Below are positions 1-64,000 of a DNA stretch of 64,000 bases, in pieces. The notes beneath the pieces are model-generated. The model did no database searches. It had not been told where the DNA came from and saw only the letters and a program-made list of their open reading frames with translations. A program made the position numbers and the translations under genes. The stretch is taken from contig JAKZAP010000021.1 in the NCBI GenBank assembly GCA_023053575.1, positions 19,716,212 to 19,780,211 on the forward strand, in the 5' to 3' direction. Position 1 is the first letter of the stretch, and each line of letters starts with the position of its first letter. The stretch is from Branchinecta lynchi. Lineage: Eukaryota > Arthropoda > Branchiopoda > Anostraca > Branchinectidae.

Positions 1-2345
1 CCGGTTAACTTAATGTATATCACGGGAGAGGGACTTGTAAGTAGGAATCTGTTCACGAGGGGCTAGGAATTTTTGCAAATGGGTGCACATTGTATTCGAT
101 TTCTATAAATCTGACGGTAAGAAAGTTTGTGTCGATGGTCTATCAATGTAACCGAGGATTAACTGTTTACACAACAGATACAAACGAAAATGTAAAGCAA
201 TGAGGTAGTTTCATAATAATTAATAGTGTCATCTATAGTATTTTAATCCTGAAAAGTTACGGATAGCTTTCTATTACCAACTAGATTATATAAGATATTG
301 TTCCAAGTTTTCATCCGTCACGATGTCTACGATTGAAAAGGATAAAGTACAACTGACTGCAAAGTTAATTTAGTCCCTTCTTCCTATATTATTTTGTTGT
401 TGTTTTTACAACGCTGAAGAATACCTTTTGATCATATGATTAATTTTTTTAGAACATCCCGTTTAAAAAGCTTATGCTATAATCATCTTCAGCGATGAGG
501 GGCTTGCAACTTTTGATAGCTGGTATATCCATTATTTGTTTCCGGTGAATTTGATGTCAATCACGGGAGACGGACTTGTAAGTAAGAATCGGTTCACGAG
601 AGGCTAGAAATTTTTGAAAATTGGTGCACATTGTATTCGATTTCTGTAAATATGACAGTAAGAAAGTTTGTATCGATGGTCTATCGCTATAACCTAGGAT
701 TAACTGTTTACGCAACGGGTACAAACGATACGGTAATGTAAAACAATAAGGTAATTTTGTTATAATTAATAGTGTCATCTATGGTATTTTAATCCTGAAA
801 AGTTACGAATAGCTTTATAATATCAACTAGATTATATAAGATATTGTTCCAAGTTTTCATCCGTCACGATATCTACGATTGAAAAAGATAAAGTTCAACT
901 TCGACGGCAATCGATAGCCGCTGATGAGCTGATCAAAGTATATGACATCCATTTTTTGGTAAAAAAAATTCCTTTATGAGATACACCAGTTTGAAAGTTT
1001 CAAGGGGTTGACATCTTCAGTAGTAAGGTACACACTGAAACCAAAAATAGGCGATACCAGTTGTGAGACATTTAGGGGATTTGTACGCGACAGGCAACTG
1101 TTAGCTCATAATCATCTTCGGCAATGAGGGGTTTGCAGCTCTCGCTAGTTGGCGTACCTGTCATTTGATGAACAATTTGGTTCCCAAATGTAAAACATGC
1201 AAGGGACTTGTAAGTAATAATCGGCTGTTATGCTACACAAATCTTCAGCGATGAGGGGTTTGCAACTTTTGCTAGTCGGTATACCCATTATTCTTATCCG
1301 GTGAACTTGATGTCTATCACGGGAAAGGGACTTGTCAGTAGAATCGGTGCACGAGGGGCTAGAAATTAGTGCAAATTGTTGCACATTGTATTCGATTTAT
1401 ATAAATCTGACGGTAAGAAAGTTTATATCGTTGGTCTATCGCTGTAACCTAGGATTTACTGTTAACGCAACGGGTACAAACGATACTGTAATGTAAAACA
1501 AGGTAGTTTCGTAATAATTAATAGTGTCATCTATGGTATTTTAATCCTAAAAAGTTACGGATATCTTTATAATACCAACTAGATTATATAGGATATTATT
1601 CCAAGTTTTCATCCGTCACGATGTCTACGATTGAAAAGGATAAAGGTTGAACAACTTCAGGAGTAAGGTACACACTGAAACCAAAAATAGGCGATACCAG
1701 TTGTGAGACATGTAAGGGAATTGTAAGCAACATTCGACTGTAAGCAACAGTCGACTGTTAGCTCATAATCATCTTCGGCAACGAGGAGTTTGCAGCTTTT
1801 GCTAGTTGGTATACCTGTTATTTGTCTCAGGTGTATTCGATGGTAAGAACAATTTTGTTCCCAATTGTAAGACATGCATGGGACTTGTAAGTAATAATCG
1901 GCTTTTATGCTATAATCATCTTCAGCGATGAGGGGTTTGCAACTTTTGATAGCTGGTGCATCCATTATTTGTTTCCGGTGAATTTGATGTCAATCACGGG
2001 AGATGGACTTGTAAGTAAGATCGGTTCACGAGGGGCTAGAAATTTTTGAAAATTGGTGCACATTGTATTCGATTTCTGTAAATATGACAGTAAGAAAGTT
2101 TGTATCGATGGTCTATCGCTATAACCTAGGATTAACTGTTTACGCAACGGGTACAAACGATACGGTAATGTAAAACAATAAGGTAGTTTTGTAATAATTA
2201 ATAGTGTCATCTATGGTATTTTAATCCTGAAACGTTACAAATAGCCTTCTTCCGATATTGTTTTGTTGTTGGTTTTACAACGCTAAAGAACAGCTTTTGA
2301 TTATGTGATTATTCTTTTTAGAACATACCGTTTTAAAAGCTTCGA
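1..2345. repeat. Degenerate tandem repeat array, about 0.55-0.75 kb units
   Basis: Four related units start near positions 11, 553, 1308 and 1986. Each opens with a variant of ATCACGGGAGANGGACTTG, then a GGTGCACATTGTATTCGATT stretch, then an AACCTAGGATTAACTGTT block and a CGTCACGATNTCTACGATTG block. A second motif resembling ATCATCTTCAGCGATGAGGG recurs near 482, 1108, 1243, 1768 and 1917. Spacing varies between units, so the array has suffered internal insertions and deletions. The antisense open frames in it are copies of the same repeat and I do not treat them as genes. Confidence 0.8.
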
Positions 2346-2381
2346 TAAGTTGACAATTTCAGCATTTAACCGACAGCGAAG

Positions 2382-2492
2382 AAACAAAACCAAAGTGTTG
2401 CTCTCGCAACACTTTAGCCGGCGAAGCCGGACAAAGGTTGCCGCAACACTTCACGTTGCCCGGGCAACGTAGGTCTAGTTTTGGTTTTGTTT
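2382..2492. mobile_element. Small foldback (MITE-like) element, copy 1
   Basis: The segment begins with AAACAAAACCAAAG and ends with its near-perfect inverse TTTTGGTTTTGTTT. The interior is GC-rich and self-complementary (GTGTTGCTCTCGCAACAC, GCCGGCGAAGCCGG). I see no clear target-site duplication. A second copy lies about 580 bp downstream. Confidence 0.6.
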
Positions 2493-2539
2493 GGATCAAG
2501 TTTGGATCATGAACGAATTAGCACTGCCATTTTCATTAG

Positions 2540-2900
2540 ATGCTATAATGGTCTATGGTAATGGTCTTTCACTGTAACCTAGAATTAAGGGTTAACGCAA
2601 CGGATACAAATGATAATGTAAAACAATGATATTTTTTGCAAAAATTAGTAGTGGTACGCTGATATTTTGGACTAAAAAGCTATGGATAGCTTTTATAATG
2701 CCAACTAGTATATATAAGATAAAGTTTCCAGTTTCCACAAGTCACGATGTCAACTATTGAAAAGGATAAAGTTCAACTGGCTGCAAAGTCAACGTAGTCC
2801 CCACTTCCGATATTCTGTTGTTGTTTTTTTGTTCAACGCTGAGGGATAGCCATGTGACAAAGACTTTGTCATCAGTTCAGAAAAATATTCTTAGTTGTAT
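2540..2900. repeat. Diverged fifth unit of the left-end tandem repeat
   Basis: The blocks around CACTGTAACCTAGAATTAA and CACGATGTCAACTATTGAAA match the units between 1 and 2345 but are more diverged, and the leading ATCACGGGAGA block is missing. The copy sits between the two small foldback elements. Confidence 0.55.
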
Positions 2901-2963
2901 TGGAACATACCATTTTGAAAACCTCGATTGGTTGCAAAATTCAGCATTTAACCGTTAGCGAAG

Positions 2964-3070
2964 AAACAAAACCAAAGTGTTGCTCTCGCAAGGCTTTAGT
3001 GGAAAGCCTAACAAAGGTTGCTGCAACACTTCACGTTGCCCAGGCATCGTAGGTCTAGTTTTGTTTGTTT
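2964..3070. mobile_element. Small foldback (MITE-like) element, copy 2
   Basis: It has the same AAACAAAACCAAAG start and the same GTGTTGCTCTCGCAA and CACTTCACGTTGCCC interior as the copy at 2382-2492. The right terminus has decayed to TTTTGTTTGTTTT. The flanks of both copies also match (a CAGCATTTAACCG block just upstream), so host repeat and insert were probably duplicated together. Confidence 0.55.
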
Positions 3071-3074
3071 TCCA

Positions 3075-4290
3075 ACTAGTTCGCTCAGTTTAGTATAAAT
3101 AAGAAATTTCGTATAGGAAATAACGCGTTGTCGACTAGTTGGCTACGATAAGAAATCATACAGGAGAAAAGTTCTTAGCAAACTAGTTCGCAACAGTAAG
3201 AAATTTCGTATGAAAAATCCCACATTGCCAACTAGTTGGCTACGACAAGAAATTGTATAGAGAAAACTTTATATCAAACTAGTTGAATATTTTTCACACT
3301 CACACAGGGATTTCAGAAAATATCCAACTAGTCGGATTGTATGAATTCGGATAGAGATTTCGGAAAATATCCAACTATACGGACTGTATGAACACGGATA
3401 GGAATTTGAGAAAACTTCCAACTAGTCGGAACCGCTTTCAGTCTATCGGGTCTCAAAAAATGCCCAACTAGTCGGATTGTATGAAAGCGATCAGAATTTC
3501 GGAAAATAGCTTTCAGTCCCAACAAGAATTTCGAACCCATTAGTTGGCTATGCATAACTTTGTCTAACACTCAATGAACAAACAGCCATCTAATTGGATA
3601 ATCGATGTGTCTCTATACAAATTTTCTCATTTTAGCGAATTAGTTTGGTAATTCTTCATTCCTTGACGAATATTCTTAGTTAGCAATTAGTTAGCTAATC
3701 ATCCTGTGTTCCTATAGGAATTTTCTTATTCTAGCCAACTAGTTGAATAATCATCCTCCGTTCCTATGGGAATTCTCTTATTTTAGACAACTAGTCGGAT
3801 AACCATTCTCCGTTCCTATACGATTTTTTGTTTTTTGTTAGCCAACTAGTTGGATAATCGTCCTATGTTCCTATAGGACTATTCTTATATTAAGCCAACT
3901 ATAGTTAGATAATCATACTCCGTTTCTATAGGATTTTTTTTTACTTTGGCCAACCAGCCGATCCAACTAGTTGGCAAAAAGGATTTTCTTATTTTCGCCA
4001 ACCTGCCGATCCAACTAGTTGGCTAAAATAAGAAAATTGTATAGAGAAATTTGTACAGAGACAAATTGGTTATCTAATTAGATGGCTGTTAGTTCATTGA
4101 GTATTAGACAAAGTGGCGCATAGCAACTAAATGGGGTCGAAATCTTTGTTGAGACTGGAAGCTGTTCCGACTAGTTAGATATTTTGTGAATCCGATCCGT
4201 GTTCATACAATCCGACTAGTTGGATATTTTCTGAAATCCCTATACGGGTGTAAAAAATATCCAACTAGTTGGATATAAAGTTTTCTCGAT
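3075..4290. repeat. Foldback element built from CCAACTAGTTGG palindromes
   Basis: The palindrome CCAACTAGTTGG, or one-base variants of it, recurs every 50-60 bp. The left flank (about 3260-3660) and right flank (about 4030-4290) are inverted copies of each other: for example GATGGCTGTTAGTTCATTGAG on the right pairs with CTCAATGAACAAACAGCCATC on the left. The centre (about 3660-4030) is a short tandem array of GTTCCTATAGGANTTTTCTT units. The result is a long, imperfect hairpin. No coding sequence is credible inside it. Confidence 0.75.
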
Positions 4291-4468
4291 TTCTCGTCGT
4301 AGCGGTCTAGTTCAACGGTCAGGGTCGTCACTTTTTACGAGGTTGGAACGAAAATAGTAACTAATAGTTACTACTGTTAGAAAGGTGGAACACGCACCTA
4401 ATTCCCAGGGTTTGAGCATTTAAATTGATAGAACAGAATATGGAACTGATCAATCACGCCAGTGACAG

Positions 4469-4663
4469 GATTTGCGCCTTCCCGAACCAGAATCAGAATT
4501 TACTATTAAAGAAATGTCGAAAATTTTGGAAGACATGCAAAATGCACATTCTCGCGGTTCCACGAGGGCTTCTCGGGGAATCAAGGGGAATGGCGAGGAT
4601 AGAGGGAGTCACTCCATGCGGACTCGGCGTACGGAAAACAAAGAGAACAGGGGAAGACTTTAA
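4469..4663 (+). CDS. Possible terminal coding exon, unknown product, with a KEN-box-like motif
   Basis: An open frame begins right after a GTGACAG acceptor-like site, just past an in-frame TGA at 4463. It runs 64 codons to TAA and is followed 19 bp later by a canonical AATAAA. The peptide starts DLRLPEPESEF, continues with a helix-like IKEMSKILEDMQNA, then a Gly/Arg/Ser-rich tail ending TENKENRGRL. The KEN tripeptide is the type read by APC/C in cell-cycle proteins, but three residues alone prove nothing. The pyrimidine tract before the acceptor is poor and no upstream exon is visible in the window. It could equally be a retro-derived fragment or chance. Confidence 0.3.
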   Translation, partial: DLRLPEPESEFTIKEMSKILEDMQNAHSRGSTRASRGIKGNGEDRGSHSMRTRRTENKENRGRL

Positions 4664-4681
4664 AAATGGATTTTGTATGAA

Positions 4682-4687
4682 AATAAA
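4682..4687 (+). terminator. Poly(A) signal after the possible exon at 4469-4663
   Basis: A perfect AATAAA lies 18 bases past the stop codon. It is the main reason for taking the preceding short frame seriously. Confidence 0.35.
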
Positions 4688-4699
4688 TAGCACTGGACG

Positions 4700-6161
4700 G
4701 AATTAGTGTGGATCCACTCTATTTTTCATTTTGTTTATTCTGATTGTTTTAATTAGTTTTACATTGTACCAACACCAGCAAAAATTGATTCCCCCTCCAA
4801 ATTTGAAAGGCAATTCTTTTTGATGAATGGTGATGATAAACGGTGCATTCCCCTTCCGTGGAGACTCGCGAGAATACAGGGAGTGAGTCCCTGGGAAAAA
4901 CAAAAATGCAGGGACTCCTCAAAAATTAGTCCCCGGGGAACTCCGAGAATACGGCTTAAGACCTGGGAACCAAAGCTTGGCGACTAAATCATGCTATGAG
5001 AGCTAAACTTGAGCAAAATGTTACAATTTCGGAGATTATTGGCAGGATTTGCTCTATCATATAACAATGCGTTCTGGTCTGCTTTAAAGCACCGGTCGCA
5101 GACGAAGTCGATCTCTGCAAATATGCTTTTGAGTAGCAGGCAGGCAAGTTCCTGAAGAAGACATTCCCAGTGAAATGCTTTGCCGCAATGACGTGACATC
5201 CAGCCAATTCACGGTTGTGCTTCCTTCACTCAGGAGCGTCACGTATGGGGGGGGGGGGGGAATCCCCCCCACAGCGTTGTAGGTCAGTCGGTAAAAAATT
5301 GTCGAGTCGGCCCAAAGCGCCGTGACTTTCCGTAAAAACAGTCGATTTTTTTCTTGAAAACAGTCGATTTTTCTTAAGAACAGTCGGTTTTTCTGAAAAT
5401 CAGTCGATTTCTCGTCAAAACAGTAGTCTTTTCTTAATAAGAGTAATTTTTTATGCAAAAACAGTCGGTAAAATAACCAGCCAGTCGGTAAATACCTTGC
5501 CCCCCCCCCAAAAAAAAAAAAAAAAAAATATTTTGGCTAGTAACGCCTTTGCCTTCACTGTACCATATATTCAGACTGTAGCCTAAGGAGGGCTAATCAT
5601 CTTTTGCTCCCGTTCCTTTCGATTTATTCCCTTTTCTGCTCTTTCTAGCTATCTTTTTCCCTATTTCTCTTTTGGATTTTATATCGTCAGCTTCTTTCAA
5701 GGATAAAGACCCTCTGACTGGAGATGATAACAAGCATGACCTATCGTCTGCATAGATTCGAGCTGATTGTTTCTGGTTTCTGGGTCAGACTTATTCTGAA
5801 ATATTTAAAATATCGGAACCGATGTTCGATTCGACGCTGGAAGTAGTTGGAGGTCTGCTTTCCGGTTGCGAACTGAGGCATTATGAGATCTCTTGCATCA
5901 GGACTCGAACACAGTTTGTCCGGTTAATACTCGGTTAATAACTACGCCAATTTGACGGATGATTCCTTACATTGCATTGTCGATCCCTATCTTACCCTTA
6001 TGATGTAACAATAATAATAACATAATGTCAAAACTTATCTCAATATGAGCTCATACAAGCATATTATCTACAGATAAAGACCGAGATTCATGGCACACCT
6101 TGGTCCGTCAGCTGCTGTTGCCAGGGAGAGCTGCACAGCTTGCGTCCTGACACAAGTACAA
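4700..6161. other. Non-coding stretch with short CAGTCG repeats and homopolymers
   Basis: Between about 5330 and 5500 the sequence repeats AACAGTCGATTTTTCTT-like units roughly every 30 bp. It then runs into poly(C), poly(A) and a TTTTGGCTAGTAACGCC block that recurs near 19150. A G run at about 5248 and the C/A run at about 5500 are typical slippage sites. A minus-strand frame near 4984-5199 has a few Cys/His residues but no recognisable zinc-finger spacing. I see no gene here. Confidence 0.5.
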
Positions 6162-8069
6162 GGGGACGTTTTGGCGTTAACCAGTCCGACTGGTTGAGCA
6201 CAACCGCTTGGACTACCGCTATTTTTGCGTCAACCCGGTTCACCCAATTTCCATTTTCATGTCAACCCGGCGCCCGGTTGACCTTTCGGTTGGACCGAAA
6301 CAGTGGAATAGTTCAAAGACAGTAAAAGTGGTAGTAAAACCACTATATTGTCTTTGGATTAGTTGAACTCCGCCGGTCGAACAGAGTTCAACCAGAACCA
6401 ACAGTTTCGAAGCGCGATTTTTTAATTTTGTCAACATGAATTGTCTGTTTACAATCGATTTGACTTTTCTACAAACACTTACGTCTTTGGTTGTGCAGTT
6501 TCTGGTAAGTACTATTTAAGGAAGATTCTCTGAGATAGGCTACAGGAGATGCATCTAATCTCAAATTAAACAGCCTGAAATTGGCCTCAGAATTTTTTTT
6601 GCAGTCCTAACCTAAGTGTCAAGATACAAAGGCCAAAGTCTAGGGTTATGAGCTATGACCTACTTCAGATGAAGGCTGGAGAAACTTAACATTTTGTAGG
6701 CCAATTTTAAGGTCAAGGAATTTAAGATTGAATACTGTGCGTATCATGTAGGCTAGGGTAGGAACAAATATAAACTACAAAACCATCTTCTGAAATATAC
6801 AAAAAATTAGGTAAACATTATTTTGGAGATCATTTGTTTGAGATGCCGACTGGGATAGGATGCCAAAACAAGAGCTACGAGCTTATATGGCACTTCTGAC
6901 GATTAAGCTGTACAAGAAAGTAGATAAAGTAGATGAGAATTCCGCTACACCCCCCCCCCTCCTCCCGGGTTGGATCCGGTTTGGAAAAATGTCATTTAGC
7001 TAGGGTATATGTTTATACATACATATTTTTTTCCCTACAGTGGTATTAAAAGTAGTTTCTCCAAATAGGATATTTATAGTCGGTAAATTTGCTTCAGTTG
7101 TTTGTTGCAGGTTCGCTCCTTCTCCAACGTTGAACCTAAAGTTTGACAGCCTGACGAGAACCCTTGCCAAGCAGGGCCGAAATATCGCTCCCAAAGCATC
7201 GTAGCCGACATTTTTGTTGTATGCATTATTGGAATAAAACGCCCTACAGTGGCCGAATACAACTCGAAAACATAAACAACGACTCTCTGAAATCTCCTCT
7301 TCCCGTCCATCAAGAAGTAAGACTGGAACTGGAGCATAGAATATCTGCAAATCTCTCCACTCTCGCCCCCCACGATGGTCGGATCGGGGAAACGACTACT
7401 GTCAAGTCATTCGGATCCCTGACATGCCTGCCAAGTTTCATCGTCCTAGCACATCAGGAAATACCGAACTCGCGGTACCACCAGAAATCCGGACCCCCAA
7501 CTCCCGCAAAATGACCGAATCCGGTCCAGTTATGTCAATGACGTATCTAGGGCTTGTGCTTGTTCTTCCCACCAAGTTCCATCCCGATCCCTCCACTCTA
7601 AGCGTTTCCAAAGATTTCCGGTTTCCCCTTCCAGCTCCTCCCATAGTCACCGGATCCAGTCCGGAATTGAAATGGGAATTCTGAGACACGAGGTCTTTCT
7701 AAATATCAAGTTTCATTGAGATCCGATCGCCCGTTGGAAAGTTAAAAATACCTAAATTTTCTGGATTTCCCCTTCCTCCACTCCCGGCACTCCTCCCCCC
7801 CCCTCGATGGTAAGATCGGGGAAGTGACTATTTCCAGTTTAATCTGGTCGGATCCCTGTTATACCTGCCAAGTTTCATCGTCCTAGCTTACCCAATAAAT
7901 ACCCATGTTTCGTAAGTCTGAAATATGTGCGGCTGTTAATGAGAGAAATCCGATTAACTGTATTTTCGCGTTAAACAATTGGTTGAGCTCAACCAGGTTG
8001 AACAAAATCGTTTGGGCGTCAACCAGTTTCGCCGCTTGAGCTCAAACCGGTTGACGCCAAAATGTCCCC
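6162..8069. mobile_element. DNA-transposon-like element with 21-bp terminal inverted repeats, no transposase
   Basis: The left end GGGGACGTTTTGGCGTTAACC is inverted at the right end as GGTTGACGCCAAAATGTCCCC (two mismatches). Subterminal GTTGAGC/GCTCAACC repeats reinforce the inverted structure. Both flanks carry AAGTA, but an exact target-site duplication is not clear. The interior holds no recognisable transposase. It includes two copies of a block resembling CTGCCAAGTTTCATCGTCCT (near 7427 and 7866) that also occurs in altered form near 57620 and, inverted, near 60360. It is probably non-autonomous. Confidence 0.65.
7151..7182 (+). other. Hammerhead-core-like motif (CTGACGAG, hairpin, CGAAA)
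   Basis: CTGACGAG is followed by a CCC...GGG stem and then CGAAA. This is the linear order of the conserved hammerhead ribozyme core (CUGANGA, stem II, GAAA). Equivalent motifs occur at 46312-46343 (minus), 46527-46558 (minus) and 49222-49253 (plus), in related repeat sequence. I cannot build a convincing stem III by eye, so this is a lookalike until folded. Confidence 0.3.
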
Positions 8070-8393
8070 CAAGTAAGTAGTAAGTATCAATCCGGTGACA
8101 TAAGTGAGAGCTATTCGTAAATGTGTGATCATTCTGATCATGTTGTAACTTGACATCAATTGCTCCACCTCGGTGCTTTGTTTCGTTGTTGAGTGCAAGT
8201 TAACTGTGAAGGTGCTTTAGAAAAATTTGAACGCTTCACTTGTTTGCTAATAAATTAATTTATGTTCTATTTGATCGATAGTTTTGGATTACTCTCCAAG
8301 GTGACAGTTTAATTAGAATAAGCATATGTTTCACTTTTATATCGACACCGTGGTCAGGTTTATCGGGCAAGATTTGTTCCTTTGTAAAGGCAA

Positions 8394-8555
8394 ATGGCAA
8401 CTTCGATAACAATACTATACAATCAAGCCGGTTTATCCCGCAATTTGACTGACAGATCGAAATTGGCCAAGAAAGAAGGCCATCTAGCGAAAACGGCAAG
8501 GGCGAAGACGGTTGGAAACGTGAAAACGCTGAGCAGCTCTTCCCGCCGGATTTGA
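8394..8555 (+). CDS. Possible small ORF or first exon, unknown product
   Basis: A 53-codon frame starts MATSITILYNQAGLSRNL, continues as a Lys/Ala-rich stretch and ends in Ser/Arg before TGA. The surrounding DNA (about 8100-8630) is less repetitive than its neighbours. A competing reading uses another frame: an internal exon from a GACAG acceptor at 8455 to a GTAAGT donor at 8624, 56 codons long, ending VLFGNDIR. Both look protein-like and they overlap, so at most one is real. I recognise neither. An RxxL (RSKL) is present, but such motifs are common. Confidence 0.25.
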   Translation: MATSITILYNQAGLSRNLTDRSKLAKKEGHLAKTARAKTVGNVKTLSSSSRRI

Positions 8556-8639
8556 ATCTAAGCAGTGGCGTGCGACATATGAAAGAAGGGTTTCGTTCTG
8601 TTTTATTTGGAAATGACATAAGAGTAAGTCTGTTCATTC

Positions 8640-11090
8640 TGTTGTGAACGTGGTCCAGACTGTCTGGCAGTGCTGGGCTCAGCAGTCAAGACAGCCGCAA
8701 GTAGTCAAGCCCTGTTCAAGCTCGTCTGGATCTGGTCTTGATCACTTTCCAATCGTAGCCTAGGTTAAACTGTTAAAGCCAGGTTTCACTTTCCAAATTC
8801 CCAGACGTCTGGTGCTTCCGCATAGTCAAGCCAACCCATCCAGATTCTTATGATAATGATGACAGCGAAATGTTCTGTTCTTCAACATTTCCTAGATGTC
8901 CCCTTTACATTTCAAATACATATCTCTTGCATCCCAGTCACAACTGTCAATCACTTTCCCTTTTCTTCACCCATTTGCATATTTGTCGCATCTCTCGAAC
9001 GGGTTGCCTCTATGGCACCTTCCAGACATCCGGAATCTGGGGTGTCCAACACCCCGGACTTCCAGACGTTTTTGGCCTGGCTTCACCTTCCAGATCCGTC
9101 TCGACAAAAACAGCTTTCTGAAATTCGGAAGAAAAATCTGGAAGGTGAAGCCTCACCTTTACCCTTAATTTGAGCAAAAAGATGCACATAATGGCTTCTT
9201 TTTAATAGGGGTTCATTTTTTAGGACCCCTTTTTTTTTATAGACCCCTGAAAATAAAATTGGAAAACTGAATATCACATCAAATTGTCTAGAAATGAATG
9301 GGCTTCATTTTCAAAAAGAAAAATATTATGAGCTTTTAGCCTTTAATCTTTATTTTTGCCATTTTTGATAGCCATTACTTGCTGTTACTTGCAAAGTAAC
9401 CATAGTAAACAAAGAACCAAAAATTTGTTTAATTTTAAATTAAAAAAATCTGATTTTTATAGAGCTGGATTCAGTCTTTCGAGTGATTCTAGATAACGTT
9501 GGACTTCAACAGCTCTTACTCTTTAAAAGATTATGACATATTTGACGGTGCAAAATGATGATGACAAAATGATTATGACAGGTCATTATGGGCTAAACTT
9601 GCAATTTTTACATTGGAATCTCAGCATTTTATACCGTCTGTCATAATAGAGACACAGAATGTGGCGCCCTGACTATAGTGTTGGAACCTAAAAATCAGCA
9701 TGTTAAGAAGCATTTAAAAGATGAATCTCCTAATTTATCGCCGGCACAGCTGATTTTAAACAACAAAAGGTGTACAGTCGGTGGCGGGGAGTGCCGCAAG
9801 CCCTCTGCAGTTCCTCAATCCCTTTTTGTAACAAAGCTAACCCTTAAAACTATCCTGTTTTCCTATCCAATTACTGTTGTCTGGACTAACTTTGTTTAAT
9901 GCTATTAACCTGTATGTGTTTAATCATTAGCTGTATTCTTCCCAAGTTACACCAGGCCCAAGTGTGTAAGAATCCCCTAAGGCCTGTCAGACACAAAGCT
10001 TTTAACCCCTGAGCACTGAGAGATGGGGTGTGCCTGTGTCTACCCTGGAGGCATATTGGTAATCTGCATGGTGTATAGTCAGGGGCACAGCTTATCAACC
10101 TAGGCAGTTAAGCGAGCGCCTATCTTCCCCATGAGAAGCTTTTGGGACACAGCTCTGAGCCCAGCACACTGCCTCCTACGCCTAGATCCATGGATTAACG
10201 CAGTGGCAGGGACGGAAACTTTTAGCTATGTTGCCTTTCCGTGAGAATGCAGGGGAGGGCTCCCTGCCTTGTTTTGACCCAGGTTTACTTACAATAAGAT
10301 GAATAAAAGAATACATTGTGGGGATAAGGAGGAATGTTTAATTGAAACTATTGAAATAGCGCAAAAGAAACAGTATAGAAAGTATCGATTTTGTATGCTT
10401 GGACTACACTTTGGTACTGTAAGATGATGATAATTACAATGATTGCATTTCGCTTTGGTCAGGAAAAACAAAAGAAAGAGTTCACAAAACAATGACTTGA
10501 AATATCCTGCAAGTACTAACTTGAAATAAGATCACATGGACTGTTGGTCATCAGATAGTCAGATCTCAAAGATGTTCGGTCTTTGTTGAACCCCATACAC
10601 GGTTGATACAAAAAAGTCCATCCTGTTCCTCTGAGTCAAGAATAAATAGTAGTTCCTGATTCATCGTGTCTTTATCGCACCTTTCAAACCATTCTCAGCC
10701 TTGGAATTATATATCAAACTTCTTCCTGATTTTCTGTTCCGGCCGCATTTGTGTCAAACTACTACTGGTCCGGGTGAGGAAAAACAGCCCAGATATTGCT
10801 CCTTTACAAATGTTCCGACCGTCTTTAGAATAGTTTTATCTTTACGAAATGTCCGACATTCGCCAGATTCAGGTCACTCTACTTGTTCTGCAGGGACATA
10901 GCGATCAGCATGTGTTCTCACCTCTAGATCGACGCTCTAATTTACCACGTTGAACCTCTGATCAACTTCAAATAAGAATTTCTCTTGTACTAATCCCGGA
11001 TTCTCGGCAAACTACCTGTACAGAGAAAAAAAAAAGAAACAACAGGTTCAGTACGTCTCCATATACCCATCATATTAAAGCTGAACTTAA
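8640..11090. other. Repeat-derived intergenic DNA, no supported gene
   Basis: About 8700-9170 holds repeated CCAGACGT and GGCTTCACCTTCCAG blocks, the latter inverted at about 9138-9152, which suggests a decayed foldback element. About 9200-9900 is AT-rich with no feature. About 9950-10290 contains CTTATCAACCTAGGCAGTTA near 10095, which recurs inverted near 15512, marking another dispersed repeat. About 10290-11090 shows nothing I can name. Confidence 0.5.
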
Positions 11091-11099
11091 GACACAACT

Positions 11100-11465
11100 C
11101 TTACTGTCGATTCTCCCGCATTTCTGTCGATAGTCTGGGATCCAGACTGCGATATCGTTCAAAAACAGGGGGGGGGGGGTAGCATACGAGCTGCAGAACA
11201 TTTGAAGAACTTTACCAGACCAACTTTTCGTGCTGAGAACGAAAATCGTACCGCACCACTCAGCACCGATGTACGTCACCGACTTTTTAGCCTAAAAAGG
11301 CAGATTAGGCCTAGAAAGACCAACTGCAGAAAAACAATTTTCCTAGCAGGGCTGCATAAACTAAATCAAACAAACTATACATATTCTGAATCCTCTTTGT
11401 ACGGCTATCGAATGGTGATTTTTAACTTTTTTAAACCTGCAAGTTTTTCTTAGAAACAACTTTTC
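11100..11465 (+). repeat. Left arm of a 0.35-kb inverted repeat
   Basis: This arm matches 14030-14380 on the opposite strand. Shared landmarks are the poly(G) run next to AGCTGCAGAA, a GTACCGCACCACTC block, GATGTACGTCACCGACTTTT, AGGCCTAGAAAGACCAACTG and CTATCGAATGGTG. A third, diverged same-strand copy lies at about 11825-12020. The pair would fold into a stem about 350 bp long with a loop of about 2.6 kb. Confidence 0.7.
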
Positions 11466-12439
11466 TAAATAAATTGTCATTTTTCTTGGAAAAACTTCTA
11501 GCAAACTACATGTTTCTATTATTTCATTAGAAAAAAAAAGCTCCTTAGCAGTGGTTTGAGCTATTAAAACTTCAAAAATATTTAGTTTAAGAATTTCTGG
11601 AATTTTTTCAAGCAGAGCATCCACGTTTTCGTCAGTAGAAACTGTTGAAATTTCAAACTAAATATATTAGTCTGGCGCTGGTCTGGCGGTAACTTTAGTG
11701 CCAGTTTTTTACGTGGAGTCCTATTATGACATTAGGTTTTCCCTTAGGATACGTATAAGTCCTGTAGGCTAGAATAGCCTATAAATCCTATAATGATCTT
11801 TTTTGGAAAACACAACTTCTGAATTATCTTTAGAAGCTACTTTTTGAGCCGAGAACGATAAATCGGATAACACAGCACCTGTGAAGGTGACCGACATTTT
11901 GGCCTGTAAGGGCAATTTAGGCCTATAAAGACCAGCTCTATGAAAACATCACCCCGTGCACAACGAAACAAGCAAAACACAGGAAACCCGAAAGATTATA
12001 TATATATTTTTGTTTGTGGGCTATCGAATTAAATATTTCATATTTTTCTAAACTTATTAATATTTCTAAGAAATGCCTTAGAAAACAAGCAGATCCTGTT
12101 TTTGTGTTGACGGTAATTTGTGTCGGTAAAGTGTCAACCACACTAGCCTACTTTGTTTTTAGCATTCCATTAGGAAGACAGGCCTCTTGCCAATCTTTAA
12201 AATACTTTAACAAAAATTTGCTGAGAATTATTATTAACCAAAATTAGGAACTAAGGATATCGATTTAAAAATATAGCCTACATTGATAGTTAAAACAGAA
12301 TTTAATACTGACGATTACTTCATCTAAACAAAATGTATAGCCTGTCTTCCCTGTAGGCCCAAGTAATGGGTTTTTTAAGTAAAAAATCTGTTAGGTTCTT
12401 GTCGCCAACGTAATGCCATGCTTGCCCTTTTTTGGGAAG

Positions 12440-13620
12440 CTTTCGAACGCTGAAGCCGCTTACTCGCTAAACAACATCAGCCTTAGAAGACAAGAAGTTA
12501 GGTCTCGCACCACAAATCTTGGCCGGACGTTGTTCTCAACTATTGATCCCGCTTGCAACTGAGTTTTCTTTCACGACCAAAATATATTACTCTTCGTGGC
12601 AGCCACCAAGCGAAGCCATTCCTTCTACCCATCGCATTCATGCACGACTGGCTTAGTCATCAGGGCGAGCCGTTGGGTCTCCCATAATCTCTGACCCTTC
12701 CTAAAGACTAGTTGGTTCGAGGTCCGCATCGACCGTCAGAAGCAATGTCTTTCGTTGTCCCCCCCCCCCCGTTCACTTCTTCCACCCTGGGGGCGGGTGT
12801 GGGGGAGGCTCACTCGCGCCATAATTCGGACAGAGCAACATCTGGTCGTCGGAGTACGTGGACGAACCGTCTTAGTCCGTCTTAGGCTCTGATTGGGGTT
12901 GACAGAAGCGGTCGGTGCGATCTGCCAGTGTTTGAACTTCCCAATTACCTGTGATCCTCAGGTTTCATTTTCAGTATCGATCGCAGGCATCTATGGCAGA
13001 ATGCATTGAGTTCTCGTGCTTCTCCGGGTTTCAGTGGCGAAGCTTGGGGGCCATATAGAAGTATCGACAGGACAAGGCCTTCGTAGTCTGAGGCAATATT
13101 TAGTATGTTCTGTGCGCTTTCGACTTAATCAGCGAGAAGGTTTGAATCCTACGGTATGAAAAGGCTTGGGATGACTTCCATCCCAGTTTTGCTTATCCAT
13201 GATCCTTTACTATCGAATCAGTGACCTCCTTCATTCCCCGCTTAATTATGCCTTTCTTTGCTGAGTCGAATGCAGAAACAAAGTCGATGAAGAATTTCGT
13301 TGGTTCCTGTTGATGCTTGAAGCTGTGCTCAAGAATTTGGCAAAGTGAGAAGAGCTGGTCCTTGCAGCCCATGCTCGTTTTGAGACCCGCTTTGGTTTGG
13401 TCTTGTGCGTTTGTCTGAACTCTCTGAAGCTTTGCAGTAGGATAGCGGCAAAGACTTCTGCTGCACGTACTATCAGAAAGATACCACTGGAGTTTTTTAC
13501 AATCAGCCTTGTCACCATTCTTTTTAGAAGGGGAGGGGCCGAGGGGGTGGGCCTGATGGAGTTGCGCTAGCCTTCGGGGACGTATTCCAGATGTCAACGA
13601 TGATTTTGTAGAGGTATGGC
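12440..13620 (-). pseudogene. Decayed RTE-like non-LTR retrotransposon (reverse transcriptase relic)
   Basis: Read on the minus strand, one frame (13597 to 13193) carries KKNGDKADCKK, then QTKAGLKTSMGCKDQLFSL, then FIDFVSAFDSAKKG. These match the order of an RT fingers/palm region, with the motif-A aspartate in the IDFxxAFDS context. Further downstream (about 13096 to 12940) another frame gives SILLYGPQASP and NAFCHRCLRSILKM, typical of the RT thumb in this class. Stops and frameshifts separate the pieces. The catalytic YxDD block is not recognisable. It lies inside the foldback bounded by 11100 and 14380. Confidence 0.65.
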
Positions 13621-14029
13621 AGACGGGCTATTCTAACAGATCGTCTGCCATTTTTGTCTGATAGGGATAGTCATAGATTTCCTTTACAGCGAGCGGGCTG
13701 ACGACTGGAGTGTTCCTCTAGAAACATTAGCAGAAATACTGACAATTCTGTTTTCTTCTGAGCACCACCACATGCATGCGGTACACATCTTGAATGTTAA
13801 GGAACGCTGCCCACGTTATCGTTATATATTGCAACCCTCCCGTTCTTGTTTCCGTGAACCCCCACTGTAACGCACACGGGGCAGTTGTCACGGCTTAGAG
13901 TTAGAGCAAGTAGATTTATATGCGAATAGCCTATGAGATGCTGGAATTGAACTCTGAATTCAGCACAAAAAAATTACCTATGGGAGTGGGAAAAACTTGG
14001 TTTTCCGGAGACTTGTTCATTATAGGCTA

Positions 14030-14380
14030 TTCATTTCTAGGAAAAATAGGTAAGTTTAAAAAAATTAAAAATACACCATTCGATAGCCCCCCAAAAAAGA
14101 GGATTCAGAATATGTATAGTTTGTTTGATTTAAGTTTATGCTGTCAACCTAGGAAAATTATTTTTCTACAGTTGGTCTTTATAGGCCTAATCTGCCTTTA
14201 TAGGCGAAAAAGTCGGTGACGTACATCGGTGCGGAGTGGTGCGGTACGAGTTTCGTACTCAGCACACAAAGTTGGTATAGAAAAGTTCTTCAAACCTTCT
14301 GCAGCTCTCGTACTACCCCCCTTGAACGATACTGGTGCCTAGATCCCGGACTACGAGTTCGACCAGAAAATCGTAAATCC
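14030..14380 (-). repeat. Right arm of a 0.35-kb inverted repeat
   Basis: Inverse of 11100-11465: AAGTCGGTGACGTACATCGG, CTGCAGCTCTCGTACTACCC and CTATAGGCCTAATCTGCC-like blocks appear in reverse order and orientation. The open frame from about 13920 runs into the arm and is not credible as a gene. Confidence 0.7.
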
Positions 14381-14485
14381 TGTCACACTTGCATTACTTT
14401 CGCAGCTTAACGACCAGTTAAATTACACTTGCATACATAGCTTATCCTTTGCATATCAGGTCATACCGCTAGCTCCGAGTTCACG

Positions 14486-15415
14486 TTTTTGGGATCCCAA
14501 AACGTAAGTGGAGGGATACCTATGACATCGCAAAAGTTGTCCGTCTGTCCGTCTGTGCGCACTATAACTGTCGAAGGGAATTAGATATTTTGATGAAACT
14601 TGGTATGAGGGTTGTTTGGGTCAAGAGTAAGGTCGAGTTCGTAGATGGGCTCTATAGCCCCACATTTAGGGGTGGGGGTTTAAATTAAGGGGCGAATGAA
14701 ATATTTTTAAACATATAATGTGATAGTCGATTATGGGTAAGAAGACATGCTGAATACGATGGTGAAAACCATTTTGTCATCGGGCAAGTAGTTCGCCCGG
14801 AATCCGTCCGAAACCGGAAAGTTTGTTAAAAGTAAACGTTTTATTTGAAGTTGATTAGATGTTCGATTTAGGGGTAAGAAGATATGCTGAACACGATGGT
14901 GAAAACCATTTTTTTGCCGAACAAGTAGTTAGCCCGGAATCCGGCCAAAACCGGAAAGTCTGTTAAAAGTAAAAGTTTTATTTGAAGTTGATTAGATGTT
15001 CGATTTAGGGATAAGAAGACATGCTGAACACTTATATGATAAGTATTTTCTACCCGGACAACTTGTTCGCCCGGAATCAGGGCAAAACTGGAAAATTTGT
15101 TAAAAGCAAAAGTTTTATTTGAAGTTGATTAGATGACAGATTTAGGGGTAAGAAGATGCGCTGAATCTGTATATGACAACCTTTTTTTTTTACCGGGAGA
15201 TATAGGTCGTTCGGAATCCGGTTGAAACCGGATTTCTTTTAGAAGTTAAAGTTTTACTTGAAGTTGATAAGATGTTCTTTATACGGATAAGGAGATACGC
15301 TGAATTCGTTTCTGAACTTTTTTTTTTTGTGGACAAGTATATGGTAGTTCGTTCGCCATTGTCTGGATCAAATATTAGATTTTTGGGATCCCATCGAAAC
15401 CTTTGGTCTTGTTGT
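14486..15415 (+). mobile_element. GGGATCCC-ended minisatellite element, copy 1 (forward)
   Basis: The left end TTTTTGGGATCCCAAAACG is followed by a GTCCGTCTGTCCGTCTG stretch, then by imperfect tandem units of about 118 bp. Each unit contains GGGTAAGAAGACATGCTGAA, GCCCGGAATCCG and CCGGAAAGTTTGTTAAAAGT. The right end is GGGATCCCATCGAAACC followed by TTTGGTCTTGTT. No protein is encoded. Other copies lie at 18127 (forward), 24795 and 27924 (reverse) and 45385 (rearranged), with a solo right end at 36472. Confidence 0.7.
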
Positions 15416-15789
15416 TTCCTACTGCGAAGTTCCACCAGTTTCCCTAAGTGTCGCATGGTTGTGGCTCTCCGGCGCCGCGCACTGTGTCCCGAAAATAAAT
15501 TGAGATTGCTTAACTGCCTAGGTTGATAAGCTGTGGTTAGGGGTTTGCTTGTTTTGATTCATTAGTGCCGTGCAGAAGTTCAAACAGAGTTGCCACGTAT
15601 GCCGCGATTCTGAGGGAAATGCCGTATAAAATTTTGATTATACCGCATACCGCAATTATGCCGCGATATGGCTTTTTACACCGCTTTCGTTCCCGTACGT
15701 AGTTGTCGAACTTGAAATTGCCTGTCTTTTGTCTGGCAAGCAGAACGGAAATTTCGAAGCCGCTTTGATACACGGAAGTCGACTATGGA

Positions 15790-16194
15790 CCTTAATTACG
15801 GCAGCTTGTCCCGGGGAAGATTGGTTTTCACTATTTTCAGTAGTTTCCTTCAGACTTTTTACTGTAATTTGCTTTAAGTGCTATTTCCATGCCGTCTCCT
15901 GCAGGCTCATGTGCAGCCTGTAGCTATGGCTGACATTCACCAGCCTTTAAGAAAAATTAAGCATTCAAATAACCTCGATGCTGATGGCCTTTCTTACCGA
16001 TTTTTTGCTCATGACTTTCCCGCTCTACTTGAACATTTTACTTCAACGACTTTTCAGTTTGGTTCCGAAGAGGTATGGGTTGCTCCCATGCGATACGTTG
16101 TTCGGAGGGGCAGTATAACCACTCCATAGCAAAAGGACAGAGCCAGCCATACCATTTGTAAAATGGCGGGTCACAAATAAATTACTTACTTACT
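15790..16194 (+). mobile_element. Internally deleted LINE fragment with (TTAC)n tail
   Basis: The frame at about 15905-16010 reads IKHSNNLDADGLSYRFF, matching the DGLS block that precedes the fingers domain in Jockey/CR1-type reverse transcriptases. The sequence then jumps to an unrelated C-terminal stretch, an AAATAAA and a (TTAC)n microsatellite tail at 16182-16194. The palm domain is missing, so this is a deletion derivative rather than a working element. Confidence 0.5.
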
Positions 16195-16462
16195 ATTTTC
16201 AAAAGGCTATAGCTGTTATTCTAACCTTATGCGGTAAATGCTGAATTTCGTAGCATAAACTAAAAAAAAACAAAAAAAAAAAAACAGGTACCGTCTATAG
16301 GGTAGACAGCACGTGTTTTCTCACACTTACTCGGTTTTCACCACCAGGGGCGTAACGTATGTTGGGGGAGGGGGCAGATGTTTCTTCAGCCCAAGCTGAC
16401 TGTGAATCAAATTTGACGGTGCAAAACGGATAAGTCAGCTACATTTTCCGCGATTTTCCGTA

Positions 16463-18015
16463 AGAACAGTTGGTTTTTAGTGGAGTGCTCCTCGGAACAA
16501 TCCACTATTGCGAGCGCTGTAGCAGCTTTCGGTTTTCGGTAACTCGTGAACCAGTGCAAGTATCAAGTTCAAACTTGGTATACTAGTGGCTGTTCGAATA
16601 TAGTTGTGCCTTTTGGGGGTCCCAACCCCCACCCGGTTCAGGGGCAAATGGGTCCAGATTGCCCAGTGAATAATGTTCATAACTTGACTAGCACTGGACA
16701 CAGGACGATGAAATTCCTTGTACGTGTAGATCCTAGGGTTTTGAAATTGCTTTGAAAGTTTCACCTCCCTCACCCCCCCACGTTCATGGGCAACTGGGCC
16801 AAGATTGCCCAGGAGTAAAGTTTGTTACCCGTGACAGGAATCAACAGGTATCAAGTTCACACTTGGTATACAAGTGGGGAATTGGGGTCTAGTTGTGCCT
16901 TTTGAGGTCCCACCCCCCACCCCAACCCGGTTCAGGGGCAAATGGGCCCAGATTGCCTAGTGAATAAAGTTCATAACTTTACCAGAAGTGGACATAGGAC
17001 GATGAAATTCCTTAGACGTGTAGATCCTAGGGCTGGGAAATCAATTTTAAAGTTGCACCTCCCCCACCCACCCCGTTCATAGGCAACTGGGCCCAGATTG
17101 CCCTGGAGTAAAGTTAGTTAACCTTGCCAGGAATCAACAGGTATCAAGTTGAAACGCGGAAGGATTGTGAACATTGGGGTCTCTTTTTACTTTTTACGGG
17201 TCCCAGACCCCACCCCACTTGGTTCAGGGGCAATTGGGCCTAGATTGCCCATTTTTTTCATGTTTTTAATTAGACAATAACTGGAGATAAGGCGATGAAA
17301 TTCCTTTGTGCTTTTGGTTCATAGGGACCGGGGAGAGTTGAACCAAACCCACCCTCGCCGTTCATGGGCAAGTGGGCCCAAAATTGCACATGAAAAAAGT
17401 GTTTACCCGTTACTGGAATAAAACTCTAATCTGTATACTTCGGAAAAAAGAGGTGTCAATACGCATTTCGATGGGTCCCCCGCCTCCCGTTCATGGGCAG
17501 CTGGGCCCAGATTCCCATGAGCCAAGTTGATCTATGACAGGTCTCAAGTCCAAGTCTTGTATATCTGGGGAGATATGTCTATGGATGAGGATTTGGTGTA
17601 ACATCAACAAATAAGACGACGCGACGTACTTTAATCTTTAATGAAAAGTTGGAAACTTGACTGTTTTGTCATATGATCGATGATATGCCGTTCTTAATGA
17701 AGTGTGACAAAGGGGACATTAGTCTGCTATGAATTGGTGTATTGCACTTGTTATTACCTTGCTAATGGAAAAGGTATAAAGGGTGGGACTGGCAGGCACA
17801 CCACTCAGTAGTTCGAACAAATTCAACATTTCTTTGGATTTATACTGGCGGTTTGTTTAAATTTAAAGCTTTTAAAGGGGGGTGATTACAACGTTATTTC
17901 AATACTTGTTTGGTTATTGGGGAAGAGAAATCTCTTGGTTCTAAAGCTGTTTGTATGTAAATGTGATAAACATTTTACTTTTACACTCCACGTCTGAGCG
18001 CTTGCGCACTTGTTC
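16463..18015 (+). repeat. Left arm of a 1.5-kb inverted repeat
   Basis: It pairs with 22178-24270 in reverse orientation. Within it, about 300-bp units repeat GGTTCAGGGGCAAATGGG, GACGATGAAATTCCTT and TCATGGGCAACTGGG blocks at least three times (16630-17360). The segment 17690-18015 matches 22190-22540 inverted, ending at CACGTCTGAGCGCTTGCGCA. It preserves an unoccupied version (about 17675-17700) of the site where a LINE has inserted in the right arm. Confidence 0.8.
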
Positions 18016-18126
18016 GTTAAAATAATAGATTTTTTTTTTTAAAGAGTCAGATTTTCTGAAAATCAGACTTTTTTTTTTTTTTTTTTTTTATCAAAAAAGT
18101 TTTTTTTTGTTATAAAAAAGAGTCGG

Positions 18127-19085
18127 TTTTGGGATCCCAAAATGTAAGGGGAGGGATACCTATGACATCGCAAAAGTTGTCCGTCTGTCTGTGAGCACGA
18201 TAACTCTCGAAGGGAATGAGATATTTTTATGAAACTTGGTGTGAGGATTCGTTGGGTCAAGGGTAAGGTCCAGTTCTTAGATGGTCTCTACATTTAGGGG
18301 TGGGAGAGGGGGTTTCAAATTAAGGGGCACAAAAAAATATTTTTTAAAGCTATTGAGATAGTTGATTTAGGGGTAAGGAAACATGTTAAATCCAAATATG
18401 AAAGTTATTTTCTTGCCGGACAAGAAGTTCACCCGGAATCCGGCGAAGACCGGACACAAAATTTGTCGACCAATTTTCCGCTATAGCAGTCTCTACCCCT
18501 TTATTCTCAAATCATTATAGCTCTGCGGGCCTGGATGCCAATATTCGTTTGTTTATTCTATGAACGTCGGGAGAGACCTAGTGTAATCGAAGGTCGAAGG
18601 GGTTGATATAATAATGTTCAAACGAGGAAATAATCTTGTTCTAGCGAGGATGTTGTTCAATGAGGAATCACTGGTAAAATACAGGTCAATTTCGTAGATG
18701 GGTCCTTTAGTATTATCTTTAGAGGCAGAGGAGGGATTTCGAATTTGCGGTAAAAACATGTATGTTTTATAAGCAGATAAGATATTGATTGAGGGGGTAA
18801 GGAGGTCCGCTGAATCCATATCTGAACTTAGTTTTCTTGCTGGACAAATGGTGCATCACGAATTTGGCTGAAACTGGAAATTTAGTTGAAGCTCAAAGTT
18901 GTTCCTGAAACCGATTAGAGATTCGGTATCGGGGCAAGGAGACATGTGGAATCCATTTTTGAACTTTATTTTAACAGTAAAAATATTCAAGGAATCTGAC
19001 GAAGACTGAATGGCGAAGACATGACCCAATCGCTTGAATCAAATGCTAGATTTGTGGGATCTCATCAAAACCTTTGATATTGTTC
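18127..19085 (+). mobile_element. GGGATCCC-ended minisatellite element, copy 2 (forward)
   Basis: It begins TTTTGGGATCCCAAAATG, continues with the same GTCCGTCTGTCTGTGAGC and GAAACTTGGTGTGAGGAT blocks as copy 1, and ends near GTGGGATCTCATCAAAACC. The internal units are more decayed than in copy 1. A (T)n/(A)n-rich tract at 18030-18120 precedes it. Confidence 0.65.
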
Positions 19086-21480
19086 TGCAAGAAACAGTCG
19101 GTAAAAATGACCAACCATTCGGTAAATACCTTGCCCCGCCCACCAAACACTTTGGCTAGTAACGCCTCTGTTTACCACATAACATTGTTTACCCTTTCTC
19201 AAATTTTCCCGTATTTTGGTTGGAGGATACCGCGGAAATGCCACTTTCTGACGAGGCCGGCACAGCGAAGCGGTGCCAGTCGAGTTTTGAGTTCAAAGCA
19301 GGGGGTCATGTGTCCCTTCGCATGCAGACTTTCCTCGAAATTTAATTAAGAGTATGTTTTTTGTTACGTTGATTGACTGTTTAGTCTTCCATGTAACTGT
19401 ATAAGATCATGAAATAAAACATGAAACCGTACTGAAGTACTTTTCAAGAAGTACGTATTGCTTAATTAGATTTTTAGGAGAAGTACTTAATACTTGTATA
19501 ATTAAGTCATAACTTTTGCAGTAGGCTACTTGTCCTTGAGTAAGAAATAAAAGTTCTTGGCTATCCCTCTAGCAAATTTCAGATTCTCGTTTCAGGAGAT
19601 TTTAATTTCGGTGGACAAAAGGATAAGTTGTTAACCCTTAATAGAACTGTTGAAGTCCAGCATCAGAACCACACCTCTCTTGGGAGGTTTGGTACAGTCC
19701 TACGGTCCTCAAATTTGTGGCATGGTGCTCCGATGTCAGGGCGTGCCCCTCTGTTATTCTTATTTTTTTTTCATTTACTCCATTCTTGTTCAGTTTGAAT
19801 ATAACGGGCAGTAAAGAATATACGTATATACATACATTCATTATTGCAAGCAGGGAGTAAAGAAAGAACAGGGAAGGAAGAGGACAGCTGTTTCATGGGG
19901 AAAATTCAGGACTGAAACAGTAGTTACCGCAAAGACAGTAAATAAAGGTACACCTAGTCCATGAATAATTGCTATGAGTCTCTGTCGGCCAATTGAGGGT
20001 TTCCTTGAAGGTTTTACTTCTTGTAACGGGACTTCACACAAGAAAGCGATTTATTCCCTGTAACACAACTGGCCACGAGCTAAAGGTGAAACATGTCCCT
20101 AAGACTCCATACTTGGGGGGTGTGCAGCCAGTGCTTCCAGTTTCTTTTTGTTAAAATCAGGAACTGCTTCGACAAATCCGGAGATTGTCGCGAGATAATT
20201 TTAAGAAATAAGGGGGGGGGGAAATCGGGAGATAATTTTGAGAGATCGAGGGGGAAATGGGGAGTTTTAAAACCGTGATTATGTCTGACAAAGCAATTTT
20301 AGAGTTAGCTTTGTTACAAAAAAGGCATTGAGTAACTGCATTCAACTTGTTAGCAAGTAAAAATACTCATTTAATTCCCCATACTTGTAATTTATGACCG
20401 GTTTGATAGCAAGGATGAGAGTAAACTTCCAATCTCTTTACACCTCTAAAATTTAAAGGACACTTGGTGCTTTGAGGTTTAAATTTTAGAAACAGCACGG
20501 ATTTCTCTTACGAAATGGGCACGTCCGTCCGTGAGGAAATTGAAATTCCTTTGGAAACCTGACCTTTTATTACATTGGGGACAGTCAGCAGATCGAAAGT
20601 AGAGGGATTAAATCGTAACTTTTTCACTTTTCCAGCAATTTAGTTTAAATTGTGTCGAACCGATGTAAACTCTTCAAGATTCCCAGGATTATCCTAAATT
20701 ACTTCTCATACAGCCCTTTGAGCCCTTAGTTGTCAAAGCAACCATCAGGCGTCTGCAGGATCGTCGCAAGTGCATTTTCGTTGGGGGGAGGGGGGGGGGG
20801 TGCAGAGCCAAAATTTTAACCGAATCCTATAAATTGAGAATTCGAGCTTTAAATTATGAAACAGAAAGGATTACATAGGAAGAGTAGCATTTAAGGGCAG
20901 CATGAAAGACGATAAACCAACTATTAGGTGGTGTTTTGGCCCACTTGGAGAATATATTGCCGGGCTTGATTGCAGTAACAGCTTCTATCTATTATAGTCA
21001 ATAGAAAATTAAATCGGGTGCCGCAGCAGAAAATTTTTGAAATCCAATTTTTGTTGTTTCTTTAGGCTAAATTTAACTGCTTCTCTTACGAATTCTATCA
21101 TTTACCGTGTATTAAATACCGAGACTCTAAGAAGTTCCAGGAACCGGATGTAGTGACGTTCAGGCAGCAGCAGCAACTGTAGTCTCGTCAGTACTACCCA
21201 TAATCACATAAAAGGAGCTCTGCAGGCGAGATGTTTTTTGCTTTTTCGTGCCAAATTTAATTTCAATCCAGGTTTTACCTTTAATGTTTTGAAATCTCAG
21301 TTCTAAAATTGGCTTAAGACCCCAGCCAAATTTTGCGCCTTCTACAAAATAGAGAATATTACGAAAAGCTCTGCAGATGGAATTTTCTAAATAATTATGA
21401 TTAGATATTGTTTTGGAGATCCAAAATAAAAGTAAGGAATATCGATGACCTTTTGTCTGCGACCATTGCTTCACTCTACC
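19086..21480. other. Intergenic DNA, no supported gene
   Basis: A short block near 19090-19160 (CAGTCGGTAAA, TTTGGCTAGTAACGCCTC) repeats the sequence near 5465-5545. The remainder has scattered short frames with no conserved motif, a G run at about 20212 and another at about 20790. I see nothing else in it. Confidence 0.5.
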
Positions 21481-21489
21481 TCTTCCGAG

Positions 21490-21965
21490 TTTCGTGGTTA
21501 TTACCGAATCCTGGCAATTATAACGAATAAATTTCTGAATCCCAGTTATTATATCGAATAAGTTTAGACCGATAGCATGTTCGGGATTCTAAACTGTATC
21601 CCGGTTATTATACCGAATTATTTTGGTATCGAAAGACTACCGAACAATATTCATATTCGGTATACTTTCGTCGAAACTGGAACCAAAGTCGGGATTCGTG
21701 GTTTAACTACCTAATCCTGAAAATTATACCGAATAAATTACCGAATCCCAATCATGATACCGAATAGTTTTTAACCGATAGCTTATTCGGGATTCTGTGT
21801 AACTACCAAATCTCCATAAATATACCGAATAGTTCTGGCATCGAAAAATTACCAAAGGATTTCAGTACATTCTCTCACCAAATTTGTGACAACTACCAAA
21901 TACTGGCAATTATACCGAATCCCGACCATTATACCGAAAAGATTTGTACCGATAGCCGAAATTTT
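21490..21965. repeat. Short tandem repeats around ATTATACCGAAT
   Basis: Units containing ACCGAATCCC, AATTATACCGAATA and ATCGAAAGACTACC recur about every 60 bp with heavy divergence. No coding potential is visible. Confidence 0.6.
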
Positions 21966-22177
21966 ACTGAATCTTAAAAAGGTGGGTGGGGGGGAGGGAG
22001 CTGCACCCTCCACCCCCTTGCGACGCCCCTGGCCGTCAGTGTCATCGGGGGCGTCGCAAGCTCATTTTCAAGGAGGGGGGGGGGGGGTTGAGAGCCAAAC
22101 AAATTTTACGAATCTACCAGAAATTCTACCGAATCTCGAACCCTACAGTTTGAGCTTTGATTTGTTTGAAATTTTTA

Positions 22178-24270
22178 AATGCAACAAATGCGCAAGCGCT
22201 CAGACGTGGAGTGTAAAAGTAAAATGTTTATCACATTTATATACAAACAGCTTTAGAACCAAGACATTTCTCTTCCCCAATAACCGAACAAGTATTGAAA
22301 AAACCTTGTAATAACCCCCCTTTAAAAGCTTTAAATGTAAACAAACCGCCAGTATGAATCCATAGAAATGTTGAAGATCTTGCACGAATAGCATTTGTTC
22401 GAACACTGAATGGTCTGCCTGCCAATCCCACCCTTTAAACCTCTTGTTCATTAGCAAGGTAATAACAAGTGCACTGGACTAATTCGTAGCAGACTAACGC
22501 CCCCTTTGCCACAATTCATTAAGTACGGCATATCATCGATCCTACAACCCACACACAGGCACTTAAGGGGGACCTAGGAATTTATTCGCTTCGAAGGCAT
22601 AGGGTAGCTCAAATTATTAGATTTTGGCAGAAGATAGTTGGTTTGCCTGATGATAGGCTAGTTAAAGCAGCTTACATGGAAATGTTGAATTCGGGGAAAC
22701 CTAAATCATGGCCGTTTCAAGTTAAATCTATACTTGATGATGTTGGATTTTCTTATATATGGAATGGTGGTCTAGGCCCTCCGGAGCAAACTCCAGCCCT
22801 TTTGAATGAAATATTGAGAGTTTTTGAAGACCAGGAAAAACAAAAGTGGGTTGGTATAATATCTTCATCGGAAACCCTGTTAAATTACAGAAAGATTAAA
22901 ACAGTGTACGAATCTGAGTTTTATTTTAAGCTTAATTTGCCTGCTACTTATTTGAGGTACTGGATCCAATTGAGAGCTAATTGTCTACCACTGCACGGTA
23001 GAAATAAAGTTTTTGATAGGAAGGCGAGAATCCCAAATAGGAATTATTCATGCCCTCTGTGTGGACGAGAAGAGGAGGACATTGGTCATTTCTTGAGTCG
23101 GTGCCAAGAGCTTTCAAGCATCCGTAGGGAGGTTTTTGGGGTTGCGCTCCCCCTACTCCCTGGTATTCTGAAGTGTACTTCTGCTCAATCTATTAGTAGG
23201 GTTGGCCGTTACATAAGTAGAGCGTTGGAAGCTAGAAAGATTTTTGTTGATTAGATTAATTATCCTTTTTCCGTGTATATGTATCTTTTTGTGTTGAACG
23301 TGTATATGGCCCTCGGGCTTTTTTCAATACAATTATTATTATTATTATTATGACAAAACAGTCCAGTTTCCATCTGTTCATTAAAGATTAAAGTACGTCG
23401 CGTGTTGATGTTACACCAAATCTGCATCAATAGATATATCTCCCCAAATATACAAGAGTCATAGACAAACTTAACTCATGGGAAATCCGAGAACAGCTGC
23501 CCATGAACGGGAGGGGGGATCGGGACCCATCAAAATGCGTATTTACACCTTTTTTCTTCAAGTATACGAGCTTAGAGTTTGATTCCAGTCACGGGTCAAA
23601 AACCTTTTTCATGGGCAATTTTGGGCCCACTTGCCCATGAACGGGGAGGGTGGGAGTGGTTCAACTCTCCCCGGTCTCCATGATCCTACAGCACAAAGGA
23701 ATTTCATCGCCTTATCTCCACTTATTGTCAAATTAAAAACATTAAAAAATGGGCAATCTGGGCCCAATTGCCCCTGAACCAAGTGGGGGTGGGGTTGGGG
23801 ACCCGCAACAAGTAAAAAGAGACCCCAATGCTCACAATCTTACCAAGTTTCAACTTGATACCAGTCGACTCCTGGGAAGGGTAACGAACTTTACTCCTGG
23901 GCAATCTGGGCCCAGCTGCCCATGACGGTGTGGGTGGGGGAGGTACAACTTTAAAAGCAATTTCCCAGCCCTAGGAGCTACACGTCCAAGAAATTTCATC
24001 GTCTTATGTCCAGTTCTGGTCAAGTTATGAACATTATTCACTGGGCAATCTGGGCCCATTTGCCCCTGAACCGGTTGGGTGTGGTGGTGGGACCTCCAAA
24101 AAGCACAACTACACCCCAATACCCACAAGTATACCAAGTTTGAACTTGATACTTGCATCGTTCACGAGTTATGAGCTCCACAAAATATGGTGAAAACCGA
24201 AAACCGAAAGCTGAAAGCTGCTACAGCGCTCGCAATAATGGATTGTTCCAAGGAACACTCCCCTAAAAAT
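22178..24270 (-). repeat. Right arm of the 1.5-kb inverted repeat, interrupted by a LINE
   Basis: Inverse of 16463-18015. The two parts, 22178-22543 and about 23350-24270, are continuous in the left arm and are separated here only by the LINE fragment at 22544-23350. The outer end (CTGCTACAGCGCTCGCAATA near 24220) matches TATTGCGAGCGCTGTAGCAG near 16507 on the left. Confidence 0.8.
22544..23350 (+). mobile_element. 5'-truncated non-LTR retrotransposon, C-terminal zinc-knuckle region
   Basis: A 203-codon frame (22643-23254) contains LRYWIQLRANCLPL and CPLCGREEEDIGHFLSRC, a CxxC-H-C knuckle typical of the C-terminus of LINE ORF2 proteins, followed by RREVFGV. A short 3' UTR ends in a (TTA)n tail at 23332-23350. 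Comparison with the intact left arm fixes the insertion between ATATCATCGATC and ATGACAAAAC. I see no target-site duplication. The RT and endonuclease domains are absent. Confidence 0.75.
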
Positions 24271-24469
24271 GAAACGTATTAAGTACAATTAGCAATACTA
24301 ATGGGCAGCACGAAAACCGAGATTAAACTGAGAGCCCCATGCAAAAAGTTTTAAGTTCGCATTTCGCAGAATTGTCTACCATGCAAATTCTGGCTTTTAA
24401 CCTTAGTCAAACCCTAAGATCCCAAGGATTTCCAGAAATATTCAGACCGGAGAGAGCGAGGCTCTCTCC

Positions 24470-24630
24470 GCTATATATTTATATATTTATACTCTATATA
24501 TTTATATTTATATATTTATTATATTTTTATATATATTTATATAGCCTACTATATATATTTATATATATATCTGATATATATTTATATGTATATTTGATAT
24601 ATATTATACTATATTTTAATATAGTCCAAG
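24470..24630. repeat. AT-rich microsatellite (TATATTTATA)n
   Basis: Nearly pure TATATATTTATATATTTATA-type repeats interrupted by a short TAGCCTACTA. The Tyr/Ile-rich frame across it is a low-complexity artefact. Confidence 0.85.
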
Positions 24631-24794
24631 ACTATATTAAAGCGAGCGCCTTCGGCGAAATTTTTCAATTCGGCTTTTTTCTGCCAAATCCAACTATTTC
24701 CCGCACAGATTCTTGCTTATAATGTTTCTCAAATCCTTAGTCTAAAACTTAAGAAAACCCTAACTGAATGGCACGCCCTTCCAAACAAGAATAT

Positions 24795-25846
24795 CTGATC
24801 CAGATAACTGGGTCTTGTCTTCGCCAGACTCCTTGAACATTTTTACTATTAAAATTCAGAAACAGATTAAGGCCAAATAGCCAATCATCTGAGAAAACCA
24901 AGTTCAGATATGTGTGTTTACCCCTATAAGTCATATCTGTTTTGACGAAAACTTTCTTCCACTTCTGCCAATTTCCCGGTTTCGGCCGACTCCGGAACTA
25001 TGTGTCCGGCGAAAAAAGAAAGCTCAAAAACAAACTCAGGGTATCTTCTTTCCCCAATAATGAACATCTAATCAATTTCAAATAAGAATTTAACTTATAA
25101 CAAATTTTCCGACTCCAGCCGGATTCCGGTCGAACTAAATGTCCGGGTAAAAATGATTATCACACACGGATTCAGCATCTCTTCTTACCCCTAAATCGGA
25201 TATCTAATCAACTACAAATAAAACTTTAACTTTCAAAAATGTTCCGGTTTTGGCCGGGTTCCGGGCGAACTACATGTCCGGGTAGAAAATTGTTTTCACA
25301 TAACTGTTCAGCATGTCTTCTTGCACTAAACCGAACATCTAATCAACTCCAAATAAAACTTTTAATTTTAACAAGCTTTCCGGTTTGGGCCGGATTCCGG
25401 ACGAACTACTTGTCCGTCGAGAAAATGATTTTCACCATCATGTTCAGCATGTCTTTCAAATCAAATATCTAATCAACTTAAACTAAAACTTTTACTTTCA
25501 ACAAACTTTCCGGTTTTGGCCTGATTCCGGGCGAACTACTTGTCTGATGACAAAATGGTTTTCATCATCGTGTTCAGCATGTCTTCTTACTCCATAATCG
25601 ACTATCACATTAGTTGTTTCAAACTATTTTGTTTGCCCCTTAATTTGAACCCCCACCCCTAAATGTAGGGCTATAAAGCCCACCTAAGAACTCGACTGGT
25701 CCGATGACCCAACGAATCCTCACACCAGGTTTCACCAAAATATCTCATTCCCTTCGAGAGTTATCGTGCTTACATACGGACGGACAGACGGACAACTTTT
25801 GCGATGTCATAGGTATCCCTCCACTTACGTTTTGGGATCCCAAAAA
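24795..25846 (-). mobile_element. GGGATCCC-ended minisatellite element, copy 3 (reverse)
   Basis: Its outer end is ACGTTTTGGGATCCCAAAAA near 25840, preceded on the plus strand by GACGGACAGACGGACAAC. Several tandem units follow leftward (GGCCGGATTCCGG, CGAACTACTTGTCCG, TTCAGCATGTCTTCTTAC). The left side aligns with the copy at 27924 from AATATCTGATCCAGATAACT but lacks the terminal GGGATCCC, so the copy is truncated there. Confidence 0.7.
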
Positions 25847-25849
25847 CGG

Positions 25850-27060
25850 AGAAAACTACCAAAGGCGCCGCGGGCGAAGTTTTGGGAAACATTTAGGATT
25901 GATCATCTTTTGGGGATCCCAAATGAAATGGCAGTAACCAGAGTCTTACTCGACCATCTTCTCTCAATTCTTATAAAGAAGATTTATGTTCAAACCTTGC
26001 CATGCAGGATAAAAAGAAAATCAATTTACTTTTCCGATAAAGAATTAGATATTTTTGTACAAATCCAGATAATGTTGTGAAATTCGAGTATTGTAACCTT
26101 ATTAAAATGATGGCAAGATTACGAAAATCGGGGCAAAATTTTGGTCGTGAGATTTCCAAAAAAGTCGGGAGATCACCCGAGAAATCGGGAGTAGTGAAAG
26201 CACTGGGTACAGCCCCCCCCCCCCCCACCTTTTGATATTCTGCCAAAATTTTTACCAAAGTTATTCGGTAATTGTTCGATATCTTGCCACAGGGACAACC
26301 TGCCACATCGACATCTCGCCACAGTTGGAGATCTCGCCACATTTATAGCATAAAATACTTTATTCAATGACTATTTAGTCGTTTTAAAATTTTGAATGAA
26401 GCAGATAATTATGGAATCCCTCTCAATAAGTCAAGTGCGCTGCTGCGGTATACGTACTGACAATTCTTTCGATTCTCCGGTTAGTCTTCAAATATTAGCT
26501 GTGCTCTTTGACACGGGAGTTCTCACCGGTGGTCTCCGTTTATTCTTATAAGGCGTTTTTGCTTAAACACCGGCGACTATTCGCTAGTCTTATAACCCGT
26601 TTTTGAACTAACCGATGTCCGGTTTGTCTCACTGGTGCGGACTAACCAGAACCTGCTCGAGAGCCCGGATTACCGAGAAGTTAGCAACTTTTCGTCAATT
26701 GACAGGGTTTCGCGCAAAACCCAGAATTTAGGCAGTTTTTGCACTCAGCGGTGACTACCCACCGGAGAACAACCTGCCTTGATTCGTCGACCGTCAGCCT
26801 TTCGCAAAGTTGTCTAGCTATCAACCTTCTATGTTGTTGGTTCGTGGAAGGTGCCCAGTTACTCGATCGGTCATGTTCCAAAGAGAAGTTGCTAACCGAG
26901 CCGGTCTTTCAACATTCCCACGTAGTCTCCCGATGTAGGTCTCAACGGATGAAAAACTGAAAGGATTAGTTAGAAGATCCAAATTCCCTTGGGTCAACTG
27001 GAGCTAAATGTCTATCATATTTTTTGTTTTTTTTTCTTCTCCTTTTTTTTTTTGTTGTAC
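25850..27060. other. Intergenic DNA with inverted TGTGGCGAG motifs
   Basis: Near 26280-26345 the sequence repeats TCTTGCCACAGGGAC, CCTGCCACATCG and TCTCGCCACAGTTGG. These are inverted relatives of the GTGGCGA series at 27180-27310. A C run sits at about 26214. The stretch 26410-26950 has no recognisable gene. Confidence 0.5.
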
Positions 27061-27132
27061 TCCGTCACTAGGGCCACACACCCTCCATTGTTTTTGACGG
27101 GTAATAAACAGATTGATTGATTGATTGATTGA
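27050..27132 (+). mobile_element. 3' end of a retroelement with (GATT)n tail
   Basis: CTAGGGCCACACACCCTCC is followed by GGGTAATAAACA and then a perfect (GATT)n run at 27111-27132. An AATAAA leading straight into a simple-repeat tail is the pattern of several LINE 3' ends in this window. No protein part could be attached to it with confidence. Confidence 0.5.
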
Positions 27133-27179
27133 TCATATTTTTTGTATATTTTTTTTATTTTTTACCTAGAACATTATTT

Positions 27180-27310
27180 TTGTGGCGAGTTGTCCGTATA
27201 GCGAGTTGGTCATGTGGCAAGTCGCCCCTGTGGCGAAATGACACTGTGGCAAGTTATCGGTGTGGCTAGTTTTCGGTGTGGCGACTTGTCGGTTCACCGT
27301 TGTCGCTGTG
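27180..27310. repeat. Short repeats of GTGTGGCGAGTT type
   Basis: At least seven variants of TGTGGCAAGTN appear at 15-20 bp spacing. The same motif occurs inverted at 26280-26345, so the intervening 0.8 kb is flanked by inverted short-repeat clusters. Confidence 0.55.
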
Positions 27311-27387
27311 GCATTGTTCTTAAAGAACAATGAGTCGTTAAGTGGGAAAAATGTGTCTTGAAACAAAAAAAGAGTTTGACTAGCCTT

Positions 27388-27663
27388 GCTGGAGCCACTT
27401 CCAGGCCATCTGGTCTTCAGCCTGGGCGAAACTAGAGTTAGGCTTCTCCAACGCCTGTTCGATGGGGTATGGCGCCAGTGTTGGCGCGTCCGAGGGGTCG
27501 GTGCCGCTCTCGAGTAGTCGAGTGGGAATAATTTCTTTCCATCTGGCGCCTGGTCTGCCTCTTGGGCGTTTCCAGCCGTGGGCGGTTGGGCTGAAATCGT
27601 GAACGACCCTTACTGGAGTCGTGGCTGACAAACAAAGCATGTGGCCGTACGAGCGGAGGGACC
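27388..27663 (-). mobile_element. C-terminal fragment of an RTE/Jockey-type retrotransposon protein
   Basis: Read on the minus strand the frame gives SLRSYGHMLCLS, then GWKRPRGRPGARWKEII, then DQMAWKWLQQG. The order YGHxxxL ... RPRGRPxxRW ... W is the usual C-terminal signature of RTE-like LINE polyproteins. The fragment is short and has no RT motifs. It may come from the same clade as the relic at 12440-13620. Confidence 0.6.
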
Positions 27664-27923
27664 TAAATCAAAGCCTCATTTTTGTTGCAATAGTGCTGCC
27701 GCATCGGTGCTGCGGCACTTCTTTACTTCTGCACAAGCTACTTCTGCACAAGCTGTGGTTTCGGATTCACTGCCAGCAAGATTTCTTCTTGGTTGAAGTG
27801 GCACCTTTCAGGGAAGCATAAGAAGCGCTGCCGTCTTCCTCGGAAGTACTGCTGTGCAAAATGAATGTAGAAAGAATCAGCCTGGAAGCGGCCAAGAAGT
27901 GGACCAGCAGCGTGCAACAAAAA

Positions 27924-29089
27924 CAAGACCAAAGGTTTCGATGGGATCCCAAAAATTCAATATCTGATCCAGACAACTGGGTCTTGTCTTAGCCAGATCC
28001 AGTCTTCGCCAGACTCCTTGAACATTTTTACAATTAAAATTCAGAAACAGATTAAGGCCAAATAGCTAATCACCTGAGAAAACCAAGTTCAGATTTGGAT
28101 TCAGCATGTGTGTTTACCATTTACCCCTATAAGTCATATCTGTTTTGACGAAAACTTCCTGCCACTTCTGCCAATTTCCCGGTTCCGGCCGAACTCCAGA
28201 ACTACTTGTCCGGCAAAAAAAGAAAGCTATGTCCGGGTAAAATACGATTGTCATACAGGGGCTCAGCATCTCTTCTTACCCCTAAATCGCTTATCTAATC
28301 AACTAGAAATAAAACTTTGACTTCCAACAGTTTTCCGATTTTGGCCGGATTCCGGACGAACTACATGTCCGGGTAGAAACTTGTTTTCACATAAGTGTTC
28401 AGCATGTCTTCTTGCCCTAAATCGAACATCTAATCAATTCCAGATAAAACTTTTAATTTTGACAAACTTTCCGGTTTGTGCCGGATTCCGGTCGAAATAC
28501 TTGTACGTCGAGAAAATAGTTTTCACCATCGTCTTCAGCATGTCTTCCTACCCCTAAATCAACATCTAATCAATTTCAAATAAAACTTTTACTTTCAACA
28601 AACTTTCCGGTTTGGGCCGGATTCCGGGCAAAATACTTGTCCGTCGAGAAAATAATTTTCACCATCTTCTTCAGCATGTCTTCCTACCCCTAAATCGAAC
28701 ATCTAATCAACTTCAAATAAAACTTTTACTTTCAAAAAACTTTCCGGTTTTGGCCGGATTCCGGGCGAACTACTTGTCCGATGACAAAATGGTTTTCACC
28801 ATCGTGTTCAGCATGTCTTCTTACCCCATAATCGACTATCACATTAGCTGTTTCAAAATATTTTGTTTGTCCCTTAATTTGAATCCCCTCCCCCACCCCT
28901 AAATGTAGAGCTACAAAGCCCATCTACGAACTTGACTGGTATGACGACCCAACGAACCCTCACACCAAGTTTCATCAAAATATCTCATTCCCTTCGAGAG
29001 TTATCGTGCTTACAGACGGACGGACGGACAGACGGACAACTTTTGCGATGTCATAGGTATCCCTCCAGTTACGTTTTGGGATCCCAAAA
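27924..29089 (-). mobile_element. GGGATCCC-ended minisatellite element, copy 4 (reverse, both ends present)
   Basis: This is the most complete reverse copy. The plus-strand left edge is AACAAGACCAAAGGTTTCGA then TGGGATCCC, the right edge is ACGTTTTGGGATCCCAAAAA, and tandem 110-120 bp units lie between. Its right edge lies only about 240 bp upstream of the first coding exon of the RdRP fusion gene, so the element abuts or forms part of that gene's promoter region. Confidence 0.75.
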
Positions 29090-29095
29090 ACGAAT

Positions 29096-29250
29096 TGCTC
29101 CTGATGGGGCTGACCGCTGAAGACTATCTGGACTTCGAACTCAACTTTTGCATATCAATTATGCCTGACAAAAAAACGCCAAGTTCTGCCTATATTTCTC
29201 ACCGTCATCTGTGCACGAAAACGAAAACGTCCTGAACGTGTACCTCCAGC
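29096..29250 (+). promoter_or_regulatory. Candidate 5' UTR exon of the RdRP fusion gene, with a short upstream ORF
   Basis: A CCAGC/GTAAGA donor at 29250/29251 and a TTATTTCCAG acceptor ending at 29330 would remove an 80-bp intron just ahead of the start codon. An upstream ATG at 29161 opens a 24-codon frame ending in TGA at 29235, out of frame with the main start. If transcribed, it could damp translation. The transcription start site is not identifiable, and no TATA box stands out between the minisatellite element and this exon. Confidence 0.4.
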
Positions 29251-29330
29251 GTAAGACTGTGTGACTTGCCGTCGCAAGCATGTTTACAATTTTCTGGCTG
29301 ATCTCTTAATAATCTTTATTTTATTTCCAG

Positions 29331-30146
29331 CATCGCCGGACCTCGCACCATGGATTGTAGCAAGTGTAGAAGGACGCTGTTTACAGCTGATCAGCTTTTT
29401 TTCTACCACCAATCAGAAAAGCAAATTCACCTGTCCTTGAAGCCTGAACTGCGGGCAACTATAGAAAACTGTTCACTTATTATAGTTGCGGACAAACCGA
29501 AAAGTATTGTTGCAAACTGTAAATTTTGTGGTTTTAAACTGGGAAAAGTACTGCCTTTTGGCCCGAGTGGCACCAGTTTCATTGCATTCGGTACCGAGAA
29601 GGTCCAACTCTGTGGGAGACAGCTGGGGGGAAAGGACCAGTGGAGAGACTACCTCGGACTGTATAATGTCGAACAGAGGAACAATGAATCTTTCTTCGGC
29701 TTCGCAAAAGTCGCTCCTCAAGCTCCTGTCAGAACAGAGACTACAGTTGCATCGATTCGCTTTGCCTCGCGATCGAGTCTCAACGATTTCAGCTGGTCCT
29801 TGCCACATTCTTCAAAATATCCCCGAGATTACCAAATCACTGCCTACGTGGAGGCATTACTGCGAGACCTGATCGTCGTCATACCAACAGGAGCTGGTAA
29901 GACGCTCATTGCCGCGATGCTCCTAGCCAAAATGCGGGAGCTGAACCCAAGACTTCTCGGTGTGTTTGTTGTCGATCGAGTGCCCTTAGTCTTTCAGCAG
30001 GCTGATGCCATTGCCCTGGATACTCCCTTAAGAGTTTGCCGGCTCTGCGGGGAGAATCGCTCCCCCGCCACCTTGCGCGGGTTGCAGGACGGAAGTTTTG
30101 ATGCACTAGTGGCGACGGCTGGAGTTCTTAAAGAGGCCTTGAAAAG
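29331..30146 (+). CDS. Fusion gene exon 1: zinc domain and helicase motifs Q, I, Ia, Ib
   Basis: Residues 1-265. C3xxC6 and C57xxC60-G form two zinc pairs about 50 residues apart, with an LFTADQL stretch after the first and a G-x-x-L-G after the second. That layout resembles the RIG-I/DRH C-terminal domain and, more distantly, Yippee/CULT zinc folds. The helicase follows: YPRDYQITAYVEALL (Q-like), PTGAGKT at 179-185 (Walker A), VFVVDRVPLVFQQ (Ia) and ATAGVLKEAL (Ib). The exon ends at a GTAAGC donor in phase 2. The start codon lies 20 bp inside the exon. The frame stays open upstream as far as the acceptor, so an in-frame upstream extension is possible but not needed. Confidence 0.9.
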
Positions 30147-33100
30147 GTAAGCCAAATCTAACCTTCTTCCGTATCCGACGGTGGGACGATCCTCGTATAA
30201 TAATAATTATAATTATTTATGGGAAAAAGCCTAATGCGACCATACAACAGACGCCTGAAGCGCCAACAACGATTTATACCACTAAAAATTAAAACACAAA
30301 CTATTTTCTTCTTTTCATTGCATCCAAAACGAAAAATACGACCTCATAAATTACGCTTTTATTTAAAGATACCAGGGAGGAGAACACCACCAACCGTCCC
30401 AACTACAGCCAATGAGGGTGTAAACAATCTTATTAGGAGTCCTCATTATATCAAACATCTGTAATAAAAATCTACCTATCTGTCTATTTATTTATCTTTA
30501 CTTATTCTTTATTTGTTTAATGATAAGTTTGAATATCCGGAATATAACTGAAGTATCGCTAGGGGATAGAGGAGGTGTGTGGGAATGGGGTTCAGTATTT
30601 TTGAGCAATTCATGGACTTCGAAAACTTGTGCAGTTTGCAGTTCGCCAGTAATTTTAATTATGGACTAAATGGTCTTGAAAATAGCCCGTCGTGTTAAAA
30701 GTAGAATCTGTCAGATAGCCTATTGTTGCTGTGGAAACAAAACAGTTGGGTTTACCCTTTGTCTTTTTCAGGAAGGACCTGTCAGTGTCCAACTTCTCTT
30801 GCATCGTCTTCGACGAATGCCACCACGCTTCTGGATCCCACCCCTATACTGAACTTCTTCAGATGATTCAGGGGATTCCTTCGTCCTCGCGACCTCGGAT
30901 ACTTGGACTCTCTGCTTCCCCTTTCCCCGCCTTAACCCCTTATAAGGCCCAGGACAGCCTGCGAACTTTTTTGGAAACCTATCGGCCCGCTGTCGTATTT
31001 CGTCCCGAAGCACCTCGCCTTGTCCAGCAACCTGACAAGTGGGAGATTATCGACAACTCCAACGACATCGACTCTTACATCAATATTGCCATTCGACTTT
31101 TCAACGAGCTCACGCAACAAGTCCCGAGCTTGGGTGGGAATCCAGTGATCCTCAACCTCTTTAACTCCAATGTGCTGAAAGGTCAGTTGAGAGCAGTCAG
31201 GAGTGGAGTGACGTATTTAAGTCAGACTGAGCAGAAACTGATAGATGACCTGATATTGGTTTTGATTTCGGTTGAAGTCGCCCCACAGATGGGGGTTAAG
31301 GAAGCAGTGAGTGTTCTTACTTCTGCCACAAATGGACGGATCAGAGATTTAGTAGACGCGTTTAGGAACTACGCCGACGCAGCCCCAAAACTGAAGCGCC
31401 TTGATGCATACTTGAGCCGCTGCGACACAAACTCACGCGTTTTGCTTTTTGTTAACACGAGAGAAATGGCCCGCCGACTTTTCCGATTCGCGCGGGACAA
31501 ATTTCCGCATTTGAATCCTGCGCGTGTCGTCGGACATGGCGGCCACGACGGGATGCAATGGGAGGAAGAACAAGTTGGATGTTTAGCCGACTTTGAGAAA
31601 GGTCACTGCAATCTGATTATCTGCACCTCTGTCCTTGAAGAAGGCTTAGACGTTCCCGAATGTGATCTGGTCATACGCTACTCAAGTGGAGTGTCTCTGA
31701 TTAAGTATATCCAGACCCGTGGAAGGGCAAGGCGCTCTGAGAGTCAGTTCGTCGTGTTCCTCGATTCCCGCGAGCGAAGTCGAATTCAGCAGTTGGAGAT
31801 AGAGGAGCGAATCATGGACGATATCCTGAGCAGCCACGCCCGCCAGGTTGGACTTCCGTCCAATCAGGCCACGGATATTATTGATGGGCTCTTGAAATCG
31901 AAGCCAGAGTTGAAACAGAAAGGTGGAAAGAAGAGAGGGGGAGCTGTGCAGGACACGTGCGCTCTGAAGCTAGTGGTGGCGGATCTCGAAACCATCGATG
32001 CGGATTTTCAGGTAATTTTCTATCTCCTCTTTAGTCACGTGCGTCTCCTTGACGATTTTTTTTCTGCTTAAATCAAGATTTTACTTTTGCTCAATTCAGT
32101 TCAGTTTATTTTAAAAAATTCCCTCAGTTTATTTTCAAAAAATTCCCTCATGGACGAAGCCGAACATTGAATTTTTTCGTCATGTACATCCTCATCACGT
32201 AACTCAACAATTAAAAACAATTATAACTAGTGTTATTCATTTGGTCAATCTACATGCGTCTCTCAGTAAAACTCATAAGTAAAACCTTTCTTCATACGCA
32301 ACATGTCAACTAATCTAAACAATATCATCAATTGTAATATCTACAATTCAATAACAACACACACAGAAATACGGTTAATTTATGAGGTGTTTTGGAATGC
32401 CCGTTGAAAAGATCTGTGAACGATGGAACAAAACTTTCTTTATATCGGTCGTGGGAACAGGGTAGTGACTGCAACTTTGGAACAGGCTCGGCAGTAGCTC
32501 GTGCCGGTCTTGGCCTAACAGGTAGATATTCATGGGGAAGAATTTCTCTAGACCAGGACTCTCCAACGATGTTGTTGCTAGTTCAACTTTAGCGTAAGAT
32601 TATTAAAGAAGAGAAAAAGGTATTTGTTGTGGCTCAGCTGTGTGTAGCGGTAGAGAAACTTTAAGGGTATACGTGGGTATACAATGGTAGCGCGGGTGGT
32701 GTGAGGCGGTTCTTTACCTTCGGTGGTAGGGCTATATACAACACAGGTTGATTTATGAATGAATGTTTATTTTACCTTTAAACGGTGTTACTATTCCACT
32801 CCTAAATACTAAGCCTGATATCGCTTACTAATCATAATCCTCCCTGTATGTCGACATCTGCTCTTCAGTTGCACTTTAACTGGAGTCGTACTAACACTGG
32901 ATACTGTAGACTAAGACGAAGACTAACACCGACGAGTAGATAACACTGACGAAAAACTCACTTACGAGTAACTAACTATCGAAGAACTAACTCTTGAAGA
33001 ACTCACTTTCGAAGAACTAACCTTTGCTAGTCCCAACTCCTGGCTTTTATAACTTTCCGTGATCCCGGTTAGGGAATTAGCGATCTTGCTAAATACTTGC

Positions 33101-36100
33101 AATCTTGTTAAAGCTTGTGCCAATATTGCTTACTCTGAGTCTGAATATATTTAGCGATCTTGCTAGATATTTGCAAGATTGCTAACATTTGCAATCTTGC
33201 TAAAACTTGTGCCAATATTGTTTACTCTGAGTCTGAAGATATTTAGCGATCTTGCTAAATCCGCGAGACCATAAATCTAGCACTCGTCATCTAAAGCTTA
33301 ATCGTGGGGACGTATACCAAGGGAGTTGTGACTTGCTGATCATCACAAGTGTTACGAACATCCGTTACATGTGGCCCCATCCAATTTCGCTGTCATTCGA
33401 TAGATAGATAGATAGATAGAAAGTTTATTTTAAAAATCGACTATCGTGGTTATAAACCAAATTTGCGATTATTGTCAAACAGACAGAAAAAACTACAATA
33501 TATGTGTAAAATGTCAGTACGCTTAAAAATTCAAACTTCGTTAAAATATTTCACGAACTCGGGAACAAAACTTTTTGCATATCTAGCGTGTTTTGTAGGT
33601 ACGGGACAGAGTTGGGAACCTTAGAACTTACCACTCGTTCTGGTCGACTTCTAACATTTTGATAGGGGGGAGGGAGGACTTGGGAGTGGAGAGGATGAGA
33701 TTCCATGGCTGAACCGAAGCCAGTGCTTAGCTCCTTTCTGCGCTCCTGCAGTGTTTTTAGGTTAAAATGTTTTAAAAGGTATGAGTAGGGAAGCTTTGGT
33801 CCACTATGAATAATAAGAAGAGCCCGCTTCTGTATTCTTTCTAGTTTATCTCTTTGTTCCTGCGATAATGAAAAATGCCAAACGGGTGCTGCGTATTCCA
33901 GGGTGGGTCTGATGAAAGAAGTATAAACTCGTAGTAGGTGACACTGGGGTATTTTCATTTTTGAAAGGAGTTTTAAGTTTTGTATTTCTGCATTGGCTCG
34001 TTTCAGCATGTCCTGACAGTGGGTTTCCCATTTTAGATCTGGGGTAATGGTAACACCCAGTAGCTTAATTTTCTCTGCCTTCCTTTTTTTCGGTATTTCT
34101 TCTTTGAAGGCAGGATTTGATTTTATGAAAGAAATAGTTAAAACCGCTGTTTTCGCGAAGTTAACTTTCATATCGCTATTCTGTGCCTCGTCTGCCACCT
34201 CTTGGATTATTAGCTTAGCATTACTCATTTGGGAACGATGACAGATTTCAACAATGCTCAAGTCGTCTACATACTTCCAACGGTTTTCCTCATCTACTGC
34301 AATATCATTTATCATTACTAAGAAAAGGAGAGGACCCAAAAGAGTCCCCTGAGTCACTCCACAGAAAAGCTTTTTCTTCCGAAAAAACACCCTTATACTT
34401 GGTTTTTTGTTTTCTTTTTTGGAGGAATCCAACAATAATTTTGATCAAGAAGGGGCTTACATTTAGTTTAATTAGCTTTTCCACGAGCATTTTGTGGTTA
34501 ATTAAGTCGAACCCTTTAGTAAAGTCAATTGCGATTAAATTTATCCATTTTTCTGTATCATCTAGGTTCCTTAAAATACAATCAATTAAACTTACCAGGT
34601 AATGGGATGTAGACGACTTCGGTCTGTTGCCGTATTGTCGTGGATCTAATTTACCAAGAATTTCTCCTTTTAACCACTTGGCTACAAACCATTCGTACAC
34701 CTTGCTGAAAGTGGGTGTAAGTGTGATGGGTCGGACCGAGTCGAAGCCTATTGGAGAGTCTTTTTTGGGGATTGGTGTCACGTAACCTACCTTCCACGTG
34801 TCAGGGTAAATTCCAGTCTCGGAGATTGCGTTAAATATATTCGTGAGCGGTAAAGCCAGTTTATCGGGGAAAGCCTTGATCAGTTCTATTGGAATGTCCA
34901 CTGGAGTTCTACTATTTCTTTTTAGTTTGCTCAATTTTTGCCAAGTGTTCATTTATTTGGGATGCAGTTATTTCGTCCGGTTGATCGAGATGGAAGTCTA
35001 TTGCATTCTCTGTTTTGCCACAGAGCCGTTTGACACCCTTATACTACTGATTGGGTTTCGACTGAAAAAGGTCATTCAGTTTCCTGCGATAGTAATTCTT
35101 GGCAGCGTTACGAGTTTTGTTTCTGATTTTGTTAGCTAGCGATCGTGCTTCTTGAAACTGCCCTTCCTTAACCAATTTTATTCTGTGTCTGATAAGTCCT
35201 TTCATTTCTGCGTTTATGTACGGCCGATCAGTGCAAACACATTTGAAAGATTTTTCCGGGAAACAGTTCTGATACTGGGTAATTAGTTGGCTTTGGAACA
35301 TTTCAGTTTTTTTTATTAATATCTTGAGCCTCGTCCAGTTCAGTCCAGGCTGTCTCGCTTAGCCATGTGCCGAATTTGAGAAGCCCTGAGTCTGTGATGG
35401 GCCTGTGAGTTACTTTTTCAACTTCATATTTTACTTTGAATGATGGGAGAGGGTTATACTCAATTGCCAGGTGATAGCTCTTACCTAATGACGGCAACGA
35501 TCGGGGCTCATCGTAAAACTCGTAAAACAGGTTTGAACATATAACATCGGGGTGGGTTTCTCCATGTGTCGTTGGGAAGTGCACAACCTGCTTTAATTGT
35601 TGGCTTTTTAACAAATACTGTAAATTTAATTCATTTTTGTCACCCATCATCATAATTCCTGCGTGTGGATATTTTGTAGTAATGTAATCGATGCTGAGCT
35701 GTAATTTTTCCACGAAGGTTCGCCGCGCTTCTGCCTTTTGCCCAGGCGAGTAGTAAAACACGCATAATATTAGTTCCCAACCAAGGTGTCAACACGTGTC
35801 ATCTAGGCAATAAATTTAGGTTATTGTCGGTAGATGGCGTGTGTTTCTTATCGTCATTGCGACCTACTTTGTTGCCTGGATGATGCTAATCCGCCATCAG
35901 CATCATCATGTCGGTATCTATTGGTCATCAACCTACCATCTTGTTGACAAAGACAAAGGAGATTTTTTTTATTCAGCTGAGAAGTATAGGTACATTTATT
36001 TTATTGAGAGAGAAAGAGAAGAGTGCCTCTGAGCCCTAGGCTACCAAGGACATTCCTAGCCCTCGTTTGTTGATTGGTTCTGAGAGTGGAAACTAAGGTC

Positions 36101-39100
36101 AGGCCCGCCCGTCTTCAGAAGAAAATCACGCTATCCACAAGGTCCCAGTGACCCTTATTCACGACCTAGCCTTATCCACCACCCTTGAAACCATATCAGT
36201 ATCAAATAAAATGTGCTTGCTTTCATTCTAGAGCCGTATCGTTGAAGAGCTTGAGAAGTCCCAGCTTCTCAAGGTCCGAAAGGTCCTGGTACTTGAGACC
36301 TCTGAACTGAGTGGGACTATTTTCTCTCCTGCCACAACTATTTCACTGATGGTCAGCGCGAGGTCTTACACAAAAGGATTCCCAGCTGACATTTCCTACC
36401 AGCAGCTTTGTGAGACGTGGACCTTCAGTCTGAGAGGCCATGCCGAAGCGAAGGTAGGAGAAATATATTTAAAACAAGACCAAAGGCTTCAGTGGGATCC
36501 CAAAGACAAACATAACGAAAGAAATAGAAAACCGTGATTTTCGGGGTTTTTTGTTGATCAGCTAATTATCCCTCTAGGATGATGTGCGAGGGATAAATAT
36601 AAATTCGGATATTTCGGTTGCACTTCCGGCAAACCGTCCTCAGCGAAAAACAAAACAAAACTAAATCATAAAATCCACCACAATCACAACAGGAGAACGA
36701 TGCGGAACCAACAGACAATAAGACGAGATGTAGCTAAAACCAGAAGAAAATGGTGCGGATGCAGATAAAAATAAAATAACGAAAGATAAAATGTGCGTGT
36801 TAAAAATGTATATGTACAAATCTGTGATTATTTACAATTCTGAGCTCTGTGTGTATTTACAATTTACCATCCGTCTGGGAAAGCGCAGAAGCTTTCACCC
36901 AGAAAACGGCCCACTCGAAAAATCCATTATACGTTGACCACTTTTGATAAAATCTTCCACAAAAAAGACAAACGATTTATTGGACTTGTATTCATCTGGA
37001 CTATAGGGGCTTGTAGATTCCAGTCTTCATCAGGATCTGTGGGCATATTATGTTTCCCTAACCAACCACTTAAAGTTTAACTGAAAAGGGGAAACTTAAA
37101 GAAGCTTGAAAACCTGGCGAAAATGCGTTACTTCGTTGCTACGCTGTTTACGAATAGTCATTTTCAAGTAGTAGTATTTCCTTGTCTGATTTGTATGCTA
37201 TGTGCGCTTTATGTGTTAAATGCTTGACGAAAACGATTTACGAAAAATAACTGTTCGATCAGTGAGCTACCTTCAGTAAGCTGATCACTGGCCACTGAAA
37301 CGCCGCTTATGTCTTGAGATTCAATTTTTCAGCGTCTTAGTAGAAATTTGCGCTGTGAGGACGACCGTAGATATATTGAACGTCATTCTAGAGTAAAAAG
37401 TGAAACAAAAAATCCTTAACACAATCAAAAAAATGCAGTGTATTCAGTTAAATGATGCAAAACGGTTTGAGAGGTTATGTGGAAGTAAAGGTTGAAGAAT
37501 TTACTCAGAAAGGGTGGGGAAGGGGTAGACACTAGGGTGGAAAAGTACATTCACTGATCAAAAAAGGGGACATTTTATTTGAGGGAGCTCGGTCCACATC
37601 TGACGAGCTCTGCTAGAAGTACCAAATGCTCTAGACCCGCGCAAACAAAAACTCATAATTATCTGGGAGAAGTGGCAATAGTGTGCATTAATGCAAAAGA
37701 GTATTGAGACTATAGCATGAAATTAATCGAAAAAGCCGTCACTGCACACACGCGTCGTCCGCCTAGCAAAATCGGTCACTATGCCCGCTTTTTCTGATGT
37801 TCCTCCACCCATAGCTTCGCACAGACACCCTTCACTGAACCCGCCCGTTAGTTCTCCTACCAAACCCGTCACCATGCCCAGTTTTCCAAAATTTTCGGAC
37901 ACCCTTCATTGACTCGTCAAAATCCGTCACAGCGTCAAACCTTTAGTTTCCCTCCCGTCAGTCCTCCCAACCTTTAGTGGTTCGTCCATGAACCTACTCA
38001 AAAAATTCAAGTACCTACTTAAAAAATTCAAGTACCTACTTAAAAAAAATCAAGTACCTACTTTAAAACTTCAAGTATATACTTAAAATACTCAAGTAAA
38101 TCTTATAATGAAAAATTCTTCCTAAATAAATGGATGAAAAGGCTCCAATCAAAGTCTATGATTTTAGTGAAAAGAAGCCTCCCGGTCAGTTGACACGTCG
38201 CCATGGGAAATATTTACATTACGCGGCGTTTACACGTACAGGAAAACTTGAACAGAATCCGATATTGATGACAAGATCATGTTGACACTCGGAGGGAAAA
38301 AAGTAAATTCTTCAAGCCAGAAGATCTGACAAAAAGAAATTCACTAGCTAATAAAGAAAAATATTTTGAGAGCATTGATGACATCAGTACTGAATACTGA
38401 TGACTGCTGCTCTCAAAAGATTGCTAGACTTTTTTGTTTAGTCTTTTTACCAGCGGTGCCGACGAGATCCCGTTCAAGTAGACTGGAATTCCTTTCATCA
38501 TGAAAGGATTCTCGTCCCGCTAGACTTTCTTCCTAGTCGTCTTCACGAACGGAATCCTTTCGAGTCGACCGGAATTCCTTTCCACTCGACGGGATTTCTT
38601 ATCCGTGTAAGCGCAACACTAGTGACTCCGAAAATGCAAGGAAGGCAAACCTATTGCTGAATGCCAGGTAGGTGGTGGAAAGACGTGGTTGTTTTTTCGA
38701 GGATTTACTGGATTTTTGCCTGTTAAACGTCCATTTTCTTCATTTTAGGTCTGGTCTCAACTTGACAAGCTACCCAGAGCCAGCGATCACTACCAAGTCT
38801 TGTGGAAAATTTCCGGGTTATCATTTGGCAGTTTTTGCGACCGCAGAACCTTCGAGGAGTCTGCAACTGTAAACGACGACGCACTACAGATTCAGTTGCA
38901 GTTCGTGAACAACAAGAGCCTCGAGCTACACTTCGTGGGACCAGGTTACACCCGGAAAATGATCATACCCTTTACTAGTATCTTCGAGTTCGCACTTATT
39001 GACTGGACAGTTGTTACCCTCTTCTTACCAATCATAAGTGTACCGTCGCTTCTTACCGTTGGTGATGCCCCGGAGTACATAAACTTGAAGTACCGAAGTG

Positions 39101-42100
39101 ACCTCGATCCGATTGACCGTGACCTGCTCAAGAAATTTGCCGAAAACGATGTCGTGGCGCTGCGTTTTGAATTTGCCGCTGCTGATGAGACGGAATACCG
39201 CTCGCAATGGCCGCTTCTTCGCAAGGTTCTCGGTACACAGCATTACTTTCCGATACAGCTCTACGACACGCATGTATCGTTACGCGAGTCTGATACAACC
39301 CTGTATCCGATTCAGAAATCACTGCATGAATCTGGGAGAAAGAACCGAAAAATTTGGAATCTTCTTTGGGACATATCTGTGATGAAATCGCGAAGGACTG
39401 TTGCGCTGCCAGATAGTATGCTAGCGAAAATATATTTACTCATATCACACTGCGATAACTTGTCGGGGCTGATGTCAATACTGAAGTATATTGAACAGTC
39501 AACGCTCCATTCCTACTGGCTGGATTTGAAGAAAGTGCTAGCCGACTCTGCAGAAGAAGACCTGTTCATCTCTACTGAACGACCTCGGAACCCGTTGGAA
39601 GTTCAGAGGCTTATCACCACCCCCACCAGGGATGTCTACTACCCACCGATCACCATGAAAAGCAGCCGTTTGTTTCGCAAGTTTGGTGATTTCGAATTCG
39701 CGATTGTTGGATTCCGTGATGAGCAGCTTCAAAAGCTGCGCGGTGTGAGTTCGTTCGAGTTTGTTGGCGGTATCCTGCGCGATGGGCTACTCCTGAACGG
39801 TCGCAGGTTCCGGTTCTTTTGTGCAAGCGCCAGTCAACTGCGTGATCACAAAGCCTTTTTCATCGCTGCTGACCTTCCTAGCGTCGTTCTGGAATTACGA
39901 GCGCGGATCATTCTCAATCAGAGGTCATTCTCCTCTGTAGCGCAGTACTCTTCAAGACTGGGCCTCTTCTGTACGTCTGACAGTCCGTCCTTAGATGTCC
40001 ATCGCCAATCAGTGGTTCTCCTTCCTGATGAGGTGGCGGTTAACGGCGATAAGTTGACAGATGGCGTTGGATTGATTAGGAGCAGTGTAGCGGAGAAAGT
40101 TGCGGCGAATTTAAAGCTTGACCATGTTCCTTCTGCGTTCCAGATTCGAATTGCAGGTATCAAAGGTAAGAGAAGATTTTTTCTGTCAAAGTGTAACTCT
40201 CTAACTTGGCTTCCACGCTTCCATGAGAGGAATACTGGAATACTAATTCTTCTGCCCAATTTTTATGTAGTTTCATCCCATCATTTATTTCTGGTCATAT
40301 CTTGTAATTTTTTTATCTTTAATTTTTTTCGGTTCTGTGTCCCGTACGGAAAAACTCATTAAAATGTCACATAATGTCATAAGCAAATCATGATTTCCCA
40401 TTTTATCATTAAATAAATCATGGAGAAATCATGATTTTCCTTTAATATGAAATTGATGTCACGAAAAAATCATGATCAGACAATAGTCATAATTATTTAT
40501 CAGAAAAATCACTATATTTTATATTTATGATTTCTCTAAATCATAATAAATCATGAACAGGAGTTAGGCATTTATGATTTAGTCTTCATGACTTCAAAGA
40601 ATCTTGAAAAGATCATAATTGGAACTTAAAATGATTTTGAAAATCATTAAAAAATCACTTCTGTGATGATTTAAGCCGTCGTGATCTTACAAATCGTGGA
40701 AGATCGTAGTGATATAAGTTTTATGACCTGGGAAATCATAACAAATCGTAACGACGAATTACGAAAGTTATGATTCCGTGTTTATGATTCAAAAAATCAT
40801 AAACTAAACATTTTGAGAAGGATTATGATTTTGATTAATCCTTAACAGATCATTTCAATGAGGAATGAAGCCGTCGTGATCTCAGAAATCATGAAAGATC
40901 ATAGCGCTAGAAATTTGTTGATCTCAAAGATCATAATAACGAATCATGAAAGTTCTGAATCGGTCTTTATGATCTTGCAGGTCATAACCAGGTCATATTG
41001 CAAAGTTTTATGATTTTTTTAAATCATCCAGAGATCATTTCTAAGCTAACATAAGCCGTCATGATCTTGAAAATCAGAAAAGTATCACATCTCCTGAAAT
41101 TTTGTGATCTTGGTATCATTAAAGATCATATTCGGAAGTTTTATGTCTTTGATAAATCATTAAAATATCATCTCGATTTTGACTCTAGGCGTGGCAATCT
41201 TAGAAATCACGAAATGTCTTAGCACCGTAAATTGTTTGACACAGGAACTAATAACCATGAACTATGAACGTTGTGATCCAGTCTTGATGTTTCAGAAATC
41301 ATAAATTCACCTTGCATCATGATTTTTGTCATACCGTAGACAAAGGTCATATTGATATTGAAAGCCAGGTTTTAAGAATAATAACTTGTTGATGTCCGAT
41401 ATTTTTTTATTCATTTGTAGGTAAGCATAGCAGATAGCAGCATATCCCTCAACTTATTGCCTATCTGCATCTATACTCTTGTTGCCCCTGGTGAATGACT
41501 AACTGCGATTTATACATATTAAAATCCGACAACTAGATCTGTTGCAGTTCTCGCATGCTTCTCGTAGTCGGGGCCTGCATATGTGGGCCTGCACGTGGTG
41601 GAGGAAGATGGACGCACAATTCCCATTGACGGGCGAAAACACTGCATGCAGTGGACTTCGTGTCAACTCAATCTGTCGGTGCATGCTGGTCTTGCCCGTG
41701 GTCGAGTACTATGTCGCACACTGTCATAAGAAATCATGGTTTCCAAGTTTATCATTAAAAATATCATGGAGAAATCATGATTTACCTTGTGTATGACATT
41801 GGTGTCCCGAAAAAGTCATGATCAGACAATAGTCATAATCGTTTATCAGAAAAATCACGATATTTCATATTCATGATTTCTCCAAATCATTAACAAATCC
41901 TGAACACCAGGTACGCATGTATGATTTAGTCTTCGTGACTCCAAAAATCTTGAAAAGATCAGAATTGGAATTTTAATGATTCTGAAAAATCATTAAGAGA
42001 TCCCTTCTGTGATAATTCAAGCCGTCGTGATCTTACAAATTATGAAAGATCGTAGCGATGTGAGTTTTGTTACCTGGGAAATCAGAAGAAATCGTAATCT

Positions 42101-45100
42101 TGCATCGTAAACAGGTCATACTGAGAAGTCTTGTGATACGGGACATCAAAATGAATCATGACCATCAATTCTGACAGTTGTGGCTCAGTCTTTATCATTG
42201 TCAGAATCACAAACAGATCATACCGGGAAGTTTTTAGAAACTGGTGCTACAACCCATCTAAAACGTTGTGCTTCAAATATGTGCACGGAACTTTGATTCT
42301 GGGGGGAGGGGGGAGCCCTCAATCTAATGTTGTGGTGACGTGAACTGACCAAGAAAGATGTTCGAATTTTACTTAGTATCCTCTCACAGCTGAGCGTTCG
42401 ACGGCGAGCTTTTTTTGCTCATCTTTAAAATTGTATTCTTTCTTTTGTCCAAAAGAAACGCTATAATATTCATGTGAAACTCATTTTCTTTCGAATTTCA
42501 ATGCCATAAAATCGGAAAAGTGAAGATCACCAAGACTCCATTTGCTGGTCTTGTCTAGAAAATTGGCCGGAATTAGTACAAATTCCGTTGAACCCGCAAT
42601 TCTCAGGTGCCATAACACCTGCTGCATACGTGCCAAGTAGTTGGATTTCATGGCTAAAGCATTACCTTGTCGGTCAGTTGTCAGCAAACCTAAATCATTG
42701 CCTTTGGGTCAGGAATACAGGACTGGTAATTCCTCGTAGTTTGGTCCAAACCGTGAGAGGGATTTCGAAAACTATAGAGGGATTAAGTTCAATCCGCGCT
42801 ATGACTCTTTTGCTTTCAGCGCGCGGGATTCAAATTTACCGATGAAAGGCGTTGGCGCTAATTTTGTTATGGGTATGTTTCTTATGTATTTGATTGTTGT
42901 TTAGTTTTTCGTACTATTCCGTTGATATGAACAAATACAGGCTTTGATATTTGAGTGTTTGATGCTGTGTTCTCTTTTGTTGATGTGTGTCCTGCTTATA
43001 AGGAGGTCAAGTTAGCCTATCCTATGATATTGCTTTGCTTGTCCATACCTATTGTTGGTTATATCCAGCATTTTATCGAACAGATCAGTCGTATACATAA
43101 GAACTATTATTTACTTGTTTCCCAAACATAAGTGGATTGATACAGAAGAGGTACCCTACCTCAGACAAGATTTCAAATTTCCAGTTAAATCTATCTCGCT
43201 TATAAAGGAGCCCACAAATATGACAAACATACTAGATTGAAGCTTATAGAATGGTTTACACACTGAAGAAATAAACCTTGCTTCAATATTTCTAGTTAAA
43301 CCTATGTTTGTTTCCCAACCATTCCTCCTCATTGTTACCAGAGCTCGTATTCCTTGCTGTTATCCACAAGCAGCTTCAAAACCAAGAAAAGGCATAGAAT
43401 TTGAGTATTTTGGGACACATGATTGTTCTAATGAGATAGTCTATTTAGGGGTAAGCAAACGTGATGAATCCGAAGATGATAATTATAATGGTATATAATA
43501 TAGATATAAATAGAATGGTTTACACACTGAAGAAATAAACATTGCTTCAGTATTTCTAGTTAAACCTATCTTTGTTTCCCAACAGTTCCTCCTCATTGTT
43601 ACCTGAGCTCGTATTCATTGCTGTTATCCACAAGCAGCTTCAAAACCAAGAAAAGGCATAGAATTTGAGTGTTTTGGGACACATGACTTTTCTAATGAGA
43701 TAGTCTATTTTGGGTAAGAAAACATGATGAATCCGAAGATGATAATTAGAATGGTATATAATATAGATATAAATAGAATGTAAACAATTAATAGCAAAGC
43801 AGACTTGTCACCACAGCATAACAAAAATAAAGCATGATGTACGGAAAAACTCATTAAAATGTCACACAATGTCATATCATAAGAAAATCATGATTTCCCA
43901 TTTTATCATTAAATAAATCATGGAAAATTCATGATTTTTCTTTTATATGACATTGATGTCACGAAAAAGTCATGATCAGACAATAGTCATAATTATTTAT
44001 CGGAAAATCACGATAATTTGTATTCATGTTTTCTCTAAATCATAATAAATCATGAACAGGAGCTAGGCATTTATGATTTAGTCGTCGTGACTTCAAAAGA
44101 TCTTGAAAGATCATAATTGGAACTTAAATGATTATAAAAAATCATTAAAAAATCACTTCTATGATGATTTAAGCCGTCGTGATCTTAAAAATCATGGAAG
44201 ATCTTAGTGATATAAGTTTTGTGACCTTGGAAATCATAAAAAATCGTAACCACGAATTATGAAAAATATGATTCAGTCTTTATGATTAAAAAAATCATAA
44301 ACTAGTCATTTTGACAAGAATTATGATTTTGATTTACCAATAACAGATCATTTCAATGAGGAATGAAGCCGCCGTGATCTTAGAAATCATGAAAGATCGT
44401 AGCGGTAGAAATTTTGTGATCTCTAAAATCCTAATAACGAATCATGAATCGGTCGGAAATTTGGAAATTTGGAAAAATTTCCGGAAAATCGGAAATTTGG
44501 CCGGAATTAGTACAAATTAAAACTATTTTCGTTGAACCCGCAATTCTCAGGTGCCATAAAACTGCCCCGTACATGCTAAAGCATTACCTTGTCGGTCAGT
44601 TGTCAGCGGACCTAAATCATTGCCTTTGGGTCAGGAATGCAGGACTGATAATTCCTTGTAGCTTGGTTCAAACCGTGAGAGGGATTTCGAAAACTACAGA
44701 GGGATTAAGTTCAATCCGCGCCATTAGTCTTTTGCTTTTAGCGCACGGTTTAGATTTGATTCAAATTTGCTGATGAAAGGCGTTGGTGCTAATTTTATTA
44801 TAGGTATGTTTCTTAATTATTTTATTGTTATTTAATGTTTCGTACTGTTCCGTTGATATGAACGAACACAGGCTTTGATATTTTATTTTTCGATTCTCTG
44901 TTCCCTACTGTTGATGTGTGTCCTGCTTATAAGGAGATCAAGTTACCTAGCCTATGATATTGCTTGTCCATGCCTATTGTTGGTTATACCCAGCAATTTA
45001 TATAGAAAGTTCAGTAGCATACCTAAGAACTATTATTTATTTTTTTCCCAAAACATAAGTGTAGTGATACAGGAGAGGTACCCAACCTCACACAAGATTT

Positions 45101-48100
45101 CAAATATCCAGAGAAATCTTCCGTGAGAAAAATCTATCTGGCTTAAAAAGGGACCCACAAATATGATAAACATACTAGATTGAACCTTATAGAATGGTTT
45201 ACACACTGAAGAAATAAATTTTGCTTCGGTATATCTAGTTAAACCTATCTTTGTTTCTCAATAATTCCTCCTCATAGTTACCTGAATCCTTGTTGTAATC
45301 CGCAAGCAAATTCAAAACAAAGAAAATGCACAGAATTTGAGTATTTTGACACACGATTGTTGGGTTGTGTTAAAACAAGATTTTGTTCACACTTGGTGTG
45401 GGGAAACTATGGGTAAAAGAACAGGACAAGTTCATAGATGGGCTCCGTAAATCCATATTTGGGGTGGGGGAGGGGGTTCAAGTGTTGGGGTAGCAAAATA
45501 TTTTTAAAAGCTAATGAGATAGTCAATTCAGGGGTAAGAAACCATGCTGATTCCGAAGATGATAGTTATTTTCTCACCAGAATAATAGTTCGCCCTGAAT
45601 CCGGCAGAATTTCTGGAAAATTTGTTAAAGTTAAGGTTTTACTCGAAGTTGATTAGAGGTATTGAAACAGAGGTAAGCAGACTTGCTGAATCCTTATATT
45701 CAAATTATTTTCTCTCCGGACGAGCAGTTCACCCGGAATCCGTCCAAAACCGAAAAATGGTTGAAAGTAAAAGTTCCACTGAAAGTTGATTAGAGGTCGG
45801 ATGTAGGCGTGAAGAGACGTCCTGGATCAGTGTATGAAAACTATTTTCTCGCCGGACAAATAGTTCGCCCGGAATCCGGCCAAAATCAGAAAATTTGCTG
45901 AAAACAACAGTTTTGTCTGAAGTTGAGTAGTTCGGCCGTAATTTGTAAAAAATTTAGGGCTACAGAGCCCATCTACGAACTTGACCTTACCCTTGAACCA
46001 GACAATTCTCACACCAAGTTTCAGCAAAACATCTCATTCGACGGACGGACAACTTTTGCGATGTCATAGGTATCCCTCCACTTACGTTTTGAGATCCCAA
46101 TAATCAAGACTTCATCAGAAAATACCCTGAAAGATCTTCAATGACCAGACTCATCGTATTTCCGGAAATATTTTTCGAAAGTCGGTCTTTTTCAAAATCC
46201 GGATTCTTCAAATCCAGTTCCGGCTTCCCATGATAATTCGAGAAGAATAAAAGCATGTATTCAAATAATGTATACGACGGATACATCAGCTAAGATGTTT
46301 CGTCAGCGATATTTCGGCCCTTCTTGGCAAGGGTCCTCGTCAGGCTGTCAATCTTCAGGGTCAACGTCGGGGAAGGAAACAAACCTGTTATGATGTATGA
46401 TTACAGGTTTGTTGCTTTCCCCTACGAGCATCGTAGCTTACGTATCCGTTGTACACATTATTTGAAACATTTATTCAAAACAATGTTTACAACGGATACG
46501 TCAGCTACGATTCTTCATCAGCGATATTTCGGCCCTTCTTGGCAAGGGTGCTCGTCAGGCTGTCAATCTTCTGGGTCAACGTCTGGGAAATAAAAAAACT
46601 AACAAATAACTGAAGCTTCTACCGACTATAAATATCTTATTAAAGTAAATTACCTTCAAATACCACTATAGTGAAAAAACTAGTCCTGAGATTTCATTTT
46701 TTTACACGGACGCTGTTTTTGCTGCACGATTGGGGCGATGACAGGAAAGGTTTTTTTCTGCATTTTCATCAACTTCGGTTTTGTTATTAATAAGCGGCTG
46801 AAAACTTAAATATTATTTCATTAATAGCCTCGTTCTACGTTTCTATTATGGAATACTCGCCTGTATCTATTACTTTGAATAATTACTGCATGAATAATAC
46901 TGCATTTTGAAACATTTGTTTGTGGTTTATTTGACGTTGATATATCTGGAAGCTCTAGTCCATGTCGTTAATTTTGGTACTAGCCGTTTTTTAATCAATA
47001 AGAAGTTTCATTGATGATGATCTCTGTGTCCGACGAAGATGTATTCGTGACTCATAAATATGCATCGGTCATCAGAGATGGGCGAATCCGATTCTGTATA
47101 ACCCTCACTCGTACGAATCCCACCAAATTTCTAGTCTAGATCCTTCTAGCATCCGTTTCCCAATTCTACACAGTCGGCATAGGCAATCCAAGATTTGATT
47201 TCTACCACCAACCCTCCTCAGTGATGTCTACCCCTGGATTCGGATTCTAATCATTTCATGATCGGTTTCGCCCATCTCTGATCGTAACTTGCTTTTAGTT
47301 TCCCACTTGCTTTTAGTTTCCCAGTTAACTATTTTTCCGATCACCTATGACGTCTTAAAAGTACTCGAACTGACCGTCCGTCCGTCTGACAAACACTGAC
47401 AAAGAACAGATCTACAAAGGCCCGATTGTCTGGATTAATAGTCAAAGAAATCATACAAAATTGTGTGATCTGTTATCTGAAACATTTGTTCCTGGTTTAT
47501 TTGATGTTTGTGCGTATCTGAAAGTCCATATCGTTAATTTTGGACTATATAAGCCAGTTTTTCAATAAGAAGTTTTAGTGATGATGATCTGAAAGTGAAT
47601 TGTAGGATATCAGAACAGAGAGGTCTAATTACGAGCATGTTTCTGGATGCATGTATACTTAATAGCTGAGACGTGTCCACCCATAAACGATGCTCCTTTA
47701 AGTTTTAGTTCACTAGCTAGTACGTTGTCGAGCTCGTAGACACATCGCTCGACCGCTCGCAAGACCAACAGGGCACAACTTCATGCATGTTTTTGTCCAT
47801 CTATGATAGGACCCTGCATCCACTTTCCTTCACCACGTGTAGGCCCACATACAGCACCCGACCACAAGAAGCATGCGAGAACTGAAAAGACCGTTACTGT
47901 GTTTTTAGTATGAAGAAATAATAGCAAAGCAGACTTTGTCACCACAGCATAACAAAAATAAAGCATGCGATGGCGATAAAGCCATCGAGGTCATCCAAGC
48001 GCAGCAAAACATTCGCAGCCAGGCCCAGCAAAAATTTTCATACGTGTTGCTTTCCTCCCTACAAAAGAATAAAAGAATGTTATTCAAAATCAAGATCATT

Positions 48101-51100
48101 TTGCACAAAAGCAACTGAATACGTGCGGTTATACTAATTTGACCAGACTGTGACGTTCGTGATTTTTGTCATGACAAATCGTTATTGTATCGATTATGAA
48201 GTCGAGATTTTAAGTCCTGACTATCATTATTAAGAATCAGACAAAAGTCACGATTTATTATTCATGATTTTAAGGTCAATTTGCGGATTTTCGAAATGTC
48301 ATGATTTTAGAAAGGACAATACAGGTTACCAAGAAAGTCACTTTCATTTGTTACGAATCATGACATGTCATGATTCAAGTTTTAAGGTTTTTTTTTTAAG
48401 ATTTAACAAAGACAAGTCAAATCAGCAAGAAATCATGACTTTCGTTTACGAAGAATCATGACAAAAATCAAGACAGGAGTCATGACTTTTGTCATGAAAT
48501 ATCAAAATAGAGTCATGATTCAATTTTTGTGATTTTTATACTGATTTTCGAAATGTCATGATTTAAAAATGACAAAAATCATCACCAAGAAATCATGACT
48601 TTCGTTTATTAAGAATCACGACAAAAATCATGACATGTCAAAATGAAGTCATGATTCAAGTTTCATGATCTCATGTGTGATATTTTGTCGATTTTCTAAA
48701 TGTCATGATTTTAGAAATGATAAAGCAAATCACGAAAAAAGTCATGATTTTCTATATAAAGAGTCATGATAAATATCATGACAAAAATCATGATTTTTGT
48801 CATTAAAGTCATGAAAAAGTCATGACTATGTTGTTCACAAATCATGTACGTGTTGTTCATGATTTTTCTAGTTGTCATTTCGCTTAGTCATGACTTTCTA
48901 AATCATGATTTAGCCGTCCATAAATCATGACATTTAGTCACTAAGAAATCATGACAAAAATCATGACAAAAATCATGATTTTTGTCATGATTTTAATCAT
49001 GATATGTCATAATTGCTAATCATGATTTTTTTTTTATTTTTTGATGACGTTTTTTCCGTACGGGGTATTTCGTAAATATTGTGTTCCACTTCTAGCTGTA
49101 AGCTATTTGGATACTAAACTTGACTGATTGATTATTTTTTTATTCTTCCACATATTAAAAACTGAAACAGCATTAACTTATTTTAATATTAATTTCACAG
49201 CTTCGTTTTACTAGCACGAGTCTGAAGAGGATCCTTACCAAGAAGAGTCGAAATGTCGCTAGATTGAATATCAATTAGCCTTTCAGATATATTATTAATT
49301 TCACAACAAAAAGCTCGATCGAATGCTGAACACAACGGCTAAGGCACATGGATTGTGCATTTCAAATATTGTAAATTTCTCTTGTACCTTCCTCGACGTT
49401 ATAGGAATTCCCGTATAACTGCAACTTTTTTTGCCCTCTGACCCTTGTGCAAAGTTATCTTCAATTGCCTAGGACCTTCACGTTTCTGCACTTCGCCATT
49501 TCTCTGCGTTCCATCTAGGAAGAAGATTTATTAGACCCGATTAGCCCCATCTTTTTTTTAATATTTAATTTTTTATCTTGTGCATTTACTACATTATTGA
49601 AAGCTGCGTAAATAAAATTTCAAGTTCAAGTTCAATGGGTTTATTAACAATACAAAATAAATCATACATAAACAAAACACTCAGTCCATTTCTGGACGCC
49701 GAGAACCACAATCATTACATTTTAAACATAATACGCAGAGTGGTCACTGCTCCTGCTCTCAGACACAACCTTGCCTCTCAAAAAACAAAACAAAAAAACT
49801 AACCAATTACCTTCCTGCACCTTGCCCCTGCGGGAGCCACATATCATCATAATCACCCTTGATGCCAAAGGCAGTGGCGAAGAAGCAGTAAGGGTTTCTC
49901 CAAATTGCCGTTTCAGACAATGGGATACTTCGGACTGACGACAACACTAGGGATCCATGAGCTTGCACCGAGAATTCAGGAGTTTGTTTTTGTACTAAAG
50001 GGGTAAGAAGTGCTCCGAACCTCTCTCCCCCTTGGTCTGTAAATTCGACAACTTGGTCTGTGGTTTCTTGGTTATTTAACACTGACCTGGTTAACACGTC
50101 ACTTGGCCACCGATTGCCATCTCTGTTGTCCTTGTGGGATGAATAAAAGTAAAATAAAACTTTCCTTTTAGTCACTGTAAGCGTTAGAGAGAGAGAGTGA
50201 GACTTTATTTTAAAAACGACTTTCACAGCGCGTGGCGCCGAATTAGCGCTTCACGTCAGGTAATTTATACACTTATCAGATAAAAACCGATCGTCAACGA
50301 AAGGCTGAGTCAACACAACAAAATAATACACAAATCACTGGTTAATAAGGTTTACAAACGCAGGTATGAAACTCTTCCTGTATCTCTCGTGGATTGGTGG
50401 GAGAGGTTGAAGGGTGGGGACTTTCTGGGAGTTAGGTCTTTGAGGTCGGGATCTTAAAGGTTGAAAAGGCGGGGGGAATAAATCTTGGAAACGCGGATTT
50501 GTCATGGCTTTATTGCCAAACCGGGTACACAGGAGGGTTCTTCTCTCCGATAGAGTTGTGAGCTGGAAGTGCTTCAGAAGGAAGTGATATGGGAGTTTAC
50601 CTTGACCATGAATAATTCTTAATGCTCGCTTCTGGACTGACTCTATTGAATTAGATTGAGAAACAGTTAGACCAAAATGCCAAACCTGACAACAATATTC
50701 AAGAATAGGGCGGATAAAACTTGTATAAATTCTTAAAAGCTGGATTTTAGGGCAAGAAAATTTGGAGAAAAATTTAAGCGTAGAAAGCGCCAAATTAGCT
50801 TGCTTTGTGATGTTAGCGACGTGGGCTTCCCACTTCAGATCGTTGGAGATAGTGATACCGAGGAGCTTGCACTGCTGGACAGACATCTCCGGAGGGATTG
50901 GTTGCTTGAACGAAGGTGTGCTCTTCAAGAAAGTATAACAAAACAAAGATGAGACGAAAAAGGAAAAAAAGGGACACAATTAGTATACAGCACATCGCAA
51001 AACAGCCGTATACGTGTCCTGGAGACTTCAAAAGTAATTATATGTTTCATTATAGGTGTTTTGTTAGTTGTCGATGACGACCACCTCACCAACCTAGCTG

Positions 51101-54100
51101 GTCAGCGCTGCTCGATTACCTACCGAAAATCCATGCTGAAGTTTGAGAATGACGATCACACCCTCGGTATCGTTTCGACGTCGCAGTTTAACCCGGTGAA
51201 GCTCAATCGTGAAATTATAACACTACTAGACGCCATACATCCCGATGTCGGTCCTGTGCTACACGAGCTACTAGACGAGACGCTTTACAAGGCCGTTCAG
51301 ATGATGGCGAGGACGGAGGAAGCGGTAGCGGGACTTAAAGAGATTCTCCCGAGGAGGTGGCCGATTCGGCAGATTTTGAGGTCCGGATTCAACCTGATCG
51401 AGGAACCGTTCTGGCAGCGGATTTTAAAGGGAGGGTTCGAGTTTGTGGTGGAAGACTTGCGGAGGCGAACCCGGATTCCGGTGTCCCTTGGTGGGTTGGT
51501 GCTTGGTGTCGCCGACCCCTTTGGCGAATTGAGGGATGGTGAAATTTTTCTTCAAGTGCAGAAGAATGGCGAGGAGCCGTTCGTTGTCAAAGGACCGGTG
51601 AGATTTATTTTCTTAAAGTAAACTCACTTCAGGTTCGAATGCATCACTGGTATTAGTGTATGAAAATTATTTACATTTTATAATCTAATAAGTACAGTAG
51701 AGGTATGCTTATTTGAACAATTGTTTAACTGCTCCACTACCTTGGCTTTCTTACTCACATACAAAAAAAACTAAAATGAAAAGAAAAATAACAAACTTGA
51801 TGTCGGCTAACAGCCATTTCAGGGTTATCCTGGGGCAAACTTAAAGTGAAAATTTAATTAACTTTCTTTGATATTGAACTTACCAAAAAGTTCCTTCTGC
51901 TTTTGGAGGCATCTGCAGGTTCTGACCGTCATCTTATAGTGCGTTCCTCGTGGCAAACTTTTTAATTTATGAAAATAAAACCAGCTATCAGTAAAGTCAC
52001 TATCAGCCATGAATTAGCAAAATATTCTAAAAATGACAAAAGCGTGAATGGTCGTTACAAGTATTTATAGTAAACAATGCCTTGTTTGGGTTTTGGTTTT
52101 TTCTTCGGTGATTGTTCACTGTTAGCCGATTTCATATAAGCATACATCTACCGTATTACTTTGGTTAGTTGTTGCGGGATCCTAAAAAGAGCGGGGGTGG
52201 GCAGGTGCCTGCTGTGCCTACAATCAGCACAAGTCGAGGGTAAATGAATTCCGGTCGTGTTGCCAGCCTGTAATGATACAGAGAAACTTATGATGTTTTC
52301 TTCCGTAGTTAAAGAATCTTCTTTTATAGGTGATAATCTACCGCAACCCCTGCCTTTATCCGGGTGACGTACGTCGAGTTACAGCTGTTGACAAAGATTC
52401 CCTGCGCACCTACAAGAACGTAGTCCTTATGCCAGCAAGATCTGACTGTCGATATTCCCTGTCTGCGGCCTGCAGTGGTGGGGATCTAGACGGGGATCTT
52501 TTCTCCGTTATCTGGGATCAGCGGCTCATCCCCACGCTTTCCTCCATACAACCCCCACTTGACTACGCTACCCTGGCAAAGGGCATGCCAGAAAATGAGG
52601 ACGTTTCCGCGCCAGAGGCGATACCAGATTTTTTTGTCAAATGTATGGTAAATGACACTCTTGGTAGGGTGGCCCATGTTCACTTAGCGTTGTGTGATCA
52701 GCTGGAAAAAGGAGCTACAGACCCCCTGGCGATGAAAATGGCGGAATCACAGTCGGTGGCTGTGGATTTTCCCAAGACAGGGATCGCCCCATCCGTCCCG
52801 AAAAAAGCACTGGAATTAGTGAGCGACAAAGGGTATCCTGATTTCATGGAGAAGAAGGAGTCTATATCCTACTATTCCCGGAAAGTAATAGGGGAGCTCT
52901 ACCGACGGACCTGCTCCTTCGCAGCGGAGATCACCTTCCCAGCCAGATTTGACCTCGATCCAGACTTGACCTGTCGGGGCTATCAAGCTTACCTTCCTTC
53001 CGCCCGAAAAGACTATGGCCTGTATTGCAAAGCCGTGCAGAAAATAATGTTTCAATTTGGCCTGCAAGAGGAGTTTGAGGTTATCCTCGGCCGGGCCGTA
53101 ACCTGGGACCCCTTGCTTCAGGCAGATGCTGGTAAGGCAACACTCATGATCCAGGATGCATATTATGCGTTGAAGAAAGAATTCACTGCCCGATTCAAGG
53201 ACATGGCTCTGAAAGACGAAGCGTCAAAGAAAGCCAAAGCCTATGCGTGGTACCACGTAGCGTATAATGCCCCCGAGTCGGGAACTACCCCACGCCTACT
53301 CAGTTTCCCCTGGCTTTTGGCAGATATCCTCTGTAGCATCAAGGGGTCTAGCCCCAACAATTCTCCTAGTATGGAGACATCCGCATACAGGGACATTGGA
53401 AGGGGTGCGAGAGCTTACTTTTTAGAGAATTCAGGATGTTTGAATCAGCTGATATCTCAGCGGACTTCAGCCGTGAGGCAGATCAGCTCGGCTATTCAGC
53501 GCGCTCGCACGCAAGGACTGACAGTTCAGCCGTACGGATCTGTCTCGATTTTCCTGTGTGACAGTGCTTCAGATGTCGATCTTGCAATAGTACCAGGGGC
53601 TGCTAGCTCGGTCGCAAACTGCACTCCGATTATTCAAGCCCGCCACTATCTACAAACTCTAGTCTCTCCAGCAATCGACCAAGAAGTTGAAATGAAACGA
53701 GAGATCTTGAATGGAGCCCATCCACACATCAAGTGTCATGTGAGAGATGGGGATAGCCTGATAAGCGTGGACTTGTCCATGAACAAAGTCGGCGTAACCA
53801 AAACCCGGATAATACATACCCTATATACCCACTACCCCGCTCTTCTACCGTGCCTTTGGTTCATCGTTCGTTGGTCACGGCTCGTTGGCATTGTGAAGGA
53901 TAACCGGATGCCGAACTCCTTAGCGCATGTTCCCACTGGTGACTTCTATGGGCTTGTTTTGAACCTGATTGGCCAGGAGATGAATCAGAATGCGCCAATC
54001 AGAGTGCAGTGTTCGCTCGTCGAGTTTTTTGATTCGCTAGTCGACAAGGTGGGGAATTTGGCCGAAAACGATGACATCCATCTTGGACAGATGCTGGTAC

Positions 54101-55812
54101 GATTCTTTGAGAAAGCCTCTGCAATGAAAGGACCTCAGACCGTTAGATGGCACGATGATGATATACCAGACATTGTATTAAAAGACGACGTGGTACGCGA
54201 AGTCTCTCACTTATGCACCAATGCTCTTTACAGTCTCCTCGCCTCCCGTAATGCAGAGTTTCTCATCCGAAGCTTCCATAGCAGAAGCGACGAAAGCATG
54301 ACGGTCTCGCTCAAGCTGCCAATGTCTTTAAGCCGGATTATATCCGACTCCCTACCCTTTCACGCTAGTAGACTAGCATCCCTGACCAACGCAGAAGTCG
54401 AACTGAGGATTCAAGATGGCGACACTTCAACATGGCTTCGCGCCGAGGGAAGCCGGCCAGAGATTGTCAGATTGTACGATGAAATACAGAACATGGTATT
54501 CACCAGTAGGGCTGCATGTGTTGGCGTCGTTCGTACAAAAGCTGCTCGGTATTTCATGATGGGCTCAGAGCTGCTACTCGTAGCTGGTAGTAACTCTTCT
54601 TCTGCGCAGGTCGAGTTCACGCGGAGCAGAGGCCCCTTTCAAATAAGACACGCTCTGCTGGACCGCTCAGTGATCAAGCTCTGTTCGGTAAAGTACCTGG
54701 GAGACTGGCGGTTAGTTGCACTGGAGAAATTTGCGGCGCATGTCTTCCGGCAGCTTTCTCAGTTTCCTGTGACGAATACGGCACTGCTGAAGACTTTAGA
54801 TATTACGACTCGCTTCGGTGGGTTCTACTTGATACACGTCTCTTCGTGTCTACCCGAGACCCGTCGAACGCTTTCAATCGACGAGCTATCGGCTGTTATT
54901 GAAAAGTCGAGGACTGGTCGGAAGAATTTTATGCGAAGTGAGTATGGTGGTGAGAAGGAAGAGGACAGAGAAGCTTCAGATGAGCTCACAACCCTCAAGC
55001 CGAGCGAGCACAACCCTTTGACGCAACCTGCTACCCAGTCGATTTCCTGTAAGAAGAAAAAGAAAGGGCTGGGGTCAAACTTCTGCGTCGGTCTAAACAT
55101 GGAGAGCAAGGCAGAGCCGACAACGCTGTCGAAAGTGGTGCGAGTTTACGCTGAAGCATTAGCTAAGGCTGGGTTCCGACCTGTGGAGAAAGAGCCATCT
55201 TACGTGTACCAGTGTTGCATTGCGCTTTCGCGAGCGTACGAGGCGCGGGTGTACATGAACCAGGGTTTGGAAGTTATCGGTTGCAAGGAGCGCGATTTAC
55301 ATTGGGCCGATACCTACATCTTACATGGCGAGGAGTCGGCAGGACAGGCGGACGTCATGGAAAAGATCGACTGCCGAATCGGTCTGATTTCCGCGGAACC
55401 AGTCCAGCCTGGATCAACGATCCACAAAATGCTCTTTCCTACTGGTTTGCTCACCCCTCCAATCCGGCTAGAAGAAGGGAATGTAAGGATTGCAGACCAT
55501 ATGAAGCGTAGCGGTAGGGAGAAGATCCACTACGTACACCACAAGCAGAGTGGTGCTCGCTTTGAATTGTCATCACCAGATTACAACCTTAGTGTGGGTG
55601 GAACCGTCTCCTTAGGTGTCGTCCACGAAGGAAAGGATTTGAAGCTCGAAATGCCGTTCTACAAGCTCACTTTGCATTTTGATATGGAGCCTTTCAAAAA
55701 GGCATTGAAGGAGTCGTGCCGCACCCAGCTTAGAAAGCTGTGTCAGGATGTCTTCTTTGTTTCGCTGAAAGTGAAAGAGGGGCTTGAAGCCGCCGCCCAG
55801 TCCCGCGTTTGA
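29350..55812 (+). CDS. RIG-I-like helicase / RNA-dependent RNA polymerase / nucleotidyltransferase fusion (six coding exons)
   Basis: Joining 29350-30146, 30772-32011, 36232-36453, 38749-40165, 51056-51597 and 52330-55812 gives one frame of 2566 codons with GT-AG introns and compatible phases (2, 0, 0, 1, 0). Domains in order: two-CxxC zinc domain (about 1-95), DECH helicase (about 160-620), linker and RdRP N-lobe (about 680-1230), RdRP catalytic part (about 1230-1740, DLDGD at 1458-1462), nucleotidyltransferase with PAP-associated domain (about 1790-2010), KH-like segment (about 2063-2138), unassigned C-terminus with a Lys cluster near 2314. Known family roles: helicases of this type bind dsRNA, RDR enzymes copy RNA into dsRNA for small-RNA production, and Cid12/RDE-3-like transferases tail RNA in the same complexes. 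Inference: a self-contained siRNA amplification enzyme. The ACCATGG start context is good. Missing micro-exons cannot be excluded. Confidence 0.9.
30147..30771 (+). other. Fusion gene intron 1 (0.6 kb)
   Basis: GTAAGC donor and TTTGTCTTTTTCAG acceptor. The interior holds a retroelement-like 3' end (TAATAAAAATC followed by CTATCTGTCTATTTATTT near 30463-30495). A short plus-strand frame at about 30219-30460 is not supported as coding. Confidence 0.85.
30772..32011 (+). CDS. Fusion gene exon 2: helicase motifs II to VI and insertion domain
   Basis: Residues 266-679. FDECHHASG at 279-287 is the DECH box diagnostic of Dicer/RIG-I-type helicases. ILGLSASPFP is motif III. About 150 residues then form the Hel2i-like insertion. 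RVLLFVNTREMARRL is motif IV, IICTSVLEEGLDVPECD motif V, and YIQTRGRARR (Q580 to R587) motif VI with both arginines. All catalytic residues expected for an active ATPase are present. The exon ends with a Lys-rich linker and a GTAATT donor in phase 0. Confidence 0.92.
32012..36231 (+). other. Fusion gene intron 2 (4.2 kb)
   Basis: GTAATT donor and TTTCATTCTAG acceptor. Contents: simple AT-rich DNA to about 33000; two copies of an about 110-bp unit (TTAGCGATCTTGCTAAAT, TTGCAATCTTGCTAAAACTT) at 33060-33260; an antisense LINE at 33403-35775; featureless sequence to the acceptor. Confidence 0.85.
33403..35775 (-). mobile_element. Antisense non-LTR retrotransposon (CR1/Jockey-like), 5'-truncated and frameshifted
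   Basis: On the minus strand the order is endonuclease remnant (GDKNELN; SYHLAIEY in place of the usual SDH), linker, then reverse transcriptase: IPIELIKAFPDKLA, YVTPIPKKD, VRPITLTPTFSKVYE, IAIDFTKGFDLINH (motif A), GVTQGTLLGPLLFL (motif B), WKYVDDLSIV (catalytic YxDD, motif C), KLLGVTITPDLKWE, FIRPTLEYAAPVWH and a C-terminal SRPERVVSSKVPN. At least three frame breaks and the missing 5' part make it inactive. The 3' end has an AATAAA-type signal and a (TCTA)n tail at 33403-33420. It sits antisense in the host intron. Confidence 0.88.
36232..36453 (+). CDS. Fusion gene exon 3: linker between helicase and polymerase
   Basis: Residues 680-753, 74 codons, phase 0 on both sides, so it can be skipped without breaking the frame. 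The peptide starts SRIVEELEKSQLLKVRKVL and ends CETWTFSLRGHAEAK. I recognise no domain. Its position matches where Dicer-type proteins carry a small dsRNA-binding fold (DUF283) and where RDR proteins begin their N-terminal region. The exon is supported by flanking AG/GT sites and by frame continuity with exons 2 and 4. It could be a cassette exon. Confidence 0.75.
36472..36506 (-). mobile_element. Solo right terminus of the GGGATCCC-ended element
   Basis: AACAAGACCAAAGGCTTCAG followed by TGGGATCCCAAAG matches the right end of the copies at 27924 and, inverted, at 15390. It begins only about 20 bp after the exon 3 donor, so the insertion landed at the very edge of the exon without destroying the splice site. 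No element body remains. Confidence 0.6.
37985..38100. repeat. Tandem repeat, about 25-bp units
   Basis: CAAGTACCTACTTAAAAAAT is repeated with small variations four to five times. It is local and non-coding. Confidence 0.8.
38749..40165 (+). CDS. Fusion gene exon 4: RdRP N-terminal lobe
   Basis: Residues 754-1226. The first 280 residues are weakly conserved in appearance (KISGLSFGSF, FTSIFEFALIDW), as usual for RDR N-termini. From about residue 1040 the RDR signature begins: RLITTPTRDVYYPP, SSRLFRKFGDFEFAIVGFRDE, GLLLNGRRFRFFCASASQLR, KLTDGVGLIR and FQIRIAGIKG. These correspond to the TPT...PP, NRxLRxF...V.F.DE and DGxGxIS blocks of cellular RNA-dependent RNA polymerases. The exon ends in phase 1 at GTAAGA, splitting the glycine codon of the conserved RxxGxKG motif. 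Antisense frames here are shadows. Confidence 0.9.
40343..41345 (+). repeat. ATCATGAT-rich array, left end with CCGTACGGAAAAA
   Basis: It starts CCCGTACGGAAAAACTCATT and is then saturated with AAATCATGATTT-like words and GCCGTCGTGATCTTA blocks at irregular 20-40 bp spacing. The start is repeated at 43843, and its inverse TTTTTTCCGTACGGGG closes the series at about 49067. No coding frame is present. It looks like a dispersed satellite or a giant non-autonomous element. Confidence 0.7.
41400..41720. repeat. Inverted-repeat segment shared with 47740-47890
   Basis: CAGTTCTCGCATGCTTCTCG, GTGGGCCTGCACGTGGTGGA and neighbouring bases reappear inverted near 47800-47885 (TCCTTCACCACGTG, AAGCATGCGAGAACTG). 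It separates two ATCATGAT-rich tracts, suggesting the tracts and this segment belong to one inverted structure spanning most of the intron. Confidence 0.6.
41721..42235 (+). repeat. ATCATGAT-rich array, second tract
   Basis: It repeats the same order of blocks as 40380-41000 (ATCATGATTTACC, CAATAGTCATAATCG, TTAAGAGATCCCTTCTGTGA, GCCGTCGTGATCTTAC), so it is a direct copy of the first tract about 1.35 kb further on. Confidence 0.65.
42540..43790 (+). repeat. Direct duplication, copy 1, with an internal tandem repeat
   Basis: Landmarks TGGCCGGAATTAGTACAAAT, GAACCCGCAATTCTCAGGTG, CATTACCTTGTCGGTCAGTT and GAGAGGGATTTCGAAAACTA recur in the same order at 44500-45375. Within this copy, a unit of about 264 bp starting GAATGGTTTACACACTGAAG is tandemly duplicated (about 43249 and 43513). 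Confidence 0.75.
43843..44460 (+). repeat. ATCATGAT-rich array, third tract
   Basis: It begins TGTACGGAAAAACTCATT and follows 40345-40930 almost block for block. Together with the duplication at 44500 it shows that the unit 'ATCATGAT array plus GGCCGGAATTAGT segment' was copied as a whole. Confidence 0.7.
44500..45375 (+). repeat. Direct duplication, copy 2
   Basis: Second copy of 42540-43280: TTGGCCGGAATTAGTACAAA, CTTGTCGGTCAGTTGTCAGC and GGCGTTGGTGCTAATTTTAT appear in the same order, with small indels. It lacks the second 264-bp tandem unit. Confidence 0.75.
45385..46100. mobile_element. GGGATCCC-ended minisatellite element, copy 5, internally inverted
   Basis: The first part runs forward (GGTGTGGGGAAAC, GGGGTAAGAAACCATGCTGA, several units). 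From about 45950 the sequence switches to the reverse orientation (GAGCCCATCTACGAACTTGA, GACGGACGGACAACTTTTGC) and ends ACGTTTTGAGATCCCAATAA. Two opposite copies have therefore joined or one has partly inverted, making a hairpin-capable structure. Confidence 0.6.
46285..46595 (-). repeat. Duplicated repeat carrying hammerhead-core-like motifs
   Basis: Two copies (about 46280-46370 and 46495-46590) of CAGCGATATTTCGGCCCTTC followed by TTGGCAAGGGT and CTCGTCAGGCTGTCAATCTT. On the minus strand each reads CTGACGAG, a CCCTT/AAGGG hairpin with a six-base loop, then CGAAA. The same block is present on the plus strand at 7135-7215 and, more diverged, at 49215-49262. Confidence 0.65.
47073..47280. mobile_element. 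hAT-like MITE, 208 bp
   Basis: CAGAGATGGGCGAATCCGAT at the left is inverted at the right as ATCGGTTTCGCCCATCTCTG (one mismatch over 20). A CAGRGATGGGC start is typical of hAT-superfamily termini. An exact 8-bp duplication is not evident. It does not encode a protein. Confidence 0.7.
48130..49067 (-). repeat. ATCATGAT-rich array, fourth tract with inverted terminus
   Basis: The densest tract: ATGACAAAAATCATGA and ATCATGATTTTTGTCATG words follow one another almost without spacers. It ends TTTTTTCCGTACGGGG, the inverse of the start at 40343. TCATGA is self-complementary, so single strands could pair in many registers. Confidence 0.7.
49222..49253 (+). other. Hammerhead-core-like motif (CTGAAGAG, hairpin, CGAAA)
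   Basis: CTGAAGAG satisfies CUGANGA, a CCTT...AAGAG hairpin follows, then CGAAA. It is the most diverged of the four copies in the window. Stems I and III are not demonstrable by eye. Confidence 0.3.
49618..50180 (-). mobile_element. Antisense retroelement 3' region with (TTGAAC)n tail and a 139-codon frame
   Basis: The plus-strand left edge is a TTCAAG repeat (49618-49634), that is, a simple-repeat 3' tail on the minus strand, with AATAAA-type signals nearby. Upstream on the minus strand an open frame (50226 to 49807) includes GNRWPSDVLTRSV and SETAIWRNPYCFFATAFG and ends GQGAGR. I recognise no domain. It may be the end of a LINE protein or a captured host fragment. It abuts the next LINE fragment. 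Confidence 0.4.
50185..50940 (-). mobile_element. 5'-truncated LINE, C-terminal RT region, same family as 33403-35775
   Basis: The minus-strand frame starts its homology near LKSTPSFKQPIPPE and continues KLLGITISNDLKWEAHV, IYTSFIRPILEYCCQVWH, ALRIIHGQGKLPYHFL and FPPPFQPLRSRPQRP. Each block aligns with the LINE in intron 2. The 3' tail here is (AG)n at 50185-50198 instead of (TCTA)n. The insertion ends about 115 bp before the exon 5 acceptor. Confidence 0.85.
51056..51597 (+). CDS. Fusion gene exon 5: RdRP core after the RxxGxKG motif
   Basis: Residues 1226-1406. The sequence resumes VLLVVDDDHLTNLAGQ, then ITYRKSMLKFENDDHTLGIV. This matches the conserved KG-V-L...D..L.G...-RPSM-KF block that follows GxKG in RDR polymerases, with YRKSM in place of the usual RPSM. 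It continues with helical sequence (ITLLDAIHPDVGPVLHELL) and ends VQKNGEEPFVVKGP in phase 0 at a GTGAGA donor. The remaining open frame past the donor reads into the intron and is not coding. Confidence 0.9.
51598..52329 (+). other. Fusion gene intron 5 (0.7 kb)
   Basis: GTGAGA donor and TCTTCTTTTATAG acceptor joining VVKGP to VIIYRNPCLYPGD, the unbroken RDR motif. No repeat or ORF of note. Confidence 0.88.
52330..55812 (+). CDS. Fusion gene exon 6: RdRP catalytic loop, nucleotidyltransferase, KH-like and C-terminal regions
   Basis: One open frame of 1160 codons (residues 1407-2566). IIYRNPCLYPGDVRRV and SGGDLDGDLFSVIWD give the RDR metal-binding loop (D1458, D1460, D1462; bases 52483-52497). 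LSFPWLLADILCSIKG near 1730 closes the polymerase. PYGSVSIFLCDSASDVDLAI carries G1809-S1810 and D1821/D1823, and ISVDL gives the third aspartate D1887, the full triad of the DNA polymerase-beta-like/PAP family. LGQMLVRFFEKA near 1991 is PAP-associated. Residues 2063-2138 (VSLKLPMSLSRIIS ... EIVRLYDEIQNM) have a KH-like pattern. CKKKKKG near 2313 could be a nuclear-localisation signal. The last 240 residues match nothing I know. The stop is TGA at 55810. Confidence 0.95.
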   Translation: MIIYRNPCLYPGDVRRVTAVDKDSLRTYKNVVLMPARSDCRYSLSAACSGGDLDGDLFSVIWDQRLIPTLSSIQPPLDYATLAKGMPENEDVSAPEAIPDFFVKCMVNDTLGRVAHVHLALCDQLEKGATDPLAMKMAESQSVAVDFPKTGIAPSVPKKALELVSDKGYPDFMEKKESISYYSRKVIGELYRRTCSFAAEITFPARFDLDPDLTCRGYQAYLPSARKDYGLYCKAVQKIMFQFGLQEEFEVILGRAVTWDPLLQADAGKATLMIQDAYYALKKEFTARFKDMALKDEASKKAKAYAWYHVAYNAPESGTTPRLLSFPWLLADILCSIKGSSPNNSPSMETSAYRDIGRGARAYFLENSGCLNQLISQRTSAVRQISSAIQRARTQGLTVQPYGSVSIFLCDSASDVDLAIVPGAASSVANCTPIIQARHYLQTLVSPAIDQEVEMKREILNGAHPHIKCHVRDGDSLISVDLSMNKVGVTKTRIIHTLYTHYPALLPCLWFIVRWSRLVGIVKDNRMPNSLAHVPTGDFYGLVLNLIGQEMNQNAPIRVQCSLVEFFDSLVDKVGNLAENDDIHLGQMLVRFFEKASAMKGPQTVRWHDDDIPDIVLKDDVVREVSHLCTNALYSLLASRNAEFLIRSFHSRSDESMTVSLKLPMSLSRIISDSLPFHASRLASLTNAEVELRIQDGDTSTWLRAEGSRPEIVRLYDEIQNMVFTSRAACVGVVRTKAARYFMMGSELLLVAGSNSSSAQVEFTRSRGPFQIRHALLDRSVIKLCSVKYLGDWRLVALEKFAAHVFRQLSQFPVTNTALLKTLDITTRFGGFYLIHVSSCLPETRRTLSIDELSAVIEKSRTGRKNFMRSEYGGEKEEDREASDELTTLKPSEHNPLTQPATQSISCKKKKKGLGSNFCVGLNMESKAEPTTLSKVVRVYAEALAKAGFRPVEKEPSYVYQCCIALSRAYEARVYMNQGLEVIGCKERDLHWADTYILHGEESAGQADVMEKIDCRIGLISAEPVQPGSTIHKMLFPTGLLTPPIRLEEGNVRIADHMKRSGREKIHYVHHKQSGARFELSSPDYNLSVGGTVSLGVVHEGKDLKLEMPFYKLTLHFDMEPFKKALKESCRTQLRKLCQDVFFVSLKVKEGLEAAAQSRV

Positions 55813-57870
55813 GGAATTTTTTGACATCCGAAGTAACCATTAATTCGGTAGGAATTAATCCCCTTTATCCCAGAGCTGAGACAACGCCAGCTCCATCTCG
55901 TCGGAGCACGATATAATTGCTAAACTCTTACGTTCGAGAAACGTTCAGATACTACTCCTATGCCGTCTGTGTTACTAGTTGGAGCTGGCTCTGGTCAGTC
56001 CAATCTACTGGGAAACTTGTGCGCGGCTCTACGGTGTTCTCCTATAGCATTATTGGTCCTTCTCAGTTTGCATCTTGTACAGAATTTTTGGAAGTTGAGA
56101 GATGTAGAAGTAGATTGTTTTCAGTTACTCTGTTGGATTATTAGTTCTTAGACTTGAGGTTATTAATACGAGTCTGTGATTCTGAGTCCGTGACGCAGCA
56201 ACCTGATTTGTCTGTGATTGTCACTTTTTACAGGAGAGGCATCCAACCTCGAATTTACACAACCTCGAACCTGGCCGAAAAAGGAGGAACGAATTTTCAG
56301 TCCAGTCCTAAAAAGGTGCTAACTGTCGAGAAGAAAACCCTGAGTGACCCATGACCTGTTTAGGACTGCGCAGAAATTTCCTTGTAAGGTTTTCAGGCCA
56401 AGTTCGAGGTCATAGAAAGTCGAGGTTGGGTACCCCTCCAAACTTCACTTCACTTTATACCACCTAGATCGGACATCCTCGGGATTTACAGATGGGATGG
56501 GTGCCATGACCGTGTGAAAATGTGCAGGGGATATATTCGTCTGATTGGCAGTCCCGTATGCACATTTTCAAGCTTTTCCGTTATCAGATCAGGCTAAAAT
56601 AGGATTTGATCCTTATTGTTTGTGATAAACCAGTGATCTAATGTTCGAAGCTATGGTATTTTGTGATTCAACTCGGTTTACATTAAACGAAACTTTGTGT
56701 TAATGAATTGTTGCGTCTTAAATCACATTTCACACAAACCGTAAAAGAGGTAAAAGTCCTGAGACTTAGGAAGATTCCCTTTAACACAGATTTCTGTTCG
56801 AAAATTATCGGGGAACTCCCGTCTAAAGCGGACGTTCAGCTTGGACCGGAAAGTAGGCGGATTTCTGACGACAGCTTCTAGCTTGTCAGTCTGGAACATT
56901 CGAATGAACAAATTTGAAATAAAGTTAATTTTTTCTGATCTGTGACGCCGGAGACTCGTAATGACGAACTCTCCTTGCCGATGCGAAATCGCCTTGTACC
57001 TAGCAGAACAGCCGGAACCGGCACCACAGCTGTCCTCAACGATCGCCGTGATTGTCTAACGCAGGATTTGAGTTGTTGAGTTTGAGTCATTAGAGTGACG
57101 TTTCTCGTTCTTCCTCAGCATCACTGGCATGTTTTGGACTTAGTCATATAAGTATTCGGACACCAAGTCGTGTGGACAAAAACAGGAATTAAAATGCCTC
57201 GTATTGAGAATCATGAACAGAGCACAACACACGATTTGCCGAAAATAAAATTCAGTGTGTGCAAGGAACAACGACAGCTTTGTTCTGTTTCTGATCTCTC
57301 GATCGATATCTGATAATCAGTTCAGCAAAACGCTACAGATAACACAAGTGTCGCTTTCACCCTAATCGCTCTCCTCGTTTGTGATACTAAGCATGCAACA
57401 AAATTTGCCCTCCCCCCCCCCCCCCCCCAATGTTTGAATCCGGTATTGACAAATCCAGGGCATTTTCTCTATTCACTCATCACGTTTAACTCCAATCGGA
57501 TAAACCGTTTGCACTTTGAGCCTGCCACAAGGTTCCGAATCCCCCCCCCCCCCCACGGATGATCGAATCCGGAAAACGGAGGTTTCTCACGGCATTGGGT
57601 AGGGTACTTTATACGATGCATGTCAAGTTCCATCCTCCTAGCTTATGTAAAAGTGCCCTAACTAGAAAAAGTGTGACCGACGTACAGAAATGACGTTCGC
57701 TATATGACACTTTAATCGCAGGCTGCAAGGGTCATAACAATAGTCAATTATCCTACCGTTTTCACTGTTACGAAATGGCGTGTTGTTATGTATCTGGTAA
57801 CGGAATAGCGTTGCTTATTTTGCCATCGATAGGCTACTTAAAGGACCCGTCGTTTATGAAACCGATTAAA
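55813..57870. other. 3' flank of the fusion gene and intergenic DNA
   Basis: The first AATAAA downstream is at 56918-56923 (TTTGAAATAAAGTTAATT), with an ATTAAA variant at 56682. Either would imply a 3' UTR of about 0.9-1.1 kb, so the true end is uncertain. Two poly(C) runs near 57412-57428 and 57541-57554 flank a diverged copy of the CTGCCAAGTTTCATCGTCCT family. No gene is seen. Confidence 0.5.
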
Positions 57871-57871
57871 G

Positions 57872-58263
57872 ATAGGTGCCCACAGAACGCGATTTTTTTC
57901 CGCCAACGGATTTTGTTATTTCGCGCCGCTCAGCGAATTCGTTTCATAGACCCCAGAGACAGCGAATACGTGAAGAATTCGCCAGGACTAGATCCGTATT
58001 CGTGGATACGATATGTAGGACTAGAATGAAAATAGGGGGAAAAGTCAACTGTATGGTTATATACTCTAATATCTGGTCATATACTCTACTTTGGTCAGGT
58101 TGATTATTTATTTCCTGAGCGCGAACTGAGGCGAAGCGAAAATAATTCGACTTGGAGTTGAAACGTCGCGACGCGAAATTCTTGCCTAGCGAAGCGAATT
58201 TTTTTCCGCTAGCGACGTCAAATTCGCATAGGCGAACGCGAATTCGCGTTCTGTGGGCACCTG
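57872..58263. mobile_element. MITE with AGGTGCCCACAGAACGCG termini, 0.39 kb
   Basis: AGGTGCCCACAGAACGCG at the left is perfectly inverted as CGCGTTCTGTGGGCACCT at the right. Subterminal GCGAATTCG and AGCGAAGCGAA words are also inverted. The overlapping short frames are produced by this symmetry. Target-site duplication is unclear and no transposase is present. Confidence 0.75.
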
Positions 58264-58833
58264 TCTTATCCCTGCAGCCCTAATGGCTCCGTTCATTCTC
58301 ATTCCCGAGACTCCGGAGCAAAGTTCGACCACGCTTACTTCCGTTGGATTGATTCTTGGATTTTCCTTATTCGACGCTGTTCCAGACAGACAAAGATCCC
58401 GCGTATCACTTCCGCGGAGCTGATTGGTCAACAATACACAGTCAGAAGTTCCATAACACTCAACACAAGGATGCACGGTTTCAACAAGATGCTAGCTGTT
58501 ATGTAACGTTATGCATTAAAACGGTATGCATATAATAAGAGTCGAAACGCCGCTGGAGAAAAACATCTCCCGACTCTTTTCTTTGTCGTCATGTTGCAGG
58601 CAAATTCAGCTGATGCTTTTTCGTGGTTTTGAGGCTCTTCTTGGCAATGCTTGTTATGCAGAACGTTTTCAAAAGCATAACAGATAACGTCCCAATAGTT
58701 ATCGGTTGAAACTGCGCATCCTTGTGTTACGTGTCACGAAACTTCTGACATTGTACCGGTTATATAAGATTTTCCCTGATTCTCATCAAAACCAAGGGGG
58801 CTGAGCGAGGCTGAATTGGCCGAGTCGAGTTTA
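58264..58833. other. Intergenic DNA without recognised features
   Basis: Mixed sequence. A minus-strand frame at 58186-58476 overlaps the MITE edge and is not credible. I see nothing else in it. Confidence 0.5.
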
Positions 58834-59310
58834 GTAAGTAAGTAAGTAATGAATTTATTTAAAAAAACCACTATCATGGCAATGCCAAATTTGGGTATTA
58901 CGTCAAGTATAATGCACATTTTATAGTCTATACAGTTAATCATCAATTCGTCATCACAGACCTATTATAGTATATAAATAAAAACCAAAAACAGAACACG
59001 GACGTTGGGATAATATCACAGACAGCTACCACCATCATTATAAATTTTGGTGAAACTCGGAACGAAGCTTTTTTGGTACCGCGTATGTGTTGCAGGTACG
59101 GGGGACAACTTTGGAACCTTTGAACTTGCGACCCTCTCCTGTCGGTTTCTTGTGTTTTCAAAAGGAGGGGGAAGGATATCGAACAGAACAGGATGGTGGA
59201 GGAGCTTATGACCAACCGCTAAGCTCAGCCGCAGTCTCCGACTCTCAAGGATTTCCATATTAAACTTTTTTAAGAGAGCAGAATAGGGAACTTTGGGCTC
59301 ACGACTTATT
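58834..59310 (-). mobile_element. Third LINE fragment of the same family, (TTAC)n tail
   Basis: On the minus strand short frames give EPKVPYSALLKKFN, then ILPPPFENTRNRQERV and ASSKVPKL, ending in YQKSFVPSF. These match the C-terminus of the LINEs at 33403 and 50185. A frameshift splits it. The 3' tail is (GTAA)n on the plus strand at 58834-58850. The 5' truncation falls at a perfect palindrome near 59309. Confidence 0.75.
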
Positions 59311-59349
59311 AAGTCGTGAGCCCAAGGGAAGCATTAGTTTGTAATGCTT
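59293..59349. repeat. Two adjacent perfect hairpins
   Basis: TTGGGCTCACGACTTA at 59293-59308 is followed, after one base, by its exact inverse TAAGTCGTGAGCCCAA at 59310-59325. Three bases later AAGCATTA and TAATGCTT form an 8-bp stem with a 5-base loop (59329-59349). The first palindrome coincides with the 5' end of the LINE fragment. Confidence 0.85.
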
Positions 59350-62127
59350 GGGAAGCCCGGTGTTATCGAACAGTCATGGTTGTTCGAATATTGGAATAGA
59401 ATGTATCTGCATGTATATCTAATATGAAGATGCATTTATTTCTAACGTGACTGTGCAAACGTGACTAAACATTTGCAGACATTTCAGTTTAACTGAGCAG
59501 GTGGTGGAGTCCAAATTGCATACCATACCACTGGTCATAAAACTTCGTGCAACCGACATCTTTGCAATTTTCCTGGTTAAATTCAGTGTTTGTGACACGA
59601 AAAAGGAAAGAATGAGGCTGTTTTTTGTAAGTTCCTTTCTCTCATAAATAATTATAATTTTGTCCGGCTTCGTGCGTACTTTGGCAGGTTAAAAATAAAA
59701 TCTTCACAATCGTAAATAATATCTAGACCAGAGAAACAATCTTAATCGTGTATAGAAGTGGAACCGAGTTTCCATTCGTTAGGTACAAAACGCGCTACTC
59801 TAGTTGAAGAATAGCGCATGTCCAAAAAACCCCAAAACAATACTATCGTATGTCGAGCAATTCAAGTTTCCAGGAGGAAACTTCGCATTGAATATAGGAC
59901 GTTAAATTTGCTTATGTTTGTTTGGTTCTGAACAGTTATCAGCAGTATAGAGCATAATCTAGCGATTTTAGTTAAAACTAGATTCAAATGCTCATTTCTC
60001 GTAAAATTTGACGCTAGGGAGTGTTCCAGTGTCGTTTCCGAAGATTTTAAACACAAGATAGTATTGATTTGGCCATTTCTTGCATACGTGCTAGTTCAAA
60101 GAATATCTACACCTGGCGTGTAAATACTCTAGGTGTAAATAGTCTTCGCGCTAGTTCTGTAGCGCCGGATGTGTATTCCACTGTGATACGCTAGTGAATT
60201 TGCTACTTCGCTGTTGATTCCCACTTCCTGATTGGTGGGCTGTGACGGTCATCTTCGCTCACTTTTTATGGCACTTGCCCTCGGTGAAGTCCCATACTGA
60301 TCGACTTTCCGTCGGTCTGTCCGTCGGGTCATCACGAGTTGGGGTAATTCCAGATGGGCTATGAAGATGAAACTTGACAGGCATATCAGGGACCCGACCA
60401 GATTAACTTGGAAATAGCAGCTACCCCGATCCAACCGTCTATGGGGTGGGGGGGGGGGGGGTAGAGTGAGGGGGAATCCGAAACCTTTAGATATCTATAA
60501 CTTTCAAACAGGTGATTCGGATCTTAAAAAAAACTTGATAAATGAAAGACCAAAATCCAATTTAAGTCCGGACCGGATTCGGTGACTTTAGGGGGAGTTG
60601 GAGGATGATGTCATCAAATCTTCTCCTATGGAACTGCTTAGTACGAAACCAAGCTACCTCGACGCAAATTAACTCGTGGCAGAATCGGAGCCGACTTTGG
60701 GGCTCCAAAAGCTGTTTTCCCACTTTCTGATATTTTGGCAGGCCTACTATATTGATCATAACTATACAGAATTTCGGAGAAGACTTGTCCAATCGGACAA
60801 GGTTGTTCTTTCTTAAGTTTCCAGTCGTTATCCTCTATGAATTGTGAGGGCCTCTTCCTTTCGGCTCTGCGTCGCCGATACCATAAAGCTTGGTCGTGTT
60901 ATAGAGTCTTCCATATGCCCCCCCCCCCCCCCCGAAAAAAAGAACTTAACTCTGCGCTTGCCTAAGTGCAAAACAACCGCATGGCATAAATAAAAAATAC
61001 TTTTGAGCAAATAATTGTGAGCCTCAGTGCTTTTTTAAAAATTTTTGAGAATTTAGCTCTGTCTGTAGCAGAGAGGTGGAATTTTTAGATAGTGATATTT
61101 TATTCCAAAGAGAATCCTGGATAATACTCACTGACAGTGAGAATAGTAATTATTCTCACTCTAAACATCGTCGTAAAAAAAAAAAAAAAAAACTGACCTT
61201 CGGTCCACTATAGTTAATAAATTATTTTTCCCCATAGCAAAGCGGGCACTCATGGCCTAGCAACGTTTAGTAAAAAAAAGATTACCAGCCATACAAGGAA
61301 GAAGTATTGATGCCGATAAGGAAATAATAAAAGGTATCACCGCCGTTGAACTTAAAATAGAACCCATCAGCTAAAATAAACACGTATATTCTATTCATAG
61401 ACACATTGCTCTCAGTCCGTTTTCGCATAGGTTTGTCCAGGGCAAGAGTTTGGTAAGTAGTTGTACAACTGATACGCGGTGACTTTTCGCTAGGTGCTCT
61501 GTACGAGTTGTCCAGACGTAAGTAACCGTTTGGTCTATCGTAGTACCGACTTTTTGCTCACACGACCACAGAGCTACACAGGGGTTTGTGAACATGTTCG
61601 CAAAAATCTTAGTGCACTATCAATCACAGATTAATATTACTTATCTGATAATATTAAAATTTCTAAATTGAATAATCGATTTCATCCATAAACTGCATCA
61701 GTAAACAAAAGACAGGCCAAAATTACATACCTACCTCGTAGAAATCCGTAAGAAGAAGCAACCACAACCTTTCGATTAGTGTTTGGTTCTCTGACATTAT
61801 TCTGTCCTTTTATTTCCTAATATTTGGCCCTTGGTTTGACCTTTTGGATCTTCGCTTTGGATTGTGTGAACTTTTGAGGTTGGTTCAAACAGAAACAGGC
61901 AGAAGGAAACTTCTTCTGTAAACGAAGGACTACGAATCCCATACGCCTCTGAAGAGTTGTGCATTTTACCCTTGCTTGTCGGCTACTGCCCGGGCCACAC
62001 TTAGTCACATCTGTACGTAATTTGGTTATTACCCACTCTTTGCGTTGCATCCTGGTCACACTTGGAACAAAGACAATTCAAGACATATTACCACCGTCAT
62101 CACTCAAAGGTAAACAAAACTAGCTAA
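59350..62127. other. Intergenic DNA, scattered dispersed-repeat pieces
   Basis: About 60240-60600 is an inverted relative of the 7370-7900 block (GATGAAACTTGACAGGCATA, GATCCAACCGTC) and contains a G run near 60448. A poly(C)/poly(A) tract lies near 60917. A hairpin with a 10-bp stem AGTGAGAATA/TATTCTCACT is at about 61136-61160. A TCAAAG/GTAAAC donor-like site near 62108 could belong to the downstream secreted-protein gene. No gene is supported. Confidence 0.45.
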
Positions 62128-62487
62128 AGTCAGTAGTTATGTTTTTGAAGATACCGTGGTATCCGTTACCACGGTAACTAAATCTGCAATTAGTCGTTTT
62201 TGCAGTTACCGTGGTATCTGATATACGGTTCCTCTTCAAAAACGGCTATTGCCGAAATTGCAGTTTCCGAAGTCATCCCAACAGAAAAAATGATATCCAG
62301 TTACATCACTAAGTGCTAAACTTCTTTCTCACCAATATGACAAAATCCGATGAAAGTGAGATGACTTTTCAGATACCACGATCGGACCGTGGTATCTGAA
62401 TATCAGATACCAGGATAATTGCAAAATCGCCTTCTGACCGTGGTATCAGATACCATGGTATCTGCGAAAACGTAACTAGTGACTCTG
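62128..62487. mobile_element. MITE with GATACCRTGGTATC palindromes, 0.36 kb
   Basis: The left end AGTCAGTAGTTATGTTTTTG and right end CGAAAACGTAACTAGTGACT are inverted copies with a few mismatches, each followed internally by GATACCNTGGTATC. The palindrome recurs several times inside. It is non-coding and probably lies in the first intron of the gene that follows. Confidence 0.7.
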
Positions 62488-62736
62488 GTCTATGATTGGT
62501 CCAAAGATATTTTTCAAAATGGCGGAGATGGATTTTCCATCTCGACTATCTTACGTTTTCTTCCCAGTTTCGACCGCAATCGGTCTTATTACCGGCGCTA
62601 TTAGCAGGTGTGACAACAGTGGGACCCAGACATACCACGACAAATCTCTGCATAGGGCATAAGCAGAAAGAGAGAGTAGCATCATTCTTTTCACGCATCA
62701 GGGTCATGGTGGCTTTAATCCCTCCATGTGTTTTAG

Positions 62737-63606
62737 GTTCTAGCCTTTCTTGCGGCAGTCGCTTCTACCAAAAAAACACTGGACATCAAGCTTAAAGACC
62801 AGCAAAACTACGCTCCCGAAGATCATTACCAATGCCCATGTCAACAGCCATCTTACAGTCAGCAACAACGGTCATACGGTCCACCCCAATCCTGCGGGCC
62901 AACTTACCAGGATTGCATTCACAGACAGCAAGAACACGGAAAGCCTTACCAGCAGAACAGTCACTCCTACCAAGATAGTTATTCAATGGAAACAATGACA
63001 TCGTGCCCGTACACGAAGTACAGTCAGTCTCCGGCTTACTCCCCTGCTTACCCACTGCAGTCATGTGGATGTGGGCAGAACTGTAAATGTGGGCAGAACT
63101 GTAGATGTGGGCAGAACTGTGGATGTGGAAAGGCTTACCAACGACAGTCACCGATCCAGGATAGATCTTATCTGCCAACCAACTCGCACTCGAAGCCCTA
63201 CGCGAAGTCGTACAAAGGATCCTCAGCGCCTTACACAAGCTCTTACCAACCGAAGTCTCAGTCGTACACGAAGCCTTATACAGCGCCTTCTAACAAAAAC
63301 ACAGGGGCGCCACTTTCTTACCCCGGTGCTTACCAGTCCGCCAACTTCTACATGGTTCCTTACCAGAAGGACCAATATCACTCCGCCTCCTACAAGCCTT
63401 CCGCGATCCCAGACTATTACCAGGAGATAATGGACGGGGTGGACTCTACCTCATACGAGCCTTACCCGGCTTCCCGTACAAATGAGTACGATGCTGGACA
63501 GAAATACGAGAAAAAAGACGATGGAAAAAAGAGCAAGAAGCCATTCCCGTACGAAAATTTTTACGATGGTTTGTATGGAGCAACTCACTCAATTGTTGAC
63601 TATTAA
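62737..63606 (+). CDS. Secreted Tyr/Gln/Pro- and Cys-rich protein, 3' exon
   Basis: The frame opens at a TGTGTTTTAG acceptor (an in-frame TAG precedes it at 62734) and runs 289 codons to TAA. It begins VLAFLAAVASTKKTLD, the hydrophobic core and cleavage region of a signal peptide, so the start Met must lie in a short upstream exon, joined in phase 0, that I could not place. The mature part contains Cys-rich QCPCQQP and GCGQNCKCGQNC repeats, then many SY, PY and TY dipeptides with Lys (SYTKPYTAPSN), and an acidic/basic tail ending HSIVDY. The composition suggests an extracellular structural, cuticular, shell-matrix or adhesive protein. No enzymatic domain is seen. Confidence 0.75.
   Translation, partial: VLAFLAAVASTKKTLDIKLKDQQNYAPEDHYQCPCQQPSYSQQQRSYGPPQSCGPTYQDCIHRQQEHGKPYQQNSHSYQDSYSMETMTSCPYTKYSQSPAYSPAYPLQSCGCGQNCKCGQNCRCGQNCGCGKAYQRQSPIQDRSYLPTNSHSKPYAKSYKGSSAPYTSSYQPKSQSYTKPYTAPSNKNTGAPLSYPGAYQSANFYMVPYQKDQYHSASYKPSAIPDYYQEIMDGVDSTSYEPYPASRTNEYDAGQKYEKKDDGKKSKKPFPYENFYDGLYGATHSIVDY
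63064..63129 (+). repeat. 18-bp coding tandem repeat (CxCGQN)n
   Basis: The unit TGTNNATGTGGGCAGAAC is present three times plus a partial copy. It encodes Cys-x-Cys-Gly-Gln-Asn in the secreted protein. Repeat number may vary between alleles. Confidence 0.9.
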
Positions 63607-63624
63607 ATGGTACGGACTGTAAGA

Positions 63625-63630
63625 AATAAA
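63625..63630 (+). terminator. Poly(A) signal of the secreted-protein gene
   Basis: A perfect AATAAA lies 19 bases after the stop codon (GTAAGAAATAAACAAAG). The short 3' UTR is consistent with the end of this transcription unit. Confidence 0.75.
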
Positions 63631-63879
63631 CAAAGTTTTTAACGAAAGTCTAATTTAGAAAAAAAACAAATAAGTAAAAAACAAATCAACGAAACAGGCG
63701 CTACCAAGAATGACAGCACAGTCCTCTTTACCAACCATACGAATACGTGAACATAGTTGTTCGGGGGTGGGAGGGGGGGGGGGGGATATTTGGCAGTAAA
63801 AACGTTACTTGGTCTCATATTGTCATTCCCGACGTATGTATGCTGAATGACGGATTCCTCTTATGTGCCGGATTTTAAA
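63631..63879. other. Short intergenic gap between convergent units
   Basis: A-rich sequence, then a G run at about 63770-63784. No feature otherwise. Confidence 0.5.
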
Positions 63880-64000
63880 TTATCTCTTTAAGTTCTTCAT
63901 TGGCAAAAAATTAACAAAATACGTCTGGCCCTGAAGCACAGTCGGCACCATGTTGAGGGTTACGTCCAGGCGATCAGCTGAGTCCAAGTACTTTTGGAAA
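63880..64000 (-). CDS. Possible C-terminal coding end of a convergent gene, cut by the window edge
   Basis: On the minus strand the frame is open from the window edge (FQKYLDSADRLDV) through VPTVLQGQTYFVNF to LKR and a TAA at 63880-63882. The composition is protein-like and the final 39 residues contain no stop, but the piece is short and no family is recognisable. No canonical poly(A) signal follows within the gap. The partial frame continues beyond the window. Confidence 0.4.
   Translation of the reverse strand, partial: FQKYLDSADRLDVTLNMVPTVLQGQTYFVNFLPMKNLKR

Follow-up and report, generated by a model that had tools for sequence, protein, structure and literature searches.

A single predicted gene occupies positions 29350-55812 on the forward strand of the window, the 64,000-nucleotide stretch analysed here (C13:19716212-19780211 of the Branchinecta lynchi genome, which comprises 575.7 Mb in 216 contigs). 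Its six exons join into a coding sequence of 7701 nt, 2566 codons followed by a single terminal stop, and all five introns start with GT and end with AG on reading of the splice sites. Exon 1 (29350-30146) begins with the ATG, encodes residues 1-265 plus two bases of codon 266 and ends at the donor GTAAGC. Exon 2 (30772-32011) extends from the acceptor TTTTTCAG to residue 679 and the donor GTAATT, and exon 3 (36232-36453), bounded by AG and GT sites, encodes a linker (residues 680-753) without a Pfam match over cut-off. More linker and the first third of an RNA-dependent RNA polymerase (RdRP) are carried by exon 4 (38749-40165; residues 754-1225 and one base of codon 1226), and the middle of this domain, to residue 1406, by exon 5 (51056-51597). 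Exon 6 (52330-55812; residues 1407-2566 and the stop) alone holds, in 1160 codons, the end of the RdRP, a nucleotidyltransferase (NTase) and a C-terminal region. All exons, and the coding features given below, lie on the forward strand. A previous examination of the same DNA, the sequence-only reading, had proposed six exons in compatible phases giving 2566 codons, with junctions at 30146/30772, 32011/36232, 36453/38749 and 40165/51056; the joined open frame and the GT-AG introns confirm the model and all four junctions. The fifth is placed here at 51597/52330, where exon 5 ends AAAGGACCG and is followed, at 51598, by the donor GTGAGA. Since an acceptor-like TTTATTTCCAG can be read just 5' of the ATG, a non-coding exon may be present upstream.

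Intron 2 (32012-36231) contains antisense reverse transcriptase remains, with RVT_1 matches (3e-8 and 1.1e-10) in overlapping frames of the minus strand at 33551-34952, probably from a LINE. Intron 4 (40166-51055; 10,890 bases) is repeat-rich, with 22 direct-repeat families. At 40385-45569 it carries repeated blocks of about 60-300 nt, mostly 78-97% alike and spaced about 0.26, 1.35, 1.93 and 3.5 kb apart, which represent local duplication; diverged, partly palindromic, TCATGA-rich repeats lie at 48280-49013. A minus-strand open reading frame near its end (50335-50979) resembles the reverse transcriptase of intron 2 by eye and has no Pfam match. Elsewhere in the window, a 289-residue open reading frame at 62737-63606 (+) is rich in Gln, Tyr and Ser and includes a Cys-rich stretch (Metallothio_2 at 2.1e-4, just below cut-off); its product is possibly secreted or structural. 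The tRNA and Rfam scans returned no match.

The N-terminal domain (29350-29739) carries two cysteine pairs, C3xxC6 and C57xxC60, all four cysteines of which are invariant in 12 aligned rows, and is probably zinc-binding. Among 12 members, seven match Yippee-Mis18 and five match RIG-I_C-RD, all below Pfam cut-offs; in P0001 and P0003 (P numbers denote database proteins) the matches lie at the N-terminus, and the B. lynchi row has neither. Yippee/Mis18 and the RIG-I C-terminal domain are both beta-tent zinc folds. If the domain is of the RIG-I type, it would precede the helicase rather than follow it as in RIG-I. A profile search of the PDB with this domain gave nothing convincing, the best match (0.012) being to an unrelated stretch.

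The helicase (29812-31849; residues ~155-625, split by intron 1) includes the Walker A motif PTGAGKT (29884-29904) and the motif II sequence DECHH (30812-30826). Pfam, run on the six exon reading frames separately, finds DEAD (5.9e-7) and ResIII (2.4e-6) in exon 1 and Helicase_C (3.7e-17) in exon 2. The best match to a solved structure, 5.5e-43 over residues 157-631, is to AncD1D2 (9mw6), which we take to be a reconstructed ancestral Dicer helicase. The next are Dicers, an archaeal helicase, LGP2, RIG-I and MDA5, and a family profile adds Dicer-related helicase entries. With DExH motifs and its nearest solved relatives in the Dicer/RIG-I/FANCM group, the domain is classified as a superfamily 2 helicase of the Dicer/RIG-I type, in keeping with the helicase tree. 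Pfam detects no RNase III domain in the B. lynchi protein or in the relatives scanned, so that the protein does not qualify as a Dicer. Target recognition had also been attributed to the chain, but no Argonaute-like domain is matched. The CxxC/CxxC N-terminus is the sole candidate nucleic-acid reader besides the helicase.

The RdRP (PF05183; 39619-52908, split by introns 4 and 5) scores over cut-off in each of exons 4, 5 and 6 (1.5e-30, 2.2e-28 and 9.7e-51) and includes the catalytic DLDGD (52483-52497), which places it among the eukaryotic cell-encoded RdRPs. Among solved structures its end matches plant RDR2 best (4.7e-47) and QDE-1 weakly (1.2e-7). The NTase palm follows at 53434-53820 (PF22600, MTPAP-like_central; 8.4e-9, 36.1 bits against a cut-off of 27). 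Its GS(x9)SDVD motif lies at 53536-53580, and the third Asp, in SVDLS, at codon 53770-53772; this GS..DxD..D arrangement is that of a terminal nucleotidyltransferase or non-canonical poly(A) polymerase palm. Pfam finds no PAP-associated domain in exon 6, and such a domain could be too divergent for it. The C-terminal region (54292-55809; residues 2061-2566) is matched to its end in Artemia, Effrenium, P0008 and P0010, and its ~500 residues belong to no Pfam family. Of the profiles that the sequence-only reading had named, RdRP, Helicase_C and the NTase palm (as PF22600) are thus recovered, but not the PAP-associated domain; the motifs it listed, PTGAGKT, DECHH, (L)SAS(P), QTRGRARR, CSGGDLDGD and GS...DVD...D, are all present in the joined translation. 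All 13 aligned rows conserve Walker A, DE(C/A)HH and DLDGD, and the 10 that reach the NTase also conserve GS..DxD with the third Asp. Three enzymatic activities are predicted from these family assignments and intact residues.

The claim that one gene specifies one chain with all three enzymes is borne out by the frame, the domains, the intact motifs and, decisively, by full-length homologues in Artemia and Effrenium; at the level of the gene model, the predicted single chain joining helicase, RdRP and NTase is real. The Artemia franciscana protein LOC136030359 (2568 aa) aligns in one local alignment over residues 1-2562 with 41.5% identity, and a protein of the dinoflagellate Effrenium voratum (2612 aa) over residues 1-2564 with 31.5%; in the RdRP piece, identity reaches 57% to Artemia and 45% to a dinoflagellate. 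The same domain order was to be sought in related genomes, and in these two it is found at full length. In the multiple alignment, columns are continuous over all five junctions, with small gaps near residues 679 and 753. Exon 3 is the weakest-conserved stretch (33% identity to Artemia over 69 columns, 10-25% to the four other relatives measured), and the linker after it is also poorly conserved (16-34%). Two or three adjoining genes could in principle have been falsely joined, since introns of 4.2 and 2.3 kb separate the helicase from the RdRP parts, another of 10.9 kb lies inside the RdRP, and retroelement remains and repeats occupy introns. However, the RdRP end, NTase and C-terminus share one exon, and single local alignments pass from helicase to RdRP in Artemia, Effrenium, P0003-P0008 and P0041. 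Separate helicase and RdRP genes are therefore unlikely given collinear full-length homologues in Artemia and a dinoflagellate, and a false join is, in our estimate, highly improbable. A scan for promoters and terminators between the helicase and RdRP parts gave counts close to those in shuffled sequence (16 against 14.8 and 4 against 5.7); its bacterial patterns are uninformative for a eukaryote. The retroelement remains in intron 2 might also suggest a decaying or non-functional gene, but 2566 stop-free codons, canonical splice sites and retained catalytic residues make this equally hard to credit.

The position of the locus 19.7 Mb into its contig and its kinship to Artemia speak against contamination. 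At least three RdRP matches occur genome-wide, all of them the RdRP exons of this gene (both of the 2 first-look candidates were scored), and no second RdRP gene was found in the genome scan, whose counts are lower bounds. Dicer and Argonaute loci are present: at least 14 Piwi-domain matches lie on four contigs, and Artemia Dicer-2 gives at least 15 matches, eight on C18 (39-65% identical), five on C14 (22-43%), one on the helicase of the gene described here and one on C9. Fragments of COX1 occur on C20, C10, C13, C19, C22 and other contigs; since 13 of 15 have an in-frame TGA, they are read as nuclear copies of animal mitochondrial DNA.

A full-length search with the joined protein returned 25 proteins: 13 (P0001-P0013) with helicase and RdRP, 11 (P0015-P0025) with Dicer domains, and one multidomain "Carpinus" entry. 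When the protein is divided into seven regions, 98% or more of every region is matched by P0001, P0002 and P0008. Alignments with P0003-P0006 extend to about residue 2289, P0010 has matches throughout (with 76% of the helicase covered), and most of the N-terminus and linker has no counterpart in P0011. P0007, P0009 and P0041 do not continue past the start of the NTase and are presumably partial models. They are uninformative on the NTase because they end early, as is P0061, which ends directly after the RdRP. Pfam evidence for an NTase exists in 9 of the 13 helicase-RdRP proteins (seven precomputed; P0008 at 5.5e-4 and P0010 at 2.2e-4, below cut-off), and none is found by Pfam in P0012 and P0013. 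In the eukprot protein P0011 (2551 aa), weak ankyrin and IQ matches replace the CxxC N-terminus; P0010 (eukprot, 3213 aa) shows a sub-threshold double-stranded RNA-binding motif 5' of the helicase.

Searching again with the RdRP core of Artemia adds, among the best 120 of 1300 matches, at least three more Artemia entries, a protein of the flatworm Macrostomum lignano (1486 aa) and at least 23 proteins of unnamed eukaryotes, 10 of these 23 being annotated with PF22600. Plants, fungi, a ciliate, an alga and more unnamed eukaryotes follow further down the same 120, and no abrupt drop in score marks the transition (172 to 163 bits). The Artemia entries of the family are P0001, P0026, P0027 and P0028; the neighbouring numbers of LOC136030359 and LOC136030361, and the equal length (54142518) of the contig given for each, suggest a tandem pair. 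In the A1 profile search over proteins, none of the 8000 candidates scored reached E<=0.001, probably because the search words were drawn from the first 500 residues, which are poorly conserved. A viral origin was considered and set aside: the A1 scan of viral contigs gave 22 pattern stretches, none of them a relative.

Phylogenies of both enzymes delimit the family. An RdRP tree was built from 38 rows, of which 28, B. lynchi included, make up the family; a branch supported at 100/100 separates them from the rest. B. lynchi and four Artemia rows group at 100/100, and Ostreobium, P0012 and P0061 come next. A quick RdRP tree of 47 rows gives the same picture, with 33 rows in the family (SH-aLRT 100). 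Both trees omit fragments (e.g. P0030, P0035-P0037, P0040, P0042, P0047), most of the plant and fungal matches among the best 120 of 1300, and nematode, tick, lancelet and cnidarian RdRPs; the smaller also omits the near copies P0004-P0006, P0049 and P0052, the unnamed P0056 and four plant or fungal rows of the larger. In a midpoint-rooted helicase tree of 28 rows, which includes Dicers but not RIG-I and from which 4 of 32 helicase hits were dropped as too short, 14 family rows group at 100/99, apart from the 11 Dicers, and, once Ostreobium, P0012 and P0061 are included, the resulting 17 rows group at 99/98. Three domains in order, forming one clade by RdRP and by helicase, define these proteins as a family.

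The NTase is a regular component of this family. GGDLDGD is present in 40 of 43 members examined, and in 26 the chain continues for at least 455 residues, a limit chosen after the data had been seen. In 25 of these 26, GS...DxD follows 332-405 residues after GGDLDGD, against 6 of 5200 shuffled tails. The exception, P0047, keeps this region but deviates in the GS motif. Artemia P0028, with 398 residues after GGDLDGD, fails the motif test, although its last part matches the beginning of the NTase profile (4.4e-5). NTase motifs are absent from 93 other RdRPs, P0061 and P0071 included, a control close to empty because none of these has a 455-residue tail and only seven have one of 370. The single-chain layout, as predicted from these proteins, is not a one-off but that of a conserved family, whose members come from crustaceans, a flatworm, dinoflagellates and unnamed eukaryotes. 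Judged from the same comparisons, the family is old and patchily distributed in eukaryotes, with a fixed domain order.

The ancestor of the family appears to have had the complete order already, since P0010, on the deepest-branching side of the family, has all parts. Traces of it may extend further. The family profile matches the outgroup in the later NTase part (Ostreobium P0013, 0.0028; P0012, 0.0058) and in the first C-terminal part (Ostreobium, 4.6e-6; P0012, 0.003; all E values for 146 sequences). These matches are collinear, at residues 1896-2318 of P0013 and 2339-2662 of P0012; the palm is unmatched in both proteins, neither of which has GS..DxD at the expected place. Such weak, ordered matches provide a lead that the layout may be older than the family, the NTase of the outgroup being degenerate or very divergent. 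On their account, a scheme in which helicase and RdRP joined first and the NTase later is no longer preferred.

Transfer of the crustacean gene from a dinoflagellate-like or other planktonic protist would fit the architecture shared with a dinoflagellate, the 45% identity of the RdRP piece and the position of plants, fungi and a ciliate outside the family. However, the trees do not group dinoflagellates with crustaceans, within a poorly resolved backbone, and the flatworm Macrostomum belongs to the family; on these two grounds, dinoflagellate-to-crustacean transfer was dropped as the main reading. In AU tests on the RdRP tree, neither the animals of the family as one clade (p-AU 0.284) nor a crustacean-dinoflagellate grouping (0.166) is rejected. 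Overall, we regard transfer as rather unlikely. Animal RdRPs fall into alpha, beta and gamma groups (PMC6396948). Bdelloid RdRPs raise a comparable question of retention versus transfer: clades of theirs that lie apart from the main animal groups are seen as ancestral retention or perhaps old transfer (PMC7943196).

It seems probable that the locus is a functional nuclear crustacean gene encoding a single-chain amplifier of RNA silencing that belongs to this old, patchy family. Tailing followed by copying, assisted by the helicase, is proposed as its role because tails in C. elegans recruit the RdRP and, in Tetrahymena, Rdr1 associates with Rdn1 and Rdn2, which we take to be nucleotidyltransferases; here the tailing enzyme and a Dicer-type helicase are, by the gene model, built into the polymerase. 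C. elegans RDE-3 puts pUG tails on cleaved target RNAs and these recruit RdRP (PMC12265681), and Tetrahymena Rdr1 co-purifies with Rdn1/Rdn2, plus Dcl2 at low stringency (PMC6562869). By analogy, the NTase would extend a fragment of the target RNA at its 3' end and hand the tailed end to the adjacent RdRP, which would copy the RNA into antisense or double-stranded RNA. The helicase, with ATP, might feed or clear the duplex, allowing repeated copying, and the product could then pass to the Dicers and Argonautes of the genome. The hand-over in cis, the order of steps and the role in small-RNA production are hypotheses by analogy only. The presence of an RdRP need not mean amplification, since injected dsRNA led to no amplification of small RNAs in Nematostella, which has four RdRPs (PMC12768352). 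A 2024 review describes the direct evidence that crustaceans amplify siRNAs as limited (PMC11592254), and the RdRP terms looked for are absent from an article on crustacean immunity (PMC5437397).

The same domains admit other uses. The NTase might tail the RdRP product, or unrelated RNAs, for decay, so that the fusion would serve quality control. PF22600 is a poly(A)-polymerase-like palm whose substrate and nucleotide are not fixed by sequence, and enzymes of this kind include uridylating ones. The tails that recruit RdRP to C. elegans target RNA (PMC12265681) argue against decay, which we consider unlikely. Alternatively, the helicase and N-terminus might read duplex RNA as a sensor, with the NTase making a signalling nucleotide and the RdRP amplifying the trigger. 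A helicase of Dicer/RIG-I type, the sub-threshold RIG-I C-terminal-domain matches and the Pol-beta type of the NTase would be in line with this; the NTase Pfam models matched across the scans are MTPAP-like_central, NTP_transf_2 or Polbeta, and none is of the OAS/cGAS type, which makes a sensor very improbable.

A role as silencing amplifier remains the preferred reading for the B. lynchi protein. More broadly, and more tentatively, the family may be an undescribed, cross-supergroup set of self-contained silencing machines, combining duplex reading by a Dicer/RIG-I-type module, tailing and copying in one chain. Its layout would be ancestral to the clade and perhaps older; scattered animals would have retained it since early in eukaryote history, or it would have moved between protists and aquatic animals. 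This wider proposal is possible but falls somewhat short of an even chance; if true, such passage would contradict purely vertical inheritance of cell-encoded RdRPs. A natural fusion is strong evidence that helicase, RdRP and tailing enzyme act on the same RNA in sequence, a joint action for which separate proteins have provided the argument in yeast, ciliates and worms. A single chain, its stoichiometry fixed, should also be more tractable than a multi-protein complex in biochemistry and cryo-EM, and in Artemia, a laboratory animal, RNAi amplification is testable directly. The predicted union of helicase, RdRP and NTase in one chain is conserved across distant eukaryotes and not unique among sequenced proteins. 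The sequence-only reading knew of no described protein with this architecture. For the literature this stands, no description of the three together having been found among the papers listed, which is weak evidence because most subscription papers lay outside the search; among sequenced proteins uniqueness does not hold, since database proteins share the architecture.

The closest counterpart is the uncharacterized LOC136030359 of Artemia, with all domains in the same order and homology over the full length. Artemia has at least three further entries among the best 120 of 1300 matches (LOC136030361, QYM36_007131 and QYM36_000314), whereas one gene is found in the B. lynchi genome, both counts being lower bounds. 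Effrenium voratum, from a distant eukaryotic lineage, has the same domain order but DEAH in place of DECH. Macrostomum BOX15_Mlig023635g1 (1486 aa) resembles the family in having an RdRP followed by an NTase region with GS...DID, although its NTase match is weak (0.0033, below cut-off) and its deposited model, which may be partial, has no helicase. The RdRP of Ostreobium quekettii (2571 aa), which belongs to the nearest outgroup by both RdRP and helicase trees, likewise joins helicase and RdRP but has no Pfam NTase and no palm match. Dictyostelium RrpA, RrpB and RrpC also unite a helicase and an RdRP domain in one protein (PMC3661229); they differ in that "nucleotidyl-" is absent from that article, a comparison made by description, with the Rrp sequences outside the trees.

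In other systems, the enzymes are coupled as separate chains. This applies to the S. pombe RDRC (Hrr1, Rdp1, Cid12), in which the RdRP is physically coupled to an NTase and a helicase, and to Tetrahymena Rdr1 with Rdn1/Rdn2, presumed to be its NTases. The B. lynchi gene model shares with RDRC an RdRP joined to helicase and NTase, here predicted in the same chain. However, Hrr1 is described as the S. pombe orthologue of ZNFX-1 (PMC9276528), and the B. lynchi helicase is not of that type. Of the proposal that the gene is a natural fusion of RDRC, the fusion therefore stands and the likeness to the yeast complex does not; a helicase of Dicer/RIG-I type is closer to C. elegans DRH-3 than to Hrr1. 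The C. elegans set of DRH-3, RRF-1/EGO-1 and RDE-3 brings a Dicer-related helicase, an RdRP and a tailing enzyme into one pathway and is a closer analogy than RDRC. The worm enzymes differ in being separate proteins, and MUT-16 is proposed to bring RdRP near RDE-3 (PMC12265681).
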